From the NCBI GenBank assembly GCA_030374765.1, contig JARGXX010000080.1, forward strand, positions 2,170,001 to 2,234,000: a stretch of DNA of 64,000 nucleotides, given 5' to 3'. Position 1 is the first letter of the stretch, and each line of letters opens with the position of its first letter. The translations under genes were made by a program, and so were the position numbers. The notes under the pieces were generated by a model, which was given only the letters and a program-made list of their open reading frames with translations, was not told where the DNA came from and searched no databases. The stretch comes from Agarophyton chilense (taxonomy: Eukaryota; Rhodophyta; Florideophyceae; Gracilariales; Gracilariaceae). Shown here one piece after another: positions 1-64,000 of this stretch.

Positions 1-1
1 T

Positions 2-598
2 TTGCGCTATCAATGCACCTCCACTTCTCGTAAATATCACTGCGGCTTATTTGGTGCCAGGCATGTGTGTGTTGTGTCGTTACACTCAAACATGGGCGAG
101 AGTAATACTGGCAGTAATCAGGATGCCGAGGCACTGTTGTTTCATCGTGTTTACTTTGGCAAGTTTGACAGCGAAAACGCCCGAAAGCAATTCAAAACTT
201 TTGTTGAACATAGGATTAACAAATCGATTCCACCTATGCTGCAGGTTCTAATTGACATATATCGTTTGTTTCTTGAGAAGTTACAATCATTCGTTGGATC
301 AGGAGGCTTGGTGGAAAGAAAGATACTGGCGGTAGACTAGAAGGAGCTTAGAGATGACAACATTTCGGTATCGAGTGCTGGGTCTTTTGCATCCGACTCT
401 TCGTCTCCGGAAGTCATGAAGCACATGATGCAACTGCTTTCCTGCGTTTCGGATAGCAAAAACGGTTTCAGGGCGAGAGCGTTTGCAAAACATTCAATAT
501 CACGCATAGAGGAATGGAAGAGTGACATTGGCAAGTTCTTTAGCGACTTTGACCAGCTGAAGTGGGTTTACTTCGGACGATGTAAAAAGCGCCGTTGA
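2..598 (+). pseudogene. Unassigned interrupted ORF, partial at the left edge
   Basis: One frame stays open for about 200 codons apart from a single TAG at 338-340. It reads in from the window edge, so the true start may lie outside; the first plausible ATG inside is at 92. The product is hydrophilic and helical, with a Phe/Tyr/Lys-rich part (around LLFHRVYFGKF), then a Ser/Asp-rich linker, then a second helical part ending in a basic tail. I recognise no domain. Two open segments in the same frame separated by one stop suggest a decayed gene more than a chance ORF, but codon evidence is weak. Confidence 0.35.
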
Positions 599-599
599 G

Positions 600-2040
600 G
601 TAAAAGAGGTGGTCAGCACATGAAAACGAAGAAACGGTCTCATAACGGAGGGATGTTACTATTAACTGGCTTGGCGAAACGGTATATTTTGCCAGATCGG
701 GATCTAATTGGGCTTGTTCATCACATGTGATGGGCGGAGAATTACTTGAGTTCCCCCATTTTTTAACCATTTCGGATATCACGGGCCTGCCCCTCTTCCT
801 ACTGCCACGAAAGCTCTCGAGGAATAAGAAGCTATTGGCCGAAGCCCGGAGAATTACTTAGGCAGCTTCACAGGGAGGAAGACCCGAAGAGACTGCAACT
901 AAAACACCTACTCCGATTATGGAGACCGAGACTAGATGCATAGAAGAGCCCCAGAGGAGGCCTGTTATTTTTTTTGGTGCTGGTCCGTTACAGAATGAGG
1001 GGATCTGCTTTTCAATCCTCTGAACTTGGGCCACCGAAAACAAGACCATTCGAGAGGCGAAGGATGACGCAAAGTCTGTAACGTTGTACTATCTGTACAA
1101 AGCCATCAAAGGTCTGTAAGATAGATCCCGGATGGATAGAATCTGTCAAGTCATGGGGAACTATTTGTGCTGCAACTCAAAGATTGAAGTGATTTGAAAG
1201 GGATAGACATGGACACATACATTTCGTATGTGCAGTGCTGGCTAAGTTCGTGTAGTAAGAAGGAAGCGACTTAATTCTGTGAGAAGTTGAACACATTTTC
1301 AATGGACATGTCTTCGAGTTGTAAAAAAACCCCGTAAAACAAATGACAGTACCAAGAATGTCCTAAAAATGGCCGAAAACCCATCCAAAAACTTCACATT
1401 TTCATGTCCCGAGATCTGCCAGAACATGCTGAAATTTCAGCACAAAATGCCGTTTAAAATGTCCGGCAACATATTCAGCATGGCATAGTAGGTCCGAAAA
1501 GTGGGCAACAAGGCCCTTCTTCAAACATATGTCGAGCTACCTGGTAGATTTTCTGTGCATTTATCAGCCTTGGTAGCATCTACAAGAATGTGTCAAGATG
1601 TGGCCAGGTATTTTTCGAAGTAAATCTTCGGAAACTACCAAGGCAGTACCGCAACTGTTCGAGAATAGTACCGAAAATGTGCAAAATCTCACCGTGAGGC
1701 AGCCGGCACATGTTCTGTAGAGGCTTTAATTGTTGCCATTATAGTACAAAACCTATTCTATGGTAGATCACGCCTGGGTAAAGAACAGAAAATGTCATGC
1801 ACAAAGCACAAATCATGACCTTGAAGGCCACTAACATGGCCCGAAACTCCCAAAAGGGACCCATGAACACCCAAAGCGCGATGTACGCAAGTACATTAGA
1901 TTATGGTTTTTACATGTTAGAACTTCTATGTGATCCTGGGAAGAAGGCACGGTGGACGCCAGCACTAAAATGCTTGCGAGAGACTAAATCAATCCAGATA
2001 TGTTAACATTGCTAGTGTCCAGAAAGAAGTACACAACAGA
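600..2040. other. Decayed, mostly non-coding stretch
   Basis: No long ORF is present. From about 652 the plus strand shows short open pieces in one frame (near 652-860 and 880-1020) interrupted by several stops. These could be the continuation of the upstream broken gene. From 1,300 to 1,760 there are pieces rich in Asn/Lys/Met codons without recognisable motifs. I see no repeat shared with the other transposon copies here, so I cannot tell whether this is flank or the far end of the element beginning near 2,061. Confidence 0.3.
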
Positions 2041-2053
2041 AAGTGAAAAAGAT

Positions 2054-2062
2054 ATACTTACC
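2054..2062 (-). other. Consensus 5' splice donor just past the ORF B stop
   Basis: Read on the minus strand the sequence is CAG followed by GTAAGTAT, an ideal eukaryotic donor. It lies a few codons after the TGA that closes ORF B copy 1. Copies 2 and 3 also have an exon ending soon after the shared FKTP motif, so this donor probably marks an authentic exon end and the TGA a later mutation. Confidence 0.5.
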
Positions 2063-2823
2063 TGCCAAGAGAATCGTCTACATCACACCCCAGAGTCATC
2101 GAAACGGCAGGGAGTCTTGAACTTTCTCTTAGGCTCTTTCTTCAACCCTTGATTGAACACTTTCCTCGCTACTCTTTTCCGCGCAGTGTTTGAGGACTTT
2201 TGCTTTTGGCACCTGATCTTCCTCTCCCTCTGTCGCCGATAAAAGCCGTCCTCCACGTCTGAGTCGGATGTCTCATTATCCTGGCTTAAGAAACGCCGCC
2301 GGCCTTTTTCTCGATAGCGAGTTTCTCCTTCAGAATCAGAAACATCTTCTTCACTGCTCTCCTCTTCATCGTCGTCGTTCTCCGCAGACATATTCGATAT
2401 TTCGGAGGAAGATTCTGCTTCCTTGGAACTGCGGTGGTGAACGGGATCTTTCCTAGGCTGCTTCTTGGCTCGCGCGACTTTGCGCTGATGAGAGTCTTGG
2501 GCGTCCTCTTCCGAATATTCGAAAAGTGTGGGTCGCATTAGCTTCTCTTGCCGAGCGCGCTTTCAAGTACACAGGAAAGTTCGAGTCAAACAACTCTATG
2601 TTCCGCCCCATTTGCCTTTGATAGAGGCGGTTGAACACTGCGCGAGCAGAGACCACAATACCTGTTGGAAACCCTGGCTGGACGTTAGCTTTCATCTTTC
2701 TCCGGTCCGATGCCATCGGTATGCGAACAGATCTACGCGAAAGAATGTTACATTCGTTTGTATTCGATTGAACGACCAGTACTGCCCATTTTTCCGGCCC
2801 CTCTGCCACAGGGCCGAATCCAT
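2061..2823 (-). pseudogene. Transposon partner gene (ORF B), copy 1
   Basis: This is the second gene of the CACTA-like element. It probably starts at the ATG complementary to 2,821-2,823, because the first residues (MDSALWQRGR) resemble the start of copy 2 (MNGVIGQSAR). An N-terminal motif follows, F-P-T-G, then A-R-A-V-F-N-R-L-Y, then a FPV segment, all matched in copy 2. Two frame changes (just after the start and near 2,545) lead into a long acidic Ser/Asp/Glu run, a basic run and a KRKFKTP motif also found in copies 2 and 3. A TGA at 2,083-2,085 ends the frame 21 nt before a perfect splice donor. The charged tail suggests a nuclear, perhaps nucleic-acid-binding, protein; that is inference. 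Confidence 0.6.
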
Positions 2824-3436
2824 TTCGCTATGACGCTTGGAGCGAGACGCTCCTTTGCATTTCCTAGTTCACGGCGCTGTCATCTGTGAAGTGGTTCGGA
2901 TTCCTGGCACTCCTGATGTTCCTGAGAGAAGTGAAGTGAACCAAGATGTTAGAATGAACAAATAGAATCGATGGGAAAGCATCCAGATGAATGCCTATAA
3001 CTTGTGTAAACACGTAATCGAGAAGATATTAGAGACCAACAAGACCTACGGAAACTGGTACCTGCCCGAGATATCGGGTTAAGAAGAACGTTGCACTCAG
3101 GAGATAGTGTGGAAAGACGAAAATGGTGCCCCCGTAAAACAGATAACGGAGAGAAGTGGTCTTCCGGAAGAGAGGAGCGGGAAGAGCAAATAAACCGCCT
3201 CGTATACCAAGTGAAAAGTGTGAATTAAGAGAAAAGTTACGGACTTTTAGAATTTCCAGTTTTAGAGAAAATCGGATCAGGACTTTGAGCTCATTCTGCA
3301 AACCCAGAAAGCCAGTAGAAGTCTTGGGAGTCAGCAGAAATCTAACATCGATATTTCATTGAATAACGTGAAAGACGCCGACAAAGACTTAGACGTCGAT
3401 CATACCCTGCATTCTTATCATAGTTTTCAAATCGTC
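2824..3436. promoter_or_regulatory. Intergenic region between divergent transposon genes, copy 1
   Basis: This 613-base interval separates the starts of ORF B (minus) and the transposase (plus). The two genes point away from each other, so the interval would have to carry both promoters. Short ORFs inside it have no recognisable motif. Copy 2 has the equivalent interval, about 1,064 bases long and in mirror orientation. No obvious TATA box is asserted; the promoter role rests on gene arrangement only. Confidence 0.4.
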
Positions 3437-6400
3437 ATGTCAGGGGCAAGAGAAAGGAAACGGTGTCGCCGGGAGATATCTTCTCATAGCAGAAGCGTTA
3501 CGTTTTCGAACGATGACGACCAAGAAGAATTAAACCAAAATGAGGAGGAGGACACAAACGAGATGCAGGGAAGGAGACCTTGTAGGTGGCAAGGCAGAGA
3601 CCAAATCATTCGGGTTGAGCCATTTGTGTTAAGTATACCAGTAGTCTCCCGGTGTGTAGACAATGCTAACTCACAGGACGCAGAGAAATTCCCATGACAT
3701 GAAAATGCGGTCCCAGAACATGAGCGATTGGAAGAACCGCAACAAGATTCAGGTCTCGATGTAAGGGATGCTTCTGAACTGAGAGGAGCACATGATTTTG
3801 GCGCTGTTGCTGGAGTTGAAGCGTGCTGTGATGAAATAGAAATGATGTCCGACGGCATTGCAAGCGAATAGTTTGCTACTTCAAGCGTTTCCAATCCGTA
3901 CCCCAAAAATGCTGAGGCCAATCCAAAGATGGTTCAGTTCAAGTGACTTGCTTGCGTAATCTACGCGGGCGAGCTCACGAATGTTTTGCAAAGAGCCATG
4001 GAGATGCTTATAAAAATTCCTCCAATAAGTGCTCCATTCCATTATCGAACTATGATCACTTCTGCCATAAGCCAGTCTGGCATTTCTAAATCATACGTGC
4101 TAATATGCCCAAATTGACACGCAGCTCAATCCGAGAGGCTCCATTTAGCTTCCACATGTCCCGTTTGCGATTGCAATTTGAAGAAGGGCAATGAGAAGTT
4201 TTGGTTCTTGAGACCTTCATCAGCATTGAAAGGACTTTGTAGCTCCAGTAATTCACTGAAAGCTTTCCTTGAAGGTTGTATGAGAGCGAAGAAGTCAATT
4301 TCCGAAGATAAAGCGAAGACTGCAGTTCATGATTACTCTCCTGGCAACATGCTTGTTCGAAATCACGCCGATAAGCTTTTCAACTGGGACAATGACGGGA
4401 AGGAAATCATCTTGTTCCTCACAATTTCCACTGGTGGCTTCGAGTGTACAAGAAATCGCAAAGGGGAAACTATATCATCGTGGCCAGTTGTATCCAGTGT
4501 GCTGACCTTTCCTCCTATGTTGCGGAGCCAAGCATCCAATCAAATCGTATTTGGAATCATTCCAGCTTCTCACGATGCAGATAACTTTGACACGATCATA
4601 AGCGAGATCTTTCTGGATCTGGAAAGCCCTAAAAGTGGTATCTTGATATCATGGGGCGATGGTAAGCTGCGGAGATTGAGAGCATTCATGGTGTATTTCA
4701 CAGCAGACTGGCCTGCGGCCTCAAAAGTGTTGGGTTACGTAGGGCACACGGGCAGTGTCTTTTGCAGATTCTGCTTGAAGAAACGTGTGTTTCTCAAGGA
4801 ATATAAATGTCTTTGTGCTGTTCCAAATATTGATCCCAAGAGCATCAAAAGTGTCATCAAAAGAAGCCGGTCCTATAAAACTGGCGACGTCATTAACTCT
4901 GAATGTGGTACCAGACGATCGGGGTTGGATGTTGTGTCCACTTGGAAGGCAATTGGATCTTCCAGAACACACGAAAGGTTTCGAAATCAACTCATCAAGT
5001 CCACAGGAATAAAGCAAGCGTCATGCTTGAAAGGAGTTTCCATCGACTACGTTCTACTCTTTCCTATATGATGTTATGCACATGCTTCTGCTTGGCTGGG
5101 AAAAGCATGTCCTGTGCCTTTTGACCGGTACACATCCCCAACATGCGAGGTCTTGCGCTTTTCCAAAATATTTCATACCCCAGCAAACTTTTCAGAACAT
5201 CAATGAGGCCATGAAGTGGTCATGTGCTAGAATACCATCTTCGTGGGGTCGATCCCCTTTATCTCTTCACAATCTTTCGAAATACAAAGAAGAGGATTTG
5301 AAACGGCATGCTGACTTCTACCTGCTTCCATTTTCCCACAAGTTCAATGTCCACAGGAACACTCTACTTATTTTGAGACGCACATTCGATATGATATCCC
5401 TAAGTTTTGGATACAATACTACCCTGAGTTGCGTCCAGCAATTGAAAGTTATAGTGAAAAAAGCGTATGCGAGATTCGTCGACTTGTTTGACAGCAATGG
5501 TACTCATTCGTACTGCTTGGCACCAACCACCCATGCAATTCTTCACCTTCCACAACTACTTCGAGAATGTGGCCCTCTTCCTATTACATCCCAATTTTTT
5601 GTTGAACAACATCTAGGGGATATCGAGCGAAGAATTAAAAAAACATCGAGTCTCACAACTCATCTATTTCACAAGAACTTCAAACCTCTAGCGTTAAAGA
5701 TTACAAACGATTGGAAATCTCCTCCTTGCGAAAGACCAGTACCCGCTTGGACCGAAACGAGCTCGATCCTAATGAAAACGACAAAAACCATGAGTAGTAA
5801 ACCCGCGTTCCATACTAGTGATCAATTTTTTTGGGGCTGTAGGTGGAGAGATTCGAATACGGAAGTGTCGGAAAAGTGCTGTGAAACTGTTTGTCCGAGA
5901 GAACTTTCCCACCTACTCCAATGATTTTGTCATCACGTCTGCAAGATGCTTCAAGAAGTTGAGGGGTACCAAAGAATCACAGCAATTCGTGGTTGAGAGC
6001 AAGGCCGCCCAAATTATTCGTTCTCGACATCCGGGACGCAATTCCCGCCAGAAGTTCTGCATTGGCGCCGAATTTGATCCGGTATCAGACGAATCTTTCT
6101 GTTCAAAATCTCCTGCCATTACAGCTCCACAACCATAGAAACTCAAACACTTGTACTATGGTAGCGCCAAAGATATCATAGAAGTTACTGTCGAGGTTGG
6201 ATCCATGCGGGTAATGACGGCATTTTTGGAGGTAAACTGGCCGTACGGTGTACGAGAAGATGAGATTTTTGATCTTGTGTACACATATAAGAAAGGCAGT
6301 GGAAAAACCACCACGGAAGCCGCTGTTTGTATTCAAAGACTCGTAGGATTTTTTGATATTCAAGGCCGACGTTACTACCTCAATCCAATTCGAATCGAAG

Positions 6401-6456
6401 ATCAAGCGGGGAGAAAGGTAGAGCTACAAGGAGTAGCCAAAAGGACCAGCCGGTGA
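3437..6456 (+). pseudogene. CACTA-like (Tnp2-family) transposase, copy 1
   Basis: The product would have been a DNA-transposon transposase of roughly 1,000 residues. From the ATG at 3,437 one frame runs to 5,071 with four in-frame stops (3,695, 3,869, 3,944, 4,115). An extra base near 5,068, inside the F-P-Y-D-V-M-H motif, shifts the frame to 5,076, and another shift near 5,820 leads to the C-terminal part, which has a stop at 6,136. Visible parts in order: an acidic Arg/Ser-rich N-terminus; a zinc ribbon (CPN...H...CPVC, with one Cys codon now TGA at 4,115); the Tnp2 core with WGDGKLRRLRAF and GHTGSVFCRFC; the P-Y-D-V-M-H-x-L-L-L-G-W motif; the G-P-L-P-x-x-S-Q-F-x-V-E region; and a C-terminal domain ending RRYYLNPI. 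Family assignment follows the Transposase_21/Tnp2 motif pattern. Confidence 0.85.
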
Positions 6457-7440
6457 TGATTGTTTCCCAATCCGAAAAGGTCGACTCCACAGTAGGGTAC
6501 AAGATCACACATGGCAAACTGAAGGTATTATAACTCATGTAGATCATTTTCAACGGGTTGAAAATAGCCTGGATGTATAAAAGATGATTCATAGTAGGAG
6601 CTGCTCATCCTCGTTCTTGTCTCCTGGAGGTACCAAAGCCTTTTCCAGCTTTGAAATAACCTGATGAGCATGCTTCATGATTTACTTCGATGCTTCAGAT
6701 TGAGAATTTGTATGACATGTGCTTATTGTATCTCCATTCAAAAGAGCAACGCATGCACCCCAGAAAAGGAAAATGGCGTCGTGGCATATGGTGAAACACG
6801 ACCACTTTTGAAAGGGTGTATCATTCCGCAGCAAAGAACAACAACATTATGATGGGTACCTTATTATAGCATGCAAAGCTTTCTTGACCATTGACGAACA
6901 GGTTCATGACCTCCACTTGCATGGAGTGACACAGGAACAGGCGTCCCATACCAGTGCGCACTTTTTCCATTTCGGAGTAAGGTATTCAGACCTCCTTTCC
7001 TTCCGATGAACTACATTAGGGGTTATATTCATTTTTTCGAGGACAAAGGGGGCACTTGCACCGCGGTGGCCAGCGGGCGATACCAGAGGTTTGCGAGAGA
7101 GGTGACGAGGTGAAGAAGAAGACGCTTCTGTGCATGGTGACGGAGTGTGATGGCCTCCTGGAGACTAACTTGATACGCACAATCCTTTCAAAACGCTCAA
7201 AACTTTCGTACAAACATTCCCTCATTCACCCTTTTCTCGGTACAAAAAAGATCTGACCGCTTCGTGCTCGCGAGATTTCACGGCTCTTTTTGGTCTTACA
7301 AGGGCCGTCTGTGGGAACTACAAATATGTTAACTTCAAATCTTGATGTGCTCCACCTCGCACCAGAGCGCCTAATAGCAACATTCGCTGCGCTGGTGCTC
7401 CACTGACAAGTGCCTCATCAGTAGTGAAATACACGCACGC
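6457..7440. other. No supported gene
   Basis: This stretch follows the transposase stop and may contain the right end of transposon copy 1. ORFs here are short and without motifs. Around 7,016-7,256 both strands are open for about 70 codons but neither translation resembles a known domain. I see nothing I can name. Confidence 0.3.
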
Positions 7441-7441
7441 C

Positions 7442-8378
7442 CCAACGATCCGTTGCGCTGCTCAAATTGCGCCGTCGTGACGCCGACACAGTTTGCCGCA
7501 CGTCGTCATGAGGCGGATATGGAGGCGTGATCAGCGGCGTGTACATCAAGGTCACGCTCGCTGGAAAGTGATTTTCCTCCGGCCTCCGCTCGACCACAAT
7601 CTGCGACGCTTTCTGAGTGAGAAGTTCGGGCTGGATCGCCGTCAAGGAACAGATCGCTCTGAACGAAAGAATCGCTCCCAGCACAGGGATCGCTCCCAAG
7701 GCAAGTATGGTTCTGGGGATCGCTCGTGCGAGTGAGCTGCGGGTGATGACAGGTCGAAGCAGAGGACAGGGTTTGGAGGCGCGTGGCCTCGTTTGAGTGA
7801 CCTTAGTGACTGGGATAGTAACAGTTCTCGCAAAAAGGAAGAAGGACGCGACAGCTTTGAAAAAAGTAAACACAAGCCGTCAATGGGCAACGCAGACATA
7901 GCGGATAAAAACTCCAGGGATCGGATAGGATCATCTTTCAAGACCGATGCCGCAAAAAGGAAGGACATGGCTACAAAATCTCGTCCGGACGACGTCTCAC
8001 AAAAGTGGGGCTGGGGGGATGGCCAGAACGATGTCCAGGAAGGTAATTGATCCCGCCTTTCGGAACACAGGCCTGCCAAAACGTCAGAATCAAGGTATGG
8101 GCGCGCCAGCTTGAAGTACCTGGTAGATAGCAAGGACGATGTGCCTCCCCCGCTCTCGCGGAAGAACGACGCAACGCAGCCCGAAACAATTCAGACGCCC
8201 CTCCGCTCGTCACAAAAAGCTCGCCGGGCTCCGAGAGCAAGCACGCCGAGCGGCGCACGCAGGCGTCATGATCGCTTTGATACGTTGCATTAAGAAGGTC
8301 AAGCATGAGATGCGTGAGTTCTGCATCCAAAGGAGGGCCCCCAAAAGGGTGGGTTCTCTTCCTTCCGGATATCTCTAG
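7442..8378 (+). pseudogene. Arg/Ser- and Lys-rich gene broken by TGA codons
   Basis: One frame reads from 7,442 to 8,293 with only three interruptions, TGA at 7,478, 7,733 and 8,048. The product is strongly hydrophilic: a segment rich in Asp-Arg-Ser/Gln repeats (7,640-7,735), then a Lys/Asp/Ser-rich part, then a Trp-Gly-rich spot near 8,010. From about 8,195 an overlapping frame gives a better helical, coiled-coil-like continuation (KKLAGLREQARRAAHAGVM) to 8,378, so a frameshift is likely. RS-rich composition is typical of eukaryotic RNA-processing proteins, but I recognise no RNA-binding domain and assign no function. Confidence 0.4.
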
Positions 8379-8384
8379 CTCACG

Positions 8385-9560
8385 TCGGACTGTTCAAGAC
8401 GCACTCCGCAACCGTCGCCGGTGGATTATGAAGTGAACGAGACTCGGGCAAGGTTTACATTTAAACCGGACTGTCCAGTTCCGGCACTGAAGGTACCCAG
8501 ACCAATACCCAGCGTAGTTTGCACAATTCATGAGTAGACGATTCTGGAAGATATAAGGGCATTAAATCTTCCAGAAATAGATTGTTGTAAACGGAAGTTG
8601 TTTTGTATCGCAATCTAGTGTCCTTTCAGACCTAGTGTCTCTACTGTTTGGGTTGGTTGCAAAGCTCATTTCGTGATTGATATATGGGTTTGGTTCGTTC
8701 TGTAGTTGAGAGCGCGAACTTGACAAGAACTTCTGCATGAGAGGAAACCATTTCTGCTGGAACAGAGCTTGCAAAATGAAACAAATAGCAGATTTGTGAA
8801 CAGCTTCTCACACTTGTTTCTGAAAAGCGAAAGTGCAGAAAAAATGTCTCCGATATTGCTGCGGTGGCAACGACGACGAAGTACAAGACCCGAGGCAGGT
8901 GGGAAGAGAGGCGCGCAAGCCTCCCACGGGGTCTCACATGGCGAGGGCAGCTCAATTGGCGAGACTAGCGCGGGCGGAGCGGCGCAGACCAGCAGCGACT
9001 GAGTGGCAATGCGCGTCAGACGCGCGGAAGCGTACATTGGGTGGAGGGATGACGGGAGAGGGGGCGGATGGGGGCATGCTGAAGGGGAGGCCCGCGTGCT
9101 GCGGTGCGAGCGTGGTGACCTTTTTGGCGGGGGAAGAAGAGGGAGGGGCCCCAAGTCGCTTGGTGTTTCGGGGGTTGGGGAGGTGGGGGCGGACGCGAGC
9201 AGTGGCTTTCGAATCGAAAGCATGGGTGGACAAGTACAGCTGCGCGGCACACGACACACGTTGCAAATGAGTCGGCGCTGACCGGGCACACTAAGACCAA
9301 TTTTAAACGTCTCATTTTTTCAGGCGTGTGGCTGGGCTGCAACGTTCAGTACGACTTTCAGCCAATGCCGCGTTGTGAGATGTGCTGTATGCACTGCTAT
9401 GAATACTGAGCAGCGGGTGGAACTCTGTGCTTAGCACAAGGGCAGGGCACTGCGCGCGGCTCGTTCACGCCCTGGCTCACGACCTGGCCCACGTGCTCGC
9501 CTCTGTTTGAACGGCAAATGACTACAGAATGGCACGCGGGCAACGCTGTCTTCATGCCTC
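8385..9560. other. GC-rich stretch with low-complexity open frames
   Basis: From about 8,870 to 9,260 the plus strand is very G-rich (runs such as gggcggatgggggcatg), so several frames on both strands stay open by composition alone. The longest is a minus-strand frame of 207 codons (8,666-9,289), which is Pro/Ser/Arg-rich low-complexity sequence. None shows a conserved motif. It marks a compositional island; I do not call a gene. Confidence 0.35.
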
Positions 9561-10885
9561 CACCGTGCCGGCTGCGCACATGCCCATGTTCTTCAGCAGC
9601 CTCTTGCGTACTACAGCGGTGAGCGTAGTCACCATAGTATGACCGGGTATTCTCGCCCTGCCCATCGCACTGCACGCAGTCGGTCACTGCCTACTCGTGC
9701 TGCTGTTCACATTCAACCTGCTTACACAGCTCGGAGTCACCGTTGCCACTAGAGGGCTTTTGCAACGCGCATACTATGCACCTTATGAAGCTGTGGACTA
9801 TCAGCCCGTTGATTCGTACACGCAGTCGCATTTGAGCCAGCTGACTTCCCTGCAATCGCTGGCGGCGCTTTTCATCCCGTACCATTGGTACACGCCGGCG
9901 TGATGGCTTTATGTTTCCGTCGGTGGATGCCATCACTGGGCCGCAGGCGAACTTTGCGCTCACTACCCTTCTGGGTAGATTGCCCATCCAATTGCTGGCA
10001 GAGGTGTGTTTGCTGGTATCATCCCTGCTCATAACGCTGGCATACCAGAAACTCTTGCCGTCCCTCACAATGGGCACCATCGCTAAGGAGTGGTACTCAT
10101 TGTCTTCATCTCACTCATGCTTACACGAGGGTTGGCCATTCGTCAGCCGGCACTAACTCATGGAAGCTCTTGCAACCAGATGATCCCCTACTAATAGGTG
10201 CCATAACCTTCAGTGGTGTCCTAATACAGACGATCAGTGCCCTTGATACCAATAATGGAGAGGGCGAGATCTCATGTCATTGTTGCACTTTCGACAGTAT
10301 CTGTACAAGCCTTTCCAACTCGTATTGCAAAATTAACAAGATCTTCATTATGATCGGGTTTTCTTCGATTTTCCAAACCACGTGTCCCAGCAAATATGGA
10401 TGCAATGGGATTGATACTGGCTTCCTGAACTGTTTGATGCTGACGATAACAGCGAATTACCGTACCATGCGCCGCTTCTGTTTCAATAGTTTTAACATTG
10501 TCATGTTAACTGGGACGGCACGCGTGGGCAAGCGCCCGAGACGCGTCCCGTCCGTCCCGCACAATCCACTTTGCACTCCGAGTCCAACATCACCGCACGG
10601 GCTGGCGCATGTGGGGCTGCCGTTGCACACGCTCATCCTTTCTTGGCCAACTATCTCTTTGTTAAGTTGGGCACCGACGTCGTCAATCTGCACGCGCTGG
10701 ACATGACTCTCGCGAAAACCGCTAAAACCGATCTTCCCGCTGAAATGGGAACAAGGACCACACTCTTCTATCAACACCATGCGCGAGTGAACACCACTCA
10801 GATGCTCCACAGCATCATGAACAGTTCCACGCACGTTATGCAAGCGTTGGCCGAATGGAACAGGGGAGAAGTTGTTGATGATTGA
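9560..10885 (+). pseudogene. Unassigned GC-rich coding remnant with membrane-like segments
   Basis: A plus-strand frame from about 9,590 to 9,903 gives two hydrophobic stretches (around LALPIALHAVGHCLLVLLF) followed by a polar Tyr/Gln/Ser part. A second open piece at 9,911-10,156 is also hydrophobic. The last part (10,571-10,885) is a soluble Thr/His/Asn-containing sequence ending NRGEVVDD. The pieces lie in different frames, so if they are one gene it is frameshifted or spliced. High GC can keep frames open by chance. No family is recognised. Confidence 0.3.
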
Positions 10886-11039
10886 CCAATGCGCTGCTGG
10901 AGTTGACGACAACCCCAGGCACTCTACAGCTCATACATTTCATTTCAATATATATTTATCAAACATTCTAACCCTTCTTAACTAACCAACCCTTCCCTCG
11001 ACCGGGACCCTGGGTTGGGCTTCCCTGTTTGTTTCTCCC

Positions 11040-11340
11040 GGGCTCCCCCTTAGTTTTTAAAAGCACGGTTACGTCGACTTATTGCTGCTGACATAACCCT
11101 CACCCAGCTCTTCAACTGAGCCAATTTTTTCTGGGCCTCCTGGACCTGTTGCTGACAAGCCCGGATGCAGTTCACCTCTTTCTCGAGCTAAGCTATCTTC
11201 TCTCGAAGAGTGGGCTCTACGTCCTCCTTCGTCTCTTCTGCACTCGCCACCCAAGGCACCAATTCATCCTCTTTTTTTGCCCCCACCTCTTCCAGCTCCA
11301 CTCGTCACCTTGTTGGGACACGGTGATTGTGAGATAGATA
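11040..11340 (-). pseudogene. Coiled-coil protein fragment
   Basis: Read on the minus strand, a frame with one internal stop encodes a Glu/Lys/Gln-rich segment. Its regular hydrophobic spacing (around QQQVQEAQKKLAQLKSW) is characteristic of a coiled coil. The fragment ends at a stop about 20 codons later. No globular domain is visible and neighbours give no clue, so only the coiled-coil character is claimed. Confidence 0.4.
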
Positions 11341-12111
11341 CCCCGAGTGCACTCATATCAAGTTAACTTTATTTATATATTATGAGAATCATGGTTAAAC
11401 GGTACTTTTTTATGTCTGTGGTCGCCAGCTTACTGTTTGTTACCAGTATAAGTACTAGCTAGGCATGACTTGCACACATTATGGCTCGGATCGCTTGAGC
11501 CGATACGGTTGATGTCAATCACACACCTGAGAAGCTTCACCTCCTCCCGATGGGCCTCCTCATCGTTCGCACGACGTAGCCTGGGCCTCTTCACATGGAT
11601 GAAACTCATATATCGATCGAGCAAGGGACTGCCAACGCTTAACGCCGGACATGTTGAAAAGTGGTTTTTATGTTCCCATATCCAGAACCTGCTCCTACGA
11701 GAACCCTTCAAATGTAGGATAGATCACATTCAAGCGTTAGAAGAGAAAAACCGAAACCTTAAACCTGTTCTTAATGGTGTTGGAAACGAAATGACCAGGA
11801 ATGTGGTCTTAGAAAACTGGGAAACTAGCAATCTATTGCGTTCACTGGAGAAGACGTGTGTGCCATGACTCAAGCAATGGAATCCGCGTGGGAGATCTTG
11901 GAAAAACGATAGCATGTTGAACATCAGAGGGCACATTGCGTGTGTACTGTGTCTCTAAAGCAGGCTGGAATACTGTTCTACAGGCACAATTGTTTCGAAA
12001 TGTGCGATGTTGTGGACTTTCAAAACGCAATGTCCCGCAGCGCTGTCACCGAACAGCCCCGTCGCCCTGCGCTTTTACTTTCTTTCGGCGTCGCATGGAG
12101 GGCAGGGCTGA
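11341..12111. other. Short fragments upstream of the carrier remnant
   Basis: The plus-strand frame at 11,470-11,868 ends in a helical stretch (HIQALEEKNRNLKPVLNG) that looks like another coiled-coil piece. The sequence at 11,870-11,910 continues helix-like in another frame. From 11,940 to 12,110 nothing is recognisable. These could be remnants of the same gene as the 11,040-11,340 fragment only if an inversion occurred, since the strands differ. Confidence 0.3.
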
Positions 12112-13565
12112 ATGGAAGAGGAGTTCTGTCGGTTTGATATTGTTATCAACAACCCCGAGGCTGACAATGAAGTGGAATTTCGGAAAACGGACCGGAGCAA
12201 AACTGGCTTAGTATCTCTGGAAGACATTGAAGAACTGTTGCATGAGTACGCCAAATACGACAAAACTGCTCAAGAGGTGTTACCTGGGGAAAATCCTATA
12301 CTTAGGTCCGTATTTGGGCGTCATGGAATTCGGACTTTGTCAAGGAAGGATTTCAATGAGGTTTCGAGGGATATCCTGCCCCCGTGATTCATAGTGGATA
12401 TTCAAACAATAAGAGAACACTTCCTGAATGCGGATACTATTGGATTTGCTCGGAAATGATATCGAAGACGTGGCGTACCTTGGACCTCATGCCACAAGGT
12501 CCCTAATTGGATCCCAGTTTGTTAGTAGGAACACCATTCCAGCTACAACTCGCTTAGCGTTGGAGACGAATTCTGTGTACCCGCCAACTATGCCAACATG
12601 GATGAAATGGTCCGACTGGATGGCTCTGCGGCTGACTGTAGTAGTGAGCAGGACTGCACTTGGTCCCTTAGAAAGGGCAAAGATGCTGATGCAAACTGGA
12701 AACCGAGTTAAATACTCATGAGAATGGATCGCAAGCATGCGGAAGGTGATTGCGGAAGAATCCAGCATCAGATGTGCTTTGTTTAGGGAGAACGGAGCCA
12801 ACATCCTTCGCCCGGTTCCTAGTACTATAATTCAAACTGCAATAGGTACGCGCCTTTCGTCTTCCCCTGATGCAGCTGCATGGTTTTCGTCGCCGATGTC
12901 GAGGTTGAATGAAAACGGTGTGTCGTTCAATGTTACGGGAACGGGCGGCAATCGTACAATGCTTGCGCTGTTCACCGGAGGGGTGGCCGGAATGGTTAGT
13001 TACACGGCAACTTATCCTTTCGATTTATTTGCGTGCGCGCTTGGCTATGAAGAGGAAGGGCTTCGAGCCCTATCGAGGCCCTTTTAATGGAATCCGTGAA
13101 GCCATGCAGACAGAAGGATAGCATAGTAATTACCATGGATTATTCCCCACACTGGTTGGGAGGTTCGGTTTTGTGGGCATCACACTGGCTGTGTACGAAA
13201 CATGCTTGTTATATATCTGGCCGCGACGCAAAAGCGAGCCCTTAAACACGCCGACACCAGGCGTTTTGGATGCGACCGGAATTCTAATCAACATGAAGAG
13301 CCAGTTGGCAACTTTTTCTATCGATACGCGCCGTAGACGAATGCAGCTTGCTAGATATGATCCTAGATCAGGCTCACAAGCCACAACGTTTTTCAATGCT
13401 TGTACAGAAATTGGGAGTCAGATGGGATGGCACGGATATTTTCGGGGTGCGTTGTCGAACCTATTCAAGATTGCACCGTCAACGGCTGTTAGTTTGCTGG
13501 TGTATGAACGGTTACGACCTCTTGTTGGTGCTATCTACTCAACAAACTGTTTGAAATTCTCTGTT
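12112..13565 (+). pseudogene. EF-hand mitochondrial solute carrier (SCaMC/AGC type), broken
   Basis: An intact relative would move a metabolite across the inner mitochondrial membrane under Ca2+ control. The N-terminal part (12,112-12,387) has a degenerate EF-hand loop (TDRSKTGLVSLED) and a second EF-like segment, then a TGA. The first carrier repeat follows with the signature ALGPLERAKMLMQ (about 12,650). The second has GGVAGMVSYTATYPFDL (about 12,980) and the third has DTRRRRMQ and YFRGALSNLFKIAPS (13,320-13,480). Breaks: a stop at 12,386, a stop at 12,719, a frame change near 13,027 and TAG at 13,119. No intron remnants are obvious. The combination of EF-hands and three carrier repeats is diagnostic; the exact transported substrate is not. 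Confidence 0.85.
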
Positions 13566-13589
13566 GCAGTCATCACCGCACGTTAGAAC

Positions 13590-14100
13590 ATGGTCGTAGA
13601 ACGTCAGGGGCTTTGCTCTTTTTATTCTTTTTGGTGCTGTTTCGTTTTGGATGAAGACAGTGGTAGTTGGGTACCAATGCTCATGTCAGTTTATTAACTG
13701 ACACGAAATGAAAGATTTACTAAAATGTAGATGCGATTATACTACTGTACAATGGCTAGCTTTTGCTTGAAAAGCTATGAACACGTGTTTTGTGCGAAAT
13801 AATCGATAGTTGTAAGCCGCTTTCTATCGAGAGAACGACGTTTGCGGGTGTCGATGAGCGGGCACATGAGGTGAAGATATCATGAATGGTTGTGAATCTA
13901 CGTATGTAGGACTTGAACACAATAAGCGCTGTGATGATGCGGTAACATGCGCATTGTAAGACATTGCTACATTCTGTTGTCATCCCGGTGAGCAACTGCA
14001 CGATTGATGTACCAAAAAATAAAACCAAGGTTAATTTCGATTCCGCGTTCACATTGAATTATGCGCTCCTCACACATGAAACGACAACACGTAACACAAC
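13590..14100. other. No supported gene
   Basis: The sequence after the carrier remnant contains only short frames. The minus-strand frame of the TMEM230-like fragment runs into it to 13,967, but that part (rich in Cys, Arg and Ile) does not resemble the family and is probably 3' untranslated or intronic. Confidence 0.3.
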
Positions 14101-14101
14101 G

Positions 14102-14290
14102 TACATTGCGATAGATGAAACCACGAGCTCCACGTAATGTTTGAATCAAGTTATAAGCGACAGAAGATCCTGGAATGAATGAAATGGACCCAACAGCAAT
14201 AAAGGCAATCGATGTAGCCTGATATCTTTCGCGTAAGTGTAGCAAGCCAACGATTAAAAACGAAATACCGAAACCAAAAAAGAAATAATG
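14102..14290 (-). pseudogene. TMEM230/TMEM134-like membrane protein fragment
   Basis: The family consists of small two-helix membrane proteins of the secretory or endolysosomal system. Read on the minus strand, one hydrophobic helix (FGFGISFLIVG) is followed by a short polar turn and a second helix. The second helix carries the family-type core S-I-S-F-I-P-G-S-x-x-A-Y and then R-G-A-R-G-F-x-Y. The usual acidic C-terminus (an Asp-Asp-ending tail) is not seen; the frame runs on to unrelated sequence. The position after the Arg-Asn couplet (AAT|GTACGT) could be a splice donor, so a further exon is possible. No start codon for the N-terminal part is evident, so the fragment is partial or broken. 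Confidence 0.5.
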
Positions 14291-14361
14291 CTACGAAGAT
14301 TGTTCTCCAAGGAAATGATGTTCTCTGTTCACCTGCAGCACATCGAAGAAAGAGATGTGCA

Positions 14362-14976
14362 TCACTGTAGCGACTTTGCGAAGTGTCGTAGAAAATGGCT
14401 GGAATCTCTTCCTGAAAAGTGTGGCAGACATTGGTGCTGCGGTTGGTTTTGGCGCTTATTTGAGTGACGAACTTCTCTATAGGACCGGTTGTTACAGAAA
14501 GATATAGTTGTCTGTTGTCGCAACATCTCAGCTTCGGAGTGAATAGCGAAGACGAAAGCAACAAACAAAGCAAAGCACGGAAGCCTAACCTCACGAAGCA
14601 ATCGCCTTTGCGTAAACCTTGACAAGGCGCCCCACAATGCACGTGCGACTTGAAAACGCCACTTTCACACGACCCCCGCACGAAACGCGCTTCAATTGGC
14701 CAAAAGGCGCAGCGCTTTCGCCTTCTCGACTTTTTTGTCAATTGAGCAAAGATCGGAGAGCATAGAATTAAATTGCTGAGAAATTTGTTCAAGAAAGGGC
14801 TCCACACTCGTATGATTTTCGACAGCTATCAATGGCCTTCCATCATACAGCCCTGATGATTTTCTAGACGGCCCAGCAGTGAAACATATGAGGGAAAACA
14901 TCACCACCTTCAGTGAGGATGTGATATGTCCATCGATGAAGTAGACTGCCAGGTATCCTTTCTCGCTCTCTGTCAT
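14362..14976 (-). pseudogene. Unassigned interrupted ORF
   Basis: Two open segments (14,692-14,976 and 14,362-14,637) lie in the same minus-strand frame, separated by two stops. The first ends in a helical, coiled-coil-like stretch (around LCSIDKKVEKAKALRLL) and the second contains one hydrophobic segment. The frame continues towards the TMEM230-like fragment. It may be the upstream part of that gene or an independent relic. No domain is recognised. Confidence 0.3.
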
Positions 14977-15490
14977 TGTGCGCCAATACGGTCACTATAT
15001 CAGTTGCAAGATATCCATCCAATTGCAGGTTTCTGCAAAGCATGTTGAGAGGGTGGTGTCCAAACTTCAAACTCGTTTGGCAGTTGCGCTTGTTGTTGTT
15101 CAGTGTATTGATTAAGAGTACTGTCATCGCGCAAATTTCGTTAAGAGGATACAGATTGAATACGAGAGATGGCGCTGAGAACGTCCGCATATGTGTGTTC
15201 TTCAGAAAGTCTCCCAGCAAAAACATCAAGCACATCTGTGGGGCCTTTATGGGAGGCAGGTCGTCTTTGCAGCGAAGGATTGATTCCCGACTGCTCAGAA
15301 CGTCTGAAAAGGAAGCGCATGTTCCAGGATGGTTCTCTGAAGCGCGCAGTAAGAATTCGGAGAGGCTCCTCCGGATGGTGGTCGGTATCAATTCGTTCAA
15401 ACAGCGCGTGCCGGTGTCGGCACGCGCTGTGAGAGCGTGCGAGCGTGTGCGCGAGCGCACGGATCCTCCCTTGGTCAGAACATTGCCCAC
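14864..15490 (-). CDS. Unassigned 208-codon ORF
   Basis: This is one of the longer uninterrupted frames of the window, but the opposite strand is also open for 192 codons over the same stretch, so chance openness is a concern. The predicted protein has a basic Arg/Thr/Ser start and a Leu/Asn-rich middle (around TVLLINTLNNNKRN) without known motifs. It overlaps the 13-bp perfect hairpin at 15,401-15,430. A real gene is possible, not demonstrated. Confidence 0.25.
   Translation of the reverse strand: MGNVLTKGGSVRSRTRSHALTARADTGTRCLNELIPTTIRRSLSEFLLRASENHPGTCASFSDVLSSRESILRCKDDLPPIKAPQMCLMFLLGDFLKNTHMRTFSAPSLVFNLYPLNEICAMTVLLINTLNNNKRNCQTSLKFGHHPLNMLCRNLQLDGYLATDIVTVLAHNDRERERIPGSLLHRWTYHILTEGGDVFPHMFHCWAV
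15401..15430. repeat. Perfect 13-bp inverted repeat with GTGT loop
   Basis: Bases 15,401-15,413 (ACAGCGCGTGCCG) are the exact reverse complement of 15,418-15,430, with only GTGT between them. It is followed by a run of alternating GC-rich purine/pyrimidine bases. It could form a stable hairpin in DNA or RNA. No flanking direct repeats are seen that would mark it as a tiny transposable element. Confidence 0.8.
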
Positions 15491-15703
15491 AAGTGAAATG
15501 ATTGGCGTGCAATTTTGTGCGCAGAGTGTTCCAGTTCAATCTGCGCCATGTTGAACTGGTTTCGGCCGTATTTGGAATGCATGTCATGTTGCGTTCACCA
15601 TTAGGACACTAGCAGGCACATAAATTAGATTTCAAAAAATGGCTTTGGCCGAATAGACATGTGCCAGGTACGCTTCGCTCCTTACAGCACATATTGGGCT
15701 ACT

Positions 15704-17500
15704 TTACAGTACACTACTGTACCGACCCTGGTCACATACAATGTTCATAGGGATACAAACCTCAAACCATTCTTGCGATAGAACGACTGCAGGTCTCTCA
15801 TATTGGTCTTGAAGTTCCTCGTTTACAAAGCGGGACTTTCTCGTCTTCTTCGTAAACATAGTATCTCTCATTAATAGTGCTACCGCACCCATGTGAGCTG
15901 CGTCACTTTTTGGATACACTTCGAGTTCACCTTTCTGAATATTCATTGCAAGATCTAGGTCCAGACCCCTATCAGTAACGGGTTCTTTCCATTCTATCCT
16001 CCTGTGACCATTCCTTCTTAAAGTAAAACATTTGATCATCTATAACTCTGTCACATCCTCCCAGCCAGTTCCAAGGGACTACGCGCCATGAAAAAGCCTC
16101 TCTTCGACGAAAAGGGTAGGTACTTGTCAGGCACGTACTGCTCCTCCGAAGCGAGACCTTGCTTCTTGCTCCAATGTAATGGTTTTTGGAAGCGCCCACA
16201 TAAACTCTACACTATTTGACAATCGCACAGCGTAGCTCGTGTGGTCGAGCTCCAGCGGGCCTTCTGCTTCGTTTCTGTTTTTTGAGAACGCTAATAAGAT
16301 TCGCGGAAGATTTCAACGGGCGATGATCATGCTCTCCATCATCTCCTTTCACTCTGTTGCTCCTCGCCTAGTGCAGCTCTCTCTTTGCCATTCTCGACGG
16401 AGTTAAAGACGGTCGAGGTGTTTTGGAGCTAGATTGCGCAATCTTAATATACTCTTCCCAATCTGATTATTTATGTCAAGGACTGAGTCCATTTCCTTGG
16501 GAACTGGAGGCAGGGGCGTTAATCTCAAGTATCGCATCGGAGTCACGCCATCAAATAGACGAGGTGTTTTTCGCCTCGTTACACTAAACTACTTCGGGGC
16601 CAACATTTGTGTAGGTTTCATAGAGGCAGGTGTTGCAGAAACCTTGTTACCGTCTGCACTGGCATCTTGAGTGCGCTCTTTCTCCCGAATCAGCGTTCCA
16701 GATATTCTTGTAGTGTAACAATAAAGGTCGCTCAAACGAGCAACTGAGCCCCAAGTTTTCGTTCGAAACTGGCAATGAGGCCTTGAGTCCTAAACATGGA
16801 ATCTCGGCTGGATGTGACCTTCACCAAAGAGAGAGATGGCAGAACCACAATCGAAGTGCTTCCTTTTTTTTCGGTGCGTTCTCCGCATTTTTCTCTGCTT
16901 GTTTTGCTCGAATTCCGTGTTTTTCATAAGCGTTCGACTGAATAACTTGCAAATTACGAATAACAGTACCCTTATTGTCCCCAAGTAAGGCGACAGTGGA
17001 TCGCTGATGTTGACTGACGGCTTGATCTGTTTCTGGAAGGTTTGGTTGCGCTCCTTGTCCCCGGACTTGGGGTTGATTTGCTCCAAACGAAGGGGTTACA
17101 GTTGTCTGCTGTCCGTTTTCATTCAACCCAAAGCCGAAGTTAAACCCTCCAGGAGACGACTGGCCAAAACCTCGTAAACCACCAACCCCAAACCCTTTGT
17201 TCGACGCTGCTCGGTTCTTGGCAGTCTGATTGCCAGGTTTTGCTCCGTGCTGAGGAGCTGAAAACTGGCTCGGCTGACTTCAAAATAGCTTGGGTTGCGT
17301 TCCAGTCCCAAACCCAGAGCCAGTGTTGCCGAACGAGTTTCCAGAATTTTAGTTAGGATTGAACATGTTTGGTTGACTTGCACTACCAAATCCAGCAGAC
17401 TTGCCAAAACAAGCGCCTGCTTGTTGATTGTTTGTTCGAAAACCACGACCAGAACCGCCCTTAACTGTTTTATTCCCGAATCCAGTCAACAGGGCTACTT
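15704..17500 (-). pseudogene. Nup98-like FG nucleoporin, broken
   Basis: An intact Nup98 is a nuclear-pore component whose FG repeats form the permeability barrier and whose autoproteolytic domain cuts the Nup98-Nup96 precursor. On the minus strand, 17,490-17,085 encodes at least ten FG dipeptides in GFG, SFG, CFG and NFG contexts in a Gly/Asn/Gln/Ser-rich setting, interrupted by stops at 17,349 and 17,280. At 15,990-15,905 a segment reads RGLDLDLAMNIQKGELEVYP, matching the core strand pattern of the Nup98 autoproteolytic domain (G-L-x-L-D ... V-x-V-Y-P). The cleavage motif H-F-S is not found. Between the two regions several frames are needed. FG content plus the APD-like segment in the right order supports the call. 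Confidence 0.6.
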
Positions 17501-17765
17501 CTTTGCCTTTGCTGGTTTAAGTGGTCGTTTAATTACTTGATCACTCGTTTGGAGCAGACCTTTTTCCGTTCCAAATCTAAAATGGTCCTGCTTGGAGGAA
17601 ATAATTCAGGCGTCGGTGCCTGTGCCTGGCGAGAAAGTAACGGCGCTTAGAGATATCAAGATATCCTAGCAAAGAATCAATACAAGATACCGGCTAAGTA
17701 GATCTATCGCTAAGTCTCAAATTTTGAGAGTACACAAGCGTTCTTGATGTATTTTGCTTCAGTCC

Positions 17766-20412
17766 CTAGTGCCACCAGACGTTGACAAAAATGACCTTTC
17801 CTCTGGATTTTCTTCCACGCACGTTTCCCAGAACAGTACCTCCCCAAATTTGCCTAGTCATACCATAATACATATGTTTCATCACATCTGTTTCATTATT
17901 TGAATACGACTCACTAACGTTGGGTGATGTTTCTGGAGTGAAAAGTGCGCAATCACAGCACTTCTGGCGAGTATCGTTTGCCCTCCCCTTCCTTTTTCCG
18001 TAATAATCCACTGTCTCGATGAATCTGTTCTTTGAACAAGATTGTTGCAGAATCAAACATTTTTTTCTCTCTAAATGACAAGGATTTCCACTTGGACATA
18101 TTTTGGCGAGTATAGCGAACATGAAACTGCCACCGATTATCAGTCAAATCTCCCATCTCTTTTCCAATTCCGATAAAAAACGCAGCCCTTTCGTACTCAT
18201 CGGAGGTAGCTTAAACTGATGGTTTCGGGTACCAGCACGAAAGAAGGTTAACATTTTGGTCCAAACCGGCCGGCGGCAGCCCACCGTTGACTATTTTCAA
18301 AGCAAATAAAGTGTGATTCTTAAGGAAAATCTGTGATGAAAGGCTTTTCTTCGAGTTCACTCGTCGCCCAATCTCATCTACCAAACTTTCAACCAGGAAG
18401 TGGGAGGTGTTTGGAAGAGGTCCATACTGCTTCAGGATCTCTGGAATATGGAGAATGGCACGTGTTGTTGGCGTGAAGCAGAACCCGTGTTTATCTACCG
18501 ACCCAACCATGGTTACAAATTGTGCGTAGAGCTGCTCTATAATGTTCTGTAGCTTCAGAAAACTCGATAGCTCCCAATTATACTCGAAAACAACACCTAT
18601 CATCTCGCTTTTCTTCACCCATACGTTGTATACCTTCTTCTGTACTTTAAAGCGATGCAGGAATGGCATCAAAAACATCTCTCCATGTTTTTTTAGGTCT
18701 GGGGCTGTGAATAGAGATACATTATCGAGCGAGAATGGTGATCGACTTCACGAGGCGGGAATGGTGCTTCAGTACTTATCAATACCCACATTGACCCTGG
18801 ATAGAATCTCTGAAGAAATCACAAAAGTCGGAACATTTGTTTCAAGTTTCTCAACACCAGAATGGCAGCCTGTTATGACCATGAGAAAATGCCTCACCCA
18901 TCCTAAAAGTACGAGATGCATGAAATCATATGGCGCTGAAAATGGAAAGTTCATGGTTAAGTTTTGAAGGAGTGATACTCTAGAAACCCCAGTCTTCTTG
19001 GCGACCATCTTCTTCTCTTTAGATCCATCTTCAAGGTTTTTCAGCTTTCTCTATATGGCTCTTATCTGTGCTGTGGTCCGAGGATCAGGGCACTCAATTT
19101 TAATTATTGTCCCTGTAGCATACTCAAGACGGCCGGCCGCAAAGCTGCGAATAATTTTTTTAACAATTGTTCTTAAAGCTACAGATGATCTGCGACTTCT
19201 CAATTATCTCTAACGTTTGAAACAGAGTCGACAAAATGTTGACCCTGTATGTCCAATATATCTCAGAACCTTCGTCGCAGCAGGCCAATCTGATGTGAAA
19301 ATAGACACAAATGCATACGATTTTCTTTGTCACTCCTCAGCACAGACGGCATTCGTTTCTCTTTCGAGTTTCTGCAGATCTTCTACAACAGCTTCAGTGA
19401 AAGATTCCAGAAATTATGACTTGTGGGCTCTTGGAATCGCAACAAATATCGAAGAATTTGGCTCTTTTGACCTTTGGGAGGGCGTGTAGTTCAGAACAGT
19501 CGATACTAAAGGCCAGCAGAACAAAGCAGCTCCAGATATAGTCCTCGAGTCCTCAGATTCATCTGTTGATAATGTAAGCAATACGTTAATCCTAACCTGT
19601 TGGTGTTGCTTCCATGTCTTTAATTTGTCACCATGGAACTTTCGTAATAGCAGACCGTGGTGGTGGTCGTGATGAGAATTTCCCACAAAGGCATTTGCAA
19701 AGGCGTTTTCGGCTCTTTTCAATGAAAAAACGATCTCTGAAAAGTATTCTGGGCTTCTGCAGAGCGCCTTGTTCAAATCAGAGGGTTTGACATACCATAA
19801 GTTTTTTTCGAGCATCCAAGCAGAGAACGGTTGCACTCTGGGCATTCAAGCACATTTTTCAAAGAACCACTTCGAGCGGCGTGTTCTTCTGTGCAGATGT
19901 TACCAAAGTTCTTGGGACAATCGACATTCTTCTAACATAGCTCCAAAGAGATCTATATGAACACTTTACTTCAACTGGGGCAACAGAGAGCACACGTTGA
20001 ATGCTCCGCTGTGATATTCCGGTAATCTCTGCAGTAAAGATGAAGGCGCTAAGCCTACGATATTCGCGTTGTACAAGTGAGTTATCGGAGTCCAGCTGTG
20101 CTTCATCGGCCTCTTTAATGGTAGACGTGGAGTTGTCTTGTGAGTGAAAGACTTCGCTATGTGTATAGGTGAAATCACCATCCCCACCAACCAATTCAAT
20201 TCGTCCTGGAGGAAAGAAAGATGCACGTTGTTGAAACTCATATTCCCGGGGGCTGGACTGTTGGGAATTGGGCAGTGATGAGCGTACATCACTACCGGGC
20301 TGGTCAGGTTGGGTTCCTTCACCCACTGGTAAAAATCACTGATAATCGTGCTGTTCAGGAGAGAAATATTTCTCGAAACGGTGTCTACTTCTTCGTCGTT
20401 ACGTCGAAACAT
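17766..20412 (-). pseudogene. CACTA-like (Tnp2-family) transposase, copy 2
   Basis: This is a diverged relative of the transposase at 3,437-6,456. It probably starts at the ATG complementary to 20,410-20,412. An acidic Ser/Asp/Glu N-terminus is followed by a zinc ribbon (HAARSGSLKNVLECPEC, about 19,825-19,890). Then come a W-Y-V-K-P-S-D-L segment matching copy 1, the L-x-L-S-T...W-P-L-V-S-T-V-L region, GHTGSTFCRLC-like sequence (about 19,240), P-Y-D-F-M-H-L-V-L-L-G-W (about 18,910) and the G-P-L-P-N-T-S-H-F-L-V-E region (about 18,390). Many stops and frame changes lie between them. The two copies differ throughout, so they are old insertions or separate subfamilies, not a recent duplication. 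Confidence 0.8.
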
Positions 20413-21476
20413 GAACTATAGAGTGAAACGAAAAGGAAGCGGAGGCACTTTCGAAGCTAATAGACGTTTGAAGCTCCCAACGATTTCTGCTTGGCTGCAT
20501 AGTCTTCTGTGCTCCGTTACATTCATCGCTTTGCCTGGTTTTTGTCTTTCTCCGCTTTTTTATACTAGACTTCTCGGCATTCTCAACTTCTCACTTGCTT
20601 CTCTTTTTAGTCTCTCCATTCTGGACAGAAGTGCTTGTGAAAAATCCACCTTATCTGAGATACGTGAAGTCCACTGTGATCGTAGTACCGTGAGCATCGC
20701 TATGTGTACAAAAACAGCTTGGAATATCAAAAGTTGGAAACTAATGAACTTTGATTATATTTGCCCGACCTATACTCATGTGTGGAATGGTTTCATATCG
20801 AGAAGATCATTAATGTAACAGTGGAAAGCTATCTTCGGCGCCATACTGAGATGAAACGAAAGCGCAGAGCTAGTATCAATCGAACGAGCGAAACGAACTT
20901 TTACTTCAGCGCAGGGTTTCCATCTTCTCTGTTTTGCTCTACATATTCCCAACCTCTGTCTCCCTCTTCACCTTTCCTCACCTTTCAACAGTCCCTTTTC
21001 CTGTCTTATATCTTTTCTATTTCCTTTATATTCCCCCACCCCATCTATTACACCTTTTCTACGGTCGAAAAAAAACACAGTAACCAACACTTTTGCTATT
21101 TTTTCCTTCCATTCCCCCGAGCATTGTTTTACCTTCGCATCATACTTGAAACCCATTCAGAGCAATTTGTATCACGTCTGTTTGTCGAATAAAACTGGCT
21201 TTGTGTGATCTTCGTTTCTTTTGCATTCATTTGTCGTTCCGTTGCTACGCCGCATTGATTCATCGGTATCTGTCGTAACGTTATCCCGTTTATGCGGCAA
21301 AGCGTGCGTAGCTTAGCTCTGGACTCCACGAGGCGGTACATGGCGTTGTTCTTCGCAGCCTACTAGTTGCCCTTTTCAATTACGTTCCCGTTCTTATCTT
21401 CCGTTCATGTTCGTTACCCGGTGTCAACTCGACGACACATCAGTTTCTTTAACAGCATCTCATTTCAAAACAAATC
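20413..21476. promoter_or_regulatory. Intergenic region between divergent transposon genes, copy 2
   Basis: This lies between the start of transposase copy 2 (minus) and ORF B copy 2 (plus). It contains a striking pyrimidine tract (about 20,925-21,065, almost only C and T with stretches such as cctctgtctccctcttcacc) about 410 bases upstream of the ORF B start. Pyrimidine-rich tracts are common in some eukaryotic promoters and 5' leaders. Open frames across it are explained by composition. The regulatory role is inferred from the divergent arrangement. Confidence 0.4.
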
Positions 21477-23601
21477 ATGAATGGAGTCATTGGTCAAAGC
21501 GCAAGGATCGCTTCCAATGCAGATAGGAACTCTGGTTCTCCCGATCGAAGCAAGGCTACGGCTGCACAGTAGCTGGAAATGCTAAAACCAAACTGACCTG
21601 TGGTTCCTTCCGTCGCAGATAAGAGACGATTCAAGCCAACATATTGCCATAATGTTCCAACTGGAAGCCCTTTTGCCGCGAGGATAGTATTCAACAGGCT
21701 GTATTTCGAAAAGCTAAACTTAGACTTGGAGAAGAGCAACTACTTTCCGGTGCATATCGAGATGGCTAACGCTGTCAAAGATGTGATTCACCAGTACCCA
21801 TACCGAAAACATGGAATGACTCGTGGACAGAAAACCTATCGACAGATAAAGTTCGAATATTCTTCTCATCTCAATCACCTCGAAAACAGGGTGTTCGATT
21901 CTCTCTCAGTCCTTGCAGTTTCGAAAAAGGGAAGGGTTGTGACGGATTTCATTAAAGAAATCCTTCAAAGAGACCAAAAGGCTGCTACGCCTCAAAAAGC
22001 GAAGAAGAATCATGACAAAAGATCTTCTGAAAGGGTTATCGAGCATATCGTGGAAGAGCCGCTTGCCTCAAATGGTGCATCTACATTGGCAAATCGGCGA
22101 ACCTCAACCAATTCCCTCCGTAAAGCATTTATATCTGAGTCAGATGTAGATATTTTGGACAGGACTCTTCATCGAAACAAAGCCGCCAAGCGTAGACATT
22201 GCAAGAATGTCCAAGTGGACTCTGAACACCAGAACAGTAACACAGGCTCATGTAACTCTCATATCAAAGCCGCAGACGAGAACCGTGGACGTATCTGTCC
22301 TCAGTCGCGTAGCCTCAACTCAAACCGCCAAGGAAACAGTAACCCAAACTTCAATCGTAAGAACATCTACTCCACTAACATCATGTACGGCGATTTCTAC
22401 TATTACCGTTACGGAAAACGCAACAATAATGACCATTACAAGGCTTCGAACCGAGCGGAGAGGGCCGACTAGAAAACAGTGAGGTCAACACTAAGCCATG
22501 TTCTCGTACCTTCAACCGCCAGAGAAAAAGTCGAGGAAGCCCCGAACACAGCAGGAAGCGTCTCGCAAACGATGAAAACGAGATAAGCGAGGATGAGATT
22601 GAGCCGTGCCCGGCTACCCCTAAGAAAATTAAAAACGTCGGTGAAAGCTCTCATCAGTTCTCTGATCAGTTTGGGAAGACACACAAGCGACCAGACCTAC
22701 CTTGTTTGCACCTTGAATTAATCAGTAGGTCTCGAATAAGCGTTCGTTCGCCTCGCTCTTGCATCTAAATTTCTTCGCCTCCGTCTTATCCTCGGCGCCA
22801 ACGTAGGTGGAAGTCAATGAGTTTGATTCATATGGCTCTTCAGCGGTTAGAATTCTTCTCCATACTTTTGTATTTAGCTAAATCACCTTCTCTGTTTGTG
22901 TTTGATTTTGTCGTTTAGGTCATTAGATAATCATCAAACATAATATATGCAATGCAGGAAGATTATGGTACACCTGCCTGTGGAGCGACCTACCACTCCG
23001 TTTTGGCTCATTCTATGTCTTCAGATCTTGGTATGTTTTCGAACTCTTTTTATGAGTAACTATTTATATAACTCACATTGGTTAAGCTCTCATGCGCACC
23101 TTCACACCCCGACAGATATAAATTCTTTCGTTTTCTTCGACATCTCGTTGCAAAGAGCCCACCGTTTGTAAGTGACAAACCATTAGGCAAGCACAGCCCA
23201 ACTTGATCTCCGAAGGAAAGAAAACAAGATTCAAAACGCCGTCAAGTAAGTTCCCCTACTGGAAACAGAGTTAATCATCGTTGTGTCCCTCTGGTCTATT
23301 CCCCTCCAACGTTTCTGACTTTTTCTGGGATCCCAGTCTGCGCGATCAGAACTCATGTGGGTGACTTTTGGGTTTAGAATTATTGACCAAGTCAAAAAAG
23401 ATCTAGACCAGAACCACTAACATAAAAAATGCTCTTCATTCGATATGTTTATCATTCCAGTCTGCGATAGAGCCTTAACAATCTGATTTTTCTCCTCTTT
23501 CACAGTTTTCCTCCAAACTGCCATTCTTCACCCTCCAGATTTAGAGGCACCGCAATCATACCGACGTCGTTCCTCCTTCTACGAAAGCGCGCAATGTACA
23601 G
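21477..23601 (+). pseudogene. Transposon partner gene (ORF B), copy 2, with short exons
   Basis: The ATG at 21,477 opens a frame with two early stops (TAG 21,570, TGA 21,594) and then about 290 open codons to 22,472. A single frame change continues it for about 100 codons to near 22,765. The N-terminal motif (N-V-P-T-G, A-R-I-V-F-N-R-L-Y, Y-F-P-V-H-I) matches copy 1; the rest is Lys/Arg/Asn/Ser-rich with several nuclear-localisation-like basic clusters. Alignment with copy 3 indicates further exons: a micro-exon at about 23,154-23,167 between GT (23,031) and GTAAGT (23,168), a 49-nt exon 23,197-23,245 (CAG before, GTAAGT after, encoding a K-T-R-F-K-T-P motif) and an exon 23,506-23,601. The acceptor before the micro-exon is CAA instead of CAG. 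Confidence 0.6.
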
Positions 23602-23744
23602 GTCACGTATCTTAGTTCTCAAGTGCGGTCAATTCTCTACACGACTAATTTTTAAGCTAACCTGTGTATCCCTCATTTCCAAGTGTGCGCACACGTTCGA
23701 CGCCGCTTTGAGGTCTTACTTTATTTCTTGCACGTTCATAGAGG

Positions 23745-25680
23745 ATCTCCCTTACTTACTGCGCCAAAAGCACATTTCGTTTCAGTACCACTGTGGCATA
23801 CAAAATGCGAATCAATTTGCTCGAGAAATGACGAAAATTCGGGTTCTCCCACTTATTCTGCATAACAGCCTATGTCTAGCTATCATTGGAAATTGTAGTA
23901 AAAGATGAATAATTGTTTATCTCGATCCTGATCACCCACGAAACCAATCTTGTAGCAACCCAAGCGTCGAAAAGAAAAATGATAACACCACTGAAACCCA
24001 CAAAGAACACCTTGGCCCAAGTCCGAGGAAGAAGCTGATATGATGAAAGGTGTTGTATTTATTCTTATGTCGTTGTTTGGAGCCAAATAAGCTCTTCTTC
24101 TACAACGCCTGGAAGCATTGCGCACGATCCAAAAGCAATTTCGATCGCCTTTATGATTCCCAATTTATCAGAGAGCAAAATAAAATCCTGCTTTCGCTGT
24201 TTCACTACTTCTGTTTTTTAGAGTATAATGGAAGGTGTAAATGGTGTAAGAGGAAGTTTAAGAGTGGTTGTAAACAGCGGGTTGCAAACGATGATTGAGT
24301 TCAAATAAAAGCTAGTTGGCAGCTGCATTGAAAGATAGAGCCACATGGGTTAGGGCGCTTCATAGTTGTAAAGATGTTCGCTTTTAAACGTCCAGGAACT
24401 CACGAACAAAAGTCGAAAACAGTAGGTAGAGATTGGAACAGGTCTCATTGTTGTAATGACACCAAAATGTAATTATTGTAAGAATTTATAATTATCAGGT
24501 ATTATTCCCGTGACGTGTGCGTTATTTTGTAAAAGGAGCGCATGTAAAATATACCTTGATCGCCCATAGAATGATTTCGAAGCGGAAGCCTAATCATAAC
24601 TTCGCTTTTCGAAAGCTCTTTGATTGAAAATTCTTGGAATCTGAGCGAAAGGAAATGCGGGATGAATTATTCTTTCCTCCCTATAGACGTTGGAGGTGAC
24701 CGCGATGAGTACAGTAATCGTTTTAGTAAGGCCCGAAAAATAATCAAATTGCTGATAAGCTGCCCGCATATAGCCAGCAGGCACGAACCAATTTCCTCAA
24801 ATATATTTATTGTGCCAATAAAAGTTCCTGATGAGCACCTTACGTTTCATCAACCGGTGAGGTTTGCCCGCTAGGCCCCTGGTGCCCGCACGCTAGGACG
24901 CAATCGCCCTACGTCTCCGTGCCTCAGAATGAACAGCAAAAGGCGGCCTTGTTTAGAAATGGCGCCTCGGTCTACGTGAATGCACGCCGCAATGTCATTT
25001 CGCGCAGTCCAATGGCCGTATTTCTTCAGATTAATGCATTCTTTTCGTCTGTTACTTGTAGCAAACGTGTTGGCAAAGCATGTAAGGCTCTTGCAGAAAG
25101 TTATGAAGAATGGCAACTGCACAGCCATATGAAGTATGAATGCGGAGTCTCAAGAAAAAGACCAGAATAGAACGATTACCGACCAGGATTGTAGTTCTGT
25201 TTACCTCATGTTGTCAGCCCTTCTCTGTTGAACTGCGGGGTTTCTATGCATCACGGGCACACTAATCGTTTTGGTGTTTTGGTCACCGCTGACATCCATG
25301 TATTTCAACTCGAGGCTCAACACTTTCAAAATGTGAAGATTAAACGTATCAGCAAGCCAAGGGTCACATTGAGACATTTTTTTCCGTTCTAAATCTTACA
25401 TTATGGCTCTCTGCATAAGTTTCTCGATTAGCATCTCCTTTCGTTTTAATTTTCCTGCTCCATTCTAGCAATGCTTTTTTTTGAGAGTGACATTTTCCAA
25501 CCAATCCAGCAGAAATTCTTTCTATCAATATACCAAGTCCAAACAGGACACTTGGCTCAATGGCCCAAATTTGCTGCATGCTATTCATTTCCTACCAATT
25601 TACAAGCACCAATACGAACCGCTCATGAACTGAGAGTACGAAATCCATTAAAATATACCACTCGTAGTCGCGTTATTCAA
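23745..25680. other. No supported gene
   Basis: This contains short frames only. Two stretches (24,590-24,874 and 24,871-25,170) are open on both strands. The plus frame at 24,919-25,170 is helical and Ala/Lys/Glu-containing but resembles nothing known to me. No repeats shared with other parts of the window were noticed. Confidence 0.3.
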
Positions 25681-25689
25681 GTTAAGACC

Positions 25690-26990
25690 TGTCCATTGCC
25701 ATTCATACCGCTGGATTTGCTGAGACAAACTGGATTGGGACATATCGTCTCTGAATAGACTCCGGCACTATAACAAACGTGGTATCCACTCATCACAGAT
25801 GCCCAGGAAGATCTGGCTCATATTATTACCCTTGAAACTGGAAGGATTCTTTCTGAATCCTGCACTGAAGTCGACTATTTCCCCGCGTTTTGTTGTCCGG
25901 AGCTCGGAAAAAACCCTTCATTTGCTGGAAACTACGGCCACTGAAAGCCTAACGAGCCAGGTTCAAGAAATTCAAGCACATATTTGGACAGTCCTGGCCA
26001 TCACTTCGTGAAACTATCCTCTGTCAATGCTAGAGCGGGGATTGGCAACCATTGGGGCCGATTTTGCGATGATTGCAAAACGATCAGAGGAAAACACCTT
26101 CATCTGTGCGAGCACTTGCAGAACCTGGACGTCGAATAAGTGCCCTAGCAAGGTCTTTGAACAGTTTTAGTTTTCTGTGAGAGTGAGAAGATCGTGAATC
26201 ATGTTCTCAAAGCAGATTGCATGCGTATGGTGACATTCACGTGTTCAAGAGTTAAAGGGAAGCCAATGGCTGCAAAGTAAGCACAGCAGGAATTTGCCGT
26301 GACTTGGGTACTTGGCGGGAATGTCCCTTTCATAGTATTTGATGACACAGACTTGAACGAGACGAATGAGGGATTTCTGAAGAACAAGCTTTAATCCACG
26401 AGACTAACGTGTATTTCAGCGAACCGAAGATTTGTACAAGAGGGTACCTACAACGAGCTAATATAAAGGCTTAAGGAGTCTTTTCAGAAGCTTGACGTTG
26501 AAATGTCTTGGATGAAACTGTGGAAGTAGGCCCCTTGCAAAATCAAAAGGCCGTTCATATGTTTGGAAACCTTGTAGAGGATTCGACTTCAAACGTGGCA
26601 AGGATCGTGTTCCAAGGCGAAACCTCACCGTAATTTTTTGCCCGTCAACCTGCCGGCTGATGTAAATAAATACATGGAATATACAAAGGCTGAAAACGTC
26701 GGTTTCATGGTCTCAATAACACAGTTCAGAAATGAAGAGGAGGTGTGGGAAAGGGGAATCGAGGGGGTCCCTGATTCGCGACGTACGTTTATACCGAAGA
26801 CCGTAGGCGTCAAATGCAGGGTCTTTTCGAAGTAGAGTACAATATGGTGGCAGGAAACAGCACTGGAGCAAGGCCCTCCTCGAATAAATATGTTGGGGTG
26901 CGCGAAAGTGTCATCGGACGCTAAGGTTGGCTATTTAGTACACATGAATTTCTTGAAAACAAGTTTTCCATTGTTAACTTTTGCTCATGA
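25690..26990 (+). pseudogene. Aldehyde dehydrogenase (succinate-semialdehyde type), broken
   Basis: Intact relatives oxidise an aldehyde, probably succinate semialdehyde, to the acid with NAD(P)+. Parts in order across three frames: LDLLRQTG near the N-terminus; Y-P-L-I-T-D-A-Q-E-D-L-A-H-I-I-T-L-E (about 25,780-25,835); a cofactor-domain stretch ending AKRSEENTF (about 26,060-26,090); VFDDTDL after V-L-G-G-N (about 26,305-26,350); LTCISANRRFVQEG with the catalytic Cys codon at 26,410-26,412; Q-K-A-V-H...N-L-V-E-D (about 26,540-26,580); S-I-T-Q-F-R-N-E-E-E-V (about 26,715-26,745); and the C-terminal G-V-R-E-S-V-I-G-R (about 26,900). Stops and frameshifts are numerous. The family's E-L-G-G general-base Glu is Val here (26,308). 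No introns are apparent. Confidence 0.85.
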
Positions 26991-27010
26991 ATATGGCAAT
27001 GACGACCTTT

Positions 27011-27540
27011 TCAAATTCGTTTGGTGGAAATAGCTGCATGTCCTTCTTTTTGCTTACCAAGATCTGCGAACACTATGAATGAAACATTTAAAATGCTATT
27101 AAGCACAAAAAATCTCTTTCCAACGAGCCCTTGACATTTAGAAAAGGGTTCGTCGACAGGATTCCGTTCAACATATAGACGCATTGATTGCAGTGGCAGT
27201 ACTGAGTCGTGATCGACAAACGAAAAGAACAATTCCTTTCGGTAGTCAAATCTCCATGTAAAGTATGGCAGCAAGCTTAATGTTTCATGGAGAATTCCGG
27301 CCATACAAAAGTGTGTGCAGACTAGCTTTGGATCCGTTTGACCTTTACGTTTCTGCTGATAAGAATCAATACCCATGTTTGGCATTTCCATCTCTTCCCG
27401 CGCAAGTGGAGATTTTTTGAGCAAGAGCTACGAGGTAGCTCTATTGATACGAAAGAATATTGAAGGCGCTGAAACCTGTCTGAACGTAAATCTACTTTTG
27501 CCAGGGTAGATTGTAAACGCTCACATTTCTTCCACAATGG
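27011..27540 (-). CDS. Unassigned ORF
   Basis: A 137-codon minus-strand frame (27,011-27,424) gives a mixed hydrophobic/aromatic protein (around HETLSLLPYFTWRFDYRKEL). A second overlapping frame extends upstream to 27,537. The composition looks more protein-like than its neighbours, but I recognise no family. It lies just past the aldehyde dehydrogenase remnant on the opposite strand. Confidence 0.3.
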
Positions 27541-28240
27541 AGTATCCCAACACGATTGAATTTCAGATTTATGAACTCTTCAGACTGTGAAGCTACAACG
27601 CCAACATCGGAACTCGTATGGGTTACGATCTTCGTGATGTGCATCATGAGTTTTATAGAACACAATATTACTTCAGCTGAAACGAATGATGGTTCTGTCA
27701 ACCAACCTAGATACGGTATTTTATCCTATGTTTCCAGTTCCTTTTTTCAATGCGTCTGCAACAGTCTCCGAACTCCAAGAAACTTGTACCTGTTGTGTTC
27801 TCTGAAATCTTTCATATGTTTCCCCAGCGAGTCTTGGTTCCGCATCAATTATAGCGATATTTGGATCGCGACATTTCGTTCCAAATGTGGTGCCTGAGAT
27901 CAGACCCCTTCCCCCGATGGTATCAACGGTTGTGTCGAGGTTTTGAACTTATTCAATAAACTCCAGACCTCTTGTTCCATGACATGCCACAATTTTGGGG
28001 TTCCGGAAAGAGGTGTATCAGAATATCACACTCAGCTTTTCTTTGTGCTTGTTCGAATATTTGCATCCTGTCATGAGAAGTGGGCTGGTAAAAGGTAATC
28101 TGTGCTTCTCAGTTCTCAACAGCTTGTACTTTGACGGTGCTAATTGTCGGGAATGCCGAAGTGAGCACTGACATCAAGCAAAACAGTCGCCGTTGCAATC
28201 GCTTTGGTATGAATTTCAAAGGAGTGGGTGACAATTTGGC
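27541..28240. other. No supported gene
   Basis: Short frames on both strands have no motifs. This is the immediate left flank of the Ty3/gypsy LTR. I do not see a clear target-site duplication here. Confidence 0.3.
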
Positions 28241-28487
28241 TGCCTTGAGTTGCTCTACGGTTGAGTCTTGTAAGTCGCCAGGGCCTGAGGTATCTTATAG
28301 ACGCCACGTGGACTGGTCGGCCTCAGCCATACATATTTAGATAACTATTTACTGTGATAGAATAGCTTTCCAAATCAAGCGAGAACCTAGTGCCTCGCCA
28401 ATGATATTTAATTGGTTCGATTGACCCGCTCTACTACGCTACCTCAGATTGAGACCAGTACTCTGACCCACCAGTCATTGCGTTACA
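28241..28487 (+). repeat. 5' LTR of the Ty3/gypsy element
   Basis: The LTR begins near the TG at 28,241 and ends with CATTGCGTTACA at 28,487. It matches, in reverse orientation, the solo LTR at 50,632-51,077. Well-aligned blocks include CCTGAGGTATCT, CACGTGGAC, GCCTCGCCA, CCCGCTCTA and GAGACC. This copy lacks about 190 internal bases present in the other. A primer-binding-like sequence and gag follow directly, as expected for a 5' LTR. Confidence 0.7.
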
Positions 28488-28490
28488 TTT

Positions 28491-28510
28491 TGGTCTACCG
28501 ACTTAGAATC
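28491..28510 (+). other. Candidate tRNA primer-binding site
   Basis: TGGTCTACCGACTTAGAATC starts three bases after the LTR end. Primer-binding sites begin with TGG (complement of the tRNA CCA end) a few bases inside the LTR. The matching tRNA is not identified. Confidence 0.45.
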
Positions 28511-28612
28511 CCTTAGAAAAAATTGAGCTGACCACTGAAAAGAAGAATTATACGGATTCTAACCTTTGTTGTAATTCCCCAAGGGACAAGAGGTACAGAA
28601 ACAACCGCCATC

Positions 28613-30150
28613 ATGGACGCAGGAAACACACCCAACCGACAAGACCATAGGACTCCTACGGCAGAAAAAGTTGCGACCACATCGCCGACCATGTCGCTTG
28701 ACCCTCAGGTTGATACCGCTAACGACTGCAGGGAAACGAGAACCCAGCCGCAAGACGTAATGAGACCCTGGGCAACCCTTAAAGAATTCGCCAAGAACCC
28801 ACGGTGGCAGCGCGTTTACGAGAATGTCTCATCAGGGCCACTTCTACGCCAGGGAGACCACGAGAAGAACCCATAAGACAGAAGGAATCAGTCAGAACAT
28901 TTCCAAAGGGCTTGCCGACCTCCTCTGGCCCCGTCTCCGTGAGCTCTGCTCAGCCAATGTGGATTCCATTGTGGACATGCAACTCCCTACAGCGATTGTA
29001 GCCCAAACGGATTACCTCATTACGCGAATAGTCTCTAAGGTAGGGGAGTGTGAATCATTCATAGACTACTTGCTACAGGCCGTAAAAGGAGCAGTCACCA
29101 GCCAGCTTGGCAATACGGTCCCTAATACTACTTCACAAGTCAACCATCCGGTTTCTATAGGGTAGTCGCCTACAAAACCCCCAGGAGTGGCGGTATTACC
29201 CGCCCATAGCCAAGAACAGCATCAGGAAAATCCAATGGGGAGATATTTAGGAGCAAAAGAGAGGCTTTGAGTCTAGAAGAGACACAAATTGCTCGACCCA
29301 AAGAACAATATGAGGTACAGCGACCTCAGTGCTCTATCGGATCTGATAAAAAGATCGATCCTTTTGGTCCCCCTTCCGATGGATAGAAACGAAGTGACCG
29401 CAGGAGAAAGAAGAACAGAAAGAATAAAACAAGAGAATATTCGGACACGAGTGATTCCGAATCAGCCTCGACTGATACGACCGACATGGAAGATGGTGAG
29501 GCTGCCGTTCGCAGCCTCAAACCACGGACAACAACCAACGAACTTTTCCTTATGGTTCTAGACAATTTCAATTACCGATTTGCCGATAGTTCTTCGAAAT
29601 ATTCTGGTTTGGTGGCTCGAAGAGTCGCCAGATGGGCCAAACGGATGCAACTAACCATTACGGACACTTTTTCGGGTTCCGATCCCATTGCTACCCTTAG
29701 GTTTCGTAGGTTGTTCCGTACGGCTTGTGGTCAGAACGGTGTCCACGAGGGCGCCGCTCTGTACCTTTTCCAATTCTTTCTTAAAAGACAGGCCCGTGAC
29801 CGAGTTGTTTCGGAGATATCTGGCACAACTGACTTCGTGGATGATCAAGACCGTGAGCGCCTCTGGTCATATTCTTAGGTTGTTTATTACCTCTTGTAAA
29901 CTTTTGCACAGATGAAGTTATATTGAATGCTTACTAGAAAGTAATATCATTTAGGCAGAGCTCCAACATGACCAAATCGGCTTTCGCAGACGACCTATGG
30001 AAGAAGGCTTACCGATGTGGAAATGTATTCTCCGAAGGACGGTCACTTCATCACGAGATTATTCCCTGCCATTCGGATACATGTCCGCAATTACCACACC
30101 GAAAACCCACAATACTCCTTCCGATGGCTCGTCACCTATGCAGCATGGGG
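28613..30150 (+). pseudogene. Ty3/gypsy gag region, frameshifted
   Basis: Gag would form the structural shell of the retrotransposon particle. It begins at the ATG at 28,613 with a Thr/Asp/Gln-rich N-terminus. The best continuation moves to another frame at 28,824-29,165 (helical, around LLWPRLRELCSANVDSIVDM), then to 29,289-29,561, then to the 131-codon segment 29,486-29,878, whose helical part (around SGLVARRVARWAKRMQL) fits a gag-like fold. No Cys-Cys-His-Cys zinc knuckle is visible. Placement after the LTR and before reverse transcriptase supports the call. Confidence 0.6.
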
Positions 30151-30710
30151 TGAAGGGTGAGCGGGTGAGTGGGTTGCCCAAGATTGGGCAAGATTAGACG
30201 AGAGGTGATATAAGTGGTCCCTATAGAGGTGAGTGTCGTGCTGATGTGGTCTGGGTTTTTTTTGTGACTGAGATCTGACTATTGTCTGTTTATTGATGCG
30301 AATGCAAAAAGTGAGGGCAACACCAGGAGCACCTGTTTGGCAGAGGTAATTTTGTTTCTATGAAATGTGCTTGCATGAGGCGAGAAATTGGGTTCTTGCT
30401 TGTGTGGTTTTGTGATTTCTATTTTGTTATGTAGGAAATTGTGATTGGCGAAGATGTAGGGTGAACTGGTGGTACCGCTTCGATGGATCTTGGAGAATGG
30501 AGGGTTGTTCGAGTCGCGCGAAGCCCAATGCAAAGTGAAGCGCAACGATCGGAGGAAGTGATGCGAAGCGGGTCACTCCATATTAAATGGGAAGATCTCA
30601 TTTCACGTGCAACAGAGACCGGTTTCGGCTCTTCGTTGCAGCATTGCAGTATTATGCACTGGGCATTGGGGTCATCAAAGAGCATTAAACTGAATGTTCA
30701 GTACATTTGA
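30150..30710 (-). pseudogene. Possible copia-like fragment inside the gypsy element
   Basis: The plus strand becomes GT-rich here, that is AC-rich on the minus strand, just like the copia element at 58-62 kb. The two overlapping minus-strand frames (30,279-30,545 and 30,419-30,685) are Thr/Pro/His/Ser-rich, like that element's protein. The segment lies where gypsy protease should be. This composition match suggests a nested copia RNase-H-side fragment, but no single decisive motif is intact, so it is tentative. Confidence 0.35.
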
Positions 30711-31059
30711 ATGGTTTACACTAGCTACAATACCTGCGCGAAATGAATGATCATGAGCTAGATAGCATTCAGTATAACTATCTTTTTCGGTAAAACTCAC
30801 GGTCTAGCATAAATGAGCATCGAAAGACATTTCACAAGTTCTCTTCCATTCTTCTTAGTGTACCAGTGTTAAAATAAAAGTTTGCTAGTTTTCTAGGTTC
30901 TCCCAAAAATTCACTTGGGCGAGTATTTTTCCGCTAGGTATTCTGGCATCGAAATTCTGCGGTTTTTTGAATGATAACCATAGACATTCTAGCACAACCA
31001 AACTAGAAATCTAGCACCCCATACTAGCTTTTCGAAAACACAGACGCTGCTCCTGTGGC

Positions 31060-32395
31060 CATTATGGAGGCCGAATTGGATAATTTTCAACTACAACTCC
31101 CGACGAGGACCTCGCTTCTTTGGAGGGGACAGTCGCTATCGGAGCAGAATTCGAATCCTTTAGGCCCAATGTGATTGATGTTCTCAGAGAAGACCAGACC
31201 ATGTGGTCAGGGAGATTGAGAAAAATCAGAGCCACTGCACACCGCATTGGCCTTCATGATCATGCTAGAACACAGTTCCAGCCACCAAACTGGACAGATC
31301 TGAAGGGTTGGGAAATTTTCGCCGACCAGATGGACAAAATGTACAAAGCTCACGCCATAGAGTCGGCGTCCTCGAACGAATCTGAGTGGGCAAGTTCCAT
31401 TGTCCTCGCGGCTAAGAAAGATGGCTCCGTCAGGTTGTGTGTCGACTATAGGAGGTTGAACGCAGTAACCAAGAGGAACTCATACCCGATACGCCGTATG
31501 GATGACTGTCTAGATTCCTTAGGTGCAAAAACCGTGTTCACCACTCTGGAAGCTATATCCGGATATTGGAAAAAGCCTGTGGCTGAAGATGCAAGATCTC
31601 TGACAACCTTCATCACCCATCAAGGTCTTTTCACATTTACTTGTATGCCCTTTGGTTTAAAAAATGCGCCAGCGACCTTCCAACGGGTAATGGACATTAT
31701 ACTGTCCAGATTCAAATGGAACTTCGCCCTGGTCATACTGAAACCCCGCAATTGCGCCTTATTGCAGGCCCCAGTGGACTATCTTGGTCACGTCGTCCTC
31801 CCAAAAAAGTTAAAGGTAGACAAACGGACCACGGAGGCTATCTGTCAGGCTAAAACTCCAAGAACCCACGCGGAACTACGATTTTCTTTGGGTATGTGCA
31901 TGTCTATCGACGTTTCGTCCAAGGAACTGTTACAATATCGACCTCTCTTAATGCAATAATGAAAAAAAAACACTTTCGGAGTTTGAATGCCTTACCGAGG
32001 ACGAATATCAGGCATTAAAGACCTGAAAGGACAAAATGCTGAACCCAACCATACTGGCTTTACAAAAACTCAATAGTCCATTTTTCTTGGACACATACGG
32101 ATCTGATGCCCAAGTCAGATGTGCACTGCTACAGCAACAAGATTCACCAAAGGATTACCGACCGATTGGAAACTGGAGCAGAACGCTCACCAGCACGGAG
32201 CGAAACTACAGGACTACCGAAAAGGAATGTGTCGCCATAGTATGGTCTGTATTATAACTCCGAACATACCTCCAGGGAACTTAGTTCACCATTAGGACAG
32301 ACAAGGATTTACTCCGCTGGTTACCCAATATGACCGATGCATCAAGTCGCTTCGCTCGTTAGCGCCAAAGGACTGATTCTAAGCAACCGTTGAAT
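31060..32395 (+). pseudogene. Ty3/gypsy reverse transcriptase-RNase H, catalytically dead
   Basis: A 280-codon frame (31,120-31,959) holds reverse-transcriptase motifs: IVLAAKKDGSVRLCVDYRRL, then F-T-T-L-E-A-I-S-G-Y-W, then FTCMPFGLKNAPATFQRVMD, then VDYLGHVV. The first catalytic Asp (L-D-x-x-x-G-Y in the family) is Glu at 31,549. The whole segment that should carry the Y-x-D-D motif is deleted near 31,735. RNase H follows at 32,036-32,257 (T-T-E-K-E-C motif), but its first catalytic Asp is Tyr at 32,096. The reading ends near 32,395 at R-W-L-P-N-M-T-D-A-S. No integrase or 3' LTR is found. Confidence 0.9.
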
Positions 32396-33880
32396 TGTTG
32401 TTTTTGAGATATGGGAACCTTCTGCAGTGATTATGAAATCAATGAGGCACTGAAACTCAAATTGTACATTACTATTTTCGAAATTCTCGCGTTTCTAGTG
32501 TGACGAGCTGCCTAACCTTGCTGTTTTACAAACCACAATGTCGCTCATGGACGTTTGAAGGGTTTCTTAGATGTGCAAATATCTCTCCAAGTTGGCAAAA
32601 CTGCACTCATCGAGACCAATATTTCTCACGATTCGTTCAACACTTGTGTCACTTTCAGATTCCCAGATTCCGATCGTTCTGGAACTGAATATTGGCGGTG
32701 GGCGTATGTTTCATTCATGTTCGTATTTGAATTCTGGTTTGGGTTTTCATCGTATTCAAAGCCAGGAAGAGGTAGACATTCTCTCACTTGCTTTGTTTCC
32801 ACGGGCGGAATTGAGAGCAGTAATGATCTTTTCCATCGAGTTGCTTGCTTAAATGATCGTCTCAGTGGGCTCTGTTTATATAATAGGAGGTCTTTTTAAT
32901 TCTATTCTTGTTCAATTTGAGGGACCTGAGTGCTGATCTCGTAAGCTCCATGGGTTTCCCATCTGCACCGCTTTCGTCCATACTTTGACGTCATATTTGG
33001 AGATATTGCGGGCGTAGCCGCCTTCAATTTGATATCACTAGTCAGAAGTTTGTACTGTTTGTTAAGTAAAGGTACAGAGACGTACTTATCGCAGTTAGTA
33101 TCATGAAACATGCCTATGTACAAAGCCCAGACCATTATAGCTCTTCTTTCCGAAATATTTCGAAACACTACGTCTCAAAACGATATTTAACACGAATTCT
33201 CGACGTAATCTTTTAATTCCCGAAGTGACGGTTCGGTTCTCGAAGCGCTGCTTCTCTTTTACTTTTGGCAGGGGTTTTGTTTGACGTTGATTTTTAGCAA
33301 TGCGTTTCGATTTAATGAATTAAGAGTGCAGGTATTTTCTCTCCTCATCTCTTCTCTTGCTTCTCACCCCGTACTTTCTATTTTTGGCACTTGTTCCGAC
33401 CGAGCCATAACGTATTTCATTCCCCCTTCGACACGCATTTTTACCCCTTTTCTGACCTATTTATATTGACGGAGAAAAACCAGTAGAAGATTGTCAAGCT
33501 GCAGCCCCTCTTCTTCAAGTCCCCGCTGTCACGCAATCATAGTACGCTTTTACATTTCGTTTTGTGTATAACTTCGAACACTAAACTTAACCTCTCATTT
33601 CCAGGTTGCTGATGATTTCTGGAGTTATGCAAAGCGGCGTCACTGCTGATAGCGATGTTGATCATGTATCACTTTCTACTACCAATCTCAGTATCAGAGG
33701 ATGAAGACAACAGAAGCTGCATAGCATTTTGGGGGCACTACCTGCCGATGACTGCACAGCACAGAATATAGAAGCATAGAATGAAGGTAATCCCAACTAT
33801 GACCGCTCACATGCGCTACAAAACGCAACTCAGGATACTCAACTTTAAGCCTGAGCGTTGTTTCCATCTTATGCTGTTCG
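32396..33880. other. No supported gene
   Basis: The plus frames at 32,500-32,900 and the minus frame at 32,902-33,168 are open but unrecognised. A C/T-rich tract at 33,335-33,455 resembles the pyrimidine tract in the transposon's divergent intergenic region (20,925-21,065) in composition only. I could not establish base-by-base homology. Confidence 0.3.
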
Positions 33881-33884
33881 TATT

Positions 33885-34092
33885 CTCACTGCAGAGAAAT
33901 TGAATTGGTCTTGTAATGCGCCATGTTTGGCAGACAAATATTTTCACCTTGACGTGAGTGAGTGTTAGGGCATTTAATGAGGGTGTGTTTCTCAACACAC
34001 TTCTTGCAGTTCTTTGATGTAAAAGCGCATAGTTGCATGGAGTTTTCGTAGTGACATCTCTTGCAGTCATAAGTGGCACAAAAACTTGGCAT
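33885..34092 (-). CDS. Small cysteine-rich ORF, possible zinc-binding domain
   Basis: On the minus strand, a 68-codon frame begins at the GTG complementary to 34,090-34,092. It has regularly spaced Cys and His residues (D-C-K-R-C-H, then K-N-C-K-K-C-V-E-K-H, then K-C-P-N-T-H). The C-x2-C pairs suggest a metal-binding fold. It ends at a CAG followed by TGA, so the frame may stop at a lost splice junction. It is probably a piece of a transposon-associated or host zinc-finger protein; the family is not identified. Confidence 0.4.
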
Positions 34093-34099
34093 TCATTTT

Positions 34100-36470
34100 C
34101 AATTTGGTTGGTTTTTTATTGCAAAACTTCTTATGATTAGCCATAATCTTTTCGAAAGGCATAATTCTTCTTTCAGTCTTTTTGCAGATTAAGTGCTACT
34201 TTTCATTCTCGTTGCACATGGCAACCCTCCGACGAGGACATTGGTACTTCTACTTAACCTTCCTCGGGCAAAGTGTCGGAGAACTGGTAGTTATTTTACA
34301 TGTCGCGTTCTTTTTAGAACTAGCGCAGATTCTAACATGTAGCGATCTCTTAGTCTCACAACTTTTTCAGGGTTTAAACATCGATATGTTTTTCTTTCAA
34401 ATACGATAACAATGCTCCAAACGTTTTTTATTTTTCTCTTTCTCGTTCTTTTTACTATTCTTTGGATAAACGTTTCTCTTTTCATTGTCATTTTCATTAT
34501 TATCGGACATCTATTTGGTTATCTATGTTCTTTTTTTTCCCATTTCCACAATTCTTTTGCATGTTTTTGTGAATGCTAACGTAATCGGAGATCGTTGATG
34601 ACCTCTGAAACTTGGACACAGCATCTATTCAAAAGAGAACCGTTTTTTGAGAAGGATATTTGTCGATAAGGACTTATGAAACTGGGGAAGTGTAGTTTGA
34701 GTCTAGTACAGGCCCATCTGGCGAACCTGGAATACCATAGGGAGATACCATTGCCATATTACAAAGGTTGGTCAAAACAAAGATTGTTTCAGCACGAAAA
34801 ATCATTGCATTTCATTCGAACCCCAAAAAGAGGTCAGGGTAAATGAAGATGGGAGAAGCGGTGGAGATCGAATGCGGTTTTTTGATGCATGCTAACAACG
34901 ACTTCTTATATATTGAGAAGCAGCTGAAAGCATGGAGATGCAAGGTGCATCACGTTGAAATTGGTGTTAACGTTAGTGAAATGTGAACTTGAATCAAGGG
35001 GTCCGCTCGCGGCCGCTTTTCTTTGAACTCCCATTGTTAGTAACGGAGATCGATGAGGGGAAATATGTATCTACTGGGTGGCGGGCTGTTGAAGAAAGGC
35101 GCCATGTCTGGACAGGAGCTCGTATCTGTGGTCTGGAATAATGTGCAAGTTTTGACTTCCGTTACTGCGAGAGCAGTGGGTGAAGACGCTGGTGAACTTG
35201 TTCTGAGATGATTAATCTCGTTTGCATGTCTCGTTACTTCTGATATTGACGTTTCTGCCCTACTGCAATGGAAAGAAATGTTCAAATATTAATAGAATTC
35301 TTTGTATTGGACATTAGGAAGCAAACAGAGGCGCCGGGTATCTTCCAACCACTTTGGAGATAAAGGAGAGAATTTGATCTTCGATGATTACCAGGTTTTG
35401 TTGCAACTCAACACTGCGATGAAAAAGTGAGCGAATGGCACAAGAGATGTGGGAAGGCTGGTTCCGGAAATAGTTATAACGATATAATGTATATCCTGAA
35501 AACTTGTTCAGGTCCATGGAGGAGCTGAAGAAGAGCATCATGCTTGTTTCACCCAACTCTCATATCAGGGAGAATGGATATAAACTAGAGGTTCAACGGG
35601 TAGCTCGGCCATTTTAATATGGCGTGTTGAAACAGAGCTGGCCGCTCTGAAATCGACAACGGAGGAACCACCTTGCGTCCAAAGGTGCCGCGTTTTCATC
35701 GTAACTATCTTTATAAGACTCCCCCGTGAAGCGTATTGTGATCTCTTAACCCGGCAAATAACTTCGCAAGGCTAGACCGCCAACCCTCTACGAAGCACAG
35801 ATAATGCGTGTACGATATGCATCAGACTGCACTGCGCCACTCATACACGTTCTTCTCGGCGTGTCCGCTACACCTTAAACTGCGCTTCTTTGTCCAACCC
35901 CTCAGCCTGTCGAGTCTGCGGCGGCAAGTCAGCATCACAGAACTCCATCCGCTCCTCCCTCTCCAATTCCAGTGCCGGTCGAGCGAGAATGTCTCGCGCA
36001 TTCTGACAGGATGCCCAACCCTTATTATGCCCATCATTTCTTTGGACCTTTTCGCCACCTACTCAAGCTACCGGATGTTTGCGGCATCGTAATGTTGCCT
36101 TTTATTCCTATCGGTCGGTAGCATTATTTCTGCTGGTGGAAAGCTCCCTTCTCATTGATTTCTTTTTTTTTGCGAAGCTTGCCTTCTCAGAAATCTTACG
36201 ACCATCGATGGAATTTGCATATATACACACACACATGTGCTTCAATCTGTGTATATTTGTTTCCATCTGTATTCTAGCCGCCACGTTCGAAAATAGGCTC
36301 AATACTCCATACAAGTGAAGAACAATATTAAGCCTTGTTACGTACGATATTCACAACCACCGCGTGTGAGAATGTTTTAACCCATTTCACCTAAAGTCAT
36401 ATTTAAAGGCAAACGGCTTGTATGAAACCCTAAAAAAATGCATCTTTCAACGAAGAAACATGTCTTTATT
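34100..36470. other. No clear gene; one weak minus-strand piece
   Basis: It is mostly short frames. The minus frame 35,314-35,556 (around QNLVIIEDQILSFISKVVG) reads like a helical protein end, and the minus frame 35,822-36,058 is open, but neither has recognisable motifs. A short CA/TG-rich run occurs at about 36,222-36,245. Confidence 0.3.
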
Positions 36471-36472
36471 TT

Positions 36473-38150
36473 TCAGGTTTTAGCTGTGTGCGTAGCGAGG
36501 TATGAAACTGTTGTGGCGTCGTTTTCGTCGGAGTGATGTACTTTCAGCGTGTCTGTCCCGCATGCAATGGAAAGAAGCCCAAAAGGCGCACAAGATGAGC
36601 TGGAAGCAGAAAGATGGAAATGAGAAATGAAAATGTCCCGCACTGCCCGAGTAACAACATCATCGCTCAATCCAATAAATAGTTTCTTATACTCCCACTG
36701 CATTCCGTACCTTTGGCACTCCTATTCCGTGCAGAGGTACTTCTTAATACTGCTTCCTGATAAGTGGCTCCGGCCGCATCAGCCTAAGGTTGTCTATCAC
36801 ATGAACAGCCTTAAGTACCAGCATATATGTTTCACGATGGTGGCGTTTCACGAAGCCGTACAAAGCCTGAAGCTCTCGTTTTCTCTTCTATCGTGAGCAA
36901 AAATTGCTTCAAAGTACATAAAAGAGCTGTACGGATAAAATAATCTCCAACGTAGCATAGAAGAGAACGCCGTATTGCTCAAGCACAACGCGCAAAGCCA
37001 CCATGCCCAAACAACATTTCTATCAGCACGAACTGTGACGAATACATACATGTACATATACATGTTTACACATTCTTCAGGCACAAGAAAACTAAATTGG
37101 AAGAGCCGAAAAACCACAGAAGAGCACCTAGAAATGTCTCTAAAGCGCATCTTTAAGCACAAGCACGTTGCACACAGCCACTTTGGGGTTCTTCTTGACA
37201 AACGCTACTGAATCGTCCAGCACCATGCCCTTCATCCAACACAAAAAGAACACAGAAAAGGCCGGTTCCCTGCCCACCTCGATGGTTCAGTGAATGGAAA
37301 CCTTCCTTTCTTCGTTTATCAGGCATTCTAGTGGGTGGGTGGCGTTTTTGGGGTTGCCTCTCTTTGAAACGCGATCCGAATCTCGAATCTGATGACGCAC
37401 TATTTTGATGCTTTGATGCTCTTATACCTCGCCAGTGGCAGCTCTCACTGAATAGCCCGATGCTTGAATTCCTCATCAGTCTGCACTTCAACACGGTTAT
37501 CACGCCAGCATCAGCCATCTTCTCAATATCTGCCACTCTCTACGAATACGGCCTGACAAACATGCTCGACGGCACCTTACCAAACAATAAATCCAACACA
37601 AAATTAACGTCGCGAAAGAGGTTTTCACTGCTGACAACCAGCAAGTCCACCTCAAAGATTGCACGGGCATTTGGTTTGCGCTCCCGCAGATCATGTTTAG
37701 ATTCGGTATAAACCAAGATATACGGATACAAAAACGGCTGAACCTGCAAATCAACCCACACAGAAAGGGTCAATCGCACCCCTTACCGTCGGTTTTAAGA
37801 ATTTCAACCGGACTCAGCTTGAATGACGTGTGAATATCCGCCAGAGCGGCCGTAACATGAATGATATCGCACTCCTTCGCCGGAAAGTATATGCGAATCG
37901 CAATTAGAATGCAATGCCAGTTCTCGTCCCAGACATGCAGAAACACTTTTTCAGCGGCACACGCGACGCAGTTCGGGTCGCGCTCCCATCGCCTGCAGCC
38001 GTTGAGGCGGCGACTGAAGTACCTCTATTCGAAATTTCTGACAGACGCACGCGCGAGACGGGTATGGTTAGCTCGAGCAGGGCGGAAGCCAGAGCATTCA
38101 TGAGCAGCGAAGGCCTTTCAATCCACCCGCCAATGTCGGGAATGCTGTCC
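36473..38150 (-). pseudogene. Unassigned split host gene
   Basis: Several minus-strand pieces look genuinely coding: 38,1xx-37,930 (W-I-E-R-P-S-L-L-M-N-A-L-A); about 37,930-37,790 in another frame (WHCILIAIRIYFPAKECDI); 37,743-37,540 (around FEVDLLVVSSENLFRDVNF); and 36,703-36,473 (LFIGLSDDVVTRAVRDIF), which ends at a TGA. A 43-nt segment (37,744-37,786) with GTAAGG at one end and TTGCAG at the other separates the second and third pieces and looks like a small intron. Joining there does not keep frame exactly, so the gene is broken or the splice is elsewhere. I do not recognise the family. Confidence 0.4.
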
Positions 38151-38154
38151 TGTA

Positions 38155-41100
38155 TCTAAACGCATTCGCCGTCCTTCACGGGACCAAACCCGAAACGAAA
38201 TCGCTTTCAAGTCGCACGGTTCGTGCGCGAAAAGCGACCCAAATATTGCCCACGAACAACGGTTACTAAAAAAGATATGAAAATGGACAAAACACGTCCA
38301 AAAAGTTTTCTTTGGTCCCAGTATAGATCACATTTTGAAATATCCAATAGCATGAACTACACTTGGGCCCTTCTTCCTTCATTCAGAAATACTTCGAAGA
38401 CTATTTTACTCGCAACTGACATCCTTTTAACTACATTCTGGACACGTTTTGCGTGCGACACGCAGTTCTGGGCAATGTGTGGCCTATTTTTGAGCCAAAA
38501 TCATGCTTCACTGACATACACCAGATACGAGAAAAGAGGGTTCTGCCGCTTGCGTTTCCGAGATCCGATGTCATCTACATAAGTTGTGGCTAGACTAACT
38601 ACGGTGAGGTGATCCATGAACGTTTCTATATTCAATAGCTTAAAAAAAAACTTCAGAAGAATTTCCATGAATTTTCATTGCAATTTTTACCCATTCAAAA
38701 CCACGGTACGGAAGATTAGAGCACCTCAACATGGAGATATATCAACTCTGATTGTGGACAGGACAGAATACAAGTTCATTGAACTGTCAAGACCTGGAGG
38801 GACTCTAAAGCCGCAGCTAAGACTTTTGATGCAGTTGCATTCTCGTTCTGCAAGGAAACCACTCATGTCATGTTGTCTGCAGCTGCCTCATTTGGAGTTG
38901 AAACTCATTTATTTACGCAGAACAATGATGAAACGGAGGCCTCTGAGTGAGGGAGAGGTGAATTTGATGCCTCGTGAAAGCCACTCGCAGCGGTTTCTAT
39001 TAGAGTGGTTAGAATTGAATTGGCTAGAAAAGGTGTTGGACAAAGTATAATACCCACTAAGATCCTTGATATATTTTTTTGCAACTTATGTACATTATAA
39101 CACTTGTTAAAGCCAGCTAAAAAAGGGTTTGGATTTGGAGCACGTTTGACTACATTAAACATATTTAAGAGATCAACCAGATATATATTTAACATGCACT
39201 TGATATTTACCGATACGATTCCAGCATTTATCTCGTGTACTTTCAAATTTGTTTTTACACCAAGCCGAGGTTAATATTGCGTTGTAAGTGTATCAAGTTC
39301 GTACCATGCTCTTGCACACAACTATTGTAACTATCAACTTCAAGCAGAGGTTATATTCAAAATGCATCTCTACCAAGTACGAGATATATCCGTTCAAGTT
39401 CAATGTTGTGAAGAATATGTCTCAATCATATATCAGATAAACTCTGGAGTAGTTATGCTTGAAGTTGTATATATCTCTTTTTCATCGCGCGTGCGTGCAA
39501 AACGGCTGCAATATCCATTAGGGATACAAAGGCTTTCTGGTTGAGTTGTTGCAAAACAAAAGAGCTCTTTCGAGGGACTTGTTACTGGAATAGTTCTCAT
39601 GATTCATGAAAGCGTGAGTTATTTGAAGCAAAGAAAGGCCGGGGAGTGTTCATCGAGAACTACAGGTTCAGTTTCAGAGTGCCTTGGCGTTGGGGCAGAA
39701 GCTGAGTAAGGTTTTTGTAAATAAGGGATTCGATCGGTACAAAACTGTAGAAAGGTATGTCGGGAGAGTAGATGCTTCTAGTAGTGTGTTTTTTGGTTGT
39801 TCTGAGCACTCAAACGAAAGACTAATTTGAAAGGATGGATAAATGCCGTCAAATCTTTGATTGTTCTTTAGCGTGTAGCCGCTACGCCCCGCCGCAGCGC
39901 TTCCCCTGTCAAAAGACTTCACGTTACCTTTCTGTTATTCGCGCTATCTCCCAAATATTTTGGCCCCACGCATTTTTTACCAGCTCGTGCTCTGAGGGCA
40001 CGCAACTTTGCGCTTTTTGAAACGTATATGCCTTGTCGGACACTGTCAGTCCGTGTTTCAATTTGGACTCCGTGATGTGCTTTCACGTCTTAAACGCTGC
40101 ACGGCTACATCATGATCCAAAACCATACCAAGCTGTTCACCCTCTAATTCGAACAGCGTCCCTTCATTAACCAGTCTGCCGAAGATAAACAATTCGAACA
40201 GCTCCAGTATCGAAATGTGGGCGATTCTAAATGTACAGAACCTATGCCGTCTCCTACTCTCGTAGTTCTGTTCGGTCTAGAACGTGGCCATCGCTGGACA
40301 CATTCGCAGTTCTAGGGCCTGATTCTCTACATACTCGTTGCAATGAGCAGATATTGCAGGCCTGTTCCCCCGAACAATCATATTTCCAACCGTACTCTCT
40401 GGAAAAGTTCTTTTGGATTCAATATATGTATAAAAAGCAATGCACACTGAGATATATTCGGCTGAAAAACTTTAACACACTGATTATCAAAAAGAGACTG
40501 CCCCTTTTCTACAGTCGCGTAGAAATGCCGATGTTGTTAGTGATATTGAATGAATGAAGACTGTTCATACCCCGAATCATCCATTTTTTGTGCTTTCGGT
40601 AGTGAGAACTAATCGTATTACTCAATGACAAAGTCATTATGGTATGTCGAAAAATTACTGAGGGAGCTACTATTCCATTTACACGCACAATACCTTTAAG
40701 CCTAACACGAAGGCTAAGAAGTGGGTCGCGCGAATCAACTTTGCACTCCTTTCGTATGCGTGGATCACGCCAATCACTGGGAGCTGCACGTGTGCGATGG
40801 ATTAATTACATGGGTGAAGATGTACTGACTATATGTGCATCTTGTGAAGGAGGCAGTTCTCTAGTACGGGCGATGTAAGCCTCAACAAAGCTATCTCTCC
40901 ACTGCCCACCTCCATTATTAGCTCTGAACTCGGGCGGGTTTTCTGCGGTGCTCCGGGCACCTGTCTTCGATTATTCTTGCAAGGTCACCAAAATCTCATT
41001 TTGTATGATAAAAGTTTTACACACTTCGTGTTCATGTAAACCGGTTGGCGACGAGCTCAACCATAAAGCATTGATAGGAATCAACCAACGTTTTCGGAAG

Positions 41101-44060
41101 AGAGAGAATAGAGGTCCAGAATGCCATTCAATCGGGAAATATGGGACCCCAATGATGCAGAATACACCAACGGATGAAAGAATGGATAAGAATTTACTCT
41201 AGAAGTTTTCAAATTAGACTATAAAAAACATACTTCAGTTGGCTGTAAAATGGAGAAACTTTGTAATAACTTTGCTCTTTTCATGCCTTTTTCCGATCCC
41301 CGTTTTTTCAAACGGCGTTTTGAAAGTTTTCTCAAAAGCCAATTTTTACACCGGGAAAAATAACATGCTCGAGAAAGGCAAAGCAGTTGCGTTAGTAGCC
41401 TCGAAACCGTTGAACAAGGGCTGATATGGACAACATTCACCATTGACTCACCAGCTAGAGCAACAGAAATGTGTGATAAATAAGAAAACGGAGAAGGTAC
41501 GGATAGGGGAAAATTTGTGAACTCGTTTTGCAAAGAGCTAGACTTCGTTACTCTTAAATAAATCATCAGCTATCTCATGAATGCGAGCCGACAATCGCCG
41601 GACGTTTTTGAACCCGCGAAAATTCATACGAAACTTAAAGATATGATCAAATCTAGCCTCTAGGAAGACCTGATTTAGGGCAGTCGAATGTAGCCCGAAG
41701 AAAGGGAATAACCACAAATCCCTTAGAATAGGTATTTCTTTACAACATAATGGGGAAAAGCTACTCTTTACTAGATTCGATATGCACCGGATTGGCTAGA
41801 GACCGATTAACTTCCTATGTATGCCACGCAGAAGAACAGAGTCTTTGGCATGGTAGTCTTGTGGGACACCCAAATCATTGTTTTGGATATTGTGATATAT
41901 ACATGTGCACCATCATGCGGATCGCTTCAGCTTCCGAAATGAGAGACCTTAAAACATATTCCAGGTTTCGTTTTGAACGCTAGTGACAACCAAAGGCTTC
42001 TGATTTCAAACCTATTTAAATATACCAGAAGCCGTCCGTAACAGATTTCTACAAGAAGCAATGCTTCTGCGAAAGGAAGTGACTTCTTCTGCGGCGGTTT
42101 TCGTTCTTTTTGAAATAGCTTACAAGTTTACTTACGCTATTTTGCTGATTAAAGGTGAACATGGCTTTTGCAGATTATAGCTCTTTTTCTCTGTCAAACG
42201 TGCTATCTGGAACTTTTCCATGTGATCATCATGATTATTTGTACATTCAGTATAGTACGTAGCCATAACGGATATATACTTTGCGGCGAAAATGAAGTTC
42301 TACATTGCAATCCGATAAAATGAAAAGAACTGGTTCACTTTAATGAGGATATCGGTGATGAGAGTTTGGTAAAGTATTAGCACGCTTCAAGATGTGCTGT
42401 GGCTTGTGGAATGGATACTTCCCTTCAATGCGAGAAATATCACAACCTCTATAGTTTGTCGTGCACTTATAAACCGTTGTATCTATCCTTCGTGGTGAAA
42501 ATAATTCGAAAAGATAGAATCTAGACTAAAGACACACGAAACTTTCCAATATTCCCGAGTTGGGATTAAACATTTAGAGACAGTGCTCTAAGCTGTACGG
42601 GGTAAAATCCGATTTCTTCTCGGAGAAAATCCATCCAATGCACTCGGACTAACGTAGGGGCACGAAAACGGGACTGAGCCGAGGGTAACCAAGAACGAAT
42701 AAACGCACACGGCTTCATAGCCATAGCTAAAGCAAGTTTCATCCACCCCGAAGACATGAAAGCCTTGTTGGGCTCTAAAGAACCGCGTATGTTCCTGCAA
42801 AACAGTACTTTGTTCTGGAAATACCGTGATATGGAAGTCCAGAAACTTGGAAAATGCGACGGTTTTTTCTTCGAAGTGAGTCTCTCAGGTATCGAAAAAG
42901 ATCCCTCGAAATGAAGTAACACTTCCTGTGTAGCACGCTGTTCTGTGAGACGTCAATCATCTATATCGTTTGGTCCCTGTCAAGCAAGTCGCAGTCCAAT
43001 TCTTCGCAGAGGCGTGCCCACAGTTCGTCATCATGAACTGATAAGAAACAATCTCGTGAAACACATTCACGAAGAAACTCCTTCACTTTCGACCATATCA
43101 AATACCCCCTCTACTTGCAAACATGCCAAATTTTCGTGCAGGGCTGACAGTGAAAATCTGAGACGATAACAAAGACCATAGTGGACGGAAAAGAATAATC
43201 TCATGCTTATAAAGTGTGAATAAATTTATACTTTTCAGTAGCAGTAATAAAATGAACTATTTTGCATACATCAACGATAAAAGCACGACACGAACCAGCA
43301 ATTCACTCTACTGCTGGGGCTTTCGTAAAACTCTAACTTATTCACAACGGTTTTTTCTATCCCATTATACTTGCGTCCGTCGAAAAAATGAAAATAATGC
43401 AATTATACACGGACGAAAAATCAAGGGTCTCCTCAGTTTTTTATATCTAGATTGGAAAAACCATGTCCTCTAGTCGGTTCTTTGGAACAAGGCTCGGGCG
43501 GTTAGTCAACTTTTTCCATGTCTTGTTTATGGCGTTCGCCTTGACGATTCAGTTGAGAAAAGATCAGGAAGATGCGCGAACGGAAAAAAAAATTCACATT
43601 GCTGGAAACCAAAGCATGCTTATATTTCTAGTGAGTGACGGCGAAAAAAGAAGCCAAGCACCTCGTTACATTTAAAAAGGTAAAGCTAGGTAGCCGTTCT
43701 TTTGCAGTACTGCTTTCGTTATAGCTCTTTGGCAACAACTACAAAATGTCGGTATGGTTACGCTTCTACTTCCAAGCTCTACACAGAAAGCATGTGCTAT
43801 AAATGAAGCTTCAAATGACGATTTTTCAAAATGTGACACATAGGTACTCGCTCGTTAAACGAAGCCAAAATCAGTGCTCCAAGCAAAATGCTATGAAAAA
43901 CGTATATCGCATACTACTGTTTTCTAATTGACTTCCAATCTTCGCAAAATACATTTGTTCGACTCGTGAATTCTAATCGTTTCACAACCACTTTGAATTT
44001 AAGTGTGAGAGGAGCGTAGGGACAAAAAGTAATTCCAAGCACTATGTTCGGCTTGAGACG
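38155..44060. other. Long gene-poor AT-rich region
   Basis: No frame has a known domain. Possible remnants: 38,700-39,060 plus, where two overlapping frames give an Ala-rich, protein-like stretch (around DAVAFSFCKETTHVMLSAAA); 40,231-40,557 plus; and 42,566-42,922 minus, which includes FHVFGVDETCFSYGY. The last faintly recalls DDE transposases but is too short to call. The rest is short AT-rich frames. Confidence 0.3.
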
Positions 44061-44069
44061 AGTGTATAT

Positions 44070-44950
44070 TTATTTGGTACCCATTTTGTATTCCAAATTG
44101 TCACTTTCAAATGCTAATGCGACTACGAATGGGAGAATAATTTGTACTTTCCCAAACACATCATCAGATTTTTGATTTCGTGAGCGTTCCAGTTGCTCTT
44201 TCGAAACCCAGAACGTCTGGATGAAACGTCGTTTACTGTCCATCGTTTGGAGAAAAAAGCCAGTTGGCATTCAAATCTTGACAACAATCCTTGGCAATGG
44301 CCATTTTACCACTGGCTCTGAGTATTCGCCTTCTTCAGCTTTGAAAAACTTAATTTCTTCATTGCTCACACCCGAAGGCAAATGTATGACAACCGTGCAA
44401 CGGCGAGTGGTAGTTTCATGTTCGATCTACTCCAAAACTAGCTCGAATGGAACAAATATCTTTTGAGAAAATAGAAGCTCTTTCTCTGCCTGTTCATCGG
44501 AAGATCTTTCATTTCTTTCCGAAGAAAGTGATAAACGCTCAACATCCGGAACATTTATCTCGGACCTAGCGAAAGGGATTGGTTACGTATTTAAGGTGCG
44601 TCGCCCAAGCTGTACGCTAAGTTCATCTTCATAAGGATAAACAAGTTTACAAGACAAATAAAAAAGAAGAAATATGGATATCGGCTTCTTACCATCCTTA
44701 CGTAGATCATGTTCTTCGAGAATAGCAACGTAGCGCTTTCGAAATGTCCGCAATCGGTACTTGCGAAACAGTTGTTCCGAATCCCAAACGCTTGCAGCGC
44801 TTTCATTTCCTTTGATTTTTCTGGATTTGAACATTTTCGTGGAAGCTGGACAGGCTTTCCGTTTTTAGTTAACCGTGATTCTTGTTGAATGCGCTTCTTG
44901 GTCATGTTGTTTGTTTGTGAAAAATATGCAAGAGCCGGCAAGCAGGAAAA
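44070..44950 (-). pseudogene. Transposon-associated companion ORF with LPSGV motif
   Basis: On the minus strand, a helical basic piece (FRKYRLRTFRKRYVAILEEHD, about 44,790-44,705) ends at a donor-like GGATG|GTAAGAAG. Downstream, after AT-rich intron-like sequence with a CAG near 44,613, an acidic Ser/Glu-rich stretch follows. Then comes a beta-rich domain with VVIHLPSGVSNEEIKFF (about 44,390-44,340) and K-W-P-L-P-R. The LPSGV...WP pattern is, to my knowledge, seen in uncharacterised proteins found with transposons in algae and protists. It faces away from the PIF/Harbinger-like transposase at 46,447. It is broken by at least two stops. Confidence 0.4.
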
Positions 44951-46440
44951 GGCTTACAAATTTTGCAATGAATGTCGTAACTAAGATACGAAAAACGCCT
45001 GCAGATGCTTCTACATACGGCTTCATATTAATGAAGAAGTTTTGAGTCGTATAGGTCTGTCTTCCACAGCTTTCAGGCCGACAAGTTCTTTTTACTGAGC
45101 GTGAAACCTACATAAAAACGAGGGTGCCACAAATTCAGTAGCATTGGAATGAATCCCAAATTCTTCTTTCTGTGTTTGATATGTAGGATAAACCCTCAAA
45201 CACACCCTGCTGTTGTAAACTGTCAGTACTGCAATGAGTTTCTTCGTTTCTTGGAATGCCAGCGACTTTATCTCAGAAACATGGTCTTCAGTCAGTATGA
45301 CACGTTCCTACTAAAGACATTCTTATACCTGAAGAACTGATAGTTCCGAAACTTGCTGACAGTATGATATGACATATATCTATGCATTGACCTCCAAGTC
45401 GGTGCTGAGGCCCCCAAAGATCGTCTTAATCGCGCGGTATTTGCGAAAAATCTCTTTTTGCCAGAGGCCAGAACTGTCTGAGACTGTGGTTGTTTCTAAA
45501 ACTTTTTTGCTATTGGAATCCTTTTTGGGATAGTATATCTATGGTTGGCTACTGTTGATAAGAAAGAGAAGCTCAAACTTCAACTACATGATCTGGATGC
45601 GGTATATACCATTTTTGGTGATATATATTCCATCTCTTGAAAGGTGCCTTCTTAACGGATGATGTCTTTGAGACTTCTATCAAATTGAAACGAGAGCGCA
45701 ACTGTTCCTGCACTTATTCTGCACTTATCGACGACAACGAACACATTATCCCTCAGACAGGGGTTTTGCAACAATCAACAAAAAGATAAGTAGCGGTACA
45801 AGTTGTATGTAGCGATGTGTATCGCTACATACCGCGAAGTACTGGTATGTTATGGTATCTTATTAGCAAATGTGTGGCTCCTTTCTAAAAGATTTTGAAA
45901 GGTGGTAAGATCAGAAATATGAAAAAGTTCTAATCTGTCAGTACTACACGAAATTTCATGATATACAAAGATATTATAATGAACGTCACCTTTCAATATT
46001 TGTGGCAAGCAAAAAAAAAAGATCACAGCAGTAGAAAGATGTGATGTCAGATCGTTGCAGCTAATTCGGGGAAGTACTTGTTGATTTGATACAAAAATAT
46101 GATGTCATCAGCCCAGATATTGTTAACAGAGAACGCCAATCGTTTTGAAAGAGTTGAAGCTAAAAACCTAGTACTTTAGGTGCATTATGTTGGAATTCCC
46201 CCAATATAGAAATCTCGTTTGGCAATGAGATTGTTCAGTGTGGAAGTATGGAAAGCTTTGCTGCCATTTTTGAATTAATCAAGAACTATGCAGCCAATGC
46301 ATTTCTAGTAACTTCCTTTAATCTGAACTACAAAAAACAAAGATATACAGATTACAACTAAATTCTGTTTCTGCACCGTTCTTCTCTTTTACAAGGTTAA
46401 AATTACGAAAAAGAGTCTCAAAGTAACGGCAGCCAGTTTT
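44951..46440. other. AT-rich interval between the companion ORF and the transposase
   Basis: A plus frame at 45,149-45,340 has two Cys-x2-Cys-like pairs and a His (H-P-A-V-V-N-C-Q-Y-C), which could be a decayed zinc finger. The rest has no gene-like feature apart from the hairpin at 45,805-45,832. If the flanking genes form one divergent element, this interval holds its shared regulatory region. Confidence 0.3.
45805..45832. repeat. Perfect 12-bp inverted repeat with GTGT loop
   Basis: GTATGTAGCGAT (45,805-45,816) is exactly complementary, in reverse, to 45,821-45,832, with GTGT between. The loop is the same four bases as in the hairpin at 15,401-15,430, though the stems differ. Confidence 0.8.
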
Positions 46441-46446
46441 TCGATT

Positions 46447-47400
46447 GTGGCTTCCAAGATGGTAATGATATGCACCGGGCTTTCCAATACCGGCAGTTCC
46501 GGAAAGTTCCGATCTCTGTTTGGCATGTATCCTTTACTTTGTTTTATTCTCTGGAATCATGTAACATCAGAGCTTCCTCCAGATGCGAAACTAGTTCTTT
46601 TGCTTTGGGGATTGTTCTTCTTAAAAATTTTCGCAACAGAAGACATACATTCACAAATTGCAGGCTCTCATCCTAAGAAATCTCGAAAATGGGCATAGCT
46701 AATTAATCAAAGCATTTCTAACTCGAAATATATAAGTTTTTCTTTTACATTTATTGCAAGTTTTGAATACATGAATGCTAAGTGGTTTTCTAAAGATAAA
46801 TTGGAGTGCCCGTAGTGCCTCCACCTTTTTACCAAATTGCTTCGTTTCCGTGGACGGTGTAGACTTTAAAAATAAAGCATTGCACCCATTCTCTAAGAAA
46901 TGGTATTCGAACAAATTCAAATCCGCGGGGCTTGGCTATAAAATATGCATTTGGTTGAAAACAAGTATGATAGCATGGCTCAATGGTCTTTATTGTTTTG
47001 GTGAGAATCAAGATCAAAACATATTTGGACACCATTTGAAACACATGTTGAATGTGAATGAATTGGTTGTAACTTCTGAAGGATATCCAGAAGAAAATTG
47101 TGTGACGGTAAAAAGCGGTCACCCAGATCTGCCTGAATGGCACGGAATGAAGCAAGCATTACACGAAAAGCTCAATCGAAGAATGGCATTTCCTTTGCTT
47201 TTCTCATACTTTTCGACATCCACTTCGTCGATGCGGTGTATGTTTCTTTGTAGAGGCGAACACTGTTCAACTTGTTATGTCAAATGGAGAGCCATTATCG
47301 CAAATATAATTACCGAAAGCGTTTTTATGAGTATAGCGAGGATATAGAAGAATATTTCTGACACACTGTCACATAAATTGAGTTCTACATTAGCGCCACC
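46447..47400 (+). pseudogene. PIF/Harbinger-like DDE transposase
   Basis: The intact enzyme would cut and paste a DNA transposon using an Asp-Asp-Glu active site. The first segment (46,447-46,698) has FRSLFG...ILWNHVTSELPP...LLWGLFFLK and ends K-W-A followed by TAG. After a short frame break the catalytic part begins: CFVSVDGVDFKN (first Asp), then HPFSKKWYSNKFKSAGLGYKI, then I-A-W-L-N-G. The second Asp is expected in the G-x-x-x-D-x-x-I-F segment, here altered (G-E-N-Q-D-Q-N-I-F). Then L-H-E-K-L-N-R-R (third, Glu) at about 47,165. The frame slips there and continues to about 47,400. Motif order is typical of the family; it is clearly inactive. Confidence 0.75.
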
Positions 47401-49320
47401 CAGAAACTTTGAAGTTTACGAAAGCTCTAATAAAGGTTTCTGAAGCTCAGAAATTAGGTTTAAAGTTACAATAATGAGAAGATATTACATTTGAAGACCA
47501 GCAATCATTAAAACATTTTAGATCTCATTAGGAAACAGGTTGTCTTTTTGAAGTAAAAGAAATGTTGTTAACTATTGTAGAGCTGCACTTTTGGTAAACA
47601 GGAATCCGAAACACGTTTTGAACAAAATTTGCTTCTTTAAACACTTTTTGCGCTGGTTTCATGAACACAAGTGTCCAGGTAACCCGGTTTGCACTGATGA
47701 AAAATTACAATGTACATTCATACGAGCAAAGAAGCTCACGAACAATAAAAAGACACAAAACGGCATAATAATTGTAGAAATATTTCCAAAGGAAGCTCAC
47801 AAGAAAAATATTTAGAATTCAAATGCTTACTCGAATGAGGAATGGACATGCTATAGAACCTTTTTGCTAATTCACATATAGGTGTAATGCAGCTAGAAGA
47901 GAAGACCGTTAAGTATTGTTTTCCATATTTCATTTTCAACATTTGCTAGAAACACAATTTCTTGTTTTGAAGTAGGTTTCCGGCAACCTCCTGGCGACTT
48001 TTTTATCTTCGCAATAACTTGTGAGACAAGCTTGAAATATTGTGAGTTACACGTGTGAAAGTCTAACGGCTTCGCAGAGGTTTCATAAAATCTTATCAGA
48101 GACAGAAAGAAGTTTTGTATATCCTGCTCAACTTTCTCTCGAACAATGGAAGGTATTTCTTTCACGTGCGAACAACCTTATGATTCGATTCTTTAACTCA
48201 ATTTTAGAAAGCAGTATATTATTCACTATCTGGTTTGAAAGATAATTTGGTTTCCGTAATATCTTGCAATTTAGGCGAGATTGGCACGTAATCATACAAA
48301 CGTTCAAGACCACGAAAATCAAGAATCTCTTTCTCGTACTGTCTGAGATCACTATGTGGATATACAGAGCCCCCGTACATTACTAAGGAACTAATGTTAA
48401 TCATCAGGGAAAGGCTTTATGGGCATAGTGCAGAACGTCAAGATAAAGAATTCTCTGCTTTTCATCATTGATCTCATATACATTTCCTCTTTTCAAAGGA
48501 ATGAAGGAGGAAAGATGCTGGAGAAAGAGGACAAAAAGCACTTCACTGATTACTTACCATGTTGCATGGTGACCCGCTTTCGACCGAAAGACTTCTGTTA
48601 TGCTCACAGAGTTCCTCGGAACGAAGTCAGATTAATGCCTCGGTCGGCAGAGGCGATCGAAAGAAATATGAAATGCGAATGCAACGAAGTACTTCGTTTC
48701 TGGTGAACTAAAAATCTAGACTTGAAGCACTAGAACCCCGGTGATGGTACTTGGTACAAAATTTCAAAGCAAAGATCAACCAAGAAACCTTCAAAGAGCA
48801 CTCAGCGTTGTTCAGGGCGCCGTGCAACGCTCATACTTGAGATTTGATCCGGCAAGTCTCCATACTAGTGTGGCTTCCCTGGAAACCATATTCAATTCCA
48901 TTGCAAAGGTAGAAGCCCATAAAGGGTTTTTACAGAAATTACACAATAGCGCCTACGTTTTCGACAATCTGTAAGAAAAATTGATTATATAACAAAAACA
49001 GAAAGCCTCACGCTCGTCGTATATTCCCTGAAAAGATTTTCGTATTCAAAAGTCGATATATGGAACTGAATGAGCTGCACGATTATAGGGCATTCTATTT
49101 CATTACACATTGACAGCCTAGAGAACTCCCTCAGCATTTAATTCCAGACATTTGAAGTACACAGCATGACTCTCATTAAGACATCCGTGATGTTCCAATA
49201 GACGTCCTCAAGATATTCGGGAGATTCTAGTAAGATGTATCTAAAGTAAAATTGTTTAATCTCATTTTAGGAATATATTATAATGGTGCAGTCAAGCAGT
49301 CTATCAAAGACGGCCGTCTC
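47401..49320. other. Unassigned fragments, AT-rich
   Basis: Minus frames at 47,893-48,165 and 48,219-48,404 (around EKEILDFRGLERLYDYVPI) look protein-like but unrecognised. A plus frame at 48,741-48,974 is helical (SLETIFNSIAKVEAHKGFL). From 49,143 to 49,255 the sequence is a diverged repeat of part of the copia LTR just downstream. Confidence 0.3.
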
Positions 49321-49324
49321 TACT

Positions 49325-49887
49325 TGTACAAGCTTGTGCCCTATGAACCAGATTGATATCCTCGAGAAACCCGTTCGATTTTGGTTTCAGACATCTCAAA
49401 TACATGGCATGACAATCAGTTGGACTTTCGAGATGTCCTGTAGACGTCTTTAAGATATTTAGAAGAGGTTAATAAAAGTTATTCGGTAGATCTCCAGCCC
49501 ATATCCTTTTTCTTTCCTAATGATGTCTATTGTGCTTTCGCTTACATTATCAATCAATTAAACCATCAATCACGTGGGTCCTTATTCTAATACGACTTTA
49601 TAAATATAAACTCTAACATTATAATATATTATTAACATTCAGGTTGATTAATTAATGTTTCAAGTATCCCTCCTTTTAATTTATTGACCATTACGTCATA
49701 TAGGCAGATGTCAACTTTGATCCGAACTCCTCAATATTAAGATTCAAATTAATATCCTGCCCCGATAGACTCCTACCGTAATAATAATGTTAAGTTATAA
49801 ATAGTTATAGCAAAAAGCAAAGCGCCGTGAATGTAATACATTAATGAATCTGAAGATCGATGAAAGACCTTTGATTGTTTCTTGACA
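49325..49887 (-). repeat. Solo LTR of the copia element family
   Basis: It aligns along its length with the LTR at 57,373-57,970. Shared blocks include TTGATATCC, GAGAAACCCG, GTTAATAAAAG, GGTAGATCTCCAGC, AACTCCTCAATAT, AATATCCTGC, AAAGCGCCGTGAAT and CATTAATGAATCTGA. No copia coding sequence adjoins it, so it is a solo LTR or a fragment. The left edge is set at TGTACA and the right edge at a terminal CA, both tentative. Part of it (49,385-49,480) is repeated in diverged form at 49,143-49,255. Confidence 0.7.
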
Positions 49888-50631
49888 ACGATGAGGAGTT
49901 CCAATCGAATTAGAAGGACTGAGGCCACCGCCATGTGTCGGTTCGGAACATGTGCCGAGCTGTTGGTGAGCCAACAGCAGGGTTGTCTACCCTGTACTTG
50001 GATAAGTTACAGTTTATCGCTGTTTTTGGTTTCGACAACGACTGCGAGGACGTGGTAATACGACGGTTGGACTGGACAGAATAAAAACAGTCCAATCCAT
50101 ATAGAATTTCCGTGTACACGAAAGTTCCTTGTACTACAAAATGTCGACAATCAGGCCAGCCCTACGTCTGGGGCCCAAACTTAAAGGTCGCATGATGTTT
50201 GTGCAGCAAACATTGCCCCATTTAAGACATGATTTCAGGCGTCTTGCCCAAAAGAAGATTATCCTCACGCCTTCAAAATCTTACCAAGCCAACATCAAAC
50301 TATGTTGACGTCATTAGAAGATGAAGCAGCAGAAATAATCGCTTTAATTCTCCTTGCCTCAACCACATTCATGCCTCCAATTTGCAATGGGCGAGCTTTC
50401 GGTCCAGGTTTTGCTCAAGAATATGCATCACAGACGACCAGTTTAATATGTGGATTGCAGCAGATGATCTGATGAATTTATCGCAATAAATCTTAACGGC
50501 TGTATGCTTCTTGCTTCACGGTTTCTAATTTTCTCGTATCAGAACACTTTTTGCCCTTGAGCTAAGAACTTTACATAAGTCTTGAGAATGGAGCAGACTT
50601 CGTTCCAGCCCTACCTCTATCGTTCGTAAAC
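49888..50631. other. No supported gene
   Basis: This is the spacer between the two solo LTRs. One 70-codon minus frame (49,910-50,119) has no motifs. Nothing else is seen. Confidence 0.3.
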
Positions 50632-51077
50632 TGTAACGAAATGACCGCTTGGACAGCGTACAGGTCTCGACCGGTGGTAGTGTGCTAGAGCGGGTCCTAA
50701 AGTTCGAATCGTTGACGGCGGCCCTCCCAGAGTACTTGGTGCAATGGGCTGGCGTTTACTGCGTAGTCCTACAGGTTGGAGCTACGAAAACGACGGTTTG
50801 AAGACCAAAGGGTGGAACTAATATACCAAAGGGGGTTGATTAGTATCCTAACGGTACTTACCGTGCTTTAAGGGAGAAGCGCCATTCGAGCCAAGTACAT
50901 AGTACTGGCGAGGCGCTGGGATCTCCCTGGCACTGTAATGCTAAACTATTACACTAATTAAAATAATTTAATAATCTACATGAGTCCACCTGAGGTCGAC
51001 CCGTCCACGTGTCGTTTGTGAGATACCTCAGGGCCCGGCGGCTCACAGAGGTCAACCGTTGTCATCGCTCCTTCAGA
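50632..51077 (-). repeat. Solo LTR of the Ty3/gypsy family, minus orientation
   Basis: It is the reverse complement of the LTR at 28,241-28,487, sharing the conserved end (TGTAACG on the plus strand here, CGTTACA there), the GCTAGAGCGGGTC block and the CCACGTG...AGATACCTCAGG block. It holds about 190 extra bases (about 50,710-50,895). The pentamer TAAAC flanks it at 50,627-50,631 and 51,078-51,082, a plausible target-site duplication. No gypsy coding sequence adjoins it. Confidence 0.75.
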
Positions 51078-51082
51078 TAAAC

Positions 51083-54000
51083 GCCAAAACTGTACCATGT
51101 GCAAGCGGACAAATCTCGCCTTCGTTCCGTTCCAGCCCTTTCACAGTTCGCTTGGCGGCGATGGCTCCATCATCCCTTTCAGTGACTTTGGCACTCGTAT
51201 GACACAAGCAACACTATTAAAAGACTCGAGAATGCCATTTTGGATGATTGTGATTGATTTGAGATTCGAGTGCAAGGACAAAAATCAAAGATGCGAAGTA
51301 TTGATGGGTTTGCATGGAAGTTTCCGTCTCTGCCCCGAATTGACTGTCCAAACACAAAGCCAGCAAAAAGAAGACATTGGCAGCCCAAACTTAATCATTT
51401 CTTTGCTGGCTTAGAGACAATTATTACTTTTAAGTCCCGTTTTAGTTTTTAACGTATTTCAACCCAAAGCGAAAATGAAATGCCTTTTTAGTCAATAAAT
51501 GCCAGGTAGATGGCGAAGTCCTCGTAGTTGAAAAATCTAATACGAAGAAATCAATCTATGGAAGCAGGAACTAGAAGAAAAAACGTACAACCTCGAAACC
51601 CTTCAAATCTTTTGACTAAATCCTACCCAATGTACAGAAAAGAAAATTCACAAAAGAAAGAAGCTTGGTAAACAATATATCTCGACAAAGCTCAACAAAA
51701 CCTATTTTTAGAAGGTAGCTTTGAATCGGCACTTGCCTTTTGATAAGGCATCTCTTAAATGACGCATTAGGATTATTCTTTGAACTTCTGCTTCAAGCAG
51801 GAATTGACGTGTACATCCCCTACAAAGTAGTGAAACAAGTTCTCTGTGACAAAGGTATAGCGAAGTCTGTATGAGCTTTCCAGTTTTGAAAACTAAACCC
51901 ACTTCTAAGAACCATTTCCAGCACTTCTTAATGGGGCATAAAGTTTGACCTGAATGAATCCAGCTAATATTGCCAAGCATTCGTCCAGCTCTCGCCAAGT
52001 TAATTTTGATTATCATTTCTTTTTTTTCGAGTACATCCGGCACCCCTAAAGAGCCCTGCGTAATGCTTTCGAACAATGATGACCCCATGTCTGTGTTTCT
52101 ACGCCAATTAGATAATCGGCTTTTTCTGCGATTGACTCCGTTTTACGAAAAAGGTCTGCGTTTCCAGTCCACACTGAGTATCATCTTCGATTAATGTCCT
52201 TCTAGCCCGCTTTCCGCTCAACGGGTCTTCCAGCTCTACCACCTTTTCGTTAAAGCTCAAGGACATGTAGGCAATCCTAACTCTGTCGTTGGTGTTTTCA
52301 TTTACCTTTGAGGTGAATAATACAAATGGTCTCAAAACTTCGAAGGGCTGCGGTCAGCTGCGCTATCCATTTCGCTCCTGTATCAAGATATCGATACAGA
52401 CACTTAGAACTAGGAAAATCGTTCTCTTCTACCAGGTACCGAACCACTTCCGACTAGTGCGCAATTTGCCAGAGGGGGGCAAATTGTTGACAAGGAGAGG
52501 GACACCATTAGTTTTGCACCTGCTTATAAGTTTGGTCTACGCAGCTGAAGAGCCGAAACCATTCAAGTAGTTGACACCGACATCCTACCAGAACACCCCA
52601 AAAGCTGTATTCCGCCTCCCCTGTAGACGCTGAAGAGCTGGTCGATCGGTACACGATGTTTCGCTCCCTCCCTGTTAAGAATAAACGGGATCCCACGGGA
52701 AGTCCCAGTTGCTGTTGTGGAGATGTTGGTGCTCTCCAAAGACGCCATATTCGCCAGAAGCGTCTTTCGAATTGGAAGACGTATGGTCCTTGCACCGAAC
52801 TGCTCCGTTTCAAGTCTGATATGAGCATTTCATCCTCACGAAATGGTTGCCTGCGCCTGGTTGGCTGTGTATGGCTGCCCTTGGAATCTCTGTTTGCTGC
52901 TATTAACGTAGAATCTGGAAGGTTGATCTCGAGTTAACGGTTTCTTCAAACGCCTGGAGGCGGCAGTACATGCGCAGAACTGCTGCAAAACCATTCTTGC
53001 TAGAAAAAAAGAAGTTTCCATTTACGAAGACCATTCAAAGAAGCTGACATTTTGATGTAGGAAGCGAATGTTCGCCCGTTATTAAAATGAGGAATGGTAA
53101 AGTGATTCTGCTTATTTAAATTCGTTGAATAATACGGGAAACGGTGATGCTTATGGAAGGTCCATATCTGGGAACAAAACACTTCCTTGTGGTCATTGGA
53201 GAAAGAGGATGTAACTCAAATATGATTGGAGGATCTCATAAGCACATATCCGTTTTACCGGGCAGTTCTTAACAATAGACATAACAATGTAAAAGGGTAG
53301 TACGGAAAGCTCTCTGGGCACGCACCTGTGGCAGTTACATTGTTGTTCTTTCTGAGCACTAAGACGCCTTCACACGCCATAAAATAGGAGATCCTGTACC
53401 TTAGGCATGCGACTCGTAAATCAAGGGAACTATGTCCTGAGTATAGATCGAAGCATACTCAAGCCTTTGTTTGCCTGTAATATTCAAATCGGCCTATAAA
53501 AAGATTGCCATGTACATTGACAGGTTTGAAATTAGGACAATTTCATTTCTAGCTGGGTATCGAGAGAAGTTTTGCAGCGTCTTTTTCTTGGAGTTAATTT
53601 GGTTTTCACACGTTATAGGAGACACGCAAAAAGAATGCAGCATTTCTCGTCGCAGACAGGCTTTTCGTATCTTTCTGAGTAAAGAAAGCCTTTGTATGGT
53701 GTAGCTTCTCCAATGAATTTCTATACAGGGGCATCAAAAACAGCGTGCTGATATTCAAGTCCCGAACGACTTGCACACCTCTATGTACACATACATGACC
53801 TGTTATCCCTGCCGATAGAACTCGAACCGGGCCGGACCAAATCTGAATTTCTGGAAACTATGCTACCCGAAACTCTGCTTTCCTCACCGCAGTACCCTAC
53901 ATTTTTAGTTTCCCCACAAGAAAGGTCGCTCGCGAAAGATGCTGTAGAAGATGAAGTAGAAAGTTTGTTTATGTCAGTTAAACCTTGATTCTTGGTATCT

Positions 54001-54290
54001 GACAGGATTCTCGACTCGATACTACTTTTATATCTCACAACTTCCCGAAGACGTTCTGGTTGTGGAGCATTATAAATGAGCTTTTGAAATGGTAGGATTC
54101 AGCAAAGACGTGATTCCAGGGCGAGGCACTTGCCAACTGCTAAGTGCTTCATCGGTTTCTGTCTTGAGACCATTTTTCTTGGAAGGCAGGGACATCTGCA
54201 ACTGAAATATGAAACATCTCTCAATGTGCCAATGATATGTGGCTGAGGCTTGAAGAAAATTAGTCCCTGGAGGAAGAGAGCTAAAACCCG
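51083..54290. other. Unassigned fragments
   Basis: Open pieces without recognised domains are at 51,097-51,414 plus, 51,708-52,088 minus, 52,108-52,335 minus (around MSLSFNEKVVELEDPLSGKR), 52,560-52,937 plus and 53,471-53,704 plus. A helical piece (RLEAAVHAQNCCKTILARKK) is on the plus strand near 52,955-53,015. The mix of strands and frames indicates several old relics and not one gene. Confidence 0.3.
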
Positions 54291-54600
54291 ATGCCTATAT
54301 CGTGGAAACAGTTTAGTTGGACACTTATTCGAGGAACACCTATAACTATTAGAGAAGCCACAAACATTGGTCATGAGTATGAACAACAATCTGAGTTTGT
54401 ATCGTGGAAGTTTGGAGACAAAGTTAGGTCAGCGGTGTGCAGACTTGTTGAAAACCCTCAGGGAACACTGTCATGGTTTACACTTCGGTAAACGGTTTGT
54501 CTTTCTGCGATCATGACACGTAACCGATGTTCTTCTCAGTTCCCAGAGAAACGAAACGAAAATGAATCGAACCGAAATCCTTTACATATAGCGTCCTACC
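54291..54600 (+). pseudogene. Short unassigned coding piece with an intron-like gap
   Basis: A 66-codon frame (54,291-54,491) ends in a protein-like stretch (KVRSAVCRLVENPQGTLSWF). Its last codons run into GTAAACGG, and about 50 bases later TTCTTCTCAG occurs (54,539), followed by an Arg/Asn/Glu-rich open stretch. This looks like an exon end, a short intron of about 50 nt and the next exon. The family is not recognised. Confidence 0.35.
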
Positions 54601-54969
54601 AGAACAATGTGCATTTGAGTACTACTACGGCATAAAAAATGCAACGAGGGTTGCTGGAGAGTGACATATATCCCGCTTCCTCCATGAACTCTCCATCACA
54701 GCCCACTTCTGGCTGATTTTGGTGACGGTTGTGATAGATGAAAAATATTTCTTTATGGCCCTTTTCATCTTCTAGTCAAATCTTCCAACAGCGTAAGCAT
54801 CAGAAAAGAAATTGAAAGCTTTATGAAAGTCCAGTCAGGAAACCTTATGAGTTACCTGAGCTCGGAGAAAAAACTATTATGAGGATCGCTATTGTACGTA
54901 TTCGTCGTTCAGCTTTTCAAGCTGAGTGACGTCTTTCTCTTTAACGAATCAAAGCACTGCGCGTAAACA

Positions 54970-56778
54970 AAATTGCTGGGTTGTGACGGAGTTCATCAAA
55001 AAAGCATTCAAAAGAGACACGAAAGGTGCTACGGCTGAAAAGACGAAGAAAATTCGTGACAAAAGTTCGTCTGGAAGGGTTACCGAGCATATCTCAGAAG
55101 ACCCGCATGCTTGAAATAGTGCACCTACGAAGGCAAATAGACGAACTCAACCGATGCTATCCGTCAATTTTTTTACCTGAGTCAGACGTAGGAATTTTGG
55201 AAAGGTTTCCTCATCGAAACAATTCTGCATAGCGTGGACACTCGAAGCATATCTAGAAGACTCGGATGACCAGAACGGTAACACAGGCTCGAGCAATTCT
55301 CACTTGGAAGCCGCAGACGAAAACCGTGGTTGTACCTGTCATCAGCCACGTAGCCTGAAATCAAGGCACTACGAGAACAGAAACCGCAACGTCAATCTTA
55401 AGAGCATCTGTTACACAGACATCAAGCGTGTCCATTCTCGCTACTACCGGAATGCCAAACGCAGCAGCCCTGGCAAATACAGCGCTTCGAAAGCAAGTAA
55501 AGAGGGGCCGACTGTAATACATGGAAAACAATACTGAGCCATGTTCTCGTAGCTTCAAAAGACAGAGAAAATGTCGAAGAAGCCCCAAACACAGCAAAAA
55601 ACGTCTCGCAAACGATGATAATGAGATTAGCGAAGGTGGGATTGAGCAGTGCCCGCCTGCCCCTAAGAAAACGAGGAAAGGTGGGAGATAGCTTTCATCG
55701 GTCTGCTGATTTGTTTGGAAAGACACAAAAGAAACCAGCCCTGCCTTCTTGGCACCTTGAATCAATCCGTACGGCTTGAGAAAGCTTCCGCCTAAGTAGC
55801 TCTCACATCAAAAATTCTTCTGCTGCCCCTTACCTTCGGGGCTGACTTATGTGAATTAATTTGATTCGTATGCCTCTTAAGCGGTTGGAATCCTTTTGCA
55901 TACTTTTTTTTCAGGTAGTTCATCTTCTCCGTTTGTGTTTGTTTTTGTGTGGGTAGGTTACTAGATAATAATTTAACTTACTGTGCGCAATGCCAGAGGT
56001 TTATATTAAACCTGCGTATGGCGCGACATACCACTTTGTTTTCGGTCGTTCTATTTCTTTGGATCTTGGTATGGTTTCGAACCTTTTTTATGACTCACTC
56101 TTTATATAATTCACATTGCAAAATCTCTCATGCGCGCCTAATACTCCCCAAAACATATAATTCTTCCGTTTCCTTCGATATCTCGTTGCAGAGGGCCACC
56201 GTTTGGAACTGATACACCGCTATTAACTTTTCACAGCCCAACTTGATCTCCGAAGAAAAGAATGCAAACATCAAAACGCCATCATGTAAGCTTACGTACT
56301 TCAAACAGCATGATTCACCGTAATGTCCATTAGGCCTATTCCCCTCCAAAGTTTTTGACTTTTTTGCAGATCCGACTCTGCGTGATCAGAACTCATGTCG
56401 GTGTCTTTTAGGTTTAAGATTATTGACCCAGTCAAATGTTCTGGAAAGCAGAAAGTAACATCCCGAATTCTCTCAAGTCCACCTGTTCGTAATTCCAGTC
56501 TGCGACAGAGTCCTAACATTCTAATGCTTCTCCTCTTTCACAGTCTGCCACCAAACTGCCATTCCTCCCCCTCCAGATCTTAGGGCGCCGCAACCATATC
56601 GATGTCGTTCATCCTTCTACGAAAGCAGCAATGGACAGGTCAATATATTCTTTTCTCAAGTGCGGTCAACTCTCTACACGACTAATATTCAAACTAAACT
56701 GCATATCACTCATTGCCAGGTGTACCCACACTTCCTAAACCCCCGTGAGGACTTGATATCTCTCTTGCACGTTCAAAG
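54970..56778 (+). pseudogene. Transposon partner gene (ORF B), copy 3, 5'-truncated
   Basis: Similarity to copy 2 begins at GGGTTGTGACGGA (about 54,973; 21,935 in copy 2) and runs to GCACGTTCA (56,778). The N-terminal motif and the transposase are missing. The charged middle is interrupted by stops and shifts. Downstream, splice signals are better preserved than in copy 2 in places: donor 56,069 (GTATGG), acceptor CAG 56,189-56,191, micro-exon 56,192-56,204, acceptor CAG 56,234-56,236, a 49-nt exon 56,237-56,285, donor GTAAGC 56,286, acceptor TTTTTTGCAG at 56,369, and a 95-nt exon 56,544-56,638 ending CAG|GT. Confidence 0.6.
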
Positions 56779-57372
56779 TGGTTCTGAATTTATGAAAGTA
56801 TGTGCCAGTTCTCATGCTCTGAATTCTAACAGATTTAACCTCACCGAAGCTCTTTGAACAATCGGAGAAATTTTCATGATGTGGCTACTCTGAAGCGAAT
56901 TTTCTAACCATAAAGCACATTCATCGTTACATTTTACATGCGAAGTCGATGTTGGCTTGCTACAAGGCGTGGTAGTGTTCTGATCGACATATTGACAGAC
57001 CAACCTTAATATGAATAGTTTACAACTCTGACACTGTTAATTCGCACATGTTCTGGGCTATAAACTGACTTATTGGGTCTTTTGTTGGACAAATTGAGAG
57101 CTAAATTTGGCTTTAATCTCGTCGCGAGTCGTACAAAAATGTTTAGTACCTGGCTGAACTGATTCTGCACATATTTGGAACAGAAAAAATAAACGAAGTG
57201 GTCTAGTTTTCGGGAACTTTTAATCAGAACATGATCAAATTTAACACTTTTTTGAGACACATTTTTATGGCATCTGGTTCGCTATTATAAGTTCATACAT
57301 GGGGCATCTCTTAATGATTGCATTTGGGACAAATAAATGACCCACATGCAGGGACTTTTCTGGGCCATATTT
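56779..57372. other. No supported gene
   Basis: This is the spacer between the ORF B relic and the copia LTR. Only short frames are present. The part from 57,280 to 57,372 may belong to the LTR if its true edge is further left than TGTACA. Confidence 0.3.
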
Positions 57373-57970
57373 TGTACACAAATAGTTGACCATGGTTGGG
57401 CCTCGTGAAGCACATTGATATCCATGAGAAACCCGTAAGATTTTAGTTCCGGACATCTAAACTACATAGCATGGAGCATGACTGTCGGTTCGACTACTGA
57501 GATGTCCTATAGACGTCCTTAAAATGTTCGGTAGATGTTAATAAAAGGTATTTGGTAGATCTCCAGCTCATATTCGTCCGATTTGTCAGTGATGTGTAAT
57601 ATGATTTTGTTTTGATTATGAATCAAGTAGGTCTTTATATTAATACCACTTTCTAATTATAAACTGTACCATTATAATATAATATTAGATTAAGAAAAGG
57701 CATTTTTATATGCAGGTTGATTAAGTTTGGTTTCAAGTATACCTCGTTCCAATTTATTGACGAGTTCGTCAGATATGCTGAGGTCAACTGTAATTCCAAC
57801 TCCTCAATATAAATATTCAAGATAATATCCTGCTCCGATAGCCTACTTCTGTAGTAATAATGTGAAATCATAAATAGTTGTAGCAAAAAACAAAGCGCCG
57901 TGAATAGGGTCTTTCATTAATGAATCTGATGATTCAGAGAAGACCTTTGAATGTGTTTGTGAAGGAAGCA
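57373..57970 (-). repeat. 3' LTR of the Ty1/copia element
   Basis: It adjoins the end of the copia reading frame (minus strand) and matches the solo LTR at 49,325-49,887. Proposed edges are TGTACA on the left and GGAAGCA on the right. On the minus strand the stretch immediately before it is purine-rich (AAGAGGCAAG), a weak polypurine tract as needed for plus-strand priming. Confidence 0.7.
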
Positions 57971-58069
57971 CTTGCCTCTTACACTCTCTTGGCTCTGGCG
58001 TTGCCGTCGGCTTATCCACCATGTTCTCTACTGCAATGTGATCTGACCGAAAAGTGGCAGGACAGAGAT

Positions 58070-61000
58070 TGAGCTAATTTGATCTGACAGTCCCCTGTTT
58101 CTTGCCGCTTTTCGGTGGAGATGTAGGGAGTTTGATGTTCAGTTGGCTTTGGAGGTGTGTGTAGTGGCCGGGTTGGAGGGGCTTGGTGAATATGTCTGCT
58201 TTCGTTGCTACGGTAGGTGGTTTCCAGATTGTGACGGTTTTCTTATGAATAAGATATTGGATGTGATGATGGCAAATGTTGATTCCGTTTGCGAGTTGGA
58301 GCCTGATTCTTTGCTGTCATGATAGCAGATTTGGTGTCCACAAAATGTTGCATGCCAAAGTGTAGTTACAGAATTAGCAAGGCAAAGGGATACTTGACCC
58401 ACGTGGTATGTCAGTCTGCGGCCAAGGCGGCAAGCTATTCAGATTCCGTGGTGAATAGTGTCACGATACGTTGCTTCGCCAATGCCCAAAATATGGGACT
58501 GCCATTTAAAAGGTGGAGAATTCCGCTTACTGACTTTCAGTCTTTTGCGTTCGCAAATACTACATCACTGTACACTATAAGACGGTTCTTGGTGAAGGGA
58601 TTCGATCGAAAATAGGTTATGCCGTGAATACGGGTTCCTCGAATGTAATGTGAAAGCGCTTTGAGAGCCTGCGACTAGTGCTTCTGTGGTTGTTTGGTGA
58701 ACTGGGAAAGGGTATGGACCTGGTATTTAAGATCGTATCGGGCGCAGTCGAAAAAGGTACAGAACTCCTCCTAGGACCATTCTGTCGAGACATGTCTGAG
58801 GTGCTGTGAGGGGAGAGGTGGCAGGTTTTGATTGCAAAGATTTGATATCTTGATAGGGAATCTGTTTGTTATTGAAGTCCATGAGATTCACGTGGGCTAG
58901 AATTTCGACCACCAGTGGCGGTAGGGACAAGTGGTGCGAGTTATCGGTGACAGTAACCAAATCAGTTAAGGAACATTGTTGGGCAATCGAGGCGTTTGAT
59001 GTTGTATTTTTCTTTCATATGGTTACACAGTTTGATAATGAGAGAGCGATAAGAGGCTAGAACGAAAAAGTCATCAATGGTGGTTGTGATCAAAATGAAT
59101 CCGTCTGTATTTGATTAGTAGTGTAAGCATGGATCTGCAGATGATTTTGTATAACCGTTTTGTTTCATGGTTTTGAAGAGGCCTTAGTTATACATTCAGA
59201 CTGCTGGAACAATACCCGAGACTGTTTCCGCCGAGTTAACCATACTTGGTTTGGTGTTTTAGAGACTCGTCACATCCTGGCATCGGATTTACGTATATCT
59301 GGCGGTCGTCATTGCTAAGGAATCTGCGTTTTCATGAGATCTCCTCTGACATTGCAGCGTGCCTTGGGTTCTGTGTCTGTTACATTTTGAGTCTCGCTTG
59401 TAACGATATTACATCGTAAGAGGAGTTTTGGGGATAGTTGTATATTGTTTGGTAGCTAATACACACTATTTAGTTTATCGACATCATCCAGTTCTTGGTT
59501 GTGGGCTTCTTGCCATAGTTCTGCGTCTCATCATTAATAGGCCCTGTGGAGATTTTCAAGGGGTGGAAGGTGTGCTGTACTGGTTTGAGTAATGAGCGTG
59601 AGGTTCACACGATTGAGTTTGAAGGCTGTTGTGGAATGTGTGACAGGATTGGTTTCTTTTTGGTAGGAACAAAAGTCAGTGTTTTGTATGGAATCAAAAT
59701 GGGTTATCTTCAGGTTGGGAACGCTTTAATGCGTCAGAGACGTGCCGTATATGTATCTTGCAGAATATGCTTGGGGTCGTAGTTTTATTTCGGGAGAGTG
59801 GTTCGGGATCGTACCTAATTAACCAAAGGTAAAGAGACGTTTGTTAGTTGGTGATGGGCCATATCATTGCGAATAAGAGCTGGTTCCTGTGCGTGTGTAG
59901 TATAACAGGTTATATTTGAAGACTGTATAGCGGGCCGTGTCTTCCCAAAAATTTGGTTCTAGGCCTGGCGTGTGGAGAAATGCTCTAACTAAATTTAGCA
60001 AGATACGGTTGAACCTTTCTGCAATAGAGCTTTACTTTGGTTACTCAGGGTTTCTTAGGGAGTGCTTGAGTCTGTAATTTGGTAGTGCTGCTGAGCCACT
60101 ATGAAGGTGTACTCTTTGGGGTTGGCTGTCTTCAAGGGTTGCAGTGGGTGGTAAATGGTGTGCTCGATATTGGAGAACGTTGGATCTAGCACCATGGGGA
60201 CTTGATTGGTGCTGATTAGAAAATGAACGATGGCAAAATTACTTGTGGCATCTAGAAGTGTTGTGTTGGTTCCCATGAATTGACATAAGATGAGATGGTC
60301 TGCATGTATCCGAACTAATGTATGACCCTACTGGATAATGATGTGTGTTTTCTCTGTGTGGGCTGAGGGTTTGTTTCGCATTTAAGCAGGAGCTGCAGTT
60401 GTGCTGATCGGGTTTTCCAGATTCTCTGGGACATATGGAAATAGGCGTTTACGTGCCATGGCGCGGGTGGTGTCTGGGTGTATGTGGTCCAGACTCACAT
60501 TCCAGTTGTGCATCAATAGTGCTAGGCGAGTCGGAGTTGCCGGTTTGTGTGGATTAGGAAGGCGCTGGAGGCGAGTCGTACTCTGTATTCGCGATGTGGG
60601 CGCATGGAGAACTGGATGAGAAATGCCGATTGGGACAATCTCGAGTTTCGTTTTTGATGGTGGCTTTGTCATGATGCGTGCTGGCTTTTCATGCATGGTT
60701 GGACCTGCTTTTATTTCATATTTTTATTTGTCCCAATGAGCCATGGTCTCTATCTTAGAGAGAGTGACGCGTGGGGTTAGAACTAATGAAGTATTGGGAG
60801 AGAAAGTGGCAAGGCCATACCGGTTGGCTAGGTCATGGAAAGACTGGAGATTGTGTTTGAGGTGCTTGTCAACCACTGCAAATATTCAGAGTGGAGTGTT
60901 ACTCGGCGTAGTAATCAACATTGTGCCGCAGTGCGTGCATACGGAGAGTTGTCGGGTGGCTTTCTCGGTATGTGTCTTGGTGAGGAAACGGCGCACTGGG

Positions 61001-62310
61001 GGACGCGAAATGATAACGTGGGTTGCGTGTGCACCCCTGTCGAGAATGTACTTACCGTCCTGGATTTTTTCTTCATTCGATTCAGGGTCTTGCGGCTGGA
61101 AGTCATTTTCATAATGCATGAAGTCCTTAATCGGAATCTGAGAATTATCTGGTACTGCCATTTGCTAAATTGGTTTTAGATTGGAAGCCCTGACGTGGGG
61201 ATCTCTGAATTTGTCTCTGGTTTGGGTTTTGGGTTGACGAGAGTCTCTGCATTGTTCGTCCGTATCTTGCAACGGTATTCATCGGTTGGTGTGATGACCG
61301 CATAGCGTAGGATTTCGGGGAATTCGAGCTGCGGTTTTGCTGTAGCTTGAATGTACCGAGTGCTCCATAGTTCCCTGCAGAGGACATGCTGGGTTGAGTG
61401 GCGGGTTGAACGTGCTTAGTAGAGGCGTGATTTTGGTTGGATATATGTATACGAATTCTTTCCCTGTAGTAGGTTTTTGAGCCATGATCTGGTGTCCGAT
61501 ACTCATTGTTGCTCTGTTATACTTCAGGCCATTTTCCACGAGTTCCACTGTTCTGGACTAGTCCAAAATAAACGGATGTGTGGCAGGTATCCTCTGTGTG
61601 CCAATCTTTCGATGATCAGGTACATAGGATGAAATAGTAACTTCAGAAAAAAAGGTTGTTGACTCTACCAAAGTTTTGAGGTACTGTTCGCCCCTTTATT
61701 GGAGCGATCGAGATGCGATATGATTTCTTTGATAAGTTTGTAAGATGTGGGCTCGTGCTGGGCTCGCAAATGAGCATTACAATATTTGCTGGTACTTTTG
61801 AGATAAGAATGAGTAGGAGGGTGTTTTGGTGCTTTAAACACGTCTTGTGTTGAGCTAGATATTCTTGGAAAGGTGGGTTCCTATTCGATGAGTTCAGCTG
61901 CATCTGTTGCAGCGGCTATTGCTTTTACTGCAAGAAGCTCAGGTTCATAATTTAAATGGATTCAATGTGAGAGCATTAGCTTTGGTACCCATGTTCATAG
62001 TACGGTTGCTAATTGTGTCGTGTCCAATGTGTGTTTCGCAGGATTCCAGCTGTAGTTGATTGTATAGGATGGTGGTGTATTCGCATGTGTCTTTATGCTG
62101 CTGTCTAAGAGGCATGCTTCCAAGAAAGGCGACAATATCATACCCTTTTTTGCATGGTGCAAAACATGTCTCTTGTGACCGGCTACATCTCCAAATAATG
62201 GAATTAGCACAACCTGATACAAAAAACATCCAGGACTGCGAGTATTGGATCTCTATACAAGAGAGATCAGATCAGCTCCAATTCCCAGCACAAGAAAGAA
62301 ACCCGTTCAT
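58070..62310 (-). pseudogene. Ty1/copia gag-pol polyprotein, heavily mutated
   Basis: Order on the minus strand: gag-like sequence (62,310-61,150); protease at about 61,060-61,015 (YILDRGAHATHV, where the active D-S-G is D-R-G); GAG-pre-integrase (60,600-60,400, around HIHPDTTRAMARKRLFPYVP); an integrase piece (60,276-60,055); reverse transcriptase (59,170-58,900, with T-I-D-D where Y-V-D-D is expected); a C-terminal RT stretch (about 58,740-58,680, around L-S-Q-F-T-K-Q-P); and the RNase H end (58,330-58,070, ADIFTKPLQPGHYTHLQSQL). Integrase before reverse transcriptase is the copia order. Many stops and shifts occur. Codon composition is strongly AC-rich, unlike the flanks. Confidence 0.85.
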
Positions 62311-62471
62311 ATTGTAACGGCACGGCGACTTGCGCCCAACCAAGATGCATTTTTATCCAGAAGCCTTTCCGTCTAGAACGTCGAGCACTCTTTTCTCCTT
62401 CGTCCTTAGTGCTGTTTCTTTCTCAAACTGCTTTTTAACGCCTTTCTGGGGATCTCTGATGAGCTGGAACC

Positions 62472-62798
62472 TTGTATGAAGTCAACATGCCGTCATCATC
62501 AACATCAAGCTCCGAATATCATTCTCTTTCTCTGGCACCCCCCCCGCCAAAGATAGACTTCAACATTACTTACGCGTTTCTTTGCGAGCAATCTGTCGAA
62601 GCGTTGCGAAACATCTCACGCTACTGGCGCGTTGGGGACCATTTTCAAACCACACACACCTCCAAAGCCATAGTAGTGGCACAAATATTGTGCCTCATCC
62701 ATATCAAATGTGTTAAATCGGAGAAAACCACGATAAAAGTATCCTCACAGCGCGATCGCATTGGGAGTTTATGGACTTCCAGTCTCGCTAGGATGTAA
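62472..62798 (+). CDS. Small ORF with SAP-like helix-turn-helix segment
   Basis: The likely start is the ATG at 62,487, giving about 103 codons. After a Ser/Pro-rich N-terminus the sequence reads ALRNISRYWRVGDHFQTTHT followed by a Lys-x4-V-A-Q-I-L helix. This spacing (helix, turn, Thr/Lys, second helix) recalls the SAP DNA-binding motif, but it is not a confident match. It is followed by basic residues and a stop. It lies just upstream of the 251-codon ORF in another frame and could be an upstream exon of the same gene. Confidence 0.4.
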   Translation: MYEVNMPSSSTSSSEYHSLSLAPPPPKIDFNITYAFLCEQSVEALRNISRYWRVGDHFQTTHTSKAIVVAQILCLIHIKCVKSEKTTIKVSSQRDRIGSLWTSSLARM

Positions 62799-62824
62799 TC
62801 AGAAACCCAAAGATATTACCCGAC

Positions 62825-63580
62825 ATGAAAATCCTGGAACCAATTGCGGCATGTGATGGCGATACTTCTAATATAACGCGCCGTTTTCCCGAGCTTTCAA
62901 CGAATGGAAAGAGCTCTTCTCGTCGAGGAAAACGTAAGCGCACGAGTCTAAAGAAGGGGCTCGAGAAGAATTATGGAACACCTATGAAGAAAGGAAGAGT
63001 CGAAGATGATATGGAATTGGTTCTTGTAGATCATGAATCTCAGAGCGAAGGTAAAAGCCTGAAACAAAAGCGTGTACCATTCTCTTTGTCGAAATTTGCG
63101 CGACCTCTTGTTTCGATTTGCAATGACCCCGAAACACGGCAGGCATTTCCCCGATCCTCCCAAACAATTTGGAAGCGGGCTCTGTTAGATATCAAAGCCA
63201 AACCAGTGGAAAAATGGACCATTTTTATTAAGGTTCGTTTCAATGATGCTTCATTGGCCCCGTGGTTTTCTTTTGATCACTTTCTTGACGAGATTGTTTC
63301 ACCTGAACTTCCACCTCGATGTTTCAGAAGTGGAGTGTATTCGTGGTCGGTCTGGGACGGTTTTAGGTCTCTGTCGTGGTTGCCGATTACGAACTTTAAG
63401 AAGAGCGGGCAAAACAAACCAGACTTCAAGGCGTTTATAGACGGACCTATTGGTTCAGAGTTGTATAAGTTGAGCCAGGTGAATAGAGATCCCGTTGTAG
63501 TAGGAGCTACTGCATTTGGTTTAGGAACGAAGGATGAAGACGAAGAATTATTGGGTTCCTCTGTTAGGACTATCGACTAG
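62825..63580 (+). CDS. 251-codon basic protein of unknown function
   Basis: The frame is open from ATG 62,825 to TAG 63,578-63,580, the longest undamaged frame after the transposase. The N-terminal third has clustered basic residues (RRGKRKRTSLKKGLEK) typical of a nuclear-localisation signal, with a Met-Lys-Lys-Gly-Arg cluster and an acidic patch. The C-terminal part is a mixed alpha/beta, Trp-rich region (around YSWSVWDGFRSLSWLP). I recognise no domain. The basic start and SAP-like neighbour suggest a nucleic-acid-binding nuclear protein, as host gene or transposon protein; this is inference. Confidence 0.5.
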   Translation: MKILEPIAACDGDTSNITRRFPELSTNGKSSSRRGKRKRTSLKKGLEKNYGTPMKKGRVEDDMELVLVDHESQSEGKSLKQKRVPFSLSKFARPLVSICNDPETRQAFPRSSQTIWKRALLDIKAKPVEKWTIFIKVRFNDASLAPWFSFDHFLDEIVSPELPPRCFRSGVYSWSVWDGFRSLSWLPITNFKKSGQNKPDFKAFIDGPIGSELYKLSQVNRDPVVVGATAFGLGTKDEDEELLGSSVRTID

Positions 63581-63953
63581 AAAGGAATGTTTGGTCATGA
63601 TGGTGGGACTGGTTTTTTCGACCGTCAAGCGAGTTATGTGTCAAATTCGAACAGTCGAGTACACTAAACAAAAGCTATCATCTGAAGAGTTCGAGGATGC
63701 CAGTGTTAAGTTCATGCATTCTGTCAGTAGCTTTTTCAACACTGAGAAGGAAGCACAGAGTCCGGCTCCTGTTCAGAAATCTGTTGTTTTGGAGCGCGGA
63801 AAATTAGGTCTGGCGGAGATTCAGCAGCGTGGCAAGCTTTTAGTGGAGTTAAATCTTGCAAAAGAAATGGTGGACAAAGACATTAATAAGTCTGATTGGG
63901 AAGCTCATATAATGGTGATCAGGAGCCTGTTAGATGAACTCGACAAGTCTTAA
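63534..63953 (+). CDS. Helical ORF continuing the 62.8-kb gene in another frame
   Basis: It overlaps the end of the 251-codon ORF by 47 bases in a different frame. Its convincing part starts near 63,640 and is Glu/Lys/Ser-rich and helical (around EFEDASVKFMHSVSSFF, then EIQQRGKLLVELNLAKEMV), ending L-L-D-E-L-D-K-S at TAA 63,953. It reads like the C-terminus of the same protein after a frameshift near 63,580, or a following exon. No domain is recognised. Confidence 0.4.
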   Translation: MKTKNYWVPLLGLSTRKECLVMMVGLVFSTVKRVMCQIRTVEYTKQKLSSEEFEDASVKFMHSVSSFFNTEKEAQSPAPVQKSVVLERGKLGLAEIQQRGKLLVELNLAKEMVDKDINKSDWEAHIMVIRSLLDELDKS

Positions 63954-64000
63954 CGGTCTGAGGCAACCTGAAGCACGTAGTAGAAAAAACGCACTCTAGA

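Follow-up and report, generated by a model that had tools for sequence, protein, structure and literature searches.

The window analyzed here, the whole stretch of 64,000 nucleotides from a contig of the red alga Agarophyton chilense, contains two pairs of genes, each made up of a transposase gene and a partner gene, ORF B, that read away from each other. Plant CACTA-type elements need two proteins, usually from one transcript. The locus raises the question of whether this divergent pair moves as a unit, what kind of element carries it, and whether the two pairs are copies of a single element.

Two divergent gene pairs of different families

Using tblastn with sister-copy proteins, we confirmed that a tnp2-type transposase and ORF B lie divergently at 2.1–6.5 kb, with ORF B on the minus strand and the transposase on the plus strand, and again at 17.6–22.5 kb in inverted orientation, as an earlier note on this DNA had proposed. 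The features of the two pairs, and of a third, partial copy, are:

2086–3028, minus strand: ORF B of element 1, broken (tblastn, 76–77% identity to the copy on contig C131)
3266–6453, plus strand: transposase of element 1, broken (tblastn with sister-copy proteins)
17496–23748, minus strand: remnant of element 2, cut at 17496 on the transposase side
17631–20065, minus strand: transposase of element 2, broken (tblastn, 26–43% identity to element 1 by segment)
21600–22472, plus strand: ORF B of element 2, a 290-residue open frame (36% identical to its counterpart in element 1)
54978–56785, plus strand: third copy, comprising the 3' part of ORF B and the element end (76% DNA identity to 21934–23748)

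The ORF B query was a 515-residue open frame from the C131 copy. In element 1, about 600 bp of ORF B found in sister copies are missing near 2561, and the first catalytic D of the transposase is replaced by G. The tblastn core of ORF B in element 2 lies at 21603–22007 on the plus strand.

The two transposases share 26–43% amino-acid identity depending on the segment (best E 1.9e-83), and the two ORF B products share 36% identity over about 136 residues (E 1.9e-22). A self-comparison of the window DNA (matches longer than 100 bp, E ≤ 1e-10) revealed no match between the two pairs, which therefore represent two different families. The inverted layout described earlier thus stands, but not its reading as one element in mirror orientation, since the missing DNA match rules out a mirror duplication.

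The limits given earlier for the second copy were also revised. On the transposase side it is cut at 17496, beyond which two relatives extend. On the ORF B side it ends at about 23744–23748; the other matches, 10 in total, all break off at 23748, eight of them being copies of one block, and the third copy ends at the same point.

Extent and ends of element 1

The mobile unit that carries the first gene pair is far larger than the 2.0–6.5 kb assigned to it by the earlier note: with a length of 14.4 kb, it includes at least one further gene segment. Three features describe its extent:

1330–15752, plus strand: element 1, whole mobile unit, with left tip CCCCGTAAAACA and right tip CCCTATGAACAT (the right read inwards)
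1330–1480, plus strand: subterminal zone at the left end, in which the motif ATG[GT]CC recurs (4 forward copies in the window)
8388–9211, no strand assigned: stretch missing in the C73 copy, defined by an alignment break after which C73 resumes at window position 9212

Similarity to sister copies begins abruptly at 1330, as seen in 11 further copies with differing flanks, and breaks off equally abruptly at 15752, as seen in seven. Sister copies run on past position 8386, which rules out an element end at about that point, and the stretch missing in C73 is probably a nested insertion.

Both ends are common to six copies, namely those in the window and on contigs C13, C27, C73, C105, and C109. 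Further copies, which the note had suggested looking for, thus exist, and in several of them the same ends flank both genes: the window, C13, and C27 copies (three of the six) retain the complete pair between their ends, C73 contains ORF B and a transposase remnant, and C105 and C109 have lost the transposase through internal deletion. In none of the six does an element end fall between the two genes.

The tips read CCCTGT/CCCTAT and form short, imperfect inverted sequences, CCCTGTAAAACA and CCCTATGAAC. Most of the left and right ends that we read start with CCC; exceptions among decayed copies include CTC, CGC, CCT, and CCA. The three flanking bases are identical on both sides in C73 (GTC) and C109 (GTT) and differ in C105, C13, C27, and the window copy; at least two matching pairs among six would arise by chance with a probability of about 0.0035. 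A 2-bp match occurs in one of the six (C105, AC/AC). The idea that an element tip is linked to a telomere was rejected, the 60 bases at the end of contig C80 containing no telomere repeat.

The ATG[GT]CC motif was picked post hoc, after inspection of the sequence. It occurs six times in the left zone of C73 and C13 and once or twice in five other copies checked, compared with about 0.2–0.28 occurrences per 200 bp in the element interior. At the right end, it is found once in C73 and is absent from the window copy. An unbiased count of exact subterminal k-mers gave no clear excess.

Linkage of ORF B and transposase across the genome

To assess linkage, we surveyed the 79.8-Mb genome and scored an ORF B locus as linked if a transposase match lay within 8 kb. 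This applied to 48 of the 67 ORF B loci found, compared with a mean of 1.3 and a maximum of 6 in 2000 trials of random placement; the linkage is not due to chance. The layout is divergent in 47 of the 48 and same-strand in one, while counting from the transposase side yields two convergent pairs and one same-strand pair. The gap between the matched cores is mostly 1.4–2.7 kb, and the 47 divergent loci cover transposase identities of 29–100% to the query. Together with the two-ended copies that contain both genes, this recurring layout bears out the proposal that the pair moves as a unit.

Solitary ORF B copies, which the earlier note had named as a refuting finding, do occur: 19 of the 67 ORF B loci have no transposase match within 8 kb. 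Of the 86 transposase loci, 36 have no ORF B match. Five of the 19 solitary ORF B loci were examined in sequence: one retains both ends but carries an internal deletion, one is adjoined by a divergent transposase N-terminal sequence, two have no transposase in the 10 kb examined, and one is a fragment. A second ORF B query revealed no additional loci.

Another family contains stop-free transposase frames of 1057 residues at three loci and stop-free ORF B frames of 464–468 residues at eight. Codon-position counts between subfamilies, made on decayed copies, indicate little constraint on either gene.

Assignment of the transposase to the CMC clade

The tnp2-type assignment made earlier is supported by the C111 copy (L032:4385–5416), which scores 45.0 bits for Transposase_21 (cut-off 28.6, E 9.4e-12). 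This was the only one of seven transposase fragments tested to pass a Pfam cut-off. In the window, positions 4178–5071 score 32.1 bits for DUF1258 and 25.8 bits for Transposase_21, both narrowly below the cut-off. The DUF1258 scores of 32.1 and 30.2 bits fall short of the cut-off, which lies at 33.1, and Transposase_21 outscores DUF1258 on the longest fragment.

Transposases of the CMC (CACTA-Mirage-Chapaev) clade have been described as sharing the pattern D, D, C(2)C, H(3-4)H, E (PMC12730594). The corresponding D-D-C(2)C-H(3)H-E pattern can be traced through our decayed copies, with the first D present in 8 of 9 alignment rows, the second in all 12, C(2)C in 7 of 12, and H(3)H and E in 10 of 13 each; the putative catalytic D and E residues are assigned from this pattern. 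Because the tips start with CCC, rather than CACTA or CAC, and given the Transposase_21 match and the residue pattern, the element is classified by its sequence as a member of the CMC clade and not as a strict CACTA element, the note having called it CACTA-like.

No significant ORF B match in Pfam or the PDB

The C131 ORF B matched no Pfam family at E ≤ 1, and the two window frames gave only weak, non-significant Pfam matches. In the PDB, the only match was Erlin-1 (E 0.4–0.67), which we took as chance. An AlphaFold model of a single window ORF B sequence showed no reliable fold (mean pLDDT 33.9). Searches of IMG/VR with ORF B and the transposase, and a scan of prokaryote genomes, revealed no relatives. 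The likeliest role of ORF B would be that of a TNPA-like DNA-binding helper.

A captured mitochondrial-carrier segment

Element 1 also contains part of a host gene:

12121–13599, plus strand: captured host segment containing a broken mitochondrial-carrier gene (limits approximate, transferred from C73 coordinates)

Carrier matches in the window span 12713–13352. The carrier matches the Mito_carr domain with E 3.5e-24. The segment is found in 11 element loci and on contig C22, which holds the nearest intact relative; C22:351597–353084 and C73:755348–756825 share 73% DNA identity. Three of the four element copies compared have a stop codon where C22 reads CAC. In each of the four, the carrier lies in a different reading frame from the part upstream of it, the comparison with C22 being limited to 215 bases upstream. 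Since at least three of the four copies inherited the stop from their ancestor, the carrier gene is most likely a passenger.

Proposed mechanism and alternative explanations

We propose, with a probability of roughly 0.72, that the two window copies are what is left of two decayed families within the CMC clade, both of a large DNA transposon that moves by cut-and-paste, with short inverted tips, a divergent pair of tnp2-type DDE transposase and ORF B under shared control, ORF B in a helper role, and, in family 1, a captured carrier gene. This explanation builds on the ends shared between copies, on the divergent linkage found again and again in the genome, and on the tnp2 domain and catalytic residue pattern of the transposase. 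The transposase would cut at the tips and produce a 3-bp target duplication. ORF B, although not recognizably related to TNPA/TNP1, would bind the subterminal repeats and play the part that these proteins have in plant CACTA elements, and a common upstream region would drive both genes, leading to joint expression. Family 1 would have taken up about 1.5 kb of the mitochondrial-carrier gene and then multiplied. A stricter version, in which a CMC lineage with CCC tips and 3-bp duplications has an obligatory divergent pair of transposase and non-homologous, TNPA-like ORF B under one control region, is tentative and the less probable form. If true, such a pair would meet the need for two proteins, known from plant CACTA elements, in a second and independent way.

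ORF B could instead be a captured passenger, or a gene with a function outside transposition such as silencing evasion, retained by descent. The lack of any relation to TNPA/TNP1 or to a Pfam family above cut-off fits this idea, as does the weak codon-level constraint in decayed copies, and cargo is known in CMC elements from fungal TET/JBP genes (PMC12730594). However, ORF B accompanies the transposase across families spanning 29–100% transposase identity to the query, and open frames of 464–468 residues at eight loci are long for a useless passenger, which makes this alternative unlikely. We consider it very improbable that the pair represents two separate elements, or an often-duplicated bidirectional host gene pair, with no mobile unit around it. 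Although some ORF B and transposase loci are solitary and ends of the element 2 type sit in a block that was copied in its entirety, the sharp ends common to six copies with different flanks, along with two 3-bp duplications, already disfavor it.

For the carrier, the alternative to a passenger is long-term functional cargo. Fixed differences that separate C22 from the four element copies compared fall 24/15/83 on codon positions 1/2/3, a strong sign of constraint, compared with 45/30/41 among the copies themselves. Yet the same pattern is expected if the element captured a since-lost paralogue or a copy from another species shortly before multiplication, and the stop codon shared by three copies and the upstream frame change in all four speak against function, so that we regard lasting cargo as improbable.

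Comparison with known elements

Plant CACTA/EnSpm elements are described as having asymmetric subterminal repeats and a 3-bp duplication (PMC4158355, PMC2613891) and as capturing gene fragments (PMC8978399). The published accounts of En/Spm and Tgmt* agree with our element in the tnp2-type transposase, a second protein, large size, and gene-fragment capture, of which the carrier segment is an additional case. The plant tips read CACTA, whereas those found here start with CCC, and no Pfam family, TNP1 among them, matches ORF B. In Tgmt*, as described, one large gene supplies both functions, whereas here the second gene is separate and divergent. This divergent two-gene version, present in many families within one genome, offers a natural test of how each protein depends on the other, and could show whether helpers of unrelated origin are able to take over one function. 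A literature search for a divergent second gene returned nothing on point, which does not in itself establish its absence.

Among animal members of the CACTA superfamily, TRC elements are reported to have CCC tips, such as CCCTAGTAG... in Tribolium (PMC1636069). SmTRC1 and other TRC elements resemble our element in Transposase_21 and in tips starting with CCC. For TRC elements, flanking repeats of 2 bp have been reported (in S. mansoni, 7 of 14 copies), whereas here 2-bp matches occur in one and 3-bp matches in two of six copies, and the passages describing SmTRC1 and TRC elements on which we draw mention no divergent partner. Mirage (DUF1258) transposases have been described as close to Transposase_21 (PMC3985635), and the DUF1258 scores obtained here fall just under the family cut-off. 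Large En/Spm elements of 16–20 kb with 4–5 ORFs have been reported in Chondrus crispus (PMC6431247); we liken them to our element by size and a higher gene number than usual alone, as far as the published description goes. Finally, in fungal IS3EU elements with alpha-kinase and TET/JBP genes, the accessory gene is described as running opposite to the transposase gene (PMC12730594), the same arrangement as in the pair analyzed here, in an unrelated transposase superfamily.

Two gene pairs in the window

The two pairs of a tnp2-type transposase gene (Tnp) and a divergently transcribed partner gene (ORF B) claimed in the earlier note are both present at the proposed sites. We located their genes by tblastn with proteins from sister copies, the relatives of the first pair's mobile unit (element 1) elsewhere in the genome.

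Genes of the two pairs in the window
3028-2086, minus strand: ORF B of pair 1
3266-6453, plus strand: Tnp of pair 1
20065-17631, minus strand: Tnp of pair 2
21603-22007, plus strand: ORF B core of pair 2

Between the pairs, identity is 36% for the ORF B proteins (about 136 residues, E 1.9e-22) and 26-43% for the transposases, depending on the segment (best E 1.9e-83). Comparison of the window with itself returned no DNA match between the pairs at the thresholds used; they therefore represent two old families, inserted in opposite directions.

Limits of the elements

Element 1 begins at window position 1330, where DNA matches to sister copies start; 11 further copies, seven of the same family and four of related subfamilies, start at the corresponding point with different DNA in front. 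Its right limit is 15752, where seven further copies also stop. An end at 8387 was considered and rejected: about 820 bp of other DNA interrupts the match there, and the match to sister copies resumes beyond, up to 15752. Six copies could be read at both ends, namely the window copy and those on contigs C73, C27, C105, C109 and C13. Both genes lie between the ends in the window, C13 and C27 copies, the C73 copy retains ORF B and a Tnp remnant, and the C105 and C109 copies have both ends and have lost Tnp. The tips are CCCTGTAAAACA and CCCTATGAACCT, alike at 8 of 12 positions. The three flanking bases are identical on both sides in C73 (GTC) and C109 (GTT), and not in the C105, C13, C27 and window copies; matching flanks in at least two of six copies have a chance probability of about 0.0035. 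The two-gene transposon of the earlier note is real and well supported, and the unit is larger than was proposed. A 413-residue open frame, resembling a Tc1/mariner transposase by eye, splits the C109 copy near its left end.

The mobile unit of the second pair (element 2) has its ORF B-side end at about 23744-23748, the point at which the 10 other matches all stop. Eight of them come from a single duplicated block, so that three independent loci support this end. On the Tnp side the window copy is truncated at 17496, and two relatives continue beyond. The eight nearly unchanged copies of the duplicated block are on contigs C14, C81 and C82 and at the end of C80, some copies lying within a few kilobases of contig ends; on C14, C81 and C80, Tnp relatives lie about 9 kb from it on the same strand. 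A third copy in the window (54978-56785), comprising the ORF B 3' region and the element end, is 76% identical to 21934-23748.

Linkage of ORF B and Tnp across the genome

The genome (79.8 Mb, 135 contigs) was searched with a 453-residue piece of Tnp and the 121-residue core of ORF B, yielding 94 Tnp matches (203 candidates, 93 scored) that merged to 86 loci and 71 ORF B matches that merged to 67. At 48 of the 67 ORF B loci, which are not mutually independent within one family, a Tnp match lies at most 8 kb away, divergent in 47 and on the same strand in one. Random placement of ORF B loci, ignoring contig limits, gave a mean of 1.3 linked loci and a maximum of 6 in 2000 trials. Among the Tnp loci, 47 are linked and divergent, two convergent and one same-strand, and 36 have no ORF B match. 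The divergent layout is conserved within this genome. Tnp identity to the query is at least 70% in seven of the 47 divergent pairs, 36-49% in 27 and below 36% in 13; the layout is therefore old.

ORF B copies without a linked transposase, which the earlier note would have counted against the pair, occur at 19 of 67 loci (no Tnp match within 8 kb), five of which were examined. The locus at C105:771185 keeps both element ends and has its Tnp region deleted, while at C111:607964 a divergent Tnp N-terminal sequence, missed by the C-terminal query, adjoins ORF B. C80:2165937 is a fragment, and no Tnp was found in the 10 kb examined at each of C95:154364 and C105:56737.

The transposase and ORF B

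The best Tnp fragment (C111) scores 45.0 bits against Transposase_21 (cut-off 28.6), 30.2 against DUF1258 (cut-off 33.1) and 14.5 against Plavaka (cut-off 26.3); six other fragments, from broken copies, fall below the Pfam cut-off or give no score. A D, D, C(2)C, H(3)H, E pattern is described for the CACTA-Mirage-Chapaev (CMC) clade (PMC12730594). Across our Tnp families it is visible, D1 being kept in 8 rows of 9, D2 in all 12, C(2)C in 7 of 12, and H(3)H and E in 10 of 13 each; the window's first copy has G in place of D1. The transposon belongs to the CMC clade and lacks CACTA tips.

In a family other than family 1, that of element 1, Tnp frames of 1057 residues without stops occur at three loci and ORF B frames of 464-468 residues without stops at eight. 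Between decayed subfamilies, differences by codon position are 0.21/0.176/0.21 and 0.193/0.158/0.179 for Tnp and 0.226/0.224/0.266 for ORF B, indicating little constraint on either gene.

The longest family 1 ORF B frame (515 residues, C131) matched no Pfam family at E up to 1; a PDB search with ORF B gave no significant match, and fold prediction from one sequence no usable model. The motif ATG[GT]CC was chosen after looking at the sequences. The C73 and C13 copies each have six occurrences in their first 150 bp, the window copy has four and five other copies one or two, with hardly any at the right end; an unbiased count of subterminal k-mers gave no clear excess. The subterminal repeats of plant CACTA elements are diverse and are reported to be bound by unrelated DNA-binding proteins (PMC2613891), and by analogy with these partners ORF B may be a DNA-binding protein for such repeats.

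A captured mitochondrial-carrier gene

Element 1 also contains a mitochondrial-carrier gene, situated between Tnp and the element's right end. Two sister copies match Mito_carr at E 3.5e-24 and 1.2e-20, and the gene is present at 11 element loci in the genome. A relative with 77% protein identity lies within a 1241-residue open frame on contig C22 (DNA match about 1.5 kb, 73%); all other carriers in the genome show 40% identity or less. Four of these 11 copies were compared with C22 over 639 bases; by codon position, the fixed differences number 24/15/83 and those among the copies 45/30/41. The carrier thus diverged from C22 mostly under constraint, and the copies have since decayed freely. 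Three of the four copies share TAA where C22 has CAC and the window AAA. The part upstream, EF-hand-like by eye, is read in a frame other than the carrier's in each of the four copies. Most simply, the element took up a relative of the C22 gene shortly before the family multiplied; the source was perhaps a paralogue since lost or a copy from another species.

Other features of the window

Between the elements (15753-17495), a minus-strand reading is rich in FG repeats and nucleoporin-like by eye. A reverse transcriptase at 31120-31956 (RVT_1 E 9.5e-15) probably belongs to a gypsy-type retroelement, and an open frame at 46775-47344, without a Pfam match, resembles a PIF/Harbinger-type transposase by eye. 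Further repeats, at 42382-50221 and 57411-57954, recur at 70-83% identity around Tnp copies in three other stretches (L032, L033 and L041). The segment 58001-62000 shows strong strand asymmetry (GC skew 0.26-0.27, AT skew -0.15 to -0.20), and no tandem repeat was found in it.

Comparison with known systems

Our literature searches, which did not extend to Repbase or most subscription papers, turned up no CACTA-type element described with a divergent second gene. The red alga Chondrus crispus is reported to have large En/Spm elements with 4-5 ORFs (PMC6431247), and plant CACTA elements to capture host gene fragments (PMC8978399). The tips of element 1, which are not CACTA, also have a counterpart in animal TRC elements, for which CCC tips are reported (PMC1636069).
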